The position numbers and the translations under genes were made by a program. This document shows positions 1-64,000 of a stretch of 64,000 nt of DNA, piece after piece. This stretch comes from Cymodocea nodosa. Lineage: Eukaryota; Streptophyta; Magnoliopsida; Alismatales; Cymodoceaceae. How positions within the stretch are numbered: the stretch's first letter is position 1; every line of letters begins with the position of its first letter. The notes under the pieces were generated by a model that was not told the DNA's origin, ran no database searches, and worked only from the letters and a program-made list of their open reading frames with translations. The stretch is from NCBI GenBank assembly GCA_036874045.1, contig CM072340.1, positions 7,641,001 through 7,705,000 on the forward strand, written 5' to 3'.

Positions 1-257
1 TATTAGTTGCAGTGCAAGTAAATCTAAGACTAAAATTCCTTTTATTATGAAACAATGTAATAAATATGTAGAAGTAGGTACTTCAAGGGATGAATCATGT
101 AGTAATAATATAAACCAATGTGATTTATCTAAATGTACTTCTAACATGACTATCAATGTTTCTAAAAATCTTGTTTCTTGTTCTAGAAATTCAATTACTA
201 ATGCTTCTAAAATTTTAGACAATTGTAGTAAACTAGAAATTCAGGAACCTGAGCATG
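1..257 (+). pseudogene. gag: Sirevirus gag, C-terminal segment (S1, left copy)
   Basis: Codes for the Ser/Asn-rich tail of Sirevirus Gag, downstream of the zinc knuckle and coiled coil. It starts before the window and is read in the frame with ATG 47. It matches the right-hand copy at 63587-63842 almost residue for residue (KTKIPFIMKQ, VEVGTSRDESCSNNINQ). The frame is cut at base 257 by insertion of Athila element A; it resumes at 22596 after the duplicated target GCATG (253-257 and 22591-22595). The function of this part of Gag is not known to me. It is a broken gene. Confidence 0.8.
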
Positions 258-2268
258 TGTTTAGAATGAAAAAGTACATAATATTAATGGTTAAATGATG
301 GTTAATTGCATAATATTTAGCTTATTATATGAGAATTAAGCCATTATGTTATAATTGCACTATTATATACTTTAATGAAAGAATCTACATAAATTCAGGA
401 AATTAACGTTAATTAAGTATATTTCTGAAGTGTTAGTAAGTTGTAGGTTTTTAATTCCTAAGTATCCGAATTTTCTGTTATTTTAGAGAGTTATATTGCA
501 TGTACCAAACAGTTATGTTTTAAATGCTTAAAGAATATTTTATTATTTCCTAGAGTACACGTGTTGTAACCATAATGCATGACTTAAGTGGATTTTTGGT
601 AAGTTATCTGTTAACTATCCGAAATGCATCTAGGCATTAGATAGTTAGAGTTGCAAGTATTCGAAATATCTTTTTATTATAAAACTACTTGAGGACACGT
701 GTCATGATCTGGAAACTTGACTTAAGTTATCTTCCGGAAGGTTAGGTGCTAACTATCCAAAATGCATATATGTTTTGGATACTTATAGTTGTAACTATCT
801 GAAACATTTGAACTTGTTATTTCTTTACTACATGTGTTTTATCGATGAATCAATGAAGTCAGTCCATTGAGTTATCTATAACTCCACGGACTATTTATTT
901 TCTAATATGCTACTATAGCAGTTGTAGAAACAGGAAATTCGAAGGAAAACCACGATTGCACGTATCATGTAGGAATTCACTTGTGGAATGAAGAAGAAAT
1001 CATCATCATTGAATGAATGAAGGAAATCCAACCGATCATTTAGGTAGAAGTAGTTACTACAAAAAGAAATATAAAAGAAGAGGAGAAAGACAAAGAAAAA
1101 GTGTGTGCAGATGTGGAGAACCATGCTAACTACAGGAAGTGTCGGAAGTTCCTTGAAGCTCCACACCACCACCAAAATCACCAACCATCGGAGGTCTGTG
1201 AGGATACTTTCTTGATGTCGGGTCGATTCCAAGCCAAACACGGTGATTGACAACCACTGTGAGGAGTGATTGCGTCGCGGGAAGGGAAGCCATTTTCACC
1301 AAGCATCGACTCATATCTTAGGAGATCGTAAAGCTTCTAGCCTTGGTTTCGGGTTGATGCCAGTATGCTGAAGAGGAGATCATCTTACAATTCTTGATTC
1401 GTGATTCTATAGGAAGAGGCTGCAAGATTGTAAATGATTAAGTTTTTAGTGGTGTAATCACGTCGCATGTAGTGACGAAAGTTTTTACTATCAATAGAGA
1501 TTTTTTACATTTCACCTTTCGCTCATCTTTAGGAACATATCAAAACAAAAATACCAAAAACAACAAATTATCTATGTTTACATTTAGTATTAAAGTGTTG
1601 TATTGTTTGTTTTTTATCGTGATTAATGTTATCATTGTCAGTATTGTGGATGCTTTTATGTTTGTTTGATTCAAAAAATAGAAAATAGTTTTATAGTTTA
1701 CTGAAATTGAATCATTCCAAATACTTAAAGATTTTAATGGTTACTATTTGAAATATCTGAATGTTAGTGTTGCTTAATGATGAATCTAATATTAACTAAC
1801 ATTAAAGAGCTTAATTGGTGTTATTTACATTCTATGGAACCGCCCAATGGTTGGCCGAATTCCTCTGTAAATAGTAGTATTTAATTGGAAAGGTAGGCTC
1901 GTGGAGTTAACTTAAGTCCACGAGGTTAGTTTATTGAGTTAGCCATAAATCCACAAACTAAGTCCGTTGAGTTAATTGTAACTCAATGGAGTGTTTAACT
2001 GAACACATATAAACTCCAATATAAAAATCGGAACAGTACACAATTCTTACTCAATCTCTATGGGATCAACCTGTACTTGCACACAAATACAATATACACT
2101 GTGCACTTGTAGTAAAAAAAACAAATTGGATTTAATAACTAATTTTTGTGAAAGGTTGTTTGTTTACTTCTAAAAGTAATTATTTATATAAGCATCAAAA
2201 CAAATTAAACAAGTTTTCCAACACTGCTGTATAAACAAGTTTCTGATTTAACTTTTCACAACAATACA
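258..2268 (+). repeat. 5' LTR of Athila element A
   Basis: About 2.0 kb, TG...CA bounded, repeated at 14960-22590 and, in diverged form on the other strand, in element C. It holds a CGGATAGTTA/ACTTAAGT/ACACGTG block (about 570-790), a GC-richer segment (about 1090-1400) and an inverted TTCGTTGAGTTA cluster (1895-1995). Near the 3' end is a GTGCACTTG motif (2100-2109) that the LTR of B also has (GTGCACTTGC). Confidence 0.9.
1126..1314 (-). other. Antisense short ORF in the GC-rich part of the A/C-family LTR
   Basis: A 62-codon open frame on the strand opposite to the element. Related frames lie at the same LTR position in all four A/C-family LTRs: 1126-1314, 21448-21636, 46343-46540 and 59337-59546. 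Shared residues include KMASLP, SLLT and VWLGI. The surrounding block is clearly richer in G and C than the rest of the LTR. I do not recognise the peptide. It may be a remnant of captured sequence or chance openness of a conserved LTR block. Confidence 0.3.
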
Positions 2269-2275
2269 AGTTTTC

Positions 2276-2296
2276 TAGCACCATTGCCAAGGATTG
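2276..2296 (+). other. Primer binding site of element A (Asp-tRNA type, decayed)
   Basis: TAGCACCATTGCCAAGGATT begins seven bases after the 5' LTR and is a mutated form of the intact site in element B (TGGCGCCGTTGCCGGGGA). It would prime minus-strand cDNA synthesis. Confidence 0.8.
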
Positions 2297-2374
2297 AAAA
2301 GCTAAGCAACTGTGAGTGCTATTTTGTTTTAATAGCAGAGGGAGTGTTGTGTGTTTTATTTTCTAATTGAGAAT

Positions 2375-2674
2375 ATGGCATATGCTTATACTTAAAGATT
2401 TCTGAAACCTGTAGTTAGCATATGTGAATTCTGCAATTTGGAAGGTCACAACATCTCTAATTGTTTGAAACTGAGACGATTGTAGATGGTTAGATCACAT
2501 GAACAACAAATGAATTATATTCAAGATAATAGAGCTGAGTATGAGAATCCTATAGTTTACCCAACTAATGTTCAGTTTAGAATGAGTAATATGTTGAGAG
2601 ACAATGAAGTTTGGGATTGGTGTACTAAGAAAAGAGAACGAAAAGTTTTAAGGAAAGTCTTTTTAGTTGAGTAA
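2375..2674 (+). pseudogene. Zinc-knuckle leader of the pol ORF, element A
   Basis: The 5' ORF starts at ATG 2375 (MAYAY), without a Gag core before it. A CCHC knuckle CEFCNLEGHNISNC (C-x2-C-x4-H-x4-C, 2423-2464) binds nucleic acid in Gag-type proteins. In-frame stops lie just after the fifth codon and before MVRSHEQ at 2486. Compared with element C, the roughly 240-residue linker between knuckle and protease is missing: the frame jumps from MLRDNEVWD to DWCTKKRERK. The same short start is seen in C and in the intact element B, so the missing 5' Gag core is a family trait. Confidence 0.75.
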
Positions 2675-2689
2675 AGTAGTTCACTATTT

Positions 2690-3160
2690 CTACCACAAAT
2701 GCTTAAAAAGTTATCTAATCCTGGAATCCCTGTTATATCATGCACAATAGGAAATACCATTCTAGAAAGAACCTTAATAGACCTAGGTGCAGGTATAAAT
2801 GTTATGTCTAGTAATATATTTGCATCCTTAGGATTAGAAGGCTTAATCCCTATTAGGACTGTCATTCAATTAGTTGATAGAAGTATAAGATACCCTAGAG
2901 GAAAAATAGATGTCCTAATTAAAAAGAAAAAACTTCATATATCCTATTGATATTGTGATTTTGGATTCCCAACAAATTAAGCATCAAAATTATGATACAT
3001 TTTTAATTTTGGGAAGGCCATTTTTAGCAACATCAGGGGCTGTTATAAATTGTAAAACTGGAGTAATGAAGCTAGTATACTATAGACTTTTTGAGGATAC
3101 TTTATTAAAAATTTTCCAACCAGAAAAGTTTTAAGAGTTAGAAATGTCCTTACATATTAT
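2690..3160 (+). pseudogene. Aspartic protease, element A
   Basis: Encodes a retropepsin-like domain that would cut the polyprotein. The catalytic motif lies in LIDLGAGINVM (about 2777-2810; D-x-G type, as in other Athila proteases). The flap-side segment LILGRPFLAT is readable near 3006-3035 in another frame. A frameshift follows KGKIDVLI (about 2920), and a stop lies near 3133. The domain matches element C (57250-57640) and B (about 39640-40060) throughout. It cannot give a functional product. Confidence 0.8.
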
Positions 3161-3429
3161 AGACTTTTTAGAGGACGAAGGAGATGTGTTAGATGATGTG
3201 ATTCAAGAAGAATTAAATAGGTAACTAAATTCTGAAACTTTAGAAGTAAGTGAAAGCATAAATGTAGAAGGAGATCAAGAAGAGATTTATATAGAAGATG
3301 AAAATGTTCAATTAGAAGCTCTAGCTTCTGATGGTCAACATTTAGATTTAAAACATTTACCTCTTGAATTAACTTATATATTTCTGGAAGAAAAACGGAC
3401 ATGTCCAATCATTATTGCTTCAGATTTAA

Positions 3430-4855
3430 AAGATGATCAAATTTGTAAATTAAAGAAGTAGTAAAAACTTATAAAGAGGCAATAGGATGGACTATGGCTG
3501 ATATAAAAGGGTTAACTACAACTTTATGCTGTCACCACATATATTTAGAAGAGAATGCTAAACTTGTTAGAATTCTTGAGAGGAGATTAAATCCAAACCT
3601 TAAAGAAGTAGTCAGGAAAGAAATAGTGAAATGGTTAGATAATGACATAATTTATCTGATTTCTAATAGCTCATGGGTTAGTCCAATCCATGTAGTTCCC
3701 AAGAAATCTGAATTAACAGTTATTAGGAATGAAAGTCAGAACTTGATACCTACTAAAATTCGATCAGGTTGGAGAGTATAATAGAAAGCTGAATATTGTG
3801 ACTAGGAAAGATCATTTTCTCTTACCTTTTATAGACCAAATGCTAGAGAAATTAGCAGGGCAAGAATATTTTTGTTTTTTAGACTGTTATTAAGGATATA
3901 ACCAAGTTGTAGTAGCATTAGAGGATCAAGAGAAAACAACTTTCACCTGTCCTAATGGAATTTATGCTTTTAAGAGAATGCCATTCGGATTATGTAATGC
4001 ACCAGTTACCTTTCAAAAGTGTATGCAGCGTATATTCACTTGAATGACTGAAGATTTTTTAGAAATATTTATAAATGATTTTACTGTATATGGAACTTCA
4101 TATGAAGTGTGTTTAAACAATTTAAACCAAGTATTAAAATGCTGAGTGGGAAAAAATATGATTTTAAATTGGGAAAAATGTCACTTCATGGTTAAACAAG
4201 GAATAGTCTTGGGACATGTGGTTTCAAAGAAAGGGTTGGAAGTAGATAAAGCTAAAATAGAAGTAATTTCTAATCTACCAGAACCTAAATCAGTAAAAGA
4301 TATTAGATCATTTCTAGGATATGTTGGATTTTATAGAAGATTTATTAAAGATTTTAGTAAAATAGCTAGACCTTTAACTAATCTATTAAAAGATGTCCCA
4401 TTCAACTTTGATAAAAATTGTAAAGAAGCATTTTTCAAGCTTAAAACTAGCTTATTTTCAACTCCTATAATACAAGTACTTGATTGGAGCCATCCATTTG
4501 AATTAATGTGTGATGCATCTGATTTTGGTGTAGGAGCAATGTTAGGACAAAAGATAGAAAAATCTCTTAGAGTGATTCATTATGCAAGTAAAACATTAAA
4601 TGATGCTCAAATTAATTATACAACTACTAAAAAAGAGCTATTAGCTGTTGTGTTTGCCTTAGAAAAGTTTAGATCATATCTAATTGGAGCTAAAGTGATA
4701 GTATACACGGATCATTCAACTTTAAAACACCTTATAGCAAAGAAAGCGACTAAACCTAGATTGATTCGATGGATATTATTATTACAAGAATTTGATCTAG
4801 AAATTAAAGATAAAAAAGTTGTGAGAATGTAGTAGAAGATCATTTATCAAGATTA
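3430..4855 (+). pseudogene. Reverse transcriptase and RNase H, element A
   Basis: RT copies element RNA to cDNA; RNase H removes the RNA strand. The RT N-terminus is at 3494-3781 (ERRLNPNLKEVV, WVSPIHVVPKKS), then stops and a small deletion remove the CID before YRKLN. The catalytic box reads FINDF near 4070, where B has FMDDF, so one active-site Asp is lost. The connection and RNase H lie in the longest open part (4146-4832): [14 protein letters not shown] near 4510, [23 protein letters not shown]. Frame breaks lie near 3780, 3895, 4045, 4145 and 4825. Decayed. Confidence 0.85.
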
Positions 4856-6232
4856 CAAATAGAAAAATCAAATATTGAAATTAAGGATAATTTTCCTGAT
4901 GAACAATTAATGACCATCAACACAATGCCTTAGTATGCAGATATAGTTAATTACTTAGTTACTAGTTTAACACCTAAAGATTGGAATAGACAGGATAAGA
5001 AATTATTCTTTTCAAGAGTAAAATATTACTATTGGGAAGACCCATACTTATTTAAGAAATGTCCTGATCTAGTCTTAAGGAGGTGTGTTCTAGAAACTAA
5101 ATATTAGAGCATATTGTCTTTCTGCCATGACCAAGCATATGGAGGGTATTTTGGTTAAGGGAAAACTACTGCAAAAATTCTACAATGTGGATTTTATTAG
5201 CCAACACTATTCAAAGATGCTCATAAATATTGCTTAAGTTGTTTAAGATGTCAACAAATTGGAAGAATATCAAAGAGGAATATGATGCCTCTAAATCCTA
5301 TTATTGAGGTTGAAATCTTTGATGTGTGGGGAATAGATTTTATAGGTTCATTTCCTATGTCTAAGCAATTTAATTATATATTGTTGGAGGTGGATTATGT
5401 ATCTAAATGGATAGAAACTATTCCTACAAAAACTATTGACAACAAAATGGTAATACATTTTATAAGAACTAATATAATTGCTAGATTTGGAATACCTAAA
5501 GCTATTATCAGTGATAGAAGAACTCATTTCTGTAATAGAAGTTTTGAAGCCTTAATGAAGAAATATGGAGTAAATCATAAAATTGCAACATCATATCATC
5601 TGCAAACAAGTAGACAAGTAGAAAGTGCAAACAAACAAATTAAGTTAATCTTAGAAAAAGTAGTCAATCCTACTAGAACAGATTAGGCTAATAGATTAAT
5701 AGATGCACTTTGGGCTTATAGAATTGCTTATAAGACAAGCTTAGGTATGCCACCTTTTAGACTAGTATATGGAAAAAGTTGTCATTTACTAGCTAAAATT
5801 GAACATAAAGCTTATTGAGTATTAAAAACTCTGAACACTAATTTGAATCAAGCTGCTAAAAATAGAAAAATGCAATTGATTGAATTAGAAGAATTTAGGA
5901 ATGAAGCTTATTTGAAAACTATAAGAGAAAAAGAGAAAATAAAGTTCTTGCATGATAAGAAAATTATTCCAAAAACTTTTGAAATAGGACAAGAAGTATA
6001 TCTTTACATGACTAAACTCCATAACCATCTAGGAAAATTAAGAACTAGATGGGCAGGATCTTATATAATTCGAAATATTTATTCCTATGGAGCTATTGAA
6101 ATTGAAAATCCTAAAAATTAGAATATATTTAAAGTAAATGGACAAAGACTTAGACCTATTCTAAAGATTCAAAAAAGTTTCTTTGGAATTATAAAAGAAG
6201 TAAAAGTAAAGGACTACTCGAGCTTTACTTAG
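4856..6232 (+). pseudogene. Integrase, element A
   Basis: Integrase joins cDNA to target DNA. The N-terminal zinc domain is degraded (AYGGYF near 5138 in place of ACGGHL; the CLRCQQIG cysteines remain near 5250). The core at 5282-5686 keeps WGIDFIGSFP (first Asp). The second block reads SDRRTHFC where SDNGPHFC is expected, and the third [12 protein letters not shown] keeps Glu. The C-terminal domain (5843-6232) has LGKLRTRWAGSYII. Several stops interrupt it (e.g. near 4933, 5105, 5685, 6120). The end at TAG 6230-6232 matches the integrase end in element C. Confidence 0.85.
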
Positions 6233-6904
6233 TAAGAAATTATCTAAATATAAAAAAAAACTTAATTAAACATAGTCACAGTTCAACTGAAAGAAATTAT
6301 CAATTTTACCGAAACATATATTAAAAGAAAAAATTGTTGTGGTTCAACCGATAGGATCCATTGGTTTGACCAAAACATAAAACAAAAAAATCTATATATT
6401 ATATTAAGTAAAATGTCGGTTTTACCGAAGTATAGTACTAGTTCAACCGATGGGAAAAAAGAAAGTCTTTAATTGCGGTTCGATTGAGGAATATAATGGT
6501 TTGATCGAAATTCTAAAATATTGAAAAATTAAGAATTGGTTGGATCGAAAATTCTTTAGTCTTGACTGAAGTAAAAATTATTATTATAAGTATTTTTATT
6601 AGTTATAACTTTACGGGAAGTCCGTTGAGTTACGCTTAACTCAATGAACTTACTCCATTGAGTCTAGGATAAGTTAACGAACTTACTTCGTTGAGTTAAC
6701 TATAACTCAATGGAGTACTGTAGTTAAGTCCATGGACTTAGTCCGTGGAGTTAACCGTAATTCCACAGAGAAGTGAGTGAGAGAGCGAGAGTTTACGCGA
6801 GAAAATGACCTGATTACCCGCCTAAAACTTAGGGTTTATTTATACTAAAACATAGGATTTGGTGACATTATCTGTAGAATCATTTAGAACTAAGAGCAGT
6901 AGAG
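6233..6904 (+). promoter_or_regulatory. Spacer between pol and env-like ORF, element A, with a possible internal promoter
   Basis: No gene. Bases 6270-6600 repeat short units of the type GGTTCAACCGA and CGGTTTTACCGAA. Bases 6605-6765 hold inverted TTCGTTGAGTTA/TAACTCAATGGA units. The AGGGTTT telo-box-like motif (6831-6837) runs into TTTATTTATACTA (6835-6847), a TATA-like stretch about 70 bases before the ORF. The same place in element C has AAACCCTA (53594-53601, plus-strand reading). A promoter is an inference from motif and position. Confidence 0.4.
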
Positions 6905-9183
6905 ATTAAAGTGATTCTGTTCCATTCTGTCACACCACGAAGACAAGATGACGTTTGAGTTCTAGGAGGAAGTTGACACCACGAGATTTCTCAGAGAATC
7001 AGAAGAATGGCATACAAGACAAAAGATCAGGAACACAACTCAGGAGAAAGAACTACAAAAAGTAGAATTTGACATCTTCTACTAGAGAAAAGTTTTAGTA
7101 GATTTAGATATAAAAATACCTTAGATTGTGGAAACGAGGATTAAAGTAGCAACAGAAGTTGCTGTGGATAGAGAAAGAAAAATCAGGCCAAACAATGAAG
7201 TTGCCCTAGAATTGATCTGACGCAAGTCTAGATTATGGTTCATACGACATATTGGTGGACATGCCTGGTGGGAAATCTAGGAGCAACAGAGGAAAGCAGT
7301 TGAAGAACCTGTAGCTGTAGAGCTAGTTGTTGAAAAACTAGTAACAAAGGAATAACAGCCAGGACCTTCAGTTCCAACAATAGAACCATTAAAATAAGTA
7401 ACTTGTGCTTGGTCGAGAACTGAAGAAGAAGACAAGGAGTTTGCAAGCTTGGTCAAAATAGCAAAAGACCAAGGTGATAATGAAGAAATGGCTCTAGCCA
7501 AGGCACATATTTTGTATGATGTCATAAAGAAAAGTGGGCTGAAGAAAAGTTGAGGGCCTAGTATAAAATCAAAGTAGAGCAGCATCAAGAAGCAGCTAGA
7601 TCAATGGTTGCAAAAGAAATTGAAGCTGGTCCTTCGAGACCAATAATTATAGAAAGTGTAGAATAGGGTGAGCCAATACGTATAGCTCAAGGGCCTATAG
7701 ATCTTATTTTTGTAGATTTAATCTCAAAGGAGGAAGAGGAAAACCAGGCACAACTATTTAGAAGAAGGAAAGGAAAAGAGAGTGCCTGAAGCTCCTATAG
7801 AGATTAAACCTGAGCTTAAAATATCAGAAGGGCATATAGAGCTCATTTTTGTTAACCTACTATCCGAATCTAAGGAGGAGCAGGAGTAGCAGCAGCAAGA
7901 GCAAAGAGAAGAAGGAAAATAGGCTGAAATTAGTTTGCAACTTATACAAATAGAAGAAAGTGAAGTTAGGGTAGAAGCTGATTTTCCCATGACTCCATCC
8001 CAATCTGCCACAGAATCAGAAAGAATAGTGACAATGCAGATTGGTAGTCAAGAGGAAGAAGAAAGAGAAGAAATTAAACAAGAAGCTGAACAAAAGCACC
8101 AAGAACAAGAGGGAAATATCTCAACAGATTCCACTGAAGAGGGAGAGACTCTTCAGCAAACTTTTGAGGGAATTCAAGAAAGAAGAGTTGAGAGTTTTAC
8201 TAGCTCTCCACCACAGATAGAAAGAGAGGTTGAAATGCAGGAATCTCTAGATTATTTCCCACAAACTCAAGTTTAGCATATTGAAGAAGAAATACAAGAA
8301 CAAATCCCTCTAGAGCAAAAAATTCAAATTCCTAACCCATTTGAAGCAACAGTTATGGATGAAGTATACTTTTGGAGTCAGTAAGCATATAACAAATATC
8401 AAGAGATAAAGGAGTATGATGTTATTTACAGTAGGCCAGTATATTAGATTGGAATAGAGGAAAGAATTATTTGAGTTCTAGGGTCTACTACAATTTATTT
8501 CTCAACAAAAAGGGCATGCCATATATGAAACTTTAGTGCCTTGTTTTTATGCAAACTTGAGAGAGGAAGAAGGAAATTTAATTTCTAACGTGGAGCAAGC
8601 TGATGTATAGATAACATCAGAGCTTCTCTACAACATTTTTGGATTGAAAAATGAAGGATTAGAAATCTGAGAAAATACAATTGCAATCGAGTGGATAGAA
8701 CAGGAAATAAAAGATTATTTAGCTATCAATCCTAGTGTGCCATTATTAAAAAGATTAAAGTACTTAAATGGTAAAGCACACATGGTAGCTAACATTTTGA
8801 TTAAAAATGTCTACCAACGACAAGGCCATGATATTGAACTAAGTTAGTTTGTTAAATAGGCCACATATGCAGTTGTGAACATAATTCAAGTAAACTGGTC
8901 TTCAGTTTTTATCTCCACGTTGAGAGCAGCATAGAAAAAATTATTTTATGGAGATTTGATACCAGTATTAATGGAGGAAAGTATTGACTTCACGAAATGA
9001 ACATCTAAAAGGATAAGATCTAGAGCCATTTCAGTGAAGGAGTATAGAAATTATAATGTTGCAGCTGTTGAGATATCAGGACCTTCTAGAGACATTATAG
9101 GAGCTATTGAATGGATAAATCAATTAGAGCAACAACTAGAAAAGCTCTAGAAGGAAGTAGATGAACTTAGGAAAAAAGACTAA
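6905..9183 (+). pseudogene. Env-like / putative plant transposon protein ORF, element A
   Basis: Third ORF of this Athila family. Its N-terminal half (about 6950-8370) is Glu/Gln/Lys-rich low complexity. The C-terminal half (about 8380-9183) has a conserved domain: YSRPV (about 8431), LFEF.GLL..ISQQKGHA, VPCFYANLREEEG, YLNGKAHM, VVNIIQVNWSSVF, LFYGDLIPVL, SKRIRSRAIS. It ends in a coiled coil (INQLEQQLEKL, stop 9181-9183). It resembles what databases call the putative plant transposon protein domain; no fusion peptide or clear transmembrane segment is seen, so 'envelope' is only a positional name. At least ten stops. The initiator present in C (53534) is lost here. The same domain occurs in the Sirevirus S2. 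Confidence 0.7.
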
Positions 9184-9640
9184 ATGTATTGTTCATCTAC
9201 TTATACTTGTATTGAAAAATATTTGACTGTATGTAAATGTAAACTATTTATATAAATGAATGTTTGAATTTCAGATGTTTTTGAATTCGTGTTTGTGAAT
9301 GAATGATATAATTGAGAACTGTATTGAATTGACTATTATATAACTACTTAAGGATGTGCAAGACTATTTAAAAGTTTTACAATTTTATGAATGACATGGT
9401 TAAATGCACAATGATTAGTTAAAGCTTGAATATATCTGCATAGTGAAAAGTAAAATGTAAATTCTACATAACAATAAATGAACTGTAAGTTAAATATGCA
9501 TATATTGTTCAGATTTAAATGAGTTTAAATTAGAACACTGCATTAATGACATGTATTTAACTTTATGTAAGTTGACAAAATGCAAGAGAATAAAATATAT
9601 ATATATATATATATATAGAAGTTAATACAAGGAGTAAGTT
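9184..9640 (+). other. Non-coding spacer after env-like ORF, element A
   Basis: AT-rich DNA with no open frame of note. It corresponds to 50880-51299 in element C. A (TA)n tract lies at about 9596-9617, where C has a poly-A/T run (about 50889-50906). Confidence 0.7.
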
Positions 9641-9910
9641 TTAGAAAAATTTGCTTGCTAAAAGAAAAGGTTCTATATGTATTTTATCTTTACCTTTTGG
9701 TGCAGTTGATTTAAATTCATATTTGCTAGTCGAAACTAGTAATGTATATCTATGGCATAGAAGGATTGGGCATATAAATATGAAACTGTTACATAATCTA
9801 TCAAAAAAACATTTAGTGAGATGTTTACCAAAGATTAAATACTCAAAGGCCTTTATGTGTGATGCATGTGAGTTAGGTAAACTTCATAAAAACTCTTAGA
9901 AAAATTTGCT
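9641..9910 (+). pseudogene. Copia GAG-pre-integrase fragment inserted in element A, flanked by 15-bp repeats
   Basis: Bases 9656-9895 encode part of a Ty1/copia pre-integrase and integrase zinc domain: LLVETSNVYLWHRRIGHIN with the HHCC His residues, then CDACELGKLHK. This does not belong to a gypsy element. The unit is flanked by identical 15-bp copies TTAGAAAAATTTGCT (9641-9655 and 9896-9910). Element C has the uninterrupted spacer at the matching place (about 50850-50880). So this is a later insertion in A, either retroposed with a target duplication or copied in during repair. The related S1 family could be the source. There is no start or end of its own and it is not a functional gene. 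Confidence 0.75.
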
Positions 9911-10662
9911 AAGTGTTAACTCAATGAAGTAAGTCTGTTGAGTTAACTTAACTCCACGAGGTCAATAATAAAATATAAGGTCACTTCGTTGAGTTATCTG
10001 TAACTCAACGAGGTTAGTCCATGGAGTTAACAAGTAGGCGACGAAACTAGTCCATTGAGTAAGCTGTAACTCAACAAGATTAGTTCGTTGAGTTAGAAAC
10101 AGTAACTAAAGCTAGTTCGTTGAGTTAACTGTAACTCAACGAGGTTAGTTCGTGAATTAAGATGAACGATTATTCTTTTAGCCATGAATGAAACTTCGGG
10201 GGTTTAGCGGTTACTAAAATTTGAAATTAGAAGTGGAACACGTATCCATGAAAATAAGAACCATACTGCATGTTACAAGACACGTTCTTGCAACGAGATT
10301 CATTTGCCTTATGGACATGCATTATAAATATAGAACAAAATGTTATTTACGAGCTATCAGCACTTGAGGAAAGAAAGAAAATTCGTTGGGGAACTGGAAG
10401 GAGAAGCAGATGATTCAACTTCATTCGTCAACAACTATTTATTGAAAACAAAGCATTAGACTGGTATGTAATTAATCTTCTGCTATTTTACTTTATGTTA
10501 AGAGTTTATGAGCACATGAATTCATTTTCCTAGCACTAAGCGATTAGTAAGAACACCTACACATGCTTATTCAATATAGAGGCTTATTGAAATATTTTCT
10601 GAATTGAACTTTAACGAAATCCTTAGGGGTGTAGCTAACCTTTTTTTAAAGGAGAACAAAGA
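9911..10662 (+). promoter_or_regulatory. Spacer with palindromic repeats, TATA-like box and possible leader intron before gag, element A
   Basis: Bases 9911-10155 hold five or more TTCGTTGAGTTA/TAACTCAACGAG pairs. TATAAATATAG at 10323-10333 is a good plant TATA box; element C has TATATATAAAATAG at the same place (50498-50511, minus). A conserved leader reading GELEGEA.DSTS.VN.YLL follows in both. It ends at CTG|GTATGTAATTAATC, a donor-like site (10464), with an acceptor-like ATATAG|AGG at 10579. The proposed intron is 116 bases here and 100 in C. I could not make the leader exon join the gag frame cleanly, so translation probably starts at ATG 10663. Confidence 0.5.
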
Positions 10663-11775
10663 TATGACTGCTCCACTAGAAAAACCATTAGGGGAAATTC
10701 TATATCCCAAACTAGTTGATGAACCTTCATGTATTCGATTGCCAAACTTTGAGGGAGATAGGTTTGAACTGAAATCTAATTATATTAGTCAATTGCCACA
10801 CTTTCATGGATTATAAATAGAGGATGCCTATTATTTCCTTAGGGAATTTAACGAAGTTTGTCAAATGATGAAAATGCCAAACATGAGTATTCATGCTATT
10901 AAACTTAGATATATCCCTTTTGCTTTAAAAGACATATCTATCCAACACATCAAACGATTAAAAAGAAAAAGGAAATATTAATGTGTAGCCAAAAATAGGG
11001 AGAATCATTCTAGAAATATTTTGAAAGATTTAAAGATTTATTGACTCAATGTCCACATCATGTAATGAGTAAAGCATAATTAATAGGTATAATTTATGAA
11101 GGCATAGATGTTTCAATAAAATCTTTAATAGAATCTACTTGTCAGAATGGATTTTTAAAACTGTGTAGTGAAGCATGGGCATACTTAGACAACTTTGCAA
11201 AAAGAACTGCACAGTGGGAAAACTTGGCTGAAGCTATTATAGATAAAAGAATATTGCCAAGGGGAATGCATGAAATAGATTCAAGCACTATGCTTGAAGT
11301 TAAATTAACTGAATTAACAAAGAAAATAGAAGAGTTATCAATAAATCAAAGACTAGTAGAAAAGAATGCAAACATTAATGACTTAGATATTATTTATGCT
11401 AGAAACCAGAAAGATAACTTTGGAAACTCTTATAACCCTAATTGGAGAAATCACCTAAACCTATCTTGGAGAAATAACAATTTCTAGGGAGGAGAAAATA
11501 TTAATGACAAAAATATAAGTTATGAAGCATTAATTGAACACGGATCTAGAATAAAGAAGTTAGAGAAGATAATTCAACAATTAAACAATCGTCTAGATCA
11601 TGTATTTGGAAATGCTGCCATTCAAAATCAAAATATGAATAGAAATATACCCCCTAGACAGAAGGAATTAATAGAAGTTAGACCTATTAGAGGATTGCCA
11701 ATGCAAGCAGTACCTAATCCTGTCAATAGAATTGTTAATGAAATTGATACCTCCTATAGGAGGAAAGCTGAATGA
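10663..11775 (+). pseudogene. gag: Gag core displaced to the 3' part of element A
   Basis: Athila-type Gag, the capsid protein that packages element RNA. Residues 1-50 hold PSCIRLPNFEGD and FELKSNYISQLPHFHGL, the family signature. After an in-frame stop (10814-10816) come YYFLREFNEVCQMMKM and IPFALKD. About 87 bases are then missing compared with C (the KRWLYTLSPDS...FLEKYY part). The second half reads IIYEGID, EAWAYLDNF and a coiled-coil region (KLTELTKKIEELSINQR). It ends at TGA 11773-11775. In ordinary Athila elements Gag lies directly after the 5' LTR; here it lies after pol and the env-like ORF, as in C. No zinc knuckle follows it; the knuckle is at the 5' end of the element. Confidence 0.85.
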
Positions 11776-11993
11776 AGTACTATAACTAAAGTAACTATGT
11801 ATAATATAGTAAGTAGAAAAATATAAAAAGAAAAAATGTAAGTTTAATTGTAGTTAGTGGTATCGTAGAGTTATTACTTAACTCAACGAACTTAGTCTAT
11901 TGAGTTATGACCTAACTCCATGAGGGTAAGTAAGTAGCTATGTTAGTTTTATCTTTGTTAAATTTTTGTTTATGTTATACAAAATCACAACAG
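11776..11993 (+). other. Spacer between gag and F-box gene, element A
   Basis: AT-rich, no gene. It holds one inverted AACTCAACGAA/CTATTGAGTTA unit (about 11880-11925) and ends TACAAAATCACAACAG just before the F-box ATG. Element C has the same spacer at 48816-48999. Confidence 0.7.
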
Positions 11994-13131
11994 ATGGAAT
12001 TGATGAAATTGCCATAGATGCATTGAGGTAAGTACTAAGTAACTTATCAACTAAAGATCTATGCAGATTGTGTTGTGTGTCAAAGGAAATTAAAGACTGT
12101 GTCAGAGAAAAATATTTTCATAGACTACAAGCTGCAAAAATGACTAAGATTAGAGATGGATTTTTATGGAAGTCATTTAATCGTAGTTCAATCAACTATG
12201 AATATCTGAATATGGAAGAAACTGCTGGAATTCCACACAATACATTAGAAGGAATAGATCATATTATGGGGATAGATGAAGGATTAATTATTTACAGAAC
12301 CAAACCAAGGCATGCAATTCTGTTACCCAATATTTTGATTAGAAATCCTATCACTGGAGAAGAATGTAATATAGAAAGGCTTAATAGATTTGAAGTACCA
12401 ACTGAAAATTATGAGTCTACTTTAACATTCTCTAATAAAAATTCAACCATTCCTGAAAAATTGTATTACTAGAGACCAATTGAAAATTGGGATGAAGATT
12501 TATGTTTAACTGTGTATAATTTTCTGAATAGATCTTGGACTGAAAATACTATGATATATCTAGGATAGAAAACATTAATTAACAACATACATGTCATACT
12601 TGATGGATATATATATCTAGTCACAGATATATTAGTTGCATTTAGATCTGATTTATACATAGTGAGCATAGACAATTATGATGATGACTTTATAAAAATA
12701 TTGCCAATACCTAGTGAGATAGCTCAACCACCGTCTACAGAATATGATAAAATTCAATTAGGAATGTGGTATAATGATATGATAATCATACTTTATGTCT
12801 GATTAGATGATGGGATGAACTAATGAAATTTCAAATATGGATTACGAAAGACCTAAATGAATGGAAATGGGAAGAGGAATATATTGAAATAGATGTAGAA
12901 ATAGAAACAACTACATTATCTTGGAACAGAAAAGGATCCCTTTCTGCATTTGAATTTATTAATGGTAATACACTTATATTTAGTATTGATAACATACTAC
13001 AAGTTTACAAATTAAAAAGGAAAGTAAACTGCATTAAAATAGAATTAATAGCAAGAAAAATTATGCCTAAAAAGTTTGCTTCGACTAACACGTTTATTCC
13101 ATTTGTCACTACTTTTCAATCATGTTCTTAA
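11994..13131 (+). pseudogene. Captured F-box / F-box-associated-domain gene, element A
   Basis: F-box proteins are the substrate receptors of SCF ubiquitin ligases. The N-terminus reads as an F-box (DALR.VLSNLSTKDLCRLCC then VSKEIKDCV). The rest resembles the F-box-associated (FBA) beta-propeller-like domain: EGLIIYRTKPRHAILLPN, RNPITGEE, LDGYIYLVTD, LCLIRWWDELMKFQIW, FINGNTLIFSIDN, and the closing FIPFVTTF. About 375 residues, the usual size of this family. Breaks: one base lost near 12013, stops near 12031, 12470 and 12567, and a frameshift near 12780. The gene sits in the element's sense direction, 218 bases after gag. Element C has the same gene in the same place, so it was captured before these copies inserted. 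Confidence 0.8.
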
Positions 13132-14959
13132 ACTGTGATTTTGTACTTTTAATGTTGTCTGTATTTTGCATTTATTTTTAGAGAAAAAGAAGAAAGAAAA
13201 TTTTTAGTTTTAGAAAAGAAAACAAACAAAATATCAATCCAGTTTGTTGGTATCTGTTCTGGGAAACCAACTGGCTTGCTTGTGAGCCACCAAAGGCATA
13301 GGAGCCTGGGTTCCACACAAGACACGACTTTAACAATTTATGTTTTGTTGTTAAGTTGTTATTTTGTTATATTCTGCTTTTATTTGTGAATGAAAAGTTT
13401 TTCAGAATCAAAAAAAGTCAAAAGATGTTGAAGGAGATACAAAAGAACAAGGTATGTAATTGATTACTTATCTTGAATTTACATACAAACTCAATTCGTA
13501 GAGTTATTCATTAACTCTACGAATTAAGTTCGTTGAGTTAGGTGCTATGTAAATGAAACAATATTCATGCCTGCTAATAATTACTGTATTTATTGTAAAA
13601 TCTTTTACATTGAGGACAATGCAAAATGTAGGTATTGGGGGGAGGTAATTAGATTAAAAGCCAAGTAATTTTGTTAATTAGAGGAATTAGAATGGTGCTG
13701 CAAAGTTCTATGGAAATTGAAAATTTTTATGAATTTGCTGTAACTAACTGAAATTTCCTATAACTATCTGATAATTGAGACTGTCAAATTTTTAGGAACT
13801 GTAACTACTTGAATGTTATATTTAGAAGTGTATATAAGATGCTACAAAATTTACTATTATACAAATCTTGATATAGTATCTTATGTTTTTGCTGAATTTT
13901 ATGAGTTTAACAATTTCACGATTTTAAAAAGAAATCAGAATGAAACTCAGTAAATGATTTGAAATCCTGAAAAAGCTGAAATGTTGATTTTTGGATTAAA
14001 TGAAATACATATGATCAAGGATACATTTAATTTGATTGACTAAACTTGTAGAATGATTTATGTGTAAATCTTATTAAACTATAGAAAAAGTATGAGCTTA
14101 TTGATATGGACTCATGTTTTCAGTAAATTATAGAAGTAGGATTATACAAGATTTGTGTTTTATTGCATTTGTATTAATGAAATACGTATATACTATGTTG
14201 AAAAGAAAAAGAAAAAAAAAAGAGAAAAAAACTTTGAGAGTTTATTGACTTGTTTAATCACGAGCCTTTTGTACTTGAGCAAATAGGTATGTAAGGATTG
14301 TTGACCTGAAAAATGACTCTTTAAATCTGGCAACCTAAGATCCTGATTAGATCTAGGAATGTTGACTAAAAGCTCGATACATGGGTACACTAGAAAGCTC
14401 TTGTACGATTCAAGCTTTTTGAATTAACTTTTAAAGTACAAATATGCATATACTGTTTTGAAAAGATAAAAGTATTTTGTGAAATACAGAAATCTTTTGA
14501 ATCAAGTATATTTTTTGTTATCTAATATTACTGAAGTATGAATCTAGACTAGACTTTTGAAGTTGTTTATTTGAGATACAATTCATTATTCTACTTGTTT
14601 TAATCATATTGAATTGGATTGTGTTTTGATTCGTATGTAGTTGAAATTTATTCTGGAAATCATATTGGAAAATTCAGGATAACAGATGTTGAAAAAAAGA
14701 AAAGATGATAATATAATTACCATCTATATGATGCTAATATATTTTGTATGTAATTTACATATGTTTTAAATATATTTGTAGGATGAAGAGGAGAAAACAA
14801 TGTTAAATAGATTGCTTAAAAATACAAAATATCTATATAGTAATCTAATTTATGTATTTTGAAGATACAAAATGAAGAATTAATTCTAGCATGTTAGAAA
14901 GACCAACTAGTTAGATCTAAGTTTGCTAAGGGACTAGCAAAATTTAAGTATGGGGGAAG
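13132..14959 (+). other. 3' non-coding region of element A, with two polypurine-type tracts
   Basis: No gene. CATTGAGGACAATGCA (13608-13623) followed by GGTATTGGGGGGAGG (13631-13645) is shared with B and C. A second conserved segment is GGCTTGCTTGTGAGCCACC (about 13272-13290), also in C. One inverted TTCGTTGAGTTA unit lies at 13495-13545. Bases 13840-14785 match 23430-24360 of the Sirevirus S1. The terminal tract AAGTATGGGGGAAG (14946-14959), preceded by GGGACTAGCAAAATTTAAG, primes plus-strand synthesis and directly abuts the 3' LTR. Confidence 0.75.
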
Positions 14960-15210
14960 TGTTTAGAATGAAAAATGTTGGGTGTCCAGCACACGTATGA
15001 TCCTAGCATGTGTTCTAACAATCGCTTGTGTTGAGAAGATGTCTCATGTTGTCTCGTGACATGTGGCATGATTGAAAGCTGGAGACCAAATGCCTAGGTC
15101 ATACTTGAACAGCACGCGATTGGGTGCTAAGAACCTTTAACAAGATGTTGAGGAGCCTTTGCTAACACCTCGGGATTTTTGCATAGATGGTAGCACCTGA
15201 TCCTAACAAG

Positions 15211-15247
15211 TGGTATCAGAGCCAAGGGTCGCGGGTTCGAGTCCCAA
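15211..15247 (+). other. TRIM primer binding site running into a tRNA-like T-arm / box B
   Basis: TGGTATCAGAGCC is complementary to the 3' end of initiator Met-tRNA. It is followed by GGTCGCGGGTTCGAGTCCC (about 15228-15246), which in the sense direction looks like a tRNA variable loop and T-arm. It contains GGTTCGAGTCC, a match to the Pol III box B consensus GGTTCGANTCC. There is no complete tRNA. Confidence 0.6.
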
Positions 15248-15417
15248 CAGACGCGTACTACATGTACGTGTGCTGGGGGGGTGATTGTTGGGTGTCCAGC
15301 ACACGTATGATCCTAGCGTGTGTCCTAACAATCGCTTGCATTGAGGAGATGCCTCACATTGTCCCGTGACATGTGGCATGATTAAAAGCTGGAGACCAAA
15401 TGCCTAGGTCACACTTG

Positions 15418-17184
15418 TGTTAGTATCCGAGTATTTTGATAATGCAAAACCTATGTGAGGAAACATATTGTATTTCACAGTTAAGTCTTACTGCATTAGA
15501 TCATATTGATGAAAAGATCAAGAAGGTTCTAGATGAACAAATCAAGAAGATTCAGCAAAATCGGACAGTTACAGGTCTAAGTATCCGAAGAGCAAGTTTA
15601 AAGCAGCAACAATGCTATCGGATAGTTAAAAGAATAACTATCCGATTTTACAAAGCCTTCAGAGAGTTATTTAATCAGACAGTTAAAGGGATTGAATGAT
15701 TGGATAGTTAAGGAGATAACTATCCGGAAGCTTAAAGGACTTTTCGGAGAGTTACAGGTATAACTATCCGAAAGTTAAGTCATTCAATAAACCACATGTA
15801 GAAATACAGAACGGAAGCTTAAAAAACTTGTCGGAGAGTTAGATAACTATCTGAGTTTTCTTTTTGGAGAGTTAGATAACTATTCGAGTTTTTCGGTAAG
15901 TTACAGGCATAACTTTCCAGAACTTAAGTCATTTTATTACGCACATGCAAAATGGAGAAGCCGGTAGTTGAAAGTTTAAATGGGAAAATCAGAGAGTTAG
16001 ATAACTATCCAAAATTTAAAAGAGAGTTTCGGTAAGTTACAGTTTAACTATCCAAAACTTAAGTCAGTGAATTTCCCACGTGCAGAAATCCAGATAGATG
16101 CTCAAATAGGTTTTCGGAGAGTTAGAAGGATAACTATCCAAAATTTCAAAAGAGTTTCAGTGAGTTATAGTTTAACCATCCGAAACTTAAGTCATTGAAT
16201 TTCCCACGTGCAGAATTCCAAACAGTGGCTCAAATAAGTTTTCAGAGAGTTAGAAAAATAACTATTCGAAATCTTGAAGAATTTCGATGAGTTACAAGAT
16301 AACCTTCCGAAACTTAAGTCAGTCTTTTATGCACGTGCTAAATTAAAATCGAAAAGTTGATAGAGTCAAGTATATAACTGTTCGGTGAGTTACAGTTATA
16401 AGTATCCGATTGGATGACAACTCACATTTAAATATTCTGGAATCCTACCTGGCAGTAAAGGATAAGTGATCTTTTAGTGAGTTACAGTTCTCTTCGGAGA
16501 GTTGCATAGCTAACTATTCGAAAGAATAGGAAAATCGGTAAGTTGACTTGAAACGTTTTTTTCTGAACGGTCACTTGCCGTATTGGGACTTGATCCTAAT
16601 CAAGTATAGTAGAATACATCCATTGGAGGAAAATATGATCGTTGTACATATCAAGTATATATTCAAAATACAGACAACGGATATACAATAGAGATATACA
16701 GTGAGCTACACTCTAATTCCATTTATACTCAAGTCTGCAAATAGTGAAGAATATTCAAAAGATCCATTGCAGAAAAAGCTCTTGCGCCAAAACTCTGATT
16801 GAAGGTTTAAAGCTGTTGGTTCGTGGCTTCAACCTGAAAGCTACATACAGTGTTGGTTTGAGTTTCGACCTGAAAACTCTAGAGGTTGGTTTACTGAAGT
16901 TTTTACCTGAAAACTTCTGTGTAGTTGGTTCTTGCTTTGACCTGAAAGCAAGTGTGTAAGTGTTGAAACACTTAGTGAAGCCCAAGTGAACCTTGGGGGT
17001 GGACTAGCCAAATTGGTGAACCACCTAAAAATTTGTTGTGTGTTTCTTATCTCTGTTAATTTGCATTATATTAGTTTCATCTCATTTCATTTTTTGTTGA
17101 ATCATTCGATTCAACATTAAAAGAATTTTAAAAATACACACTTTCACCATTCACCCCCCTTTAGTGAGCCTATTGATCCTAACA
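15418..17184 (+). mobile_element. Solo LTR, Sirevirus-like (Ty1/copia)
   Basis: 1767 bp, TGTTAGTATCCGAG...GATCCTAACA, flanked by ACTTG (15413-15417, 17185-17189) and lying in the right LTR of the TRIM. The end (TTCACCCCCCTTTAGTGAG) resembles the LTR ends of S1 and S2. No internal region, primer site or polypurine tract is attached, so it is the product of LTR-LTR recombination. Bases 15700-16350 hold about five diverged units of 110-145 bp, each with GAGTTACAG..TAACTATCCGAAA..CTTAAGTCA..CACGTGC. Confidence 0.85.
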
Positions 17185-17290
17185 ACTTGAACAGCAGGCG
17201 ACTAGGTGCTAAGAACCTTTAACAAGATGTTGAGGAGCCTTTGCTAACACCTAGGGGTTTTAGCATAGATTGTAGCACCCAATCCTAACA

Positions 17291-20223
17291 AGAGATTAAA
17301 AAATAACATTTAGCAGTTTTATGTAGCAGCAATAGTCTATATCACATCTTTTGAAGCCTAAGGTACAGATAAATGTATCAAATCTCTTATATCATTGTCG
17401 TGGTGTTTGCTTCAAACCATACAAACTTTTCAGTAATCTACAAACTGTCTTTCTTTTCTTGCCAGTAACTATAAATCCTTCTAGCTGCATCATGTAAAGT
17501 TCTTCCTGCAAGTCACCATGTAGGAATGCTGTCTTTACATCCATTTGCTCCAAGAGCAAATTTTCTGCAGCAACACTGCTTAAGACTATTCTAATAGTAT
17601 TCATCTTCACAATAGGAGAGAATACTTCTGTATAGTTTATATCTTGAATTTGTTGAAAACCCTTGACGACAAGTCTGGCTTTATATTTCTTGCTACCATC
17701 TGGTTGTTCTTTCATCCTGAACACCCACTTGTTTCCTAGGATTTTCTTTCCTTCTAGCAAAGAAGTTAGCTCCCAAGTATTATTCTTTTCTAGGGATCTC
17801 ATTTCTTCTTTCATTGCTAACTCCCATTTGTGTGCATCACTTACATAGATTGCTTCTTGATATGTTTCAGGTTCACCATCATTCGTCAATAACAGATAAT
17901 TGAATGATGGTACATACCTTTCTAGTTGTCTGGAAATCCTTCCAGACCTTCTAAGTTGTCTAGTGACAACTTCATCTTCTTGATCATCTAGATGTTCTTG
18001 ATGTTCAGCCTTTGGAAGCTGAGATTCTTCTATAGGTTCCTTCTGAGGTTGTTCAACATCATTATCTAGATTAATCTCAACAGTACTTCTAGACTGAAGC
18101 TCTGACTATTGTTCTTCTGCATTTTCTCTATGCTTAAACATCTTGGACTCAATGAATATGACATCTTTTGCATGGATTATTTTCTTGGTTTCTTCTACCC
18201 AGAATCTGTAACCAAAATAATCCTTACCATAGCCAATGAAATAACATTTCTGTGATTTTGAATCCAACTTGTCTCTTTTGTCACTATTCAAGTGGACAAA
18301 TGACTTGGATCCAAAGACTTTCAAGTGAGCATAGTTGACCTCTTTACCTATCCACAACTCTTCAGGGTTCTTAAGCTCCATTGGGATAGATAGTCCTCTA
18401 TTTATTAGATAGGTAGCTATATTAACAGCTTCTGCCCAGAATGTTTTGGGAAAACCTGCATGTAGTCTCATGCATATTGCCCGTTCATTCAAGGTCCTGT
18501 TCATCCTTTCAGCAACTCTATTTTGTTGTGGAGTTTTAGCTACAGTCCTCTGCCTTCTAATTCATTGCTCCTCATAGTAAACTTTAAATTCATGGCTATC
18601 ATATTCTCCCCCATTATTTGACTTGATGGATTTGATTTTTCTTCCACTCTGATTTTCCACTTTTGCCTTCCATTTCTTGAAGACTTGGAAAACTTCAGAC
18701 TTCTATTTCAGAAAATAAACCCATACCTTCCTTGTACTATCATCAATGAAGGTGACATAATAGAGAGTACCTCCTAAAGAACTGATAGGAGCAGACCCCC
18801 ACACATTCGTGTGAACCAGCTCCAATTTCTATGACTTAGGATCATGAGGATTACTGGCAAAGCTGACTTTCTTTTGCTTTCCCTCAATGCAGTCCTTACA
18901 TATCCCTAAATTGACATTCTTCAGCTTAGGGATTTTCCCTTCTGCCACTAAAACTTTCAGTCCATTCTCACTGAGGTGTCTCAATCTTTTATGCCATAAG
19001 TCAGTGTCTTTAGTATCACTAACTGCTGCAATAGAGTCATCTTGATCCGATGTTAAGTATAAGGTGTTTGTAATCTATCCTAAGGTAATAATTCTTGCAC
19101 CTTTGGTTACCTTCCATTTGCTTGCACCAAAGGTAATCTGATAACCATCATTGTCTAGGGAACTTATGGAAATTAGTTGCTTTGCAAGATCTGGAACATA
19201 TCTGACTTCTTGCAATTTCCATATCCCTTGCTTAGTTTTTATGTGTACCTCTCCTATTTCCAACACATCCAGACTTGTGTTGTTAGCTAGGTACACTTTT
19301 TTCATAGGAGTTGCACGATAATTGTGCAACAAATCCTTCTTATAGGTAGTGTGGAAAGAAGCTCCTGAGTCTAGTACCCATGAGTCAATTGAACTGTCAA
19401 TACAGTATACTAGGGCATCATCTGAATTGTAGGAGACAACATTTGCAATAGCTTCTTCTGATTCCTTCCCTCTATTGTCTTTCTTGGGAGCCTTACACTA
19501 TGACTTGAAGTGCCCCCATTGATTGCAGTTCCAGCATTTGATATCTGCTCTCATTTTACTGGTACCTCTGGACTTTGACCTTCCTTTGGATTTAAATTGT
19601 TTTGATTTACTTCTCCCTCTAATTTCAACACTAAGGGAAGAAGTTGAAGTTGACAATTCACTTTTCCTGCGAATGTCCTCACTCAAAATTAAATCCTAGA
19701 TGTCACTCATCTTGAGCTTCTCATGACCTAGTGAACTACTTACACTAGTCACGACAGGAGACCAACTTTCTGGTAATGAGGATAATAAAATCAAGGCCCT
19801 AACTTCATCATCAAATATTATATCTACTGAATGCAGTTGATTCAGAATAGTATTTAGCTCATTAACGTGGTCAGTTACATTTCCACTTTCGTGCATTTTC
19901 AGATTAAATAATCTACGCATGAGAAATACCTTGTTGGTAGTTGAAGGCTTCTCAAACATGTTGGACAAAGCTTTCATCAAGTCAGCTGTTGTTTTCTCCT
20001 TGGCAACGTTTGAATGAACATTCCTTGCCAGTGACAACCTAATGAGACCTAGAGCTTTTCTGTCCAATAACTCCCACTCTTCCTAATCCATCTTCTCTAG
20101 TTTTCTTCCAAACAAAGGTTGATGAAGATCCTTTTGATACAAACAGTCTTCGATCTGAGACCTCTAGTATCTGAAATCTTTACCATCAAACTTCTCGATC
20201 CTAAGCTTTCTATTGTCTACCAT
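17291..20223 (-). pseudogene. Copia gag-pol polyprotein, element T (truncated)
   Basis: Starts at ATG 20223 (MVDNRKLRIEKFDGK). Order: Gag core (20067-19696, MRRLFNLKMHESGNVTDHV), CCHC knuckle CWNCNQWGHFKS then stop then C (about 19540-19500), protease WVLDSGASFHT (about 19380-19350), GAG-pre-integrase DLWHKRLRHL, integrase ([24 protein letters not shown]), RT (NKWVFRMKEQPDGSKKYKARL, split here by the GSK turn; MDVKTAFLHGDL near 17550-17515), ending before YVDD. The first two integrase Asp residues read Asn, both G-to-A type changes. About seven stops. It once served integration and replication; it is now dead. Confidence 0.85.
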
Positions 20224-20245
20224 TCTGTTAAACTGAAGAACCTTT

Positions 20246-20258
20246 GGCTCTAATACCA
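20246..20258 (-). other. Primer binding site of element T
   Basis: Read on the minus strand: TGGTATTAGAGCC, two bases after the LTR. It is a one-base variant of the initiator Met-tRNA site TGGTATCAGAGC. Confidence 0.8.
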
Positions 20259-20260
20259 GT

Positions 20261-20588
20261 TGTTGATACTATTACGGATTGTTTAGTTAACCTTCTATGG
20301 CTCGATATTGAAACACTCGACTCTAAACTCACCGAAGCTAGGAGTGAAGAATAAAAGAAGAAATAATACAGAGAAGAAATAGGATTTACGTGGTTGATTG
20401 TGCCGAAGCTCATAAAGGAACCCTCAACTCTCCATGGACGTAGGCTGTTGCTGAACCACGTAAATCCTATTTCTTTTCTGTATTATTTCTTCTTTTACTC
20501 TTCACTCCTAGCTTCGGTGAGTTTATAGCTGAGTGTTTTAGTATCGTGCCATAGAAGGTTAACTAAACGATCCGTAATAGTATCAACA
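20261..20588 (-). repeat. 5' LTR of element T, built as a long inverted repeat
   Basis: 328 bp, TGTTGATACTATTACGG at both ends in opposite orientation. Arms 20261-20395 and 20454-20588 (about 135 bp each) are reverse complements with roughly ten to twelve mismatches by eye. The loop is about 58 bp. LTRs normally share only a few inverted bases at their ends. Confidence 0.8.
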
Positions 20589-22595
20589 AAAAAGTGCATA
20601 ATATTAACGGTTAAATGATGGTTAATTAAATAATATTTAGCTTATCATACGAGAATTAAGCCAATATGTTATAATTACACTATTATATGCTTTAATGAAA
20701 GAATCTACATAAATTCAAGAAATTAACATTAATTAAGTACATTTTTGAACTGTCGGTAAGTTGCAAGTTTTTAATTCCTAAGTATCTAAATTTTTTGTTA
20801 TTTTGAAGAGTTATATTGCATGTACCGAATCGTTATATTTTAAACACTTAAAGAATATTTTATTATTTCCTAGAGTACACGTGTTGTAACCACAATGCAT
20901 GACTTAAGTGGATTTTCGGTAAGTTATCTGTTAACTATCTGAAATGCATTTGGGCATTGGATAGTTAGAGTTGCAAGTATCTGAAATATCTTTTTATTAT
21001 AAAACTGCTTGAGGACACATGTCATGATCTGGAAACTTGACTTAAGTTATCTTTCAGAAGGTTAGGTGCTAACTATCTGAAATACATATAAGTTTCGAAT
21101 ACTTATATTTGTAACTATCTGAAACATCTGAACTTGTTATTTCTTAACTGCACGTGTTTTATAGATGAATCAACAAAGTAAGTCCATCGAGTTATCTATT
21201 ACTTCATAGACCATTTATTTTTTAATATGCCACTATAGTAGTTGTAGAAATAGGAAATTCAAAGGAAAACCACGATTGCACGTATCTTGCAGGAATTCAC
21301 TTGTGGAATGAAAAAGAAATCACCATCGTTGATATGAATGAAGGAAATCCAACCGATCATCTAAGCAGAAGTAGTTACTACAGAAAGAAATATAAAGAAA
21401 AGGAGAAAGACGAAGAAAAAGTGTATGCGAAGAGGTGGAGAACCGCACTAACTGTAGGAAGCGTTGGAAGTTCCCTGAAGCGCCACACCACCACCAAAAT
21501 CACCAACCATCGGAGGTCTGTATGGATACTTTCCTGATGTCGGGTCGATTCCGAGCCAAACATGGTGATTGACAACTACTGTGAGGAGTGATCGCGTCGT
21601 GGGAAGGGAAGCCATTTTCACTAAGCATTGACTCATATCTCAAGAGATCGTAAAACTTCTAGCCTTAGTTTGGGGTTGATGCTAGTATGCTGAAGAGGAG
21701 ATCATCTTACAATTCTTGATTCACGAATCTATAGGGAGAGGAGGCAGGATTGTAAGTGATTAAGTTTTCAGTGGTGTAATCACGTCACATGTAGTGACGA
21801 AAGTTTTTACTGCCAATAGAGATTTTTTACATTTCACCTTTCGCTCATCTTCAGAAACATATCAAAACAAAAATACCAAAAATAACAAATTATCTATGTT
21901 TACATTTAGTATTAAAGTGTTATATTGTTTGTTTTGTATCGTGATTAATGTTATCATTGTCAGTATTGTGGATGTTTTTATGTTTGTTTGATTCAGAAAA
22001 TAGAAAATAGTTTTATAGTTTACTGAAATTGAATCATTCCAAATACTTAAAGATTTTAATGGTTACTATTTGAAATATCTGAATGTTAGAGTTGCTTAAT
22101 GATGAATCTAATATTAACTAACATTAAAGAGCTTAATTGGTGTTATTTACATTCTATGGAACCACCCAATGGTTGGCCGTATTCCTTTGTAAATAGTAGC
22201 ATTTAACTGGAAAAGTAGGTTCGTGGAGTTAACTTAAGTCCACGAAGTTAGTCCGTTGAGTTAGCCATAACTCCACGAACTAAGTCCGTTGAGTTAACTG
22301 TAACTCAATAGAGTGCTTAACCAAACACATATAAACTCCAATATAAAAATCAAAATAGTACACAATTCTTACTCAATCTTTGTGGGATCGATCTGTACTT
22401 GCACACAAATACAATATACATTGTGCACTTGTAGTAAAAAATACAAATTGGATTTAATATCTAATTTGTGTGAAAGGTTGTTTGTTTACTTCTAAAAGTA
22501 ATTGTTTATATAAGCATAAAAACAAATTAAACAAGTTTTCTGGCACTATTGTATAAACAAGTTTCTGATTTAACTTTTCACAACAATATAGCATG

Positions 22596-23399
22596 AAATT
22601 CAAAACACTAGTATTAGGCCAATTACTGGTTCTACATGTTCTTTATTTGAAAATTCATGTGTAGAAAATGATTTTGTATGTATTGAAAATTTAAATACTA
22701 GTACAAAATCCTGGTCTGAACTTACTGAAATGTATGAGTATGACCAAAATAAATTAACATTTGATAAAAATTAGTTTGGTCTTGGTTATACTACATCTGA
22801 ACATAAATAGAATGTCTATAAGAGCAATAATTCTATAAGTGAGTATGAAGCTAATGATAAATCAGTAGTACTTACAACTAATAAGAATATAAATGATAAT
22901 CTTAGATTGTTTTTAAACAAAAAGAAGAAATATGCTTTTAATGAACTTGGTCCTCAAAGACATTGGGTACCAAGAAACAATTCTTCTTAATTTGTTTTGC
23001 AAGAGGAAACAACATCAAAATGGATTTTAGATAGTGGAGCATCAAGTCACATGATCGAATAGAAAAGCCTACTGAAAAATTTTACAAATACCAAGAAAGG
23101 AAGTGTAATATTTGGAAACAAAAGCAAAGATAAAATTATAGGTATGGGTAATGCTCAAATAACTCCTACTTGTGTTATTTTGAATGTACTATATGTAGAA
23201 AACCTAGGATTTAATTTGCTAAGTGTTATAAAACTAATTGATAATGGATACTATATATTGTTTAAAGATAATGTATGCAAAATTATTAATAAAATTACAG
23301 ATGAACTTAAGTTTATTGCTAAAACTCTACAAAAGATAAACATTGTTGATGATGTTGTTTACCTCATAGATATTATATACTTATCATATATATTTGAGT
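22596..23399 (+). pseudogene. Sirevirus gag end, protease and pre-integrase start (S1, left copy)
   Basis: Continues the frame broken at base 257. It first gives the Gag tail (TSIRPITGST, SWSELTEMYEYDQNKL), then RHWVPRN, and the retropepsin motif WILDSGASSHM at 23021-23053 (catalytic DSG), which would cleave the polyprotein. LGFNLLSVIKLIDNGY and DVVYLID begin the GAG-pre-integrase region. Stops lie near 22774, 22809, 22990 and 23060. After 23399 the copia frame ends; integrase, RT and RNase H are absent from this copy and Athila-like non-coding DNA follows. Confidence 0.8.
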
Positions 23400-24878
23400 A
23401 ATATCTAAACTATTGCATAAGATACTATGTATTTATGATAAAATTATTGTAGTGTCTTATTGATTTTACTTATCTTTCCAAGTTTAATGTTTTTAAAACT
23501 TTAAGTGGAAATATCAATGAAAAATATTAAATTCCTCTGAAATCCTGAGATTTTGATTAAATGTTTTCTTTGGATCAATGAGAGTGCATATGATTAAGCA
23601 TGAGTTTAACTTGATTGATTAAACTTATAGAATAATTTATACGTAAATCATATTAAGCTACTGATCAAAAGTATGAGCTTATTTAAGTTGATTCATAATT
23701 TAAGTAAAATCATAAAAGTAAAAATTTTATGAGATTTGTGCTTTACTTCATTTGTATTAATGAAATACATATATACTGTGCTTAAAATCTTTGAGAGTTT
23801 ATTGACCAGTTTGATCACAAACCTCTTATACTTGAGCAAATAGGTATGGAAGGATTATTGTCCTAAAAAAGGATTCTTTAAATCTGGCAACCTAAAGTCC
23901 TGATCAGACCTGAGATTGTTGACTAAAAGCTCATTACACGGGTACATTAGAAAGCTCTTATATGATTCAAGCTTTTCAAACTAACTTTTAAAGAAAAATA
24001 TCAATATTTACTGTGTTGAAAAGATAAAAGTTGTTTCATTAAATATAGATATCTTTGAATTGAATATAGTTTCTACCAATATGACTGCTAATTTGTTGAA
24101 TCTATACAAGTACTTTTGAAAATGTTTATTTAAGGTACATTTCTTTATTCTTCTTGTGTTAATCATATTAAGTTTAAGGTTATGTTTTAATTCATATACA
24201 ATTGAAGTTGATTCTCGAAATCATTCTTGATAAATTCAGGATAACGGAAATTTCTAAAAACAAAAGTTAAAGTATAGTTATAAGTAACACCTACTTTATA
24301 CAAGTATATTTTGTATGTTATTGAATGTATTTGAAGTATATTTGTAGGGGGAGGAATTACAACGTCATAAATAGATTAATATCATTCAAAATACAGATCT
24401 TAGTTAATCTAAGCTTAGTCCTCTTAAGATCTTGATGAAACAAGTTAATAGAGAAACAAACTATTTTAGGTTCATAAAAGGAATATTAGAATAGTATACA
24501 ATGTTCTCAAGATAATGATTATTTAAGTTACTTATAGCTTGTCTGTTGCTTTCAAAAGCTTTCAGTTGAAAACATCCAAATTTTTTTGGCAAGTGTACTA
24601 ATTAGATGTTATGTTATGTAAGGTAACGTGTAAAACTGCCTTTAAACAACGTTTTACGCGTTAGGTTAGGTAACTCAACGAGTTATGCTTAAATTTTTCG
24701 GGTACTTCGATTGAATAAATTTTATTCAATATTCTTTTAAAACTCAAACTTGACTAATAGACTCGTTAATTTATTCTATAGAAACCCTATTTAAACACTT
24801 ATTACACGGGAACTTAGGTTATCTTGTAAACATCTTTCTGAAAATCTTTCCTGCTTGTTCTTGTTACAACTTACTACG
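23400..24878 (+). other. Athila-like 3' non-coding DNA inside Sirevirus S1, then a possible internal promoter
   Basis: No gene. Bases 23430-24360 match the 3' non-coding region of Athila A (13840-14785) in order and orientation. Shared words are TATGAGCTTATT, TGTATTAATGAAATAC, CTTGAGCAAATAGGTATG, TTTAAATCTGGCAACCTAA and GTTGACTAAAAGCTC. Bases 24360-24440 still resemble the stretch before the Athila polypurine tract. At 24782-24795, AAACCCTA overlaps TATTTAAA: a telo-box plus TATA arrangement about 90 bases before the extra ORF. Bases 24640-24690 hold a short TAACTCAACGAG unit. Confidence 0.65.
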
Positions 24879-25360
24879 ATGTTTTCCAAGTTCAACAAAG
24901 GGCATGGCAGATGAAAAGGAAGAGGTAGAGGAAGTTCAAAAGGCAAAGAAATAGATGTAGATGATGTTCCACAAGCGTGGTTTAAGAAAATTTTTCAAGT
25001 TGACAAAAGGTTAGCTTAAATCTACAATGACTATTTCTTTTCTAAAGAAATATTAGATGAAGTAAGACAAGAACTTCATAGTACAGTTGCTAGTATATAA
25101 TATATGGGAATAAGAAGTAAATATGATAGAGAATATCGCATGAAATGTGCGAAGATAGCATTTTTGGAACAATATGCAAAATACTTGGAAAAAGGAGTAG
25201 GTTAATCTAATAGAATTCCTCAAACACCTATCAATGATACCAGACTTCAATCATTTAAGGAACATGAACCTGCAATACCTACACCTTTATTTACAAAGGA
25301 AAAACAAACAAATATTTTTGTTAATCAGGAAAAAGTTGAAAGTCTTCAAAAGGCAATAGT
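24879..25360 (+). pseudogene. Extra ORF after pol, N-terminal part (S1, left copy)
   Basis: Starts at ATG 24879 (MFSKFNKGHGR), with a basic Gly/Arg-rich start (GRGRGSSKGK) as in S2 (31924). It contains one copy of the motif IYNDYFFSKEILDEVRQEL that occurs twice in the S2 protein. Stops lie near 24912, 25017 and 25098. The frame runs straight into the S1 LTR at 25361 with no polypurine tract between, so the C-terminal plant-transposon-protein domain and the tract have been deleted. I do not know the function. Confidence 0.6.
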
Positions 25361-25770
25361 TGTTGAGTATTTTGTTTTGATAATGTGTGCTGAATGAAAA
25401 TAATCATATTTGCTCAATTACTATTGCTTGTGAAAGGAAATTAAAATCATTAATTAATACCGAAAAAGCTTACTAATATAAATACTTGTCTGTATTGGAT
25501 CTGAAATTATACTAAGTTAATAACTAGTCGTTTCATTGCATTAATTTCTCATTTAACTAAACGTTAAGTTAATGTGTGTTTTTATTGAAAAGCATGATAT
25601 GTTTTAAAGTTATATTTTCTATATCATGTATAGTGCACATTTGGAAAACTCGTTGAGTTAGAGTTTTAGTCGTATAGAGATCACGTGAGAACTCGTTAAG
25701 TTAGAGACTTAAAGGTTAAAATATGTCACGTGAGAACTCGTTAAATTAGTGAGTAAAAGTTTAGACAACT

Positions 25771-26995
25771 TGTTAGGTATTTAATTTTGATGATATATGC
25801 TTTATTATCGTATTTAAATAAGTCTACATAATATTCTCTAAGTATAATAGTTAACAGATTATCGAAAAGTTTCATCTTTATTTCGGATAAATTAAAGATT
25901 TCTGAAGAGTTAGATTTACAATAGTTAAACTTTCGGATAGTTAACGTTTCGGATAGTTAACGTTTCGTTTTTGTCGAATACTTTATGTTAAAAACTCGTA
26001 TAGTTAAGGTTATCTACACATGTGTTTTTAATGTTTTAAGTTGTCATGTGTTTTCCATGTGTGTTCGGTAATGAAAAATCGAATAGTTAGATAACTGTTT
26101 GAATTTTTATACGCATGGATAGATAATTGTTCGAGTTTTATAAAAGGACTAATGAACAGATAAGTTTCTTTGTTTAGTCACGTGTTTTGCAAGTGCAAAA
26201 ACTCGAAGAGTTAAAGGATAAGTGTTCTAGTTTTTATAGGACTTAAAGAATAAATGTTCGACTAAATCGAAGACTTAGAAGATATTCTACAAGACTCTAG
26301 GAAGATAAAGATTCGGTGAATCTACGAAGTGGAGATCGTGGAAATTCAAATTGTTAGTGGAGAAAGTGGAAATTAAAATAGAAAGTAATTTGGATTAAAG
26401 AGAAAATTAGTACGTGGATTATGGATTATGGATTGTGGATCAAGTGGATGAACATGCTTAATGTGAAAGACAATAGAGTTCGATTACTAATAGAGAGTAC
26501 GAGCTACATTACAACAGAGGATCCCAATCTCAAAAACCAAGTCTGAATATTCAATCCGGATCCCTAACTGAAAAGTTAAGTTTGAATATTCATATTCTGA
26601 AAAATTCTCCAACATCAGAAGAAGTTCGAAATTCCAAGCAATTTCAGAAAAGGAGCTGCAAATGTAAGAAATTTGGAAATTCGACAACTAGAGAAGAAGA
26701 GATATAGAAGCTGAGCAAAGAGAAAGAAAGAAGCTGTGTGCATAAAGATCAAGTTATTTACAATTCAAAATTAGTTTTGAATAAGAGCTTTGTTTTCCTA
26801 TTTGAATTGTATATCGAGCATTACTGTATCAAAATCGTCAAGAAGGGAATTGAGCTGAAATGATATTGTAAATTCTGTCTTGAAATAAAAGAATAGAATT
26901 TCATTTACGAGTGTTTTGTGCTCTTATTTTATCCGCTAGTATTTAATTACTAAAGACACAATTCACCCCCCTCTTGTGATACAGACGATCCTACA
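25771..26995 (+). repeat. 5' LTR of S2
   Basis: TGTTAGGTATTTAATTTTG...GATCCTACA, 1225 bp. Repeated at 34807-36055 with small indels. It carries several CGGATAGTTAACGTTTCG and ACTCGAAGAGTTAAAGGATA units and a TCACGTGTT motif. Confidence 0.9.
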
Positions 26996-26997
26996 AC

Positions 26998-27009
26998 TGG
27001 TATCAGAGC
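26998..27009 (+). other. Primer binding site of S2
   Basis: TGGTATCAGAGC, two bases after the LTR; complementary to the 3' end of initiator Met-tRNA. Confidence 0.9.
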
Positions 27010-27095
27010 TTTCATTATTATCAAAATTAAAAGCCTTCATTTCTCTATTTAGGAATCGGTTTTTCCTGTCATTTACTTCGGATCATCTGTTTAAA

Positions 27096-27698
27096 ATGGA
27101 CAATTTTGAAATCTTAGTTATGATTGAAGGACAGACCACTAATCGTCCTCCTATGTTTGAAGGTAGCAATTATGGCTACTGGAAATATAGGATGAAAGTA
27201 TTCTTTCAGTCAATTGATTTCAAATTATGGCATATAATTAGCAATCCTATAGTGTTAGTTACGACTCCCTATGATACTTAGACTTTTGATGAAAAGGAGC
27301 GAATGACACTGAATGCTAAAGGTTTAAACATCTTGTTTTGTGCTTTATCTCATGATCAATTTAATAAAGTTTTTGCATATGAGATATGGCATGCATTAGA
27401 AGTTGCCAACGAAGGTACTAATCAGGTCAAGGAATCTAAGATCAATATGTTAGTACATAAATATGAGCTTTTTAAAATGCAAGAAAATGAATGTATCTCT
27501 GACATGTTTTCTCATTTTCTTGAGATTGTAAATTCATTAAAATCTTTAGGCAAGAAATTCGAGGAAAAAGACTTGGTAAGAAAGATCCTTAGATCTTTAA
27601 CAAAAATTTGGGCTCAAAAGACAACATCTATTGAAGAGTCCAAAGACTTAAATACATATACTCTTGATGATCTCACAAAATGGGATAGTAGAACGTAA
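27096..27698 (+). pseudogene. gag: Sirevirus gag, N-terminal part (S2)
   Basis: Capsid-type Gag starting at ATG 27096 (MDNFEILVMIEGQ). It carries the copia Gag signature: NRPPMFEGSNYGYWKYRMK, then HALEVANEGTNQVKESKINML and FEEKDLVRKILRSL. One in-frame stop follows TTPYDT (27280). After TLDDL, at about 27675, the frame leaves Gag: the next bases encode integrase (NGIVERKN) in another frame. Zinc knuckle, coiled coil, protease and integrase core are missing by one internal deletion. A closely related Gag is at 61979 (S1 right copy). Confidence 0.85.
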
Positions 27699-29885
27699 AA
27701 ACAAATCACTTCAGGAAATGTCCAGAACCATGTTAAATGAGAATAAGTTACCGCTATTTCTTTGGGCAGAAGCAGTTCATACAGCATGCTTTGTTATAAA
27801 TAGAGTACATCTAAGACCAATTTTAAATAAAACTCCTTATGAGATATGGTATAATAGGATTCCGAAAATAAGTTATTTAAAACCCTTTGGGTGTAAGTGT
27901 TTTATTTTAAACACTAAGGAATGAAGAGACAAATTTAAAGCCAAATCGGATGAAGGTATTTTTGTTGGTTATTCCATTAGATGTAAAGCATATAGAGTTT
28001 ATAATAAATCAACAAAAACCATTGAGGAAACCCTGCATGTGAAATTTCATGAAAATTCTCATTTAGATTTAAGACATGCTGAAAACTTTGATTCAGAAAT
28101 TCTCTCAGAAATAGTACCAAATGATGTTGATAGAGAAATTGAGAGATTATCTGATGGAATAAGAAATCTAAGTTTGAATGATGAAAATTTAGAAGAAAAT
28201 AATGTCATACCTATAGAAAATGTGGAACAACATAGAAATTGGCGTTATGCTTCATCTCATCCTATTGATTAGATAATAGGCGATCCTAATCAAGGAGTTA
28301 GGACTCAGTCGTCAGTAGTCAACATCTGTGGTGCTTATTCATTTGTTTCTTTACTAGAACCTAAGAAAATTGAAGATGCCTTAGAAGATGAATTTTGGTA
28401 TTTAGCTATGCAAGACGAGCTAAATCAATTTATAAGAAACGAGATATGGGATCTAGTTCCACCACTTGAAAATCAGTCCATAATAGGAACAAGGTGGGTA
28501 TTTAGAAACAAAGTAGATCAAGATGGACATATAGTTAAAAATAAAGCTAGATTAGTTGCTCAAGGTTACAAGCAAGAGGAAGGAATTGACTATGCTGAAA
28601 CATTTGCTCTTGTTGCTAGACTAGAATCAATATGAATTTTGTTAGCTTATGCTTGTTATATGGATTTCAAATTATATCAAATGGATGTTAAGACTACTTT
28701 TTTAAATAGATATATAAAAGAAGAAGTGTATGTAAAACAACCTCTAGGTTTTGAAGATTCAAAACATCCTGAGTATGTTTACAAGCTTAAGAAGGCACTA
28801 TATGGCCTTAAACAAGCTCCTAGGTCTTGGTATGAAAGATTATCTAAATTTCTTATGGAAAAGGGTATTCTATGGGAAAGGCAGATCACACTCTTTTTAT
28901 CAAGAAGATCGAAAAAGATATGTTAGTAGTTCAAATCTATATAGATGACATCATATTTGGAGCAACAAATGATAAATTAGTTGAGTCCTTTTCGAAAGAC
29001 ATGACTAATCAATTTGAAATGAGTATAATGGGTGAAATATCATTTTTCCTAGGCTTACAAATTAAGCAATTAGATCAGGGTACTTTTATTTCACAAGAAA
29101 AGTATACTCAAGATTTATTAAAGAGGTTTGGTTTAGACAACACTAAAACAAAGAATACACCAATGAGTACTATCACCAAGTTGGATAAAGATGACTTTGG
29201 AAAAACTATAGATGTAAAATAATATAGAAGTATGATTGGTTCATTACTCTATTTAACAGCTAGCCGACCAGATATTATGTTTAGTGTGTGTACTTGTGCT
29301 AGATATCAATCTAATCCTATGGAATCATACCTACTTGCTGTTAAACGAATTTTTAAATTCTGTATAACCATCAATTTCAGACTGTTTTACTTTAAACACA
29401 ATTCTTTAAATTTAGTAGGTTATAGTGATGCTGATTTCGTAGGATGTAAGTTTGAAAGAAAAAGCACTAGTGGCACTTGTCAATTGTTAGGTAATTCTTT
29501 AGTGTCATGGTTCAACAAAAAGCAAAATTGTGTAGCATTATCTACAACTAAAGCCGAATATATAGCTGCTGCACTTTGCTGTGCTCAAATCCTGTGGATC
29601 AGACAAACCTTAAAAGATTTTAATTTAGACTATGAACCAACTAAGATTTTCTATGATAGTAGTTCTGCAATAAGTTTATCTAAAAATCCTATGTTACATT
29701 CATGAGCAAAACATATAGAAGTTCGACATCATTTTCTAAGGGATAATGTTATAAAAGGAAAAATAGTATTAAATTTTGTTCCTACCACAGAACAATTAGC
29801 AGATCTATGTACAAAACCCTTAAATGAAAATACTTTCTCAAAATTACGATTAGAACTTAGTATCTGTAGGTTATCTGATATTTAA
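27664..29885 (+). pseudogene. Integrase C-terminus, reverse transcriptase and RNase H (S2)
   Basis: Begins at the deletion junction with integrase NGIVERKNKSLQEMSRTML (its Glu is the last catalytic residue), then FLWAEAVHTACFVINR and FGCKCF. The RT part reads [38 protein letters not shown] and YIDDIIFG (about 28940, both Asp present). RNase H reads YSDADFVGC, STSGTCQ, ALSTTKAEYIAA and ends at TAA 29883. Stops near 27922, 28270, 28633, 29220 and 29703, and a frameshift near 28885, make it non-functional. The residue order integrase before RT confirms Ty1/copia. Confidence 0.87.
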
Positions 29886-31923
29886 ATGGTCATGTTCATT
29901 GTATTTTGGTTTGTTATATGGTAGTTTTAGAATTTAATGTCTTTATCATTAAAAAAAAATAAAATAAAATAAAATAAAACAAAATATCTATTTTCAAATT
30001 ACAGTTTTCTGGTAGTTAAGAATTTATGAAATTCTGATTTTTATTGAAGTCAATTTATTTAAGAAAAATTCAAAAAAGATTACTTAAGGACAGTTAAATT
30101 GATTCAATATGAGTGCCAACTATATTTTTGTTACTTATGTATATGCTATTACAGAGATTTTAACAGGAAAATACATAGAAAGTATGTACTTTTTATTAAA
30201 GGAAAGTTATTAACATTCTATTAGAAAAATTAAGTCTTACGGTTGCCTCTAATTTAATTTACTATCTTGTTTTATTTTTTATTTGTTTTTGTCTATAATT
30301 ACTTGAGTAATTAAGTCCGTTGGGGGATCTTAAACCCTAGTCACTTAAACCAACTGGTTTGGGATGTGCTGACTGAAAACTCATTTTGCAAGTAATTCAG
30401 ATTATATTTAAAAAAAAAAAATTTATTATTACCTGTTCTCGCTTGTCATTGAGTAACTGGTTATCTTTCCCCTATGCAAGGGATTGTGATCACGTAAAAA
30501 GATGATATTGTGGGAGGTAATACATAATATATATATATGAATATAAAAGAAAAAGAAGGGCAATGTACTCAAGCTTAATTTATCTTTCAAGGTGTTATAA
30601 CAATACTGCCATAATATGTGCATATAATCCTTGTTATTTTTTTATTATTATTATCTACTATTTACACATAATGTACGATATTTATTATCTTAAGTTGTGT
30701 ACTCATTATTGAATTCCTTTTAAGGTTCTTAAGGTATATCTTTATGAATTATCTTTTGTAAACTGAATAAGATAAAAGCTAGAAAGTCTAAATTGTTAAC
30801 TCTACTACTTATTTTTGTATTTAATTCAAATTAAATTAAAAAGAAAAAGAAAAAAGAAGAAGAGAGACTCAAATCTATTTAAGGCTTAGCATCCTCTTTA
30901 AGTAAGCTATTTGACCTTTTAAAGCCAAATCTACTTAGGGCTTGGCAACCCACATTAAGTACGCTATAGATTCTTTACACTACATTTATGTAGGGGGAGC
31001 AATTTCTCATATAATAATTCATCTCTTATGAACTATTATATGTTTTCATGAAAGAATTTGCATAAATTTCAAGAAATACACTTTAATTAAGTACATTTCT
31101 GAATTGTCGGTGACTTGTAGGTGTTTTAATTCTTAAGTATCCAAATTCTCTATTGTTTCAGCAAGTTATATTGCAAGTATCGAACAGTTGTGTTTTAAAA
31201 CGTTCAATAGACTATTTTATTATTTCCTGAAGTACACGTGTCGAAACCATAATGCATGACTTAAGTGGATTTTCGGTAAGTTATCTGTAACTCTCCAAAA
31301 TACGTCTAGGCATCGAAAAGTTAGATTTGTAATTGTTCGAAACATCTCTTTATTATAAAACTACTTAAGTACACGTGTTATGATCTAGAAGATTGACTTA
31401 TGTTATCTTTCGGAAGTTTATCTGTAACTCTTTGAAATGCACCTGAGCATCGGATAGTTAGGTTTATAAGTCTCCGAAACTTTCTAAATACCTTATGTTC
31501 AAATTATGCACATGTTGAATTTCACTGCTTTATAATGTCTTAGTTGAAACTCGAATTGTTATGTTTAACTCTTGGACTTTTCACACCTATTCCTTCGAGA
31601 AACTCGAATAGTTATCATAAGTCTTCGAGTTTTCTCACTTTTCACTTGGCCTGAAGTTATTTTCTTTATATGAACAGTTACGCTAAGTATTCTACAATTG
31701 TTGGTTGTAAAACTTGTACAGTTATTGCAAGCACTCAAGTTATTTATCGATAATGGATCTTATATTTATGATTTTAATGATTGAATCCATTTATCCATTT
31801 ATAAACTCGAAGAGTTATAAATGTTTTACTAACAACCTTTCGTTTTTCTACCTTGGTAAAACCTTAGCTTCACAATCTTTACTTCCACTAAGTTCTATAG
31901 TGCAAAGTGAAGATTAATTGACA
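29886..31923 (+). other. Non-coding region of S2 with an Athila U3-like segment
   Basis: No gene. Bases 30290-31010 have CTTAGGGCTTGGCAACC and GTAGGGGGAGCAA, similar in style to the DNA before Athila 3' LTRs. Bases 31015-31490 match the first part of the A-family LTR (about 340-790): GAAAGAAT.T.CATAAATT, TTAATTAAGTA.ATTTCTGAA, TACACGTGT, CATAATGCATGACTTAAGTG. From 31500 to 31900 come ACTCGAATAGTTAT-type units like those of the S2 LTR. The segment lies directly before the extra ORF and might drive it. Confidence 0.6.
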
Positions 31924-32976
31924 ATGTCAGGACGTGGAAGAGGACATGGTAGAATGACAAAAGTGCAGAAAAGAGAGCTAGTACTTCAGAAAATGCAAAA
32001 TGAAATCAACGACATCTATTCAAGGTACACTTTTTCAAATGAAATACTGCATGAAATAAGAAAAGCTGTTCAAGATGAGAAAAATTTCTATTGGAAATTT
32101 ATTCAAAATTATGCTGAAATACAGTTTAGACTAAAACATACTGAACTTTCTGCATTGCATTTATGGAAAAGAAATTTACAACCTAACCCTGCGGTTGTAA
32201 GTTCTGGACATGTACTAGAGACATCGGTACAATCTATCACTTATTATGGAAAGAAGTGGGGACCAATGATTGAAAATGCAAACAGGGAATTACAATCCTT
32301 GTATTCCCAATATTATTTTTCCCCAACTGTTTTAGATGATATTAAATTGTATATAGATGAACAGAAAACTGCTATTAGCAAAATGGGCCTTCGAAGTGAA
32401 GGACAAAGAGTTTATCAACTCAAAATGGTAGAGGTGGAAAGCTTAAAACTCTATATTCCATTATTACCACCTAGGCATCATGGTGAAGGACCATCAAGAC
32501 CCGAGGTGCCTTTAACAAGAGAAATTAAGACAATTTTAGAACCTCCTGAACAACCTGAAACACTACAGACATATAATCGGAAAAAGAAAAAGACAGTTGA
32601 ATATTTTGAACTAACTACAGGTGTACAAGGAATATTGCAGCAAAAAGAAGAATCAGTGAAAAATGGAAAACTATGTTCCATTGCAGAAGCTGGACAGACA
32701 TTTTTGTTAGGAATCCTAGTAGATGTGACAAATATTGGCTTACAAGCATATACTCTAAGGTATTGTGTCACATTAGTGCATAATGTATCTTTTAATACAA
32801 TGGATAGTTTTTCACACAATGCTGCAAGCACACATTCTTTTCCTATGGAAAGAGAGAATGTAGGAAATTTTGATGATACATATACAGATGATATCAAATT
32901 TGATGATAATTTTGAAGATATTTCATCTGAAGAGGAATGTACAGATATTCTTCCTCTTACTGTATCTCGAATATAG
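31924..32976 (+). CDS. Extra ORF after pol in S2, repeat-containing N-terminal part
   Basis: 350 codons from ATG 31924 (a TTG lies six bases upstream). Function unknown. A basic Gly/Arg start (MSGRGRGHGRMTK) is followed by two related helical segments: INDIYSRYTFSNEILHEIRK (about residues 28-47) and LQSLYSQYYFSPTVLDDIKL (about 126-145). Each is followed by a charged stretch and KH.ELSALHLW or KM.EVESLKLY. A third copy is in S1 (24990-25075). After residue 220 it is acidic and Lys-rich. The frame stays nearly open past the stop at 32976, with stops near 33187 and 33298, so the original protein was longer and continued into the domain at 33480-34100. Confidence 0.6.
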   Translation: MSGRGRGHGRMTKVQKRELVLQKMQNEINDIYSRYTFSNEILHEIRKAVQDEKNFYWKFIQNYAEIQFRLKHTELSALHLWKRNLQPNPAVVSSGHVLETSVQSITYYGKKWGPMIENANRELQSLYSQYYFSPTVLDDIKLYIDEQKTAISKMGLRSEGQRVYQLKMVEVESLKLYIPLLPPRHHGEGPSRPEVPLTREIKTILEPPEQPETLQTYNRKKKKTVEYFELTTGVQGILQQKEESVKNGKLCSIAEAGQTFLLGILVDVTNIGLQAYTLRYCVTLVHNVSFNTMDSFSHNAASTHSFPMERENVGNFDDTYTDDIKFDDNFEDISSEEECTDILPLTVSRI

Positions 32977-34480
32977 ACTTTTGAATTTTGGTATAGTTGC
33001 TTAAACTACACTTTACATATATGGTTATGTCTGTTACAATATATAGTATACTTGTCGATAAATGTATATAATCAACAACATACACAGTTACAAATAGAAT
33101 ATGATACTACCAATGTCTCACATATACAAATTTCAGAAATACAAGATGATTCTATTCCACAAACAGATATAGAACATTCTTTCATATAGAGACAGTTAAA
33201 TAGATCAAATATAGATATACATGTTGCTGATATACAGATTGCTACAAAGACTATTGTTACTGAAATGTTTCCAGAAGAACAAATAGAAGAAATTCAGTAG
33301 ATTATTGATACGACAATAACAGATATTTTAGACATTTATACTAGTTTTGATGGCAATTCCACCAGTTCTGAAAGATCTGAAAATATAGATGCTGCTGATA
33401 ATATTGAAACAAGTCCTAGATCAGAACATCATGACAGGAAATACCTAATCCTGAACAGAGTTTAGATGAACATACACTATTATGGTTCAGAAATAATTCC
33501 TGTTATGACAAATTTTAGACATATAAAACTTTTACAGTTTTATATTCAAGACCAGTTAAGTTTGAAGGGATGGCACACATACGAGAACTATTTGAATTTC
33601 AAGGCTTGTTGACTCTACTTCCACAACAGCCAGGCCATCTTGCTATACCCAAACTTATCAGTTGTTTTTACTCAAACTTAACTGTGAAAGAAGGTATTCC
33701 TATTTCTAATATACAAGACAATGACATATTTAACTCCAGATTTACTTTATCAGGTACTTGGTCTGAAAAATGGAGTTAAATTATCAAAAAGAAAACAAGT
33801 TTATCGATTGGGATGGGACATTACAAGTTTAGCCAAAGATCCAACTACCAACAAACCATTGAGATTACTAAATGACTTAAATGGCCAAGCACGTTTTATT
33901 GCAAAAATATTGCATGCTACATTGTTTTAGAGGTTTGGTCATGGGGCAGAAGTTGGCAGATGTTGTCTTTATGCTATATACGCATTAATAAACCATATAC
34001 AGGTGAACTGGTATGATATTTTTTTCTCATATCTTACATTTGTAGAGTAAATTATTTTATGGTGATACAATTTTGAGAATTGTGGCAAGTCAAACATATA
34101 TTACACCATGGCCACAGAAAAGATTAAAGTCAAGATTTTTCTCTGCAAAGGAACTCCAAAAATACCAAGAAGTAGATACACCTGTCCTCAGACAACAACA
34201 ATAACAGGATTGGCAAACATAGTCACAGCCACAATAGCAACAATCCACACAATTTACAGAAACACAGCAACATACAGATATACAACAAGGTATACATACA
34301 GAAATACATACAGGTATAGATACAGACATACATACTGAATTTTTACAACAACCATCACAAGTTTCTCAAAATGATTTAGATCAAGCATTACTTGATCTGA
34401 TAAACAGAGTTAGTACAGAAATTGCAAAGAAAATTTCAGATACTCTGATTGATATTTTTCGAAGACAAAGAGGCTTGTGA
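32977..34480 (+). pseudogene. C-terminal plant-transposon-protein domain of the S2 extra ORF
   Basis: Same frame as the upstream ORF to about 33445, then frameshifts. From about 33480 it matches the env-like ORF of Athila A and C: LLWFRNN, VLYSRPV (about 33540), IRELFEFQGLLTLLPQQPGH, LISCFYSNLTVKEGIPISN, TPDLLYQVLGLKNGV, LLNDLNGQARFIAKI, ALINHIQVNWYDIFFS, LFYGD (about 34054) and KRLKSRFFSAKELQKYQ (about 34120). The tail has short HTDI/HTEI-type repeats (34270-34340) and ends at TGA 34480. It lies where Sireviruses carry their optional env-like gene. No signal or membrane segment is evident. Confidence 0.65.
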
Positions 34481-34806
34481 TTATACAAATTATGTATTAC
34501 ATGATTTATTTTTTGTAATTTGTAACCAAAACTATTATGTAAACTGTTTACTGATTTTAATGTTATGTGATTATTTTTCACATTTTATGATATTAAACAG
34601 TTTATGCTTAATCCATAAATCCTATGTATGTTTGAAACTATCATTTTGATTAATATATACTTAGTAAGATTTCATTCCTTACATTTAACTTGCTTAACTT
34701 CCTAATGGGGGAGAAAATAGTTTGTTTACTTTTTTATAATGCCAAAAAGGGGGAGACATAAATTGTGTAACTTATTAGGTTTTGACATCATCAAAAAGGG
34801 GGAGAT
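34481..34806 (+). other. S2 3' non-coding DNA with duplicated polypurine tract
   Basis: Two tracts, AAAAAGGGGGAGA at 34744-34756 and again at 34793-34805, the second abutting the LTR. These prime plus-strand cDNA. Repeated tracts of this exact type are a recognised Sirevirus feature. Confidence 0.88.
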
Positions 34807-36055
34807 TGTTAGGTATTTAATTTTGATGATATATTCTTTATTATCGTATTTAAATAAGTCTACATAATATTCTCTAAGTATATTTCTCTAAGTATAATAG
34901 TTAACATATTATTGGAAAGTTTCATCTTTATGTCGGATAAATTAAAGATTTTCGAAGAGTTAGATTTGCAATAGTTAAACTTTCGGATAGTTAACGTTTC
35001 GGATAATTAAACTTTTGGATAGTTAACGTTTCATTTTTGTCGAATACTTTATGTTAAAAACTCGTATAGTTAAGGTTATCTGCACGTGTGTTTTTAATGT
35101 TTTAAGTTGTCACGTGTTTTCCATGTATGTTCGATAATGAAAAATAGAATAGTTAGATAACTGTTCAAGTTTTTATATGCATGGATAAATAATTATTTGA
35201 GTTTTATAAAAGGACTAACGAACAGATAAGTTTCTTTGTTTAGTCACGTGTTTTGTAGGTGCAAAAACTCGAAGAGTTAAAGGATAAGTGTTCGAGTTTT
35301 TATAGGACTTAAAGGATAAATGTTCGACTAAATCAAAGACTTAGAAGATATTCTACAAGACTCCAGGAAGATAAAGCTTCGATGAATCTACAAAGTGGAG
35401 ATCGTGGAAATTCAAATTGTTAGTGGAGAAAGTGGAAATTCAAATAGAGAGTAATTTGGATTAAAGAGAAAATTAGTACGTGGATTAGGGATTACGGATC
35501 AAGTGGATGAACATGCTGAACGTGAAAGACAACAAAGTTCGACTACTAATAGAGAGTATGAGCTACATTACAACAGATGATCTCAATCTCAAAAACCAAG
35601 TTTGAATATTCAATCCAAATCCCTAACTAAAAAGTTAAGTTTGAATATTCATATTCTGAAAAATTCTCCAACATCAGAAGAAGTTCAAAATTCCAAACAA
35701 TTTCAAAAAAGGAGCTGCAAATGTAAGAAGTCTGGAAATTCAACAACTAGAGAAAAAGAGATATAGAAGTTGAGCAAAGAGAAAGAAAGAAGCTATGTGC
35801 ATAAAGATCAGGTTATATACAATTCAAAATTAGTTTTGAATAAGAGCTTTGTTTTCCTATTTGAATTGTATATCGAATATTACTGTATCAAAACCGTCAA
35901 GAAGGGAATTGAGCTGAAAAGATATTGTAAATTCTATCTTGAAATAAAAGAATAGAATTTCATTTACAAGTGTTTTGTGCTCTTGTTTTATCCGCTAGTA
36001 TTTAATTACTAAAGACACAATTCACCCCCCCTCTTATGATACAGACGATCCTACA
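34807..36055 (+). repeat. 3' LTR of S2
   Basis: 1249 bp copy of 25771-26995, with several substitutions and small indels (for example an extra ATTTCTCTAAGTAT near 34880). Ends GATCCTACA, followed by CAACT. Confidence 0.9.
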
Positions 36056-37066
36056 CAACTCATTATGTTGGTGTTATACACGTGGTGAAATTATAAGTTA
36101 CGAATGTTATATTGTATCACGTGAGGTACACATGTTTAACTCGTTAAGTTAACATAACTAAACGCGTTGAATTGCTATATTGAACACTAAGGCAACGTGT
36201 TTGGATCTCCAACACGGCACTAGAAAACTTGAATTAGTTACCCAGCAACGAGCCAGAAAAACTAAGATTTGTTAACTTTTGTTTTTACTTAGTTAATTTA
36301 TCTTTATGCCTATATCACTAAATTTCTTTTTAGAAGTAAACAAACAACCTTTCACACAAATTAGATATTAATTCCAATTTGTATTTTAACTGCAAGTGCA
36401 CAGTGTCTATTGTATTAGTGTGCAAGTACAAGTCGATTCCACAGGGAATTGCTTAAGAATTGCGAACTGTTCTGTTTTTAACAATCAAATTTATATATTC
36501 AATAAGCTCTCCACGGACTAACTTCGTGGACTTAAGTTAACTCCACGAGCCTGTCTTTCCTATTTAATACTGCTATTTACAGAGGAATTCGGCCAACCAT
36601 TGGGTGGTTCCACGGATTGTAAATAACATCAATTAAGCTCTTTAATGTTAGTAAACACTGGATTTATCATTAGGCAATACTAACATTCAGATAATTCAAA
36701 CAATAACCATTAAAATCTTTAAGTCTTTTGAACGAACCAATTTCAGTAAACTGTAAAACTAAAACAAACATAAAACAATCACAACACTAACAAAGATAAC
36801 ATTAATCACGATACAAAACAAACAATACAACATGCAAATACAAAATATAAACACAGATAAATTGTTTTTGGTATTTTTGTTTTGATATGAGCATGAAAAT
36901 GGGTGGAAGGTGAAATTTAAAGTAATCTCAGTCGATAGTAAATACTTCCATCACTACATGCGACGTGATTACACCACTGAAAATTAAACCACTTACAATT
37001 CTGTCTCCTCTCCCTATATAATCGTGAGTCTAGAATTGCAAAATGATCTCCTCTTCAGTATACAGG

Positions 37067-38605
37067 TGTTCAAGCTTTAATTTTGCCCATTTTTAATGAA
37101 TTTTATAAGTAATTTTGCATGATATTATATATCTATGATGGATAAATGATATTAATTATGGGTAATATAAGTCTTGAAATATAGTGCAATATAGAAATTT
37201 AATTAACAAGTGCATCCCCCATTGAATATAATTTTACATGGAACACATTGATTTTATTTTGAATGTCCTATGTTGGCTAACGTCTCTTGGAGTTCAATTT
37301 CCATTAATTGTAGGTAACACACATATGGAAGGAGCTTAATGCAAAAGACCAAAAGAAGATGTAAAGAATCAAAAGTTGGTGGACTAAACTTTAAAGAAGA
37401 GGGCATGCCAACACCTTATTGGCCCTCCTAGATCTATGGCATCCTATTGGCTTGGTGATAAAACCAAGGTGCCACATCAAAGAGAGAGAACACATGCTAA
37501 CATAAAGGCAAGGGGAGAGGAATTTCGTAGGCCACCTTGGTGTTTCCAAGGAGAGAAAGAAGGAGGAGAAGAAGCTTGGAGGTGAGGCTTGTGCTTCCAA
37601 AGAGAGACCACCCATTCATGCTATTCACCATTCCAAGGGCTAAGGAGAAGACGTCCAAGCTTGGAGGTGGATTTGCTGCCAAGTTCCATTGAATTCAAAG
37701 CTCTAGAGAAGAAGATAAGAAGCTCCTAAGGTAGTGACAACTCTTAGAGTTTATTATTTTCTTGTATAGAAGGAAGAATTGATGAGAAATGGTGGTGAAC
37801 ATCTCAATTATATGTCTTCTTAGCTAGATAGAGTTCAATGAATGTATATGAATGTTTAATTCTTCTTTTCAACTTCTAATTTGCATCCTCTATTCACGTG
37901 TATTGTTGGGGCTGTTGGTGAGGCTTTCACACGAGCGAATGACACTCATCAATGGTGGCTTGGCGCATTTGAGAAGAAGGTGTGAATTGAAAGAAGAAGA
38001 AAATAAGTGTTGATGTTCATTTGAATGAAGAACCTATCACTTATATCTAGTTGTTAATTTTAATTTCAATAGTTAATTGAGTTTGTTATATCTTATATTG
38101 ATCACATTTTGTCCTAATCAATCTCCAAAAAGAATTTCTAATGCAAGTAGTATAGTATAGTTTAGCTAGATTAGCAAATAGCATAGTTGCATGCATTTAG
38201 TATAAATTAGAATAGAGTAGTATAGTCTATTGAACCTTGTTATTTTATTTTTCTTTCCTTAATATTGATGCATTAATATCACTTCTGAAATCACGTGGAA
38301 CTTGTGTGCATGTTATAATTGAATGAGTTGATAGATTTACAAGTAAAGAAATTGATTCACATCACCATTTTCCACTACAAATTGCCTTGAAATTGCATGA
38401 TTTGTGAGCTTATGTTAACTTTGATTATTCTACATTCACATGTCATTAATTTACTGAAGTATACCTAAGAGCTTGAAGAACAAGTTGAGTAATAGTTGAT
38501 TGAGTCATAAACACAATCCTTGTGGAAGAATGACCTGTATTTGCCATGTACACCAAAAGAACTGTGCACTTGCAGTAAAGCTTGAGCTAAAAATATAGCT
38601 CAACA
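37067..38605 (+). repeat. 5' LTR of element B
   Basis: 1539 bp, TGTTCAAGCTTTAATTTTGCCC...ATAGCTCAACA. Short minus-strand open frames inside it (near 37391-37682) recur identically in the 3' LTR only because the LTRs are copies. It ends with GTGCACTTGCAGTAAAGC close to the 3' border, a motif shared with the A/C LTRs. Confidence 0.93.
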
Positions 38606-38611
38606 AGTTTT

Positions 38612-38629
38612 TGGCGCCGTTGCCGGGGA
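38612..38629 (+). other. Primer binding site of element B (Asp-tRNA type)
   Basis: TGGCGCCGTTGCCGGGGA, six bases after the 5' LTR. It is the standard site of plant Athila/Tat elements. Confidence 0.92.
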
Positions 38630-38754
38630 TTGGCAATTTGGCTTAGTTTATTTTTACCATATTTGAAGTTCTTAGTTGGTTGTTTGATAAATTTTCATAA
38701 ACATATCTTTCTTGTGCTTAGTTGTGAATTTTATTGCTTAAATTTCTTGCAAGT

Positions 38755-41700
38755 ATGTCAAATTTTCATCATGATGATCCTTTTAAGTTTATAAATGATT
38801 TTTTATCTGAAAGTGCTTGTTCTTATTGCCATGTAAAAGGTCATGATGAAAGCATATGTACCAGCAAGTTATTTTATATAAAAATTCAACCAGTAGAAGA
38901 AACAACTCATGTTAGTGATGAATATGATGTCTTGCATGATGCTAGTGAATTTTCTTACGATTTTGATATGCATAAATCTCATATTGATAAAAGAAATGAT
39001 GTTTGTGATTGCTCTCATGTTAGTAGTAGTTCTATAGAAGAGTCCATGAGGAATATAGAGAGAATCATAGAGTTAGGAGATAGCTATTATGTTGCCACTA
39101 AGCTCCTACAACAAAAAGAAGATGTAATTGTCATAGATGATGAAGAAGACTCTAATGTAGATAAAAACGTGAATTTAATCTTAAGATCTGGAAAAACCAT
39201 AGAAAGAAACATATTAGAACATGAAAGTGAAGAAAAAAAAAGTGAAGAAAACGTAGATGAAAAGGAAGAAAATATGTTGACAAGAGATGAACATAAGGAT
39301 GTAGAACTAGAACATGAAGGAGTTGAACTTGAAAAATGTCTAATGGATGAAACTAATGAAGAATTAATTGAAGAAAACCCTGTTATAGACTTAGAAATGG
39401 ATAAAAAGAAAGAAGAAACATCTGAAAATATGAACAACAAACCACCATTTCCTAGTTGGCTAGACAACAACAAAGAAAATGAGGAAAATGAAGCTATAAG
39501 AACCATATTTGAGAAAATCAATGTTAATATGCCTATGTTAGAATTAATTAGAAAAATTCCAGCATATGGGAGGGTGCTTAAAAACCTTTGTACCAAGCAT
39601 AGGAAGCCAAGAAAAAAATTAAGTAAGCAAGTTTATTTAACCGAGTTAAGTAGTTCAATGTTGCTTGATAGTTTAGCTAAAAAATTCAATGATCCTGGTG
39701 TTCCTCTAATAACTTGCTTAATAGGGAATGTTTTAATTGAAAAAGCATTATTAGATCTTGGTGCAGGAGTTAACGTGATGCCAAAACACTTATATGAACA
39801 ATTGGGAATCACAGGAATTAAGAAAACTAGAACACTAATTAAACTAGCTGATAGATCATATAGGAGTCCCATGGGTATTGTAGAAGATGTCTTAATTCAA
39901 ATTGAAGATTTTATATACCCAGCCGACTTTATCATTTTAGAAACCAATGCACCAACTTGTGAACCAAATGAATCTACATTGATCCTAGGGAGACCATTCT
40001 TAGCAACTATTAATGCCCACATTAATTGCAGAAATGGTAAAATGTCAATCTCCTTTAACAATAAGGTGATATCATTGAACATTTTTAAAAGGGATAGGAC
40101 TATAAACCATCAAATAGATGACAACATTAGTGTAAGCATTTCTGAATTATTTGAAGAAGTTGAAAATAGTAGTAATGAGGAAGAACTTAGTGCTGAAATT
40201 TGCTTTCTAGATGTTGAAGATAATCTAGAACACAAGGCATCGTTACAAGAGAATAGTGGTGAGCATGAAATGAATAATGACTTGATTTTAGAAGTTAAGG
40301 AAAGGAATAAATTAAAAGCACTCCCACAAAATCTGAAATATGCATTTATAGATAAGCAAAATGAATATCCTGTTATAATTGGAGCAAACTTAATCCCAAA
40401 CCAAGAAGAAAAATTAATGAAGATATTAAGTAAAAACAAGAGAGCTCTTGGTTGGCAATTGAGTGATATTGTAGGAGTTAGTCCCACTATAGTTCAACAT
40501 AGAATTATCCTAGAAGATGAGAACTATGCCTTTAGAGAACCTCAACGTAGATTAAATCCCCAAATGAGTGAGGTGGTAAAGAAGGAGATAGTTAAATGGC
40601 TTGACAATGGCATTATATACCCTATTAGTGATAGTAGGTGGGTAAGCCCTGTGCATGTAGTACCTAAGAAATCGGGCTTTACAGTAGTTGAAAATCAAGA
40701 TCATGAGTTAGTGCCTACTAGAATAAAAACTAGTTGGAGGGTATGTATTGATTATCGTAAATTGAATTCTGCAACTCGTAAAGATCATTTCCCATTGCCA
40801 TTTGTTGATCAGATGCTAGAAAGGTTAGCTGGACATGAATTTTATTGTTTTCTTGATGGATACTCTGGGTACAATCAAATACCCATAATCTCTGAGGATC
40901 AAGAAAAGACTACTTTTACTTGTCCAAGTGGAACCTATGCTTTTAGGCATATGCCTTTCAGTTTATGTAATGCGCCTGCAACATTTCAAAGATGCATGGC
41001 AGGAATTTTTTATGATATGAATGAAAAATTTTTAGAAATTTTCATGGATGACTTTTCTGTTTTTGGCAAAAATTTTGATATTTGTTTACATCATTTAGAT
41101 ATGGTTTTGCAAAGATGTGTTGAAAAGAATTTTATTTTAAATTGGGAAAAGTGCCATTTCATGGTGAATGAAGGCATAGTTCTTGGGCATGTGATATCTA
41201 ATAGAGGGATTGAGGTGGATAAGGCAAAAATTGACGTTATATCTCATTTGCAGCCACCTAAATCTATTAAGGAGGTTAGAAGCTTTTTAGGACATGCTGG
41301 TTTTTATCGTAGATTTATTCATGATTTTAGCAAGATAGCAAGACCTATAACTAATTTACTTGCAAAAGATTCTGAGTTTGTTTTTGATGAACATTGTCTT
41401 GCTGCCTTTAATCAACTTAAGCATGCATTAATATCTCCTCCTATAATTCATGCCCCAATATGGGATTATCCTTTTGAAATTATGTGTGATGCCTCCAATT
41501 ATGCAGTAGGTGCAGTACTTGGGCAAATAATTGATAAGAAACATCATGTCATATGCTATGCTAGTAAAACTTTGAATGAAGCTCAAGTAAATTATACTAC
41601 CATAGAAAAAGAATTTCTTGCTGTTGTTTTTGCTCTAGATAAATTTAGACCATATTTAGTTTGCAATCAAGTTATTGTGCATACTGATCATGCAGCTATT

Positions 41701-43200
41701 AAACATTTGATGAGTAAAAAAGATGCAAAACCAAGATTAATTCGTTGGGTTTTATTGTTGCAAGAATTCAACATAGAAATTAAAGATAAGGTTGGAAAAG
41801 AAAATTTAGTTGCTGATCACCTCTCTAGATTAGAAAATATTCCAGCATGCAATAATGTGATTAATGAAAAATTTCCTGATGAGAGTTTATTTCTAGTTGG
41901 TAAGTTACCTTGGTTTGCAGACATTGCTAACTATCTTGCTACAGGGTTAATACCAACTGATTTATCTAAACCAAATAAGAAAAGATTGAGGTACATGGCT
42001 AAACATTATGTTTGGATGGAACCTTATTTGTATAAAATGGGTTCTGATCAAATTTTAAGAAGATGTCTTCCTGAAGATGAAATTGCTATTGTCTTAAATT
42101 TTTGTCATAATCATGCTTGTGGAGGTCATCTTAGCCATAGAAAAACTTCTTTGAAAATTCTTGAATGTGGATTTTATTGGCCTTCTCTAATTAAAGACTC
42201 TAAAGATCATTGTAGACATTGTGATAGATGCCAAAGAATGGGAAAAATTTCCAAACGAAATATGATGCCTTTGAATCTTATCATTGAAGTTGAAATTTTT
42301 GATGTATGGGGCATTGATTTCATGGGACCATTTCCCATTTCTTTTGGTTATTCTTATATTTTGTTGGTTGTTGATTATATTTCTAAATGGATTGAAGCTA
42401 TCCCAACTAAGAGAAATGATGCTAAAGTTGTTGATTTTCTTAGATCTAACATTTTTGCTAGATTTGGTATTCCAAGAGCTATAATTAGTGATAATGGACC
42501 TCACTTTTGCAACAGAGTATTTCAAATGGCTTTGAGGAAGTATGGGGTTACTCACAAGTTAGCAACACCATATCATCCTCAAACAAGTGGGCAAGTTGAG
42601 GTATCCAATAGACAAATCAAGCACATGCTCGAAAAAGTAATCAAACCAAGTAAGAAGGATTGGGCAGAAAAGCTTAATGATGCACTTTGGGGTTATAGGA
42701 CTGCCCATAAAACTGTGTTGGGAATGTCACCATTTAGAGTAGTTTATGGGAAAGCATGTCATTTACCTATAGAAATAGAACATAAAGCAGAATGGGCTAT
42801 TAGAACATTTAACATGTGTGTTGATGATGCAGGAAAAGCAAGAAAATATCAACTCAATGAGCTGGAAGAAATAAGAAGAGAGGCTTATGAAAATGCAAAG
42901 ATTGCAAAAGAACGAGCAAAAGCATTCCATGACAAGAAAATTTTGAGAAAGGACTTTCATGAGGGACAAGAAGTTTTAATATATAACTCTAGATTACATT
43001 TGTTCCCTGGAAAATTTAAGACTAGATGGACAGGACCATTCATCATTAAACATATATATAATCATGGAGCTATAGCTATAGAAAATTGTAAGACAGGATT
43101 TAAAACTATAGTGAATGGTCAAAGACTTAAAGAATATTATCTTGGAAAAACCTACAATCATGGAGAGAGTGCTTTGTTGTTGGAACCCAATTATAATTAG
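38755..43200 (+). CDS. pol: Intact Athila pol polyprotein with zinc knuckle, element B
   Basis: 1481 residues from ATG 38755 (an in-frame TTG at 38734 is less likely). Order: zinc knuckle CSYCHVKGHDESIC (about residues 22-35); acidic Glu/Lys linker with NLILRSGKT; protease LLDLGAGVNVMP (about 332-343) and LILGRPFLATI; RT WRVCIDYRKLN, FLDGYSGYNQI and FMDDFSVFG (catalytic Asp pair, about 41045); RNase H CDASNYAVGAVLGQ, EKEFLAVVFAL and HTDHAAIKHL; integrase HHCC (HNHACGGH...CRHCDRCQ), WGIDFMGPFP, SDNGPHFCN and TSGQVEVSN (D, D, E all present); C-terminal FPGKFKTRWTGPF. All catalytic residues are present and there is no stop. Unusual: no Gag core precedes the knuckle, where Athila elements normally have about 400 residues of it. 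Expression should come from the 5' LTR. Confidence 0.93.
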   Translation: MSNFHHDDPFKFINDFLSESACSYCHVKGHDESICTSKLFYIKIQPVEETTHVSDEYDVLHDASEFSYDFDMHKSHIDKRNDVCDCSHVSSSSIEESMRNIERIIELGDSYYVATKLLQQKEDVIVIDDEEDSNVDKNVNLILRSGKTIERNILEHESEEKKSEENVDEKEENMLTRDEHKDVELEHEGVELEKCLMDETNEELIEENPVIDLEMDKKKEETSENMNNKPPFPSWLDNNKENEENEAIRTIFEKINVNMPMLELIRKIPAYGRVLKNLCTKHRKPRKKLSKQVYLTELSSSMLLDSLAKKFNDPGVPLITCLIGNVLIEKALLDLGAGVNVMPKHLYEQLGITGIKKTRTLIKLADRSYRSPMGIVEDVLIQIEDFIYPADFIILETNAPTCEPNESTLILGRPFLATINAHINCRNGKMSISFNNKVISLNIFKRDRTINHQIDDNISVSISELFEEVENSSNEEELSAEICFLDVEDNLEHKASLQENSGEHEMNNDLILEVKERNKLKALPQNLKYAFIDKQNEYPVIIGANLIPNQEEKLMKILSKNKRALGWQLSDIVGVSPTIVQHRIILEDENYAFREPQRRLNPQMSEVVKKEIVKWLDNGIIYPISDSRWVSPVHVVPKKSGFTVVENQDHELVPTRIKTSWRVCIDYRKLNSATRKDHFPLPFVDQMLERLAGHEFYCFLDGYSGYNQIPIISEDQEKTTFTCPSGTYAFRHMPFSLCNAPATFQRCMAGIFYDMNEKFLEIFMDDFSVFGKNFDICLHHLDMVLQRCVEKNFILNWEKCHFMVNEGIVLGHVISNRGIEVDKAKIDVISHLQPPKSIKEVRSFLGHAGFYRRFIHDFSKIARPITNLLAKDSEFVFDEHCLAAFNQLKHALISPPIIHAPIWDYPFEIMCDASNYAVGAVLGQIIDKKHHVICYASKTLNEAQVNYTTIEKEFLAVVFALDKFRPYLVCNQVIVHTDHAAIKHLMSKKDAKPRLIRWVLLLQEFNIEIKDKVGKENLVADHLSRLENIPACNNVINEKFPDESLFLVGKLPWFADIANYLATGLIPTDLSKPNKKRLRYMAKHYVWMEPYLYKMGSDQILRRCLPEDEIAIVLNFCHNHACGGHLSHRKTSLKILECGFYWPSLIKDSKDHCRHCDRCQRMGKISKRNMMPLNLIIEVEIFDVWGIDFMGPFPISFGYSYILLVVDYISKWIEAIPTKRNDAKVVDFLRSNIFARFGIPRAIISDNGPHFCNRVFQMALRKYGVTHKLATPYHPQTSGQVEVSNRQIKHMLEKVIKPSKKDWAEKLNDALWGYRTAHKTVLGMSPFRVVYGKACHLPIEIEHKAEWAIRTFNMCVDDAGKARKYQLNELEEIRREAYENAKIAKERAKAFHDKKILRKDFHEGQEVLIYNSRLHLFPGKFKTRWTGPFIIKHIYNHGAIAIENCKTGFKTIVNGQRLKEYYLGKTYNHGESALLLEPNYN

Positions 43201-44293
43201 TTTTTATATGTATTTAGTTGTAGATGTAGTTTTTCTTTTCTTAATTTTTAGTAATTTTTCATTATATGTATTATTGTGTTAGTAGTTAACAATAAAATTG
43301 ATTATTGCAAGTTCACGTCTAAATTTTATATGCATGATTTTCTAATACTTGAAGGGTGTAGAATGGGTTGAAAGACTTTATCATGATATCATGTGTTTGT
43401 TTGACAAATTGATGTTCAACCATAATTAGAGTTAAATACAATTTATCTACACCACTTGAAGAGCAATGCACAACAGGTATGTGCTAACATTTTTTTACTT
43501 ATTCTTATTGTTGAAACAATCCTTTCTACATTGAGGACAATGCAGGAATTAAGTGCGGGGGGGAGGAGAAAGTAAAAAAATGTTTTAGGATGCATACTAC
43601 AGCAATGAAATTGAAAATTTTCCAAATGTAAGTTTCTTTCACAAGCAAGTTGGTGGTAAGTTTGAAAATTCGTTCTATATGTTGCATGCCACCATGTTTT
43701 ATGTGTATCCATGATAAGAACTTGCATGTCAATTTTTTTTAGGAAATAGCTTTGTTAGTTTAATTTTGATTTTGAATTATTGCATCTTAGCCTTACTAGC
43801 ATATTACTCAATCTCCATTGTATGCTCTTAAGGTTAAGATCATTAATTCTTTATTAGTTTTAGCTTTGTTTTCATTTGAACTTAATTTCTTTTTGTGGCA
43901 TGTTGAATTTTCCTCAGTAATGTTCTTTCCTTATGATGTCTTACACTTAGAGCTAAGCTTATCTTTAAGGTGAGGATAGGAATATGCATTTGAGATGCCA
44001 ACCATAGTTTCTTACTTATAACATATACACATTCTTGCACTAGACTCTTAATCATGTGCTATCTAGAGGACTCTTCTTATGACATGAATCTTGAGGAGTG
44101 GCTTAGGAAATCTTTCCAATAGGTTATCCCATGAGAAGGGTAGATATATGAATTTAGGAATAAGGTTTGATACCTGTTCTCATAAGGTTGCTGGGGATGG
44201 AGGCTAAGTAACCTCTTAGTCTTCACGTGTAAACCCTTTATGGGAGGTATCCTAAGGGTAGTGGTAGGATGTGAGAAAAGAGAGGTATCTATT

Positions 44294-44332
<39 letters not shown>

Positions 44333-44753
44333 GAAGAAGTTGTTCTATAGAATGAATAAAGAAAATACTTTTATAGAATCAAAAAGAAGAAAAATTCAAT
44401 TGAAAATAAAGGGGCAATGTACTAGAGGATAGAAGCCTAAAGAAACCTTCATGTATTCTTGGATTAAGTGAGATGAACCTAGATGCTATTGATTATGGGT
44501 CTAAGCACTTTGCACTTAATAGTATCTTAAAAACTTATTTTCCTTAGGTTGGCATTAGATGTCTATTCTAAATTCCTCACCATTACAGGAACTCAACTTG
44601 TGAGTGGAGATTATCTATAAGTATGGCATTACTTGGTGAGAATTTAATTTGCCTTAATTTTCTTTATTGTGTTTGTTTGTTTAAAAGGGATTCCTTAATC
44701 TTTTCTTCTTTAAATTTTGCTAGAGGACTAGCAAAGTTTAAGTGTGGGGGGGG
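43201..44753 (+). other. 3' non-coding region of element B
   Basis: No gene. CATTGAGGACAATGCA (43529-43544) followed by a G tract (43556-43566) matches A and C. A run of 30 A lies at 44295-44324. The terminal polypurine tract AAGTGTGGGGGGGG (44740-44753), preceded by GGACTAGCAAAGTTT, abuts the 3' LTR. Confidence 0.85.
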
Positions 44754-46292
44754 TGCTCAAGCTTTAATTTTGCCCATTTTTAATGAATTTTATAAGTAAT
44801 TTTGCATGATATTATATATCTATGATGGATAAATGATATTAATTATGGGTAATATAAGTCTTGAAATATAGTGCAATATAGAAATTTAATTAACAAGTGC
44901 ATCCCCCATTGAATATAATTTTACATGGAACACATTGATTTTATTTTGAATGTCCTATGTTGGCTAACGTCTCTTGGAGTTCAATTTCCATTAATTATAG
45001 GTAACACACATATGGAAGGAGCTTAATGCAAAAGACCAAAAGAAGATGTAAAGAATCAAAAGTTGGTGGACTAAACTTTAAAGAAGAGGGCATGCCAACA
45101 CCTTATTGGCCCTCCTAGATCTATGGCATCCTATTGGCTTGGTGATAAAACCAAGGTGCCACATCAAAGAGAGAGAACACATGCTAACATAAAGGCAAGG
45201 GGAGAGGAATTTCGTAGGCCACCTTGGTGTTTCCAAGGAGAGAAAGAAGGAGGAGAAGAAGCTTGGAGGTGAGGCTTGTGCTTCCAAAGAGAGACCACCC
45301 ATTCATGCTATTCACCATTCCAAGGGCTAAGGAGAAGACGTCCAAGCTTGGAGGTGGATTTGCTGCCAAGTTCCATTGAATTCAAAGCTCTAGAGAAGAA
45401 GATAAGAAGCTCCTAAGGTAGTGACAACTCTTAGAGTTTATTATTTTCTTATATAGAAGGAAGAATTGATGAGAAATGGTGGTGAACATCTCAATTATAT
45501 GTCTTCTTAGCTAAATAGAGTTCAATGAATGTATATGAATGTTTAATTCTTCTTTTCAACTTCTAATTTGCATCCTCTATTCACGTGTATTGTTGGGGCT
45601 GTTGGTGAGGCTTTCACACGAGCGAATGACACTCATCAATGGTGGCTTGGCGCATTTGAGAAGAAGGTGTGAATTGAAAGAAGAAGAAAATAAGTGTTGA
45701 TGTTCATTTGAATGAAGAACCTATCACTTATATCTAGTTGTTAATTTTAATTTCAATAGTTAATTGAGTTTGTTATATCTTATATTGATCACATTTTGTC
45801 CTAATCAATCTCCAAAAAGAATTTCTAATGCAAGTAGTATAGTATAGTTTAGCTAGATTAGCAAATAGCATAGTTGCATGCATTTAGTATAAATTAGAAT
45901 AGAGTAGTATAGTCTATTGAACCTTGTTATTTTATTTTTCTTTCCTTAATATTGATGCATTAATATCACTTCTGAAATCACGTGGAACTTGTGTGCATGT
46001 TATAATTGAATGAGTTGATAGATTTACAAGTAAAGAAATTGATTCACATCACCATTTTCCACTACAAATTGCCTTGAAATTGCATGATTTGTGAGCTTAT
46101 GTTAACTTTGATTATTCTACATTCACATGTCATTAATTTACTGAAGTATACCTAAGAGCTTGAAGAACAAGTTGAGTAATAGTTGATTGAGTCATAAACA
46201 CAATCCTTGTGGAAGAATGACCTGTATTTGCCATGTACACCAAAAGAACTGTGCACTTGCAGTAAAGCTTGAGCTAAAAATATAGCTCAACA
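44754..46292 (+). repeat. 3' LTR of element B
   Basis: Starts TGCTCAAGC, where the 5' copy has TGTTCAAGC, and ends GCTCAACA before ACAGG. Nearly identical to 37067-38605. Confidence 0.93.
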
Positions 46293-46880
46293 ACAGGCAT
46301 CAACCCAAAGCCAAGGCTAGAAGCTTTACGATCTCCTGAGATATGAGTCGGTGCTTGGTGAAAATGGCTTCCCTTCCCACGACGCGATCACTCCTCACAA
46401 TGGATGTCAGACACTGTGTTTGGCTCGGAATTAACCCGACATCAGAAAAGTATCCTCACAAACCTCCAATGGTTGGTGATTATGGTGGTGGTGGAGATGG
46501 TTGGTGTGGTACTTCAGAGAATTACCGACGTTGCTTGTAGAAAGCTTGGTGATCCTCCTTTGCACACATTGGCCACACCTATCGGCCACACACACTTTAC
46601 TTCTTTTTCTTCTTTTCTTTTATATTTCTTCAGTGGTAACTGCTTCTGCTTGAATGGTTAGTTGGATTTCCTTCATTTATATCAACGACGATGATTTCTT
46701 CTCCCTTCGATGAGTGAATTCCTACGTGATACGTGCGATTGTGGTTTTTTTCTTCCAACTGTCCTATTTCTGCAACTGCTATAGTGACATATTAGAAAAT
46801 AAATGATCCGTGGAGTTACAAATAACTCAATGGACTTGCTTCGTTGATTTAACTATAAAACACATGCATAAATTTTAATC

Positions 46881-47683
46881 TAGAATTCACATCTCAGCTC
46901 TTTCAGGACTTTAGATAATTTACTGATTTTTCATTAAGCATTCTGATTTCATTTTAAAATCGTGAAACTGTTAAACTCATGAAATTCAGAAAAAAAACAT
47001 AAGATACTATATCTAGATTTGCATAAATAATAAATTCTATAGCATCTTATATAGCCTTCTAAATATAGCATTCAAGCAGTTACAGTTTATAAAAATTTTA
47101 CAGTCTCAATTATCGGATAGTTACAACAAGTTCAAAAAAAAAAAATTTCAATTTTCACAAACTTTTCAGTACCATTTTAATTCCTTTAATTAACAAACTT
47201 ACATGGTTGTTACTTTAATTACCTCCCCCCCATACCTACATTTTGCATTGCCCTCAATGTAAAAGATTTGACAATAAATACAGTAATTGTAGCAGGTATG
47301 AATACAATTTCGTTGATTTAGCACCTAACTCAACGAATGAGATTAAATCTAAATTCAGGATAAGTAATCAATTGCATACCTTGTTTCATTTGTATCTCCT
47401 TCTGCATATTTTGATTTTTGATTCTGAAAAACTTTTCATTCACAGATAAAAGCAGAATATATAACAAAATAACATTTAACAGATATTGATAAATTAGTGT
47501 CTTGTGTGGAACCCAGGCTCCTATGCCTTTGGTGGCTCACAAGCAAGCCAGTTGGTTTCCCAGAACAGATACTAACAAATTGGATTGATATTTTGTTTTT
47601 GTTTTTATAAAATAAACTAAAACTAAAATTTTTCTAAAAGTAAATGCAGAAAACACACAACATTAAAAGCATAAAATCACAGC
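46881..47683 (-). other. 3' non-coding region of element C
   Basis: No gene. It corresponds to 13132-13990 of A. On the minus strand it has CATTGAGGGCAATGCA (47259-47244) and the G tract (about 47233-47223), and the shared GGCTTGCTTGTGAGCCACC (about 47529-47547). The part of A from about 13990 to the 3' LTR is missing here. Confidence 0.75.
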
Positions 47684-48815
47684 TTAAGAACATGATTGAA
47701 AAGTAGAAACAAATGGAATAAACGTGTCAATCCAAGCAAACTTTTTTGGCATAATTCTTCTTGCTATTAATTCTGTTTTAATGCAATTCGTGTTCCTTTT
47801 TAATTCGTAAACTTGTAGTATATTATCAATGCTAAATACAAGTGTATTACCATTAATGAAATGAAATGTAGAAAGGGATCCTTTTCGGTTCCAGGATAAT
47901 GTAGCAGTTTCTATTTCTACATCTATTTCAATATATTCCTCTTCCCACTTCCATTCATTTATGTCTTTCATAATCCATATTTGAAATTTCATCAATTCAT
48001 CCCACCATCTTATCAGACATAAAGTAGGATCATCATATTCATTATACCACATCCCTATTTGAATTTTATCAAATTCTACAGATGGTGGTTTAGCTATTTT
48101 TCTCGGTATAGGCAAAATTTCTATATATTCATCATAATTATCTATGCTTACTATGTATAAATCAGATCTAAATGCAACTGATATATCTGTGACTAGATAT
48201 ATATATTCATCAAGTATGACATGTATGCTGTTAATTAATGATTTCTGTCCTAGATATATCATAGTGTTTTCAGTCCAAGATCTATTCAAAAAGTTATACA
48301 CACTCAAGCATAAATCTTCATCCCAATTTCCTGTAGGTCTCCAATAATATAATTTTTCAAGTCGAATTTTTATCAGAAAATATTAAAGCTAACCCACAAT
48401 TTTCAGTTGGTACTTCATATCTATTAGGTCTTCCTATATTCCATTCTTCTCTTGTGATAGGATTTCTGATCAAAATATCAGGTAATAGAATTGCATACCT
48501 TGGTTTGGTCCTATATATAATTAATCCTTCATCCATCCCCATAATATGATCTATTCCTTCTAATGTATTGGGTGAAATTCCAGTAGTTTCTTCCATATTA
48601 AGATATTCATGGCTAATTGAACTACGATTAAATGACTTCCATATGAATCCATCTCTAGTCTTAGTCATTTTTACAGCTTGTAGTCCTTGAAAATATTTTT
48701 CTCCAACATAGTCTTTAATTTCCTTTGATACACAACACAACCTGCACAAATATTTAGCTGACAAGTCACTTAGTACTTCCCTTAGTGCATCCAACGGTAA
48801 TTGCATCAATTTCAT
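47684..48815 (-). pseudogene. Captured F-box / F-box-associated-domain gene, element C
   Basis: Better preserved copy of the gene at 11994-13131. It starts at ATG 48815 (MKLMQLPLDALREVLSDL). The F-box spans about residues 5-40 (AKYLCRLCCVSKEIKDYV), the expected Skp1-binding segment of SCF ligases. The FBA-like part has EGLIIYRTKPRYAILLPD, RNPITREEWNI, YIYLVTDISVAF, LCLIRWWDELMKFQIWIM, FINGNTLVFSIDN and FIPFVSTF. Total about 375 residues. The only break I find is a loss of about five bases near 48357 (A has ATTCC there) that shifts the frame; no other stop occurs. The gene lies 185 bases after gag in sense orientation. The target of such a protein cannot be predicted. Confidence 0.82.
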
Positions 48816-48999
48816 TTGTTGATTCTATATAACACAAACAAAAATTTTAGCAGAGACAAAAATTAACATAACTACTACACACCCTTGTGGAGTTAGGGCA
48901 TAACTCAACGGACTAAGTTCGTTGAGTTAAGGACTAACTCTACGATACTATTAACTATAAATAAACTTATATATATATAGTTACTTCAGTTATACTACT
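48816..48999 (-). other. Spacer between gag and F-box gene, element C
   Basis: No gene. It holds an inverted TTCGTTGAGTTA/AACTCAACGGA unit (48895-48950) and a TATATATATA stretch (48969-48978). Confidence 0.7.
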
Positions 49000-50185
49000 T
49001 CATTCAGCTATCCTCCCAGAAGAGGTATCAATTTCATTAACAGTTCTATTGACAAGGTTAGGTATTGCTTGTATTGGCAATCCTCCAGTGGGTCTAACTT
49101 CCATTGATTCCTTCTGTTTAAGTGGTATGTTTCTATTATGATTTTGAAATGCAGCATTTCCAAATACAAAATTTAGACGATTGTTTAATTATTGGATTAT
49201 CTTTTCTAATTTCTCTATTCTAGATCCTTGTTCAAGTAATGCTTCATAACTTATATTCTTCTCATTTATATTTTCTCCTCCTTGGAAATTGTTGTTTCTC
49301 CAAGATAAATTCGGGTGATTTCTCCAATTAGGATTATAAGAATTTCCAAAGTTATCTTTCTAGTTTCTAGCATAAATAATATCTAGATCATTAATGTTTG
49401 CATTCTTTTCTGCTAGCTTTTGATTTAATGATAACTCTTCTATTTTCTTTGTTAATTCAGTTAATTTCACTTCAAGCATAGTACTTGAATCTATTTCATG
49501 CATTCTTCTTGACAATATTCTTTTATCTGCAATAGCTTCAGCCGAGTTTTCCCACTGTGTAGTTCTTTTTACAAAGTTTTCTAAATATGCCCATGCTTCT
49601 TCACTACATAGTTTTAGAAATCCATTTTGACAAGTAGATTCTAATAAAGATTTCGTCGAAACATCTATACCTTCATAAATTATACCTATTAATTGTGCTT
49701 TACTCATTACATGATGTGGACATTGAGTCAGTAATCTTTAAATCTTTCAAAATATTTCCAAAATGATTCACCCTGTTTTTGGCTACACATTAATATTTCT
49801 TTTTTCTTTTTAATCGTTTGATGTGTTGATAATATTTTTCCAGAAAAACAGAACAAAATTCAATCCATGTAGAAATTGAATCAGGCGATAGAGTATATAA
49901 CCATCTCTTAGCTGTGTCTTTTAAAGCAAAAGGGATATATATAAGTTTAATAGCATCTATACTCATGTTCGACATTTTCATCATTTGACAAACTTCGTTA
50001 AATTCTCTAAGGAAATAATAGGCATCCTCTCTTTCTAATCCATGAAAATGTGGCAATTGACTAATATAATTAGATTTCAGTTCAAACTTATCTCCCTCAA
50101 AGTTTGGTAATCGAATACATGAAGGTTCATCAACTAATTCAAGATACAAAATTTCTCGTAATGGTTTTTCTACTGGAGCAGCCAT
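49000..50185 (-). pseudogene. gag: Gag core displaced to the 3' part of element C
   Basis: Starts at ATG 50185 (MAAPVEKPLREILYLE). Athila/Retrotrans_gag-type capsid: PSCIRLPNFEGDKFELKS, LPHFHGLEREDAYYFLREF (split here: EDAYYFLREFNEVC), IYIPFALKDTAKRWLYTL, STWIEFCSVFLEKYY. After a frameshift near 49795 comes the second half from about 49707: MSKAQLIGIIYEGIDVS, CSEEAWAYLENF, then a coiled coil (KLTELTKKIEELSLNQKL). A stop follows IIYARN (49360); the tail to TGA 49000 is Asn-rich and partly open. Position and sequence agree with A. No zinc knuckle follows it. Confidence 0.85.
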
Positions 50186-51299
50186 CTCTACGTTCTCTTT
50201 TAAAGAAAGGTTAGCTACACCCTAAAGGATTTCGTTAAAGTCCAGTTCAGAAAATGTTTCAGTACGCCTCTATGTTGAAAATTCCTGGGTAGGTGTTCTT
50301 ACTAATCGTTTAGTGCTTAGAGAATGAGTTCATGTGCTCATAAATAAATAGCAGAAGATTAATTACATACCAGTTTGAAGCTTTCCATTTAGTAAATATT
50401 TGTTGACGGATGAAGTCGAATCAGTTGCTTCTCCTTCTAGTTCCCCCAACGCATTCTCCTTTCTTTTAAGAGTGCTGATAACTTGTAAATAACATTCTAT
50501 TTTATATATATAATGCACATCCATAAAGTAAATAAATCTCGTTGCAAGAAACTTGCAACGTGCGTCGTGGTTCCTATTTTTATGGGTACGTGTACCACTA
50601 CTAATTTCAAATTTTAGAACCGCTAAGCTGACAAAGTTTTGTTCGTGGTTAAAAGAATAACTGTTTGCTTAATCCACGAACTAACCTCGTTGAGTTACAG
50701 ATAACTCAATGGAACAATGTCGATTACTATTGCTAACTCCACAGACTAACTTCATTGAGTTACAGATAACTCAACAGAGTGACCTTATATTATATTACTG
50801 ACCTCATGGAGTTAAGTTTAACTTAACGAACTTACTTCGTTGAGTTAACACTTGACAACTTCTAAGTTTACTCCTCGTAAGTACCTCTATGTTTTTTTTT
50901 TTTTTTCCTCTGCATTCTGCTAACTGAAATAAAGTTAAATATGTCATTAATGCAGCATTCTAATCAAAATTCGTTTAAATCTGAACATTATATAAATATT
51001 TAACTTGCAGTTCATTTCATGTTATGTAGAATTTACATTTTACCTTGTAGCATGTAGATATTTTCAAGCATCTATTATTTAATCCTGTCATTTAGCAAAC
51101 TGTAAATCTTTTGAAACATTCATGCATAATGTTCCACAAATTATATAACATTCAATATAGTTCATCCATTTCATCATTCTAAACATGCATGAAAAATATA
51201 TCTGAAAAACATATATTCATTCATATGAATCAATTACAGTACAATCAAATCAGATATTTTTCATACAAATATATAAGTACAAGTAGACAAACTATACAA
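50186..51299 (-). promoter_or_regulatory. Spacer before gag of element C: possible internal promoter, leader intron and palindromic repeats
   Basis: Read leftwards on the minus strand: AT-rich DNA, a poly-A run (about 50906-50889), inverted TTCGTTGAGTTA/TAACTCAACGA units (50860-50680), TATATATAAAATAG (50511-50498), a leader reading GELEGEATDSTSSVNKYLL, donor-like CTG|GTATGTAATTAATC (50370) and acceptor-like CATAG|AGGCG (50271). All except the poly-A run are also in A. This arrangement looks like a separate transcription unit for gag; that is inference. Confidence 0.5.
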
Positions 51300-53534
51300 T
51301 TAGCCTTTATTCCTAAGTTCATCTACTTCCTTCTGGAGTTTTTCTAATTGCTACTCTAATTGTTCTATCCTCTCTACAGCTCCAATAATGCCTTTAGAAG
51401 GTATAGATACTTCAGCAGCTGCAACATAATTTTTGTATTCTTTCACTGCAATGGTTCTTGATCTTATCCTTTTGGATATCCATTTCGTGAAATCAATACA
51501 GTCTACCATCAATATAGGTATCAAATCTCCATAAAATAATTTCTTCTTTGTAGACTTCATTTTGGATAGGAAGACTTGACACTAATTAACTTGAATTCTA
51601 TTCACAATTGCATAAGTGGCCCACTTGACAAATTGACTCAGTTCAATGTCATGGCCCTATCGTTGGTAGACATTTTTAATCAAAATGTTAGCTATCATGT
51701 GTGCTTTACCATTTAAATGCTTCAATCTATTTAATAATGGCACACCAGGATTGATAGCCAAACTGTTCTTGATTTCCTGCTTTGTCCATTCAACGGTAGT
51801 TGTGCTTTCCAAAATTTCTTTTCCTTCATTCTTCAATCCAAAAATGTTGTGGAGAAGCTCTGATGTTATCTATACATCAACTTCCTCTATGTTGGAAATT
51901 AATTGTCCTTCCTTTTCTCTTAAATTATCATAGAAGCACGACACTAGATTTTCATATATTGCATGCCCTTTCTATTGAGAAATAATTTGTAGTAGACCTT
52001 GGAACTCAAATAATTCCTTAATTTCTTGCATTCTGTCCCAATTTACTGGTCTACTATATATGATATCATAACCCCTAATCTCTTGGTATTTATTATAAGC
52101 TTCCTAACTCCAAAAGTGTACTTCATTCATAATTGTTGCTTCAATCGGGTCAGGAATGTGACTTTGTTGTTCTAGAGGGGTTTGGTCTTGATCTTCCTCT
52201 TCCATAGGCTGAACTTGAACTTGCTGAAAATGTTCTGTAGATTCCTGAACATTTGCTTCTGCTTTTGTCTGTGGTGGTGAGCCGGTAGAACTCTCCACTC
52301 TGTCTTGAATTGTTTCATTAAATTCTGTCGAATCTGCAAAGTCATTTTTTTCCATATGGCTTTGTTCAGCTTCTCGTTTAACTTCTGTTCTTTCTTCTTC
52401 CTCCTAACTACCAATCTGCACTGTCACTGTTCTTTCTAATTCTATGGCAGATTGGGATGGAGTCATGGGCAAATCAACTTCTACCCTAATTTCTGTTTCT
52501 TCTTCTTGTGCAGGCTGTAGACTAATTTCAGCCTGTTTTTCTTCTTCTCTTTGCTTTTGCTACTGCTCCTACTCCTCCTTAGAATCAGATAGCAGGTTTA
52601 CAAAAAGTGGCTCTACAGGCCCTATTGATATTGGTACTTCAGATTTAATCTCCTCTTGATATTCAGGCACTGTCTCTTTTCCTTTCCTTCTTCTAATTAA
52701 TTGTGCTTGGTCTTCATCTTCTACTTTTGAGATTAAATCCATAAACAAAGGCTCTGCATGCCTTTGAGCCATAGTTGCTGGCTCTTCCTATTTAATGTTT
52801 TCAATAATTGCTGGTCTCGAAGGACCAACTTTAGCTTCTCCTCTTGCAGCAAATTTGACAGTGGTTCTTTGATGCTGTTCAACTTTAATTTTGTATTGGG
52901 CTTTCAATTTTTCTACAGCCCTCCTTTTGCAAAGTGCATCAAATACTAGGTGTGCTTTAGCTACTGCTAAATCTTCTGGTTCTCCTTAGTTTTTCCCAAC
53001 TTCAACCAGCCCTTGGAATTCTCTTAATTCCTCTTTAGTTGAAGGCCCCAACATTTCTGCTCGTGCCAATGGCCTGAATGGTGGAACTGAAGGTCCTGGC
53101 TACTGTTTCTCAAGAACAGGTCTTTCAGCAGTCAACTCCTCTTCTTCTTCCTCTACTTGTTGCTGTCGCCTTATTGCACCCCTTGCACGACCAGCAATGC
53201 ACTTTTTGAACCATAATCAGGCCTTACGTTGGATTAGCTCTAGGGCTACTTCATTATTTGGCCTGATTTTTCTTTCTTTGCTTAAAGCAATTTTTGTTGC
53301 TACTTTGATTTTTGCTTCTACTATTTGGGGTATTTGTATACCCAAATTTACTAAAAATCTTCTCAAGTTGAAAAGTTTGAGTTCTACCTTCTGTAGCTCT
53401 TTTTCTCTTGTCGTATTCCAAATTTTCTATCGCGTGTGTCATTCATCTAACTCTTTTAGAAATTGTGATGTGTCAACCACATCTTCCCAGAACTTGGGCT
53501 TTATCTTCCTCATCGTGGAATTACACAACGGCAT
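51300..53534 (-). pseudogene. Env-like / putative plant transposon protein ORF, element C
   Basis: Starts at ATG 53534 (MPLCNSTMRKIKPKFWEDVV), ends TAA 51300. The first two thirds are Glu/Gln/Lys-rich low complexity. The conserved C-terminal domain begins near 52060: IIYSRPVNWD, IKELFEFQGLLQIISQ, CFYDNLREKEGQLISNIEE, LLHNIFGLKNEG, HLNGKAHMIANILIKNVYQR, KKKLFYGDLIPILM, SKRIRSRTIAVKEYKNY, ending in a short coiled coil (VERIEQLE). Early break: a Trp codon became TGA near 53459. About ten stops or shifts in all. Role unknown; no obvious signal peptide or membrane anchor. The domain is shared with the Sirevirus S2 (33480-34130). Confidence 0.7.
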
Positions 53535-54089
53535 GAAATTGCTCTGATCTCTACTGTTCTAAGTTCTAAATGATTTGCCAGATAACACCCCCAAAACCCT
53601 AGGTTTTAAAATAAACTCTAATTTTAGGCAAGTAATTGGGTCATTTCCCAAACAAAACTCTCACTCTCTCATTTGTGGTCTTAACTACAGTACTCCGTTG
53701 AGTTACAGTTAACTCAACGGAATAAGCTCATTGACTAACTCAAGACTTAATGGAGTAAGTTCGTTGAGTTAAGTGTAACTCAACGGACCTCCCGTACAAA
53801 TAGATATAAAAAAATAATACTTAAGATAATAGTTTTTTTTTTTTTCTTTTTGGTTTTTACTGGTTTAACCGATACTATGTTTCGGTTAGATTGACTTTTT
53901 TTCAATTGAACCGATACTATGTTTCGATAAAATCGAAAGTTTTTTTTATTTTTTAAATTAATATAGATTTTTTATGTTTCGGTCATACCGACGGATCTAG
54001 TCGGTTGAACCACAATGATTTTTTATATTTTATAATGTTTTTTAAATTTTTTGTTTTTATATGAAAATAAAATAAAAACTGATTTCTTA
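53535..54089 (-). promoter_or_regulatory. Spacer between pol and env-like ORF, element C, with telo-box
   Basis: No gene. Bases 53860-54020 carry CGGTTAAACC-type short repeats (ACCGATACTATGTTTCGGT). Bases 53690-53790 carry TAACTCAACGGA/TTCGTTGAGTTA units. AAACCCTAGGTTTT (53594-53607) is a telo-box palindrome about 60 bases before the ORF start; in A the corresponding place has AGGGTTTATTTATA. Confidence 0.45.
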
Positions 54090-55459
54090 CTAAGTAAAGC
54101 TTGAGTAGTCCTCTACTCTGACTTCTTCTATAATTCCAAAAGAACTTTTTGGTATTTTCACAATAGGTTTAAGTCTTTGTCCATTTACTTTAAAGATATT
54201 CTGATTTTTAGGATTTTCAATCTCAATAGCTCCATAAGGATAAATATTTCGAACTATGTAAGGTCTTGCCCATCTAGATCTCAATTTTCCTAGATGGTTA
54301 TGGAGTCTAGTCATGTAAAGATATACTTCTTGTCCTATTTCAAAGCTTTTTGCAATAATTTTCCTATCATGCTAGAATTTCATTTTCTCTTTTTCTCTTA
54401 CAGTCTTCGAATAAGCTTCATTTCTAAATTCTTCTAATTCAATTAATTGCATTTTCCTATTTTCAGCAGGTTGATTTAAATTAGTGTTCATAGTTTTTAA
54501 TGCCCAATAAGCTTTATGTTCTATTTCAGTTGGTAAATGACAACTTTTTCCATATACTAACCTAAAAGGTGACATACCTAAGCTTGTTTTATAAGCAGTT
54601 CTATAAACCCAAAGTGCATCTACCAATCTATTAGCCCAATCTATTCTAGTAGGATTTACTACTTTTTCTAAGATTAACTTAATTTGTTTGTTAGCACTTT
54701 CTACTTGTCCACTTGTTTGCAGATGATATGATGTTGCAATTTTGTGGTTTACTCCATATTTCTTCATTAAGGCTTCAAAACTTCTATTACATAAATGAGT
54801 TCCGCTATCATTGATAATAGCTTTAGGTATTCCAAATCTAGCAAATATATTGGTTCTTATAAATTGTATTACTACTTTGTTGTCATTAGTTTTTGTAGGA
54901 ATAGCTTCTATCCATTTAGATACATAATCCACCCCCAACAATATGTAATTAAATTGATTAGACATAGGAAATAGACCCATAAAATCTATTCCCCACACAT
55001 AAAAGATTTCAACCTCAACAATAGGATTAAGAGGCATCATATTCCTCTTTGATATTCTTCCTATTTGTTGACATCTTAAATAACTTAAGCAATATTTATG
55101 AGCATCTATGAATAGTGTTGGCCAATAAAACCCACATTATAGAATTTTTGCAGCAATTTTCCCTGAGCTAAAATGCCCTCCACAAGCTTGGTCATGACAG
55201 AAAGACAATATGCTCTGATACTCAGTTTCTAGAACACACCTCCTTAAAACCAGATCAAGACATTTCTTAAATAAGTATGGGTCTTCCCAATAGTAATATT
55301 TTACTCTTGAGAAAAATAATTTCTTATCTTGTCTATTCCAATCCTTAGGTGTTAAACCAATAACTAAGTAATTAACTATGTCTGCATACCAAGGTATTGT
55401 GTTGATGGTCATTAATTGTTCATTAGGAAAATTATCCTTAATTTCAATATTTGATTTTT
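54090..55459 (-). pseudogene. Integrase, element C
   Basis: N-terminal zinc domain: [12 protein letters not shown] (about 55200-55160), then [14 protein letters not shown] partly in another frame. Core 55040-54372: [11 protein letters not shown] (first Asp), NDSGTHLCN (second Asp kept), [14 protein letters not shown] (Glu kept), [21 protein letters not shown]-terminal domain 54314-54090: LGKLRSRWARPYIV. Breaks near 55137 and 54370. It would insert cDNA; all three catalytic acids remain but the frame is broken. Confidence 0.85.
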
Positions 55460-57640
55460 CTATTTGTAATCTTGATAAATGATATGCTACTACATTCTCA
55501 CAACCTTTTTTATTTTTAATTTCTACATCAAATTCTTGTAATAATAATATCCATCGGATCAATCTAGGCTTAGTCTCTTTTTTTGCTATTAGATGTTTTA
55601 AAGCTGAATGATCCGTGTATACTATTACTTTAGCTCCAATTAGATATGATCTAAACTTTTCTAAGGCAAACACAACAGCTAATAGTTCTTTTTCAATAGT
55701 TGTGTAATTAACTTGAGCATCATTTAAAGTTTTGCTTGCATAATGAATCACTCTAGGAGATTTTTCTATCTTCTATCCCAACACTGCTCCTACAGCAAAA
55801 TCAGATGCATCACACATTAATTCAAATGGATGGCTCCAATCAGGTGCTTGAATTATAGGAGTTGAAATTAAGCTAGTTTTAAGTTTGAAAAATGCTTCCT
55901 TGCAATTTTATCAAAGTTAAATGGGACATCTTTTAATAGATTAGTTAAAGGTCTAGCTATTTTGCTAAAGTCTTTAATAAATATTCTATAAAAACCAACA
56001 TGTCCTAGAAATGATCTAATATCTTTTACTGATTTAGGTTCTGGTAGATTAGAAATTACTTCTATTTTAGCTTTATCTACTTCCAATCCTTTCTTAGAAA
56101 CAACATGCCTTAAGACTATTCCTTGTTTAACCATGAAGTGACATTTTTCCCAATTTAAAACCAGATTTTTTTCCACACAGCGTTTTAATATTTGGTCTAA
56201 ATTTTTTAAACAAACTTCATATGAGTTGCCATATACAGTAAAATCATCCATAAATATTTCTAAAAAATCTTTAGTTATTCTAGTAAATATGCCTTGCATA
56301 CACCTTTGAAAGGTGGCTGGTGCATTGCATAATCCGAATGGCATTCTCTTAAAAGCATAAGTTCCATTAGGACAGGTGAAAGTTGTTTTCTCTTGATCCT
56401 CTAATGCTACTAGAATTTGATTATAACCTGAATACCTATCTAGGAAACAAAAATATTCTTGCCTTGCTAATCTTTCCAGCATTTGATCTATAAAAGGTAA
56501 GGGAAAATGATCTTTTCTAGTCATAGCATTCAGCTTTCTATAGTCTATACATACTCTCCAGCCTGATTGAATTCTAGTAGGTATCAAGTCTTGACTTTCA
56601 TTCCTAATAACTGTTAATCCTGATTTCTTGGGAACTACATGGATTGGGCTAACCCACGAGCTATCAGAAATCAGATAAATTATGTCATTATCTAACCATT
56701 TCACTATTTCCTTCCTGACTACTTCTTTAAGGTTTGGATTTAATCTCCTCTCAAGAATTCTAACAGGTTTAGCATTCTCTTCTAAATATATGTGGTGACA
56801 ACATAAAGTTGAACTTAACCCTTTTATATCAGTCATAGTCCATCCTATTGCTTCTTTATAACTTTTCACTACATCTTTTAATTTAGCTATTTGATCCTCT
56901 TTTAAATCTGAAGCAATAATGATTGGATAGGTTCGTTTCTCTTCCAGAAATATATAAGTTAATTCAGGAGGTAAATGTTTTAATTCTAAATGTTGCCCAT
57001 TAGAAGCTAGAGCTCCTAATTGAACATCATCATTTTCTAAATTAATTTCTTCTAGATCTCCTTCTATATTTATGCTTTCACTTTCCTCTAAAGTTTCAGA
57101 ATTGATTTGCCTATTTAACTCTTCTTGAATCACATCATATAACATATCTCCTTCATCCTCTAAAAAGTCTATGTTATGTAAGGACATTTCTAACTCCTCA
57201 AACCTTTCTGGTTTGAAAATATTTAATTGAGTATCCTCATTACCATATGCTAACTTCATTACTCCAGTTTTACAATTTATAATAGCCCCTGATGTTGCTA
57301 AAAATGGCCTTCCCAAAATTAAAGATGTATCACTATTTTTATGCTTAATTTGTTGGGAATCCAAAATTACAATATCAATAGGATATATAAAGTTTTTGAT
57401 TTTAATTAAGACATCCTCTATTTTTCCTCTAAGGTATTTTATACTTCTATCAACTAATTGAATAACCGTACTAGTAGGAGTTAAGCCTTCTAATCCTAAG
57501 GATGCAAATATATCACTTGGCATAACATTTATACCTACACCTAAGTCTATTAAGGTTCTTTCTAGAATGGTATATCCTATGGTGCATGATATAAATGGGA
57601 TTCCAAGATCAGATAACTTTTTAGGAATTTAAGGAAAAAA
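55460..57640 (-). pseudogene. Protease, reverse transcriptase and RNase H, element C
   Basis: Open from about 57628 to 55868. Protease LERTLIDLGVGINVMP (about 57575-57530), LILGRPFLATSG. RT: ERRLNPNLKEVVRKEIVKWL, WVSPIHVVPKKSGL, WRVCIDYRKLNAMTRKDHF, FLDRYSGYNQI, FMDDFTVYG (about 56250, both Asp present), SFLGHVGFYRIFIKDFSK. A frameshift near 55890 separates the RNase H: SDFAVGAV (about 55800-55777), [27 protein letters not shown], ending [10 protein letters not shown]. Better kept than A; only a few lesions. It matches the RT of B throughout, with family-level divergence. Confidence 0.88.
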
Positions 57641-58759
57641 TAGGAAACTACTTTGCTCAGCTAAAAAGACCTTTCTAAGAATCTTTCGCTCTCTTTTCTT
57701 AGTACACCAATCCTTCAGAAATTAAGCACAAGGTGACATTTTCTGCAATAGATCTAACAAAGGAATGTTAACTTGTACTTTTTCAAAAATTTCTCTAATT
57801 TTTTCTTGTTTTTCAAGTATTGTTTGTTGTAATCTTTCAAGATAGGGTGCTAAAGATTGTGATTTAAAAGATTCTTTTTCTTTCATTTGATTTGTTTGAT
57901 CATTTTTAGTCTCATTAGCAGACTCAAATTGTTCTTCATTGATTTCTAGATTTTCAGCTATTACATTTTCATTATCATTTTGATTTTTACTCTTATCCAC
58001 CTTCATATTATTTTCATTTTGAGTTCTTGATGGTATATCAGTTCCAGATCTTAATGTTACACATACATCTTCCAGATTTTCGTTACTCTCATGATGTTTT
58101 TGTATATCATTTTCGTGATTATGATTTTCAATTGTTTTTAGTTTTAAAGTGCATTCTTTAAATTCTCTTGCATTAGTATTTTCTTTTGGCTGTATATTTT
58201 GCAAATTATGCATATCTATAACATTATAATTTCCATTGTCTTGTTGCATAACTTGTATTTTCATTATATATTCGTCCAATGCTTTTAGTTTTCTTTCCAG
58301 ATCATCTAATCTCATTGCATTCAATTTTTGATCAATTTTCATTATGGTTTTTTCAGTTTCGTAAATTATATCTATTTTAGGTTCTGAATATGCTTCCTTA
58401 TAGTTTAATTGGTTGACTTCTTGTTGCTGACACATAAAGTATTCTAGTTTGTCTAGGTTTTGCTATATACTACGCTCCAGTCTGTCATACCTATCCCAAA
58501 CTTTAGTGTCTCTCAACATATTACACATTCTATACTGACCATCAGTTAAGTAAACTATAGGATTCTCATACTCGGCTCTATTATATTGAGGATAATTCAT
58601 TTGTTGTTCATGGGATCTAGCCATTTGCAAACGTCTCAGTTTCAAAAAATCAGAAATGTCGTGACCTTCAGAATTGTAGAATTCACATCTGCTAACTACA
58701 GGATTCAGAAATCTTTGAACATAAGCATATGCCATATTCTCAATTACAGAAGAAAACAC
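57641..58759 (-). pseudogene. Zinc-knuckle leader and linker of the pol ORF, element C
   Basis: Starts at MFSSVIENMAYAY (58759; the A start corresponds to the inner Met at 58735). The knuckle is decayed (CEFYNSEGHDISDF: the second and last Cys are lost). Then LRRLQMARSHEQQMNY. A stop near 58461 separates the linker 58435-57722, which is Asn/Glu/Lys-rich with the Athila marker VTLRSGTDIPS and, near its end, REIFEKVQVNIPLLDLLQKM, the conserved stretch before the protease. There is no Gag core. It agrees with A and B in starting almost directly with the knuckle. Confidence 0.8.
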
Positions 58760-58810
58760 ACAACACTCTGGCTATTAAAACAAAATAGCTCTAACAGTTG
58801 CTTATATGAA

Positions 58811-58829
58811 TTCCCCGGTAATGGCACTA
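58811..58829 (-). other. Primer binding site of element C
   Basis: On the minus strand TAGTGCCATTACCGGGGAA, seven bases after the LTR end; a variant of the Asp-tRNA site seen intact in B. Confidence 0.82.
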
Positions 58830-58836
58830 GAAAACT

Positions 58837-60641
58837 TGTTTGGATCTCCAACACAACACCAAAAAACTTGAATTAGTTACCCAGCAATGAGCCAGAAAAA
58901 CTAGGATTTGTTAACTTCTATTTTTACTTAGTTAATTTATCTTTATGCCTATATCACTGAATTTCTTTTTAGAAGTAAACAAACAACCTTTCACATAAAT
59001 TAGATATTAATTCCAATTTGTATTTCAACTGCAAGTGCATAATGTCTATTGTATTAGTGTGCAAGTACAGGTCGATCCCATAGGGAATTGCTTAAGAATT
59101 GCGAACTGTTCCGTTTTTAACAATCAAATTTATATATTCAATAAGCTCTCCGTTGAGTTAACTAACCTCGTAGACTTAAGTTAACTCCACGAGCCTGTCT
59201 TTCCTATTTAATACTACTATTTACAAAGGAATTCGGCCAACCATTGGGCGGTTCCATAGATTGTAAATAACATCAATTAAGCTCTTTAATGTTAAGGCTA
59301 GAAGCCAAGGCTAGAAGCTTTACAATCTCCTGAGATATGAGTCGGCGCTTGGTGAAAATGGCTTCCCTTCCCGTGACGCAATCACTCCTCACAATGGTTG
59401 TCAAGCACTGTGTTTGGCTCGGAATCGACCCGACATTAGGAAAGTATCCTCACAGACTTCTGATGGTTGGTGATTATGGTGGTGGTGGAGATGGTTGGTG
59501 TGATACTTCAGAGAATTGCCGACGTTGCCTGCAAAAAGCTCAGTGATCCTCCTTTGCACACACTGGCCACACCCATCGGCCACACACACTTTACTTCTTT
59601 TTCTTCTTTTCTTTTATATTTTTTCAATGGTAACTGCTTCTGCTTGAATGGTCGGTTGGATTTCCTTCATTCATATCAACGACGATGATTTCTTCTCCCT
59701 TCGATGAGTGAATTCCTACGTGACACGTGTGATCGTGGTTTTTTTCTTCCAACTGTCCTGTTTCTGCAACCGCTACAGTGACATATTAGAAAATAAATGG
59801 TCCATGGAGTTATAGATAACTCAATGGACTTGCTTCGTTGATTTAACTATAAAACACGTGCATAAATTTAACTATCTGATGCTCAGGTGCATTTCGGATA
59901 CTTACAAACTTAACTATCTAATGCCTAGATGCATTTCGTACAGTTACAGACTTAACTATCCGATGCTCAAATGCATTTCGGATAGTTACAGATAACTCAC
60001 CAATATATAACTTAAGTCACTCTTCTACATCACGACACGTGTCATCAGTAGTTTTATAATAAAGAAATATTTCAAAGAGTTACAAGTCTAACTATCCGAT
60101 GTCTAGATGCATTTCGGATAGTTATAGATAACTCACCGAAAATCCACTTAAGTCATTCTTCCAGAACATGACACGTGTCATCAGCAATTTTATAATTAAA
60201 GGAGATTTCGAAGAGTTACACATATAACTGTCCGACGCCCAGCTGCAATTTCGGATACTTAGAGATAACTCACCGAAAGTCCACTTAAGTCATGCATTAT
60301 GGCTTCAACACATGTTCTTCAGGAAATAATAAAATATTCTTTTAAAACATAACTGTTCGGAAATTTAAACATAACTGTTTGGTACATGTTCGGTATGTTA
60401 AACATAACTGTCCAAAATAACAGAAAATTTAGATACTTAAGAATTTCACAGCCTACAATTTACCGATAGTTCAGAAATGTACTAAATTAACATTAATTCC
60501 ACGAAATTAAGTAGATTCTTTAATTAAAGCTTATAACAGTGCAATTATAACATAATGGCTTAATTCTCATATGATAAGCTAAATATTATGCAATTAACCA
60601 TCATTTAACCGTTAATTTTATGCACTTTTTCATTCTAAACA
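58837..60641 (-). repeat. 5' LTR of element C
   Basis: 1805 bp. On the minus strand it starts TGTTTAGAATGAAAAAGTGC (60641) and ends GGAGATCCAAACA (58837). Compared with A it lacks a segment near 59293 and has more copies of TAACTATCCGA..GCATTTCGGATAGTTA..CTTAAGTCA..ACACGTGTCA (59870-60420). TTCGTTGAGTTA-type units lie near 59150 and 59800. Confidence 0.87.
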
Positions 60642-61780
60642 CAACGCGTTAGGTTAGCGTTACAAACTTAAGTTGTTATTTTTTGCACGTGGTAAAATTC
60701 TTATTATAAAAACATTTGTATTTTACTAGTTCATTAAGTTATCGTGACACAACGAAGATAGTTCGTTGAGTTATCCATAACATAACGGAGTTAGTTCGTT
60801 GAGTTAGCTACAATACTTGTCATGTGAATTGGCACATGAGAAACTCATTATGTTGAAAACGTTAAGTTATATATATACTTGTGTTACTCGTTTAATTAAC
60901 ATTAAAGTAACGACTTCTTATTATACTTGATGAAAAATTTTGGACGAGAAAGTTTATTTTGCAGGAAATTTTTCAGAGATCCAGGATTGATGATTAAAGA
61001 AAATTTGAAATGTAAACGTGGGTCAGAACGTGTGTATTTTGATGAAGGAAAAAGAAAAGACGTGAAGAAGTGGAAAACTGGTAGTGATTAAACGTGGAGG
61101 ATATGCATGAAATGAAGATACAGTATAAAAGGCATAGAATTTTGGTTGATCAAACTATCCCTGCACACCAAAAGAAAAATCTTTTCAGGGATCAAAAACA
61201 CCTCTTCAAGGAAAATCTCTTAGGTGGAAGAAAATTGAGTGAAGTAGACAAAAGGTAAGATATATGTCACTGAAGATTTGAAGTATCAAGTGGAAGAAAA
61301 TTTAGTGAAGCAAAGAAAGGTAAGATATATGTCACTGAAGATTTGAAGTATCAGGTGGAAGAAAATTCAGTAAAGCAGAAAAGGTCAGATTTATGTCATT
61401 GAAGATTTAAAGTATTAGAAGAAAGAAAATTTGATGAAGCATAAAAAGACAAGATATTCGTTATTAAAGAATTGTTGAAGAATAAAAAGAAAAAGAAGAA
61501 GAAAGATCTCAAATAGGGAGAAATGTTTTAAATTCCGCAAATTAGTTTTCTCTGTTTGTAGTTATGAAATTGTTTAGATGATACATGGTATTGAGATATA
61601 ATTGCATCTATAATTTTTGAGGAGAATTGAATTGTATATTGTAATTGAAACCTTGAATAAAAATGATTTTATGAAAACAATGTCACGACTTGTTTTTGAG
61701 TTTTAAAGTTTCAATTATATTCGAAAATATTAAGAAACACAATTCACCCCCCCTCTTGTGTAGCCATATGGTCTTACAAG

Positions 61781-61792
61781 TAGTATCAGAGC
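61781..61792 (+). other. Primer binding site of S1, right copy
   Basis: TAGTATCAGAGC, two bases after the shared LTR; one-base variant of the initiator Met-tRNA site. Between here and the gag start at 61979 is an untranslated leader without other features. Confidence 0.85.
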
Positions 61793-61978
61793 TTCGTTGA
61801 TAATCTTTGATATAAAATCGATACCAACTTTTTTAATATCATTGCTTATTCTGCCTTCCTTGTTTTTAAACATACATTAATATCTGAGCATATGTTTAAC
61901 TTTCTTGATTTAAGGCTCAAGTTGTTTTAAAGTTTTTAGACTGTTTAAAATCAAATAGGTTGAAAAATCTAAGGTAAG

Positions 61979-62662
61979 ATGGCTACTGGAAATGGTAATT
62001 TTTCTTTATATGAAGGCCAAAATCTTAATCGTCCTCCTTTATTTGATGGAATTCATTTTGAAAATTGGAAATATAGGATGACTGTTTTTCTTCAAAGTAT
62101 AGATCATAAGTTGTGGTTCATGATTTCTAAACCATATACTCCATTATCTACCCCTTATAATACTTGGACAATTACTGAAAAAGAAAATGAAACTCTGAAT
62201 GCTTAGGGCTTAAATATTTTATTTTGTGCATTGAGTTATGAATAGTTCAGTAATGTTGACTGTTTTTCTACTTATGAGGTGTGACATGCATTAGAAGTTT
62301 CACATGAAGGTACTTCTCAAGTTTAAGAGACTAAAATAAACATGTTGATTCATAATTATGAACTCTTTAAGATGCATGAAAACGAAAGTATTTTTGAGAT
62401 GTTTTCCAGATTTCTTGATATCATAAACTCTTTAAAATGTTTAGGAAAGAATTTTGAACATAAGGATTTGGTGAGGAAAATTCTCAAAGCCCTAAGTTCT
62501 AAATGGTCTCAGAAAGTAACATCAATTGAGGAATCACGAGATTTAAATGTTTATACTATGAATGAACATATAGGAAATTTAATAGCTTATGAAGTCCAAT
62601 TAAATGAATCACTGAGTCACAACAAACTAAAAATGAAGAAAAGAAATAGCTTTCGAAATTAA
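61979..62662 (+). pseudogene. gag: Sirevirus gag core (S1, right copy)
   Basis: Copia Gag starting at ATG 61979 (MATGNGNFSLYEGQNLNR). It has RPPLFDGIHFENWKYRMT, HALEVSHEGTSQV, KINMLIHNYELFKMHENES and HKDLVRKILKALSSKW, the same order as S2 (27096). Four in-frame stops (near 62204, 62241, 62282 and 62324). A frameshift near 62640 moves the reading to the zinc-knuckle frame. It would form the capsid; it is broken. Confidence 0.85.
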
Positions 62663-62957
62663 TTCAGATTCTGATATATCTACTGATTCTGACGAGGATT
62701 TGATTTTGCTGACTAGGAAATTCAAGAAAGCATGGAAAGCTAGGAAACAGCAAAGGAACAAAAATGATAAACCCTCAACGTCAAAATCATTGAATGACAA
62801 GAATTCTTCATCCAAAAAGTATGTATGTTACAACTATAAGAAACCTGGACATCTTTCTCTAGATTGTCCTATGAGGAAAAATGAAAAGCAAAGTAGGACA
62901 AATCAGAAGAAGACGGCTCAGAAAACTCAGAAAAATTTTACAAGAAAAAGGCTTTGA
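62640..62957 (+). pseudogene. gag: Gag zinc knuckle region (S1, right copy)
   Basis: Frame-shifted continuation of gag. It reads SDSDISTDSDEDLILLTRKF (acidic), a basic stretch KAWKARKQQRNKN, then the knuckle CYNYKKPGHLSLDC (62826-62867). The second Cys is Tyr, so zinc binding would be lost. It closes with KKTAQKTQKNF before a second frameshift near 62945. Confidence 0.8.
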
Positions 62958-64000
62958 AGGTCACTTGGGATGACACGTCTGAAGAGTCTGAATCTGAGGA
63001 ATCAGCATCAAAATCTTCACATTCAGAAGGAGAACAAGAGTTAGAAGATGTTGCTCATGTGTGCTTCATGGCAGATGAGTCCGAGGTAATATCTGATCCT
63101 GAAAGTCATTCAGATTTCAACTTTGATGAATTATTATGTGCTTACCATGCATTATTACAAAAACTTAAAGTATGTAAACTGGAAAATAATAATATTAGAA
63201 AATCTTCATCCATTATGGAAGAAGAAAATTGTTTCCTGTCTACTACTTTAGAAAAGTTTAAATGTGATAATGAAAATCATGCTAGAGATTTGCAAAAATT
63301 TAGATTTAATGAATGTATCTTGCATGAACAAATACAGAATATAAATGCTGAAAAATTAAAGATAGAATCTGAAAATGAAATGTTGAGAAACAATATAAAT
63401 AAACTTGAATTAGAGATAGAAAAATTAAAATTGAGAGAGCAAGATTTAAATTCTACCATTGAGAAATGGAATTTAAGTCAAACTAAGTTAGACAAACTAA
63501 CTAGTACCCCTACAGTGTCTTATAAATTTGGCTTAGGATTTGATTATCCTGAATATCCTGAATCTCAAGCCAATAAAGGATTTATTAGTTGCAGTTCAAG
63601 TAAATCTAAGACTAAAATTCCTTTTATTATGAAACAAGGTAATAAATATGTAGAAGTAGGTACTTCAAGGGATGAATCATGCAGTAATAATATAAATCAA
63701 TGTGATTTGTCAAATTGTACTTCTAACATGACTATAAATGTTTCTAAAAATCTTGTTTCTTGTTCTGGAAATTCAATTTCTAATGTTTCTAAAATTTCAA
63801 ACAATTGTAGTAAATTGAAAATTCAGAAACCTGAGCATGTAATCCAATACACTAGTATTAGACCAAGTACTCATTCTGCATGTGATAAAACTAAAAATTC
63901 TTGTGCAGAAAAAGATTTTGTATGTACGGAAAATGTTAATACAAGTACAAAATCTTGGTATGAACTTACAAAAATGTATAAGCATGACCAAAATAAATTA
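62944..64000 (+). CDS. gag: Sirevirus Gag C-terminal coiled-coil and tail (S1, right copy, partial)
   Basis: Open to the window end. It reads WDDTSEESESEESASKSS (acidic), HVCFMADESEV (the FMA motif is typical of Sirevirus Gag), then a long coiled coil (ENEMLRNNINKLELEIEKLK, about 63370-63430) and the Ser/Asn-rich tail FISCSSSKSKTKIP that equals bases 1-257. It continues past the site where element A inserted in the left copy (PEHVIQYTS). The stretch is free of stops from 62944 to 64000, but earlier lesions mean it is not made as part of a normal Gag. Confidence 0.75.

Follow-up and report, generated by a model that had tools for sequence, protein, structure and literature searches.

The analyzed window comprises 64,000 nt of the Cymodocea nodosa genome (GCA_036874045.1, CM072340.1, positions 7,641,001-7,705,000, forward strand) and contains two Athila-like elements, which blastn self-comparison and the flanks delimit at 258-22590 on the plus strand (element A) and at 60641-36198 on the minus strand (element C). 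The LTRs of element A (5′, 258-~2266; 3′, ~20589-22590; plus strand) are 91.8% identical, both ends show the 5-bp TSD GCATG, and a paralogous empty site lies near 63835. Nested inside the 3′ part of this element is a Copia element whose ORFs, within 17395-20067 on the minus strand, match the Pfam families RVT_2, SH3_retrovirus, and Retrotran_gag_2. Element C likewise has a 5-bp TSD at both ends (CAACG, plus strand); on the minus strand, its 5′ LTR spans 60641-58825 and its 3′ LTR (46875-46293 and 37066-36198) is interrupted by a younger insertion with the TSD ACAGG.

Gene order and the position of gag

The genes of these elements are arranged as LTR - PR/RT/RH/IN - Transposase_32-like ORF - gag - F-box - LTR, with the Pfam domains of pol in the Ty3/gypsy order RT-RNase H-integrase. 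On the minus strand of element C, these are the reverse transcriptase ORF at 55871-57523 (PF00078, E 2.2e-31), RNase H at 55140-55751 (PF17917, E 1.1e-26), and the integrase core at 54375-55040 (PF00665, E 3.5e-12). The many lesions that an earlier note had ascribed to this pol amount to 2 stops and 1 frameshift in the 637 codons of RT-IN, so that the description is partly true. The Transposase_32-like ORFs of C (51303-52031, minus strand; between pol and gag) and A (8461-9177, plus strand) were located by tblastn to a sibling copy, L037, with 79% and 76% as the values obtained; the L037 ORF itself matches PF20167 with E 6.8e-6 and 26.5 bits, below the 45-bit cut-off. The PBS of the family we take to be of the Athila type, tRNA-Asp. 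We use the name Athila because of this PBS type and of Transposase_32, the latter having been reported for sunflower Athila (PMC11728184).

In both elements, gag lies 3′ of pol, and Pfam and tblastn searches within A and C found none 5′ of it. The gag ORF of C, a Retrotrans_gag match adjoining the F-box ORF, occupies 49000-50185 on the minus strand (PF03732, E 1.3e-5, and tblastn) and shows, from its ATG, 1 stop and 3 frameshifting indels over the 292 codons compared; the gag ORF of A was placed by tblastn at 10664-11466 on the plus strand. The 5′ leader, which is conserved in 5 copies, continues into gag-less sequence: by translation, the first coding stretch of C past the leader is linker-like (57725-58771, minus strand), tblastn found no gag core within it, and 57725-58435 had no match to PF03732. 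The earlier note overlooked the downstream position of gag and also the ruined state of the F-box ORF in copy A. A pol-before-gag order would demand an unusual means of expressing Gag in excess of Pol.

An F-box ORF between gag and the 3′ LTR

Directly after gag and in sense orientation, as the earlier note had stated, each element carries an F-box ORF. In C, its N-terminal 152 codons (48360-48815, minus strand) include the F-box at residues 4-38, and the C-terminal part continues in open frame past one frameshift (47684-48382, minus strand); with 0 stops, this frameshift is the single lesion that had been described. The same ORF was correctly placed in A (11994-13131, plus strand), yet there it does not encode a whole protein, since 4 stops and 2 frameshifts interrupt it. 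Profile searches bear out the F-box in both, with matches to PF00646 over the cut-off of 20.5 bits in C (E 1.5e-8, 34.6 bits) and in A (E 3.6e-6, 27.1 bits, on 12032-12469). PF00646 was also matched in all eight sibling copies scanned, and the ORF is still open over ~380 codons in several copies.

The FBA-likeness claimed for the remainder of the protein shows in some siblings but not in the window pieces themselves. The C-terminal pieces of both window copies had no Pfam match at E≤1; FBA_1 (PF07734) was matched in four of the eight scanned siblings at E≤10, the best with E 9.2e-5. Genome-wide, 30 places matched FBA_1 at E≤10 (best E 0.0043), and 16 of these passed the cut-off, 4 of them only together with neighbors in frame. 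Judged by these profiles, the C-terminal half is FBA_1-like, with a similarity that is weak and, in the window pieces, below cut-off. Two structure models of the window pieces reached pLDDT values of only 31.7 and 33.0, and sequence searches of the PDB gave no match below E 1. With the F-box as the best-supported domain and a C-terminal half that diverges from known families, the protein might act as an SCF decoy or scaffold, engaging SKP1 or some host partner but degrading no substrate, a role that we regard as quite unlikely, although none of our observations argues directly against it.

Upstream of the F-box ORF of C, an acceptor-like site (48825-48862, minus strand) consists of a pyrimidine-rich tract followed by an AG, 9 nt before the ATG, and such an AG was found in 15/19 sequences. 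A conserved GTATGT near 50374 is the other candidate splice site. The downstream genes may be expressed from a spliced message.

Recurrence in the genome and the search for a host parent

The F-box ORF is part of an Athila-like Ty3/gypsy family present in many copies. Searching the genome with it returned 5,059 first-look candidates, and all 150 that were scored had E <1e-84, a recurrence far above chance level. Among 20 fetched loci, 11 are collinear and share one order from pol as far as the F-box ORF, and gag sequence adjoins the F-box ORF in 19 (L036 has lost gag; L031, L032, L033, and L038 retain it only in part). An F-box/FBA-type gene, linked to pol and gag across independent copies, is a stable part of this retroelement family.

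F-box families are large in plants, and one could picture a host F-box family that expanded by duplication and merely sits amid retroelements. We consider this highly improbable: it is at odds with the collinearity of the 11 loci, with F-box and RT distances that co-vary among copies (r 0.91; 13 copies), and with TSDs that flank the entire units A and C.

The adjacency of gag could instead point to self-regulation, in which the F-box protein would adjust the level of Gag or integrase, or their maturation, and so limit or time transposition. Consistent with this, four of the 20 loci (L022, L023, L027, and L030) have lost pol and keep gag and the F-box ORF. However, adjacency by itself says little, and the pol-deleted copies differ in their breakpoints and therefore do not form one selected sub-family; we deem self-regulation unlikely.

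The earlier note had presented the ORF as captured from the host and had sought its closest host F-box gene. We found no such parent among the scored proteins and the checked genome places. A homologue search of 5.8 billion proteins with one ORF gave 1,297 candidates, none with E≤0.01, and a second with eight aligned ORFs gave 2,998, none with E≤10, in searches that reach only relatives having short exact words in common with the query. When an F-box/kelch gene of the host, taken from the same genome, served as a control query, 510 proteins were retrieved (the best, from Colocasia esculenta, at 73%), so plant proteins are present in the database. In the genome itself, all 13 fetched FBA_1 places align with the element ORF and a further two fall at L034 and L025; that is, the 15 of the 30 FBA_1 places checked are all known element copies, and none is a host FBA_1 gene. 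PF00646 yielded 4,219 candidates, 150 of them scored, and the one non-element gene examined was L061. Capture of the F-box ORF from a host gene is therefore unproven.

Selection on the F-box ORF and its possible role

The constraint proposed in the earlier note had been read from the lesions of one copy, which is a weak argument; comparison among copies does show constraint. For 54 F-box copies, we express N/S relative to the expectation from context-preserving permutation, which was adopted because control frames fell too in an earlier N/S test, probably since shared variants differ in their mix of base changes. Repeat loci of one place, the second F-box copy within L023, and copies with too short an alignment were excluded before counting, as were cells in a gap or ≤2 nt from one.

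Private variants, seen in one copy only, look neutral in these 54 copies, with N/S at 1.06 of expectation. The ratio is 0.63 for variants in 2 to 5 copies and 0.61 for those in at least 6 copies, in which amino acid changes are thus depleted and stops number 2 against 8.9 expected. Among the five control readings, a drop to 0.69 (p 0.008) is likewise seen for antisense frame 2. Taken by itself, the F-box domain shows no stronger constraint than the remainder of the ORF (0.53 in the ≥6-copy class, p 0.056). Differences between subfamilies, with L052 excluded, comprise 18 N, 16 S, and 0 stops, compared with 300:78 for private variants (p 0.001); when L052 was treated as a cluster of its own, this test gave no signal. 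Taken together, the counts suggest that the F-box ORF is under purifying selection on variants common to several copies.

On shared variants, the F-box ORF (0.43) is close to RT-integrase (0.38) in the same 13 copies, 7 of which had been selected because their F-box frame is open over a long stretch, a choice that biases stop counts; in 29 copies, the F-box ORF stands at 0.58 and gag at 0.55. Private variants, by contrast, give 0.64 for both RT-IN and gag versus 0.87 and 0.93 for the F-box ORF of these copies, which may mean that the F-box ORF is less constrained overall.

These values bear on the view of the ORF as a passenger, in which a fragment of a host gene was transduced and then multiplied along with the element without having a function. 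Its neutral private mutations and its many broken copies would fit, and lone F-box genes within LTR elements are known, such as an "LTR-gene" in the published account for Thlaspi arvense (PMC8764390). Yet shared variants are constrained in the coding frame, near the level of RT-IN in the same copies, which favors a selected accessory gene, and no stop occurs among between-subfamily differences; we regard a passenger as improbable. A chance ORF is likewise disfavored by the tests on shared variants and subfamilies. The earlier note had weighed neutral dN/dS together with a missing host parent against its own reading: a parent is indeed missing from our searches, but neutrality is not what the copies show.

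An F-box protein is the part of a protein-disposal machine that selects what is destroyed. A stable F-box gene under purifying selection is most naturally read as coding for a substrate receptor of SCF that the element itself supplies, and we think it probable, on sequence grounds, that the F-box ORF is an integral accessory gene for such a receptor that benefits the element. The encoded protein, with its FBA_1-like C-terminal half, would most likely dock onto the SCF ubiquitin ligase of the host by way of SKP1 and use its C-terminal domain to recruit a substrate whose degradation serves the element. Candidate substrates are restriction or silencing factors of the host and, with lower probability, proteins of the element itself.

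A counter-silencing role is plausible by analogy. The F-box protein might send a host RNA- or chromatin-silencing protein to degradation, as P0 does with ARGONAUTE1; plant viruses are described as using their own F-box proteins in this manner (P0, CLINK; PMC3588083), and the selection on the gene points to an advantage for the element. We advance this counter-defense role tentatively, and are similarly guarded about the full picture of a pol-first LTR lineage with its own SCF receptor and spliced downstream genes that removes a host silencing factor.

Plant retrotransposons often carry extra ORFs without an assigned use. The one described here combines a recognizable biochemical role, the choice of ubiquitination targets, with a measurable mark of selection, and the effect of a retrotransposon accessory gene on its host becomes testable through the partners of one protein. 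If our reading is true, the receptor would be a retrovirus-style accessory gene that does for a retroelement what P0 does for poleroviruses or Vif/Vpx for lentiviruses, and the F-box strategy of plant viruses would extend to a resident genomic element.

Among known systems, Athila elements with env-like or extra ORFs between pol and the 3′ LTR (PMC7264820, PMC2410132, PMC11728184) share with the present ones the LTRs, the PBS type, and a Transposase_32-like ORF 3′ of pol, but the present elements differ in having the gag core 3′ of pol and an F-box/FBA-like ORF beside the 3′ LTR. For pol-less Athila copies of Arabidopsis, gag and env are reported to be under purifying selection (PMC2410132). 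The Thlaspi gene, TaChr6G576, is another F-box gene linked to an LTR retrotransposon, but its report treats it as an individual duplicated host gene, unlike an ORF that is common to many copies of one family, with selection evident across those copies. Orchid Ty3/gypsy elements are described as carrying an ALKBH5-like m6A demethylase (PMC9289625), a comparable case of a gypsy lineage that stably gained a host-type regulatory domain, albeit of different function; the main text of that survey of 121 angiosperm genomes contains no occurrence of "F-box". Plant F-box/FBA_1 proteins (PF00646 plus PF07734) have the same layout, with the F-box at the N-terminus and an FBA_1-like region after it, but the present protein departs from them in its weak FBA_1 match and in that no relative was scored by the protein searches. 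Finally, as with polerovirus P0 and nanovirus CLINK in the account cited above, a parasitic genome here encodes its own F-box protein, although the genome is that of an LTR retrotransposon, not a virus, and the likeness drawn here is one of role.

An F-box ORF shared by Athila-like elements

The F-box ORF is present in both Athila-like elements, at 11994-13131 in A (258-22590, plus strand) and at 48815-47684 in C (60641-36198, minus strand). The earlier note had read the same F-box protein at both places; PF00646 matches above the curated score in each (E of 3.6e-6 in A and 1.5e-8 in C) bear this out, although the ORF of A is broken by four stops and two frameshifts, compared to a single frameshift and no stop in C. 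The protein would naturally be expected to act as an SCF substrate receptor. In a self-comparison of the window, A and C are 81-82% identical over two long internal stretches; target duplications flank both elements (GCATG for A, CAACG for C). A paralogous empty site of A lies at 63583-64000, matching the left flank (1-258) at 93% and the right flank (22590-22756) at 83%.

As to the FBA-like domain, likewise proposed in the earlier note, a match to FBA_1 (PF07734) does recur at the expected position behind the F-box, being found in four of eight sibling ORFs, but it is weak (best E 9.2e-5). The FBA_1 profile gave 31 candidates in the whole genome and 30 matches at E<=10, with 16 of these 30 places passing the cut-off, four of them only together with their frame neighbours. 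The element ORF aligns with all 13 of the 30 places that were fetched, and two further places are the sibling loci L034 and L025; among these 15 places compared with the element, no host gene with FBA_1 was identified.

Using the N-terminal 152 residues of C as a query against the 374.6-Mb plant genome, we obtained 5,059 first-look candidates, and the best-scoring 150 all had E < 1e-84. By hand count, the matched stretch is stop-free in 94 of these 150 places, a number biased by their being the best-scoring ones. The ORF is open to its usual end in 7 of 20 fetched loci (L021 and L024-L029), the majority of which were chosen for a long open frame, and lacks both stops and frameshifts in 13 of 54 compared copies. 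Since F-box distances track those of RT (r 0.91, 13 copies) and gag (r 0.76, 29 copies), the gene has been inherited together with the element. Two protein database searches scored no relatives of the ORF and thus found no host parent; as a control, the host F-box/kelch protein L061 retrieved 510 proteins from the same database, the closest from Colocasia (73%) and Zostera (71%), which makes an Alismatales monocot the probable host.

Position of gag and neighboring elements

On the minus strand, C runs from the 5′ LTR and a PBS-like site through a linker region that lacks a gag core to RT (PF00078), RNase H and integrase (PF00665); these are followed by a Transposase_32-like ORF, Retrotrans_gag (PF03732), the F-box ORF and the 3′ LTR. 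The C-like order from pol to the F-box ORF recurs in 11 of the 20 fetched 10-kb loci (L021, L024-L026, L028, L029, L034-L037 and L039), with internal gaps in L025, L035 and L039 and loss of the gag stretch from L036. Gag is therefore located 3′ of pol. The 5′ leader can be aligned across C, A, L022, L030 and L039, and in the latter two the match runs from LTR into pol with no gag between. Pol is absent while gag and F-box are retained in four loci (L022, L023, L027 and L030), whose breakpoints differ so that each junction is different; in the remaining five, a C-like pol is absent within the fetched stretch. No case of gag 3′ of pol appeared among the literature matches listed (best 15 of 116 in one search, 1 of 1 in the other). 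A passage of PMC2410132 describes pol-less Gag-Env Athila copies of Arabidopsis under purifying selection.

The first ORF after the leader of C opens with a CxxCxxxxH stretch (58640-58771, minus strand) that looks like a degenerate zinc knuckle; a fuller CCHC version occurs in the element at 37067-46292. Perhaps only the capsid core moved 3′, leaving the nucleocapsid part with pol. In C, the F-box start is preceded, 9 nt upstream, by a pyrimidine-rich tract that terminates in AG, a dinucleotide kept in 15 of 19 sequences, and a GTATGT motif precedes gag in all 14 aligned sequences, a combination compatible with splicing of downstream messages. Many copies carry an inverted repeat, AACTCAACG...CGTTGAGTT, between gag and the F-box start (48890-48930, minus strand), and a similar motif recurs near 47340.

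The 37067-46292 element is a younger Athila-like insertion inside the 3′ LTR of C (TSD ACAGG). With LTRs 99.7% identical, one open pol frame of 1,488 aa and no gag match, it is possibly a recently mobile, gag-less element. A Copia-type element is nested in A (14070-20588, minus strand; RVT_2, SH3_retrovirus and Retrotran_gag_2), and a second spans 25770-36055 (Retrotran_gag_2; LTR-like pair 25770-26995/34806-36055, 91.6%). Between A and C, a third, diverged Transposase_32-like stretch (33570-34183; 32-49% identical in pieces) has no F-box or gag match nearby.

Selection on the F-box ORF

Variants of 54 copies were binned by the number of carrier copies and compared with permutations preserving base change and CG/CHG/CHH context; a number of the copies had been chosen for their long open frame, which lowers stop counts. 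Private variants comprised 300 nonsynonymous, 78 synonymous and 21 stop changes (expected 291.7, 80.3 and 27.1; ratio 1.06), variants in 2-5 copies 145, 68 and 16 (161.9, 48.1 and 20.5; 0.63), and those in at least six copies 94, 60 and 2 (105.7, 41.2 and 8.9; 0.61). The constraint suspected in the earlier note is thus seen in the shared variants. For the class of at least six copies, four of the five control frames (both remaining sense frames and two antisense ones) gave 0.94 to 1.32, but the fifth, antisense frame 2, gave 0.69 (p 0.008), which counts against a clean control. Without three near-identical copies (51 rows), the three ratios were 1.08, 0.63 and 0.58.

For variants in at least two copies, the F-box ORF compares with RT-RNase H-integrase as 0.43 to 0.38 (same 13 copies) and with gag as 0.58 to 0.55 (same 29 copies). 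Among private variants, however, RT-RNase H-integrase and gag are constrained (0.64 each) whereas, in the same copies, the F-box ORF is not (0.87 and 0.93), and overall constraint on it may therefore be weaker. Between subfamilies of 5 and 47 copies, differences at a 70% threshold were 18 nonsynonymous, 16 synonymous and no stops (codon positions 12/4/18; p 0.001 versus private variants); at 85% they were 9 and 7 (p 0.055).

Relation to known elements

The accessory gene is real and, on shared-variant evidence, selected, and its host element is of a known kind. An F-box ORF common to a retrotransposon family is not described in the available portions of PMC7264820, PMC9289625, PMC6317226, PMC11728184, PMC11963269, PMC2410132, PMC3588083 and PMC8764390, nor did the literature searched, which excludes bioRxiv and many subscription papers, show us the F-box domain as a gene carried throughout a family of such elements. 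For Thlaspi arvense, a passage of PMC8764390 lists a single F-box 'LTR-gene', and the association of an individual F-box gene with an LTR element has therefore already been published; in contrast to that single gene, the F-box ORF here is common to an element family.
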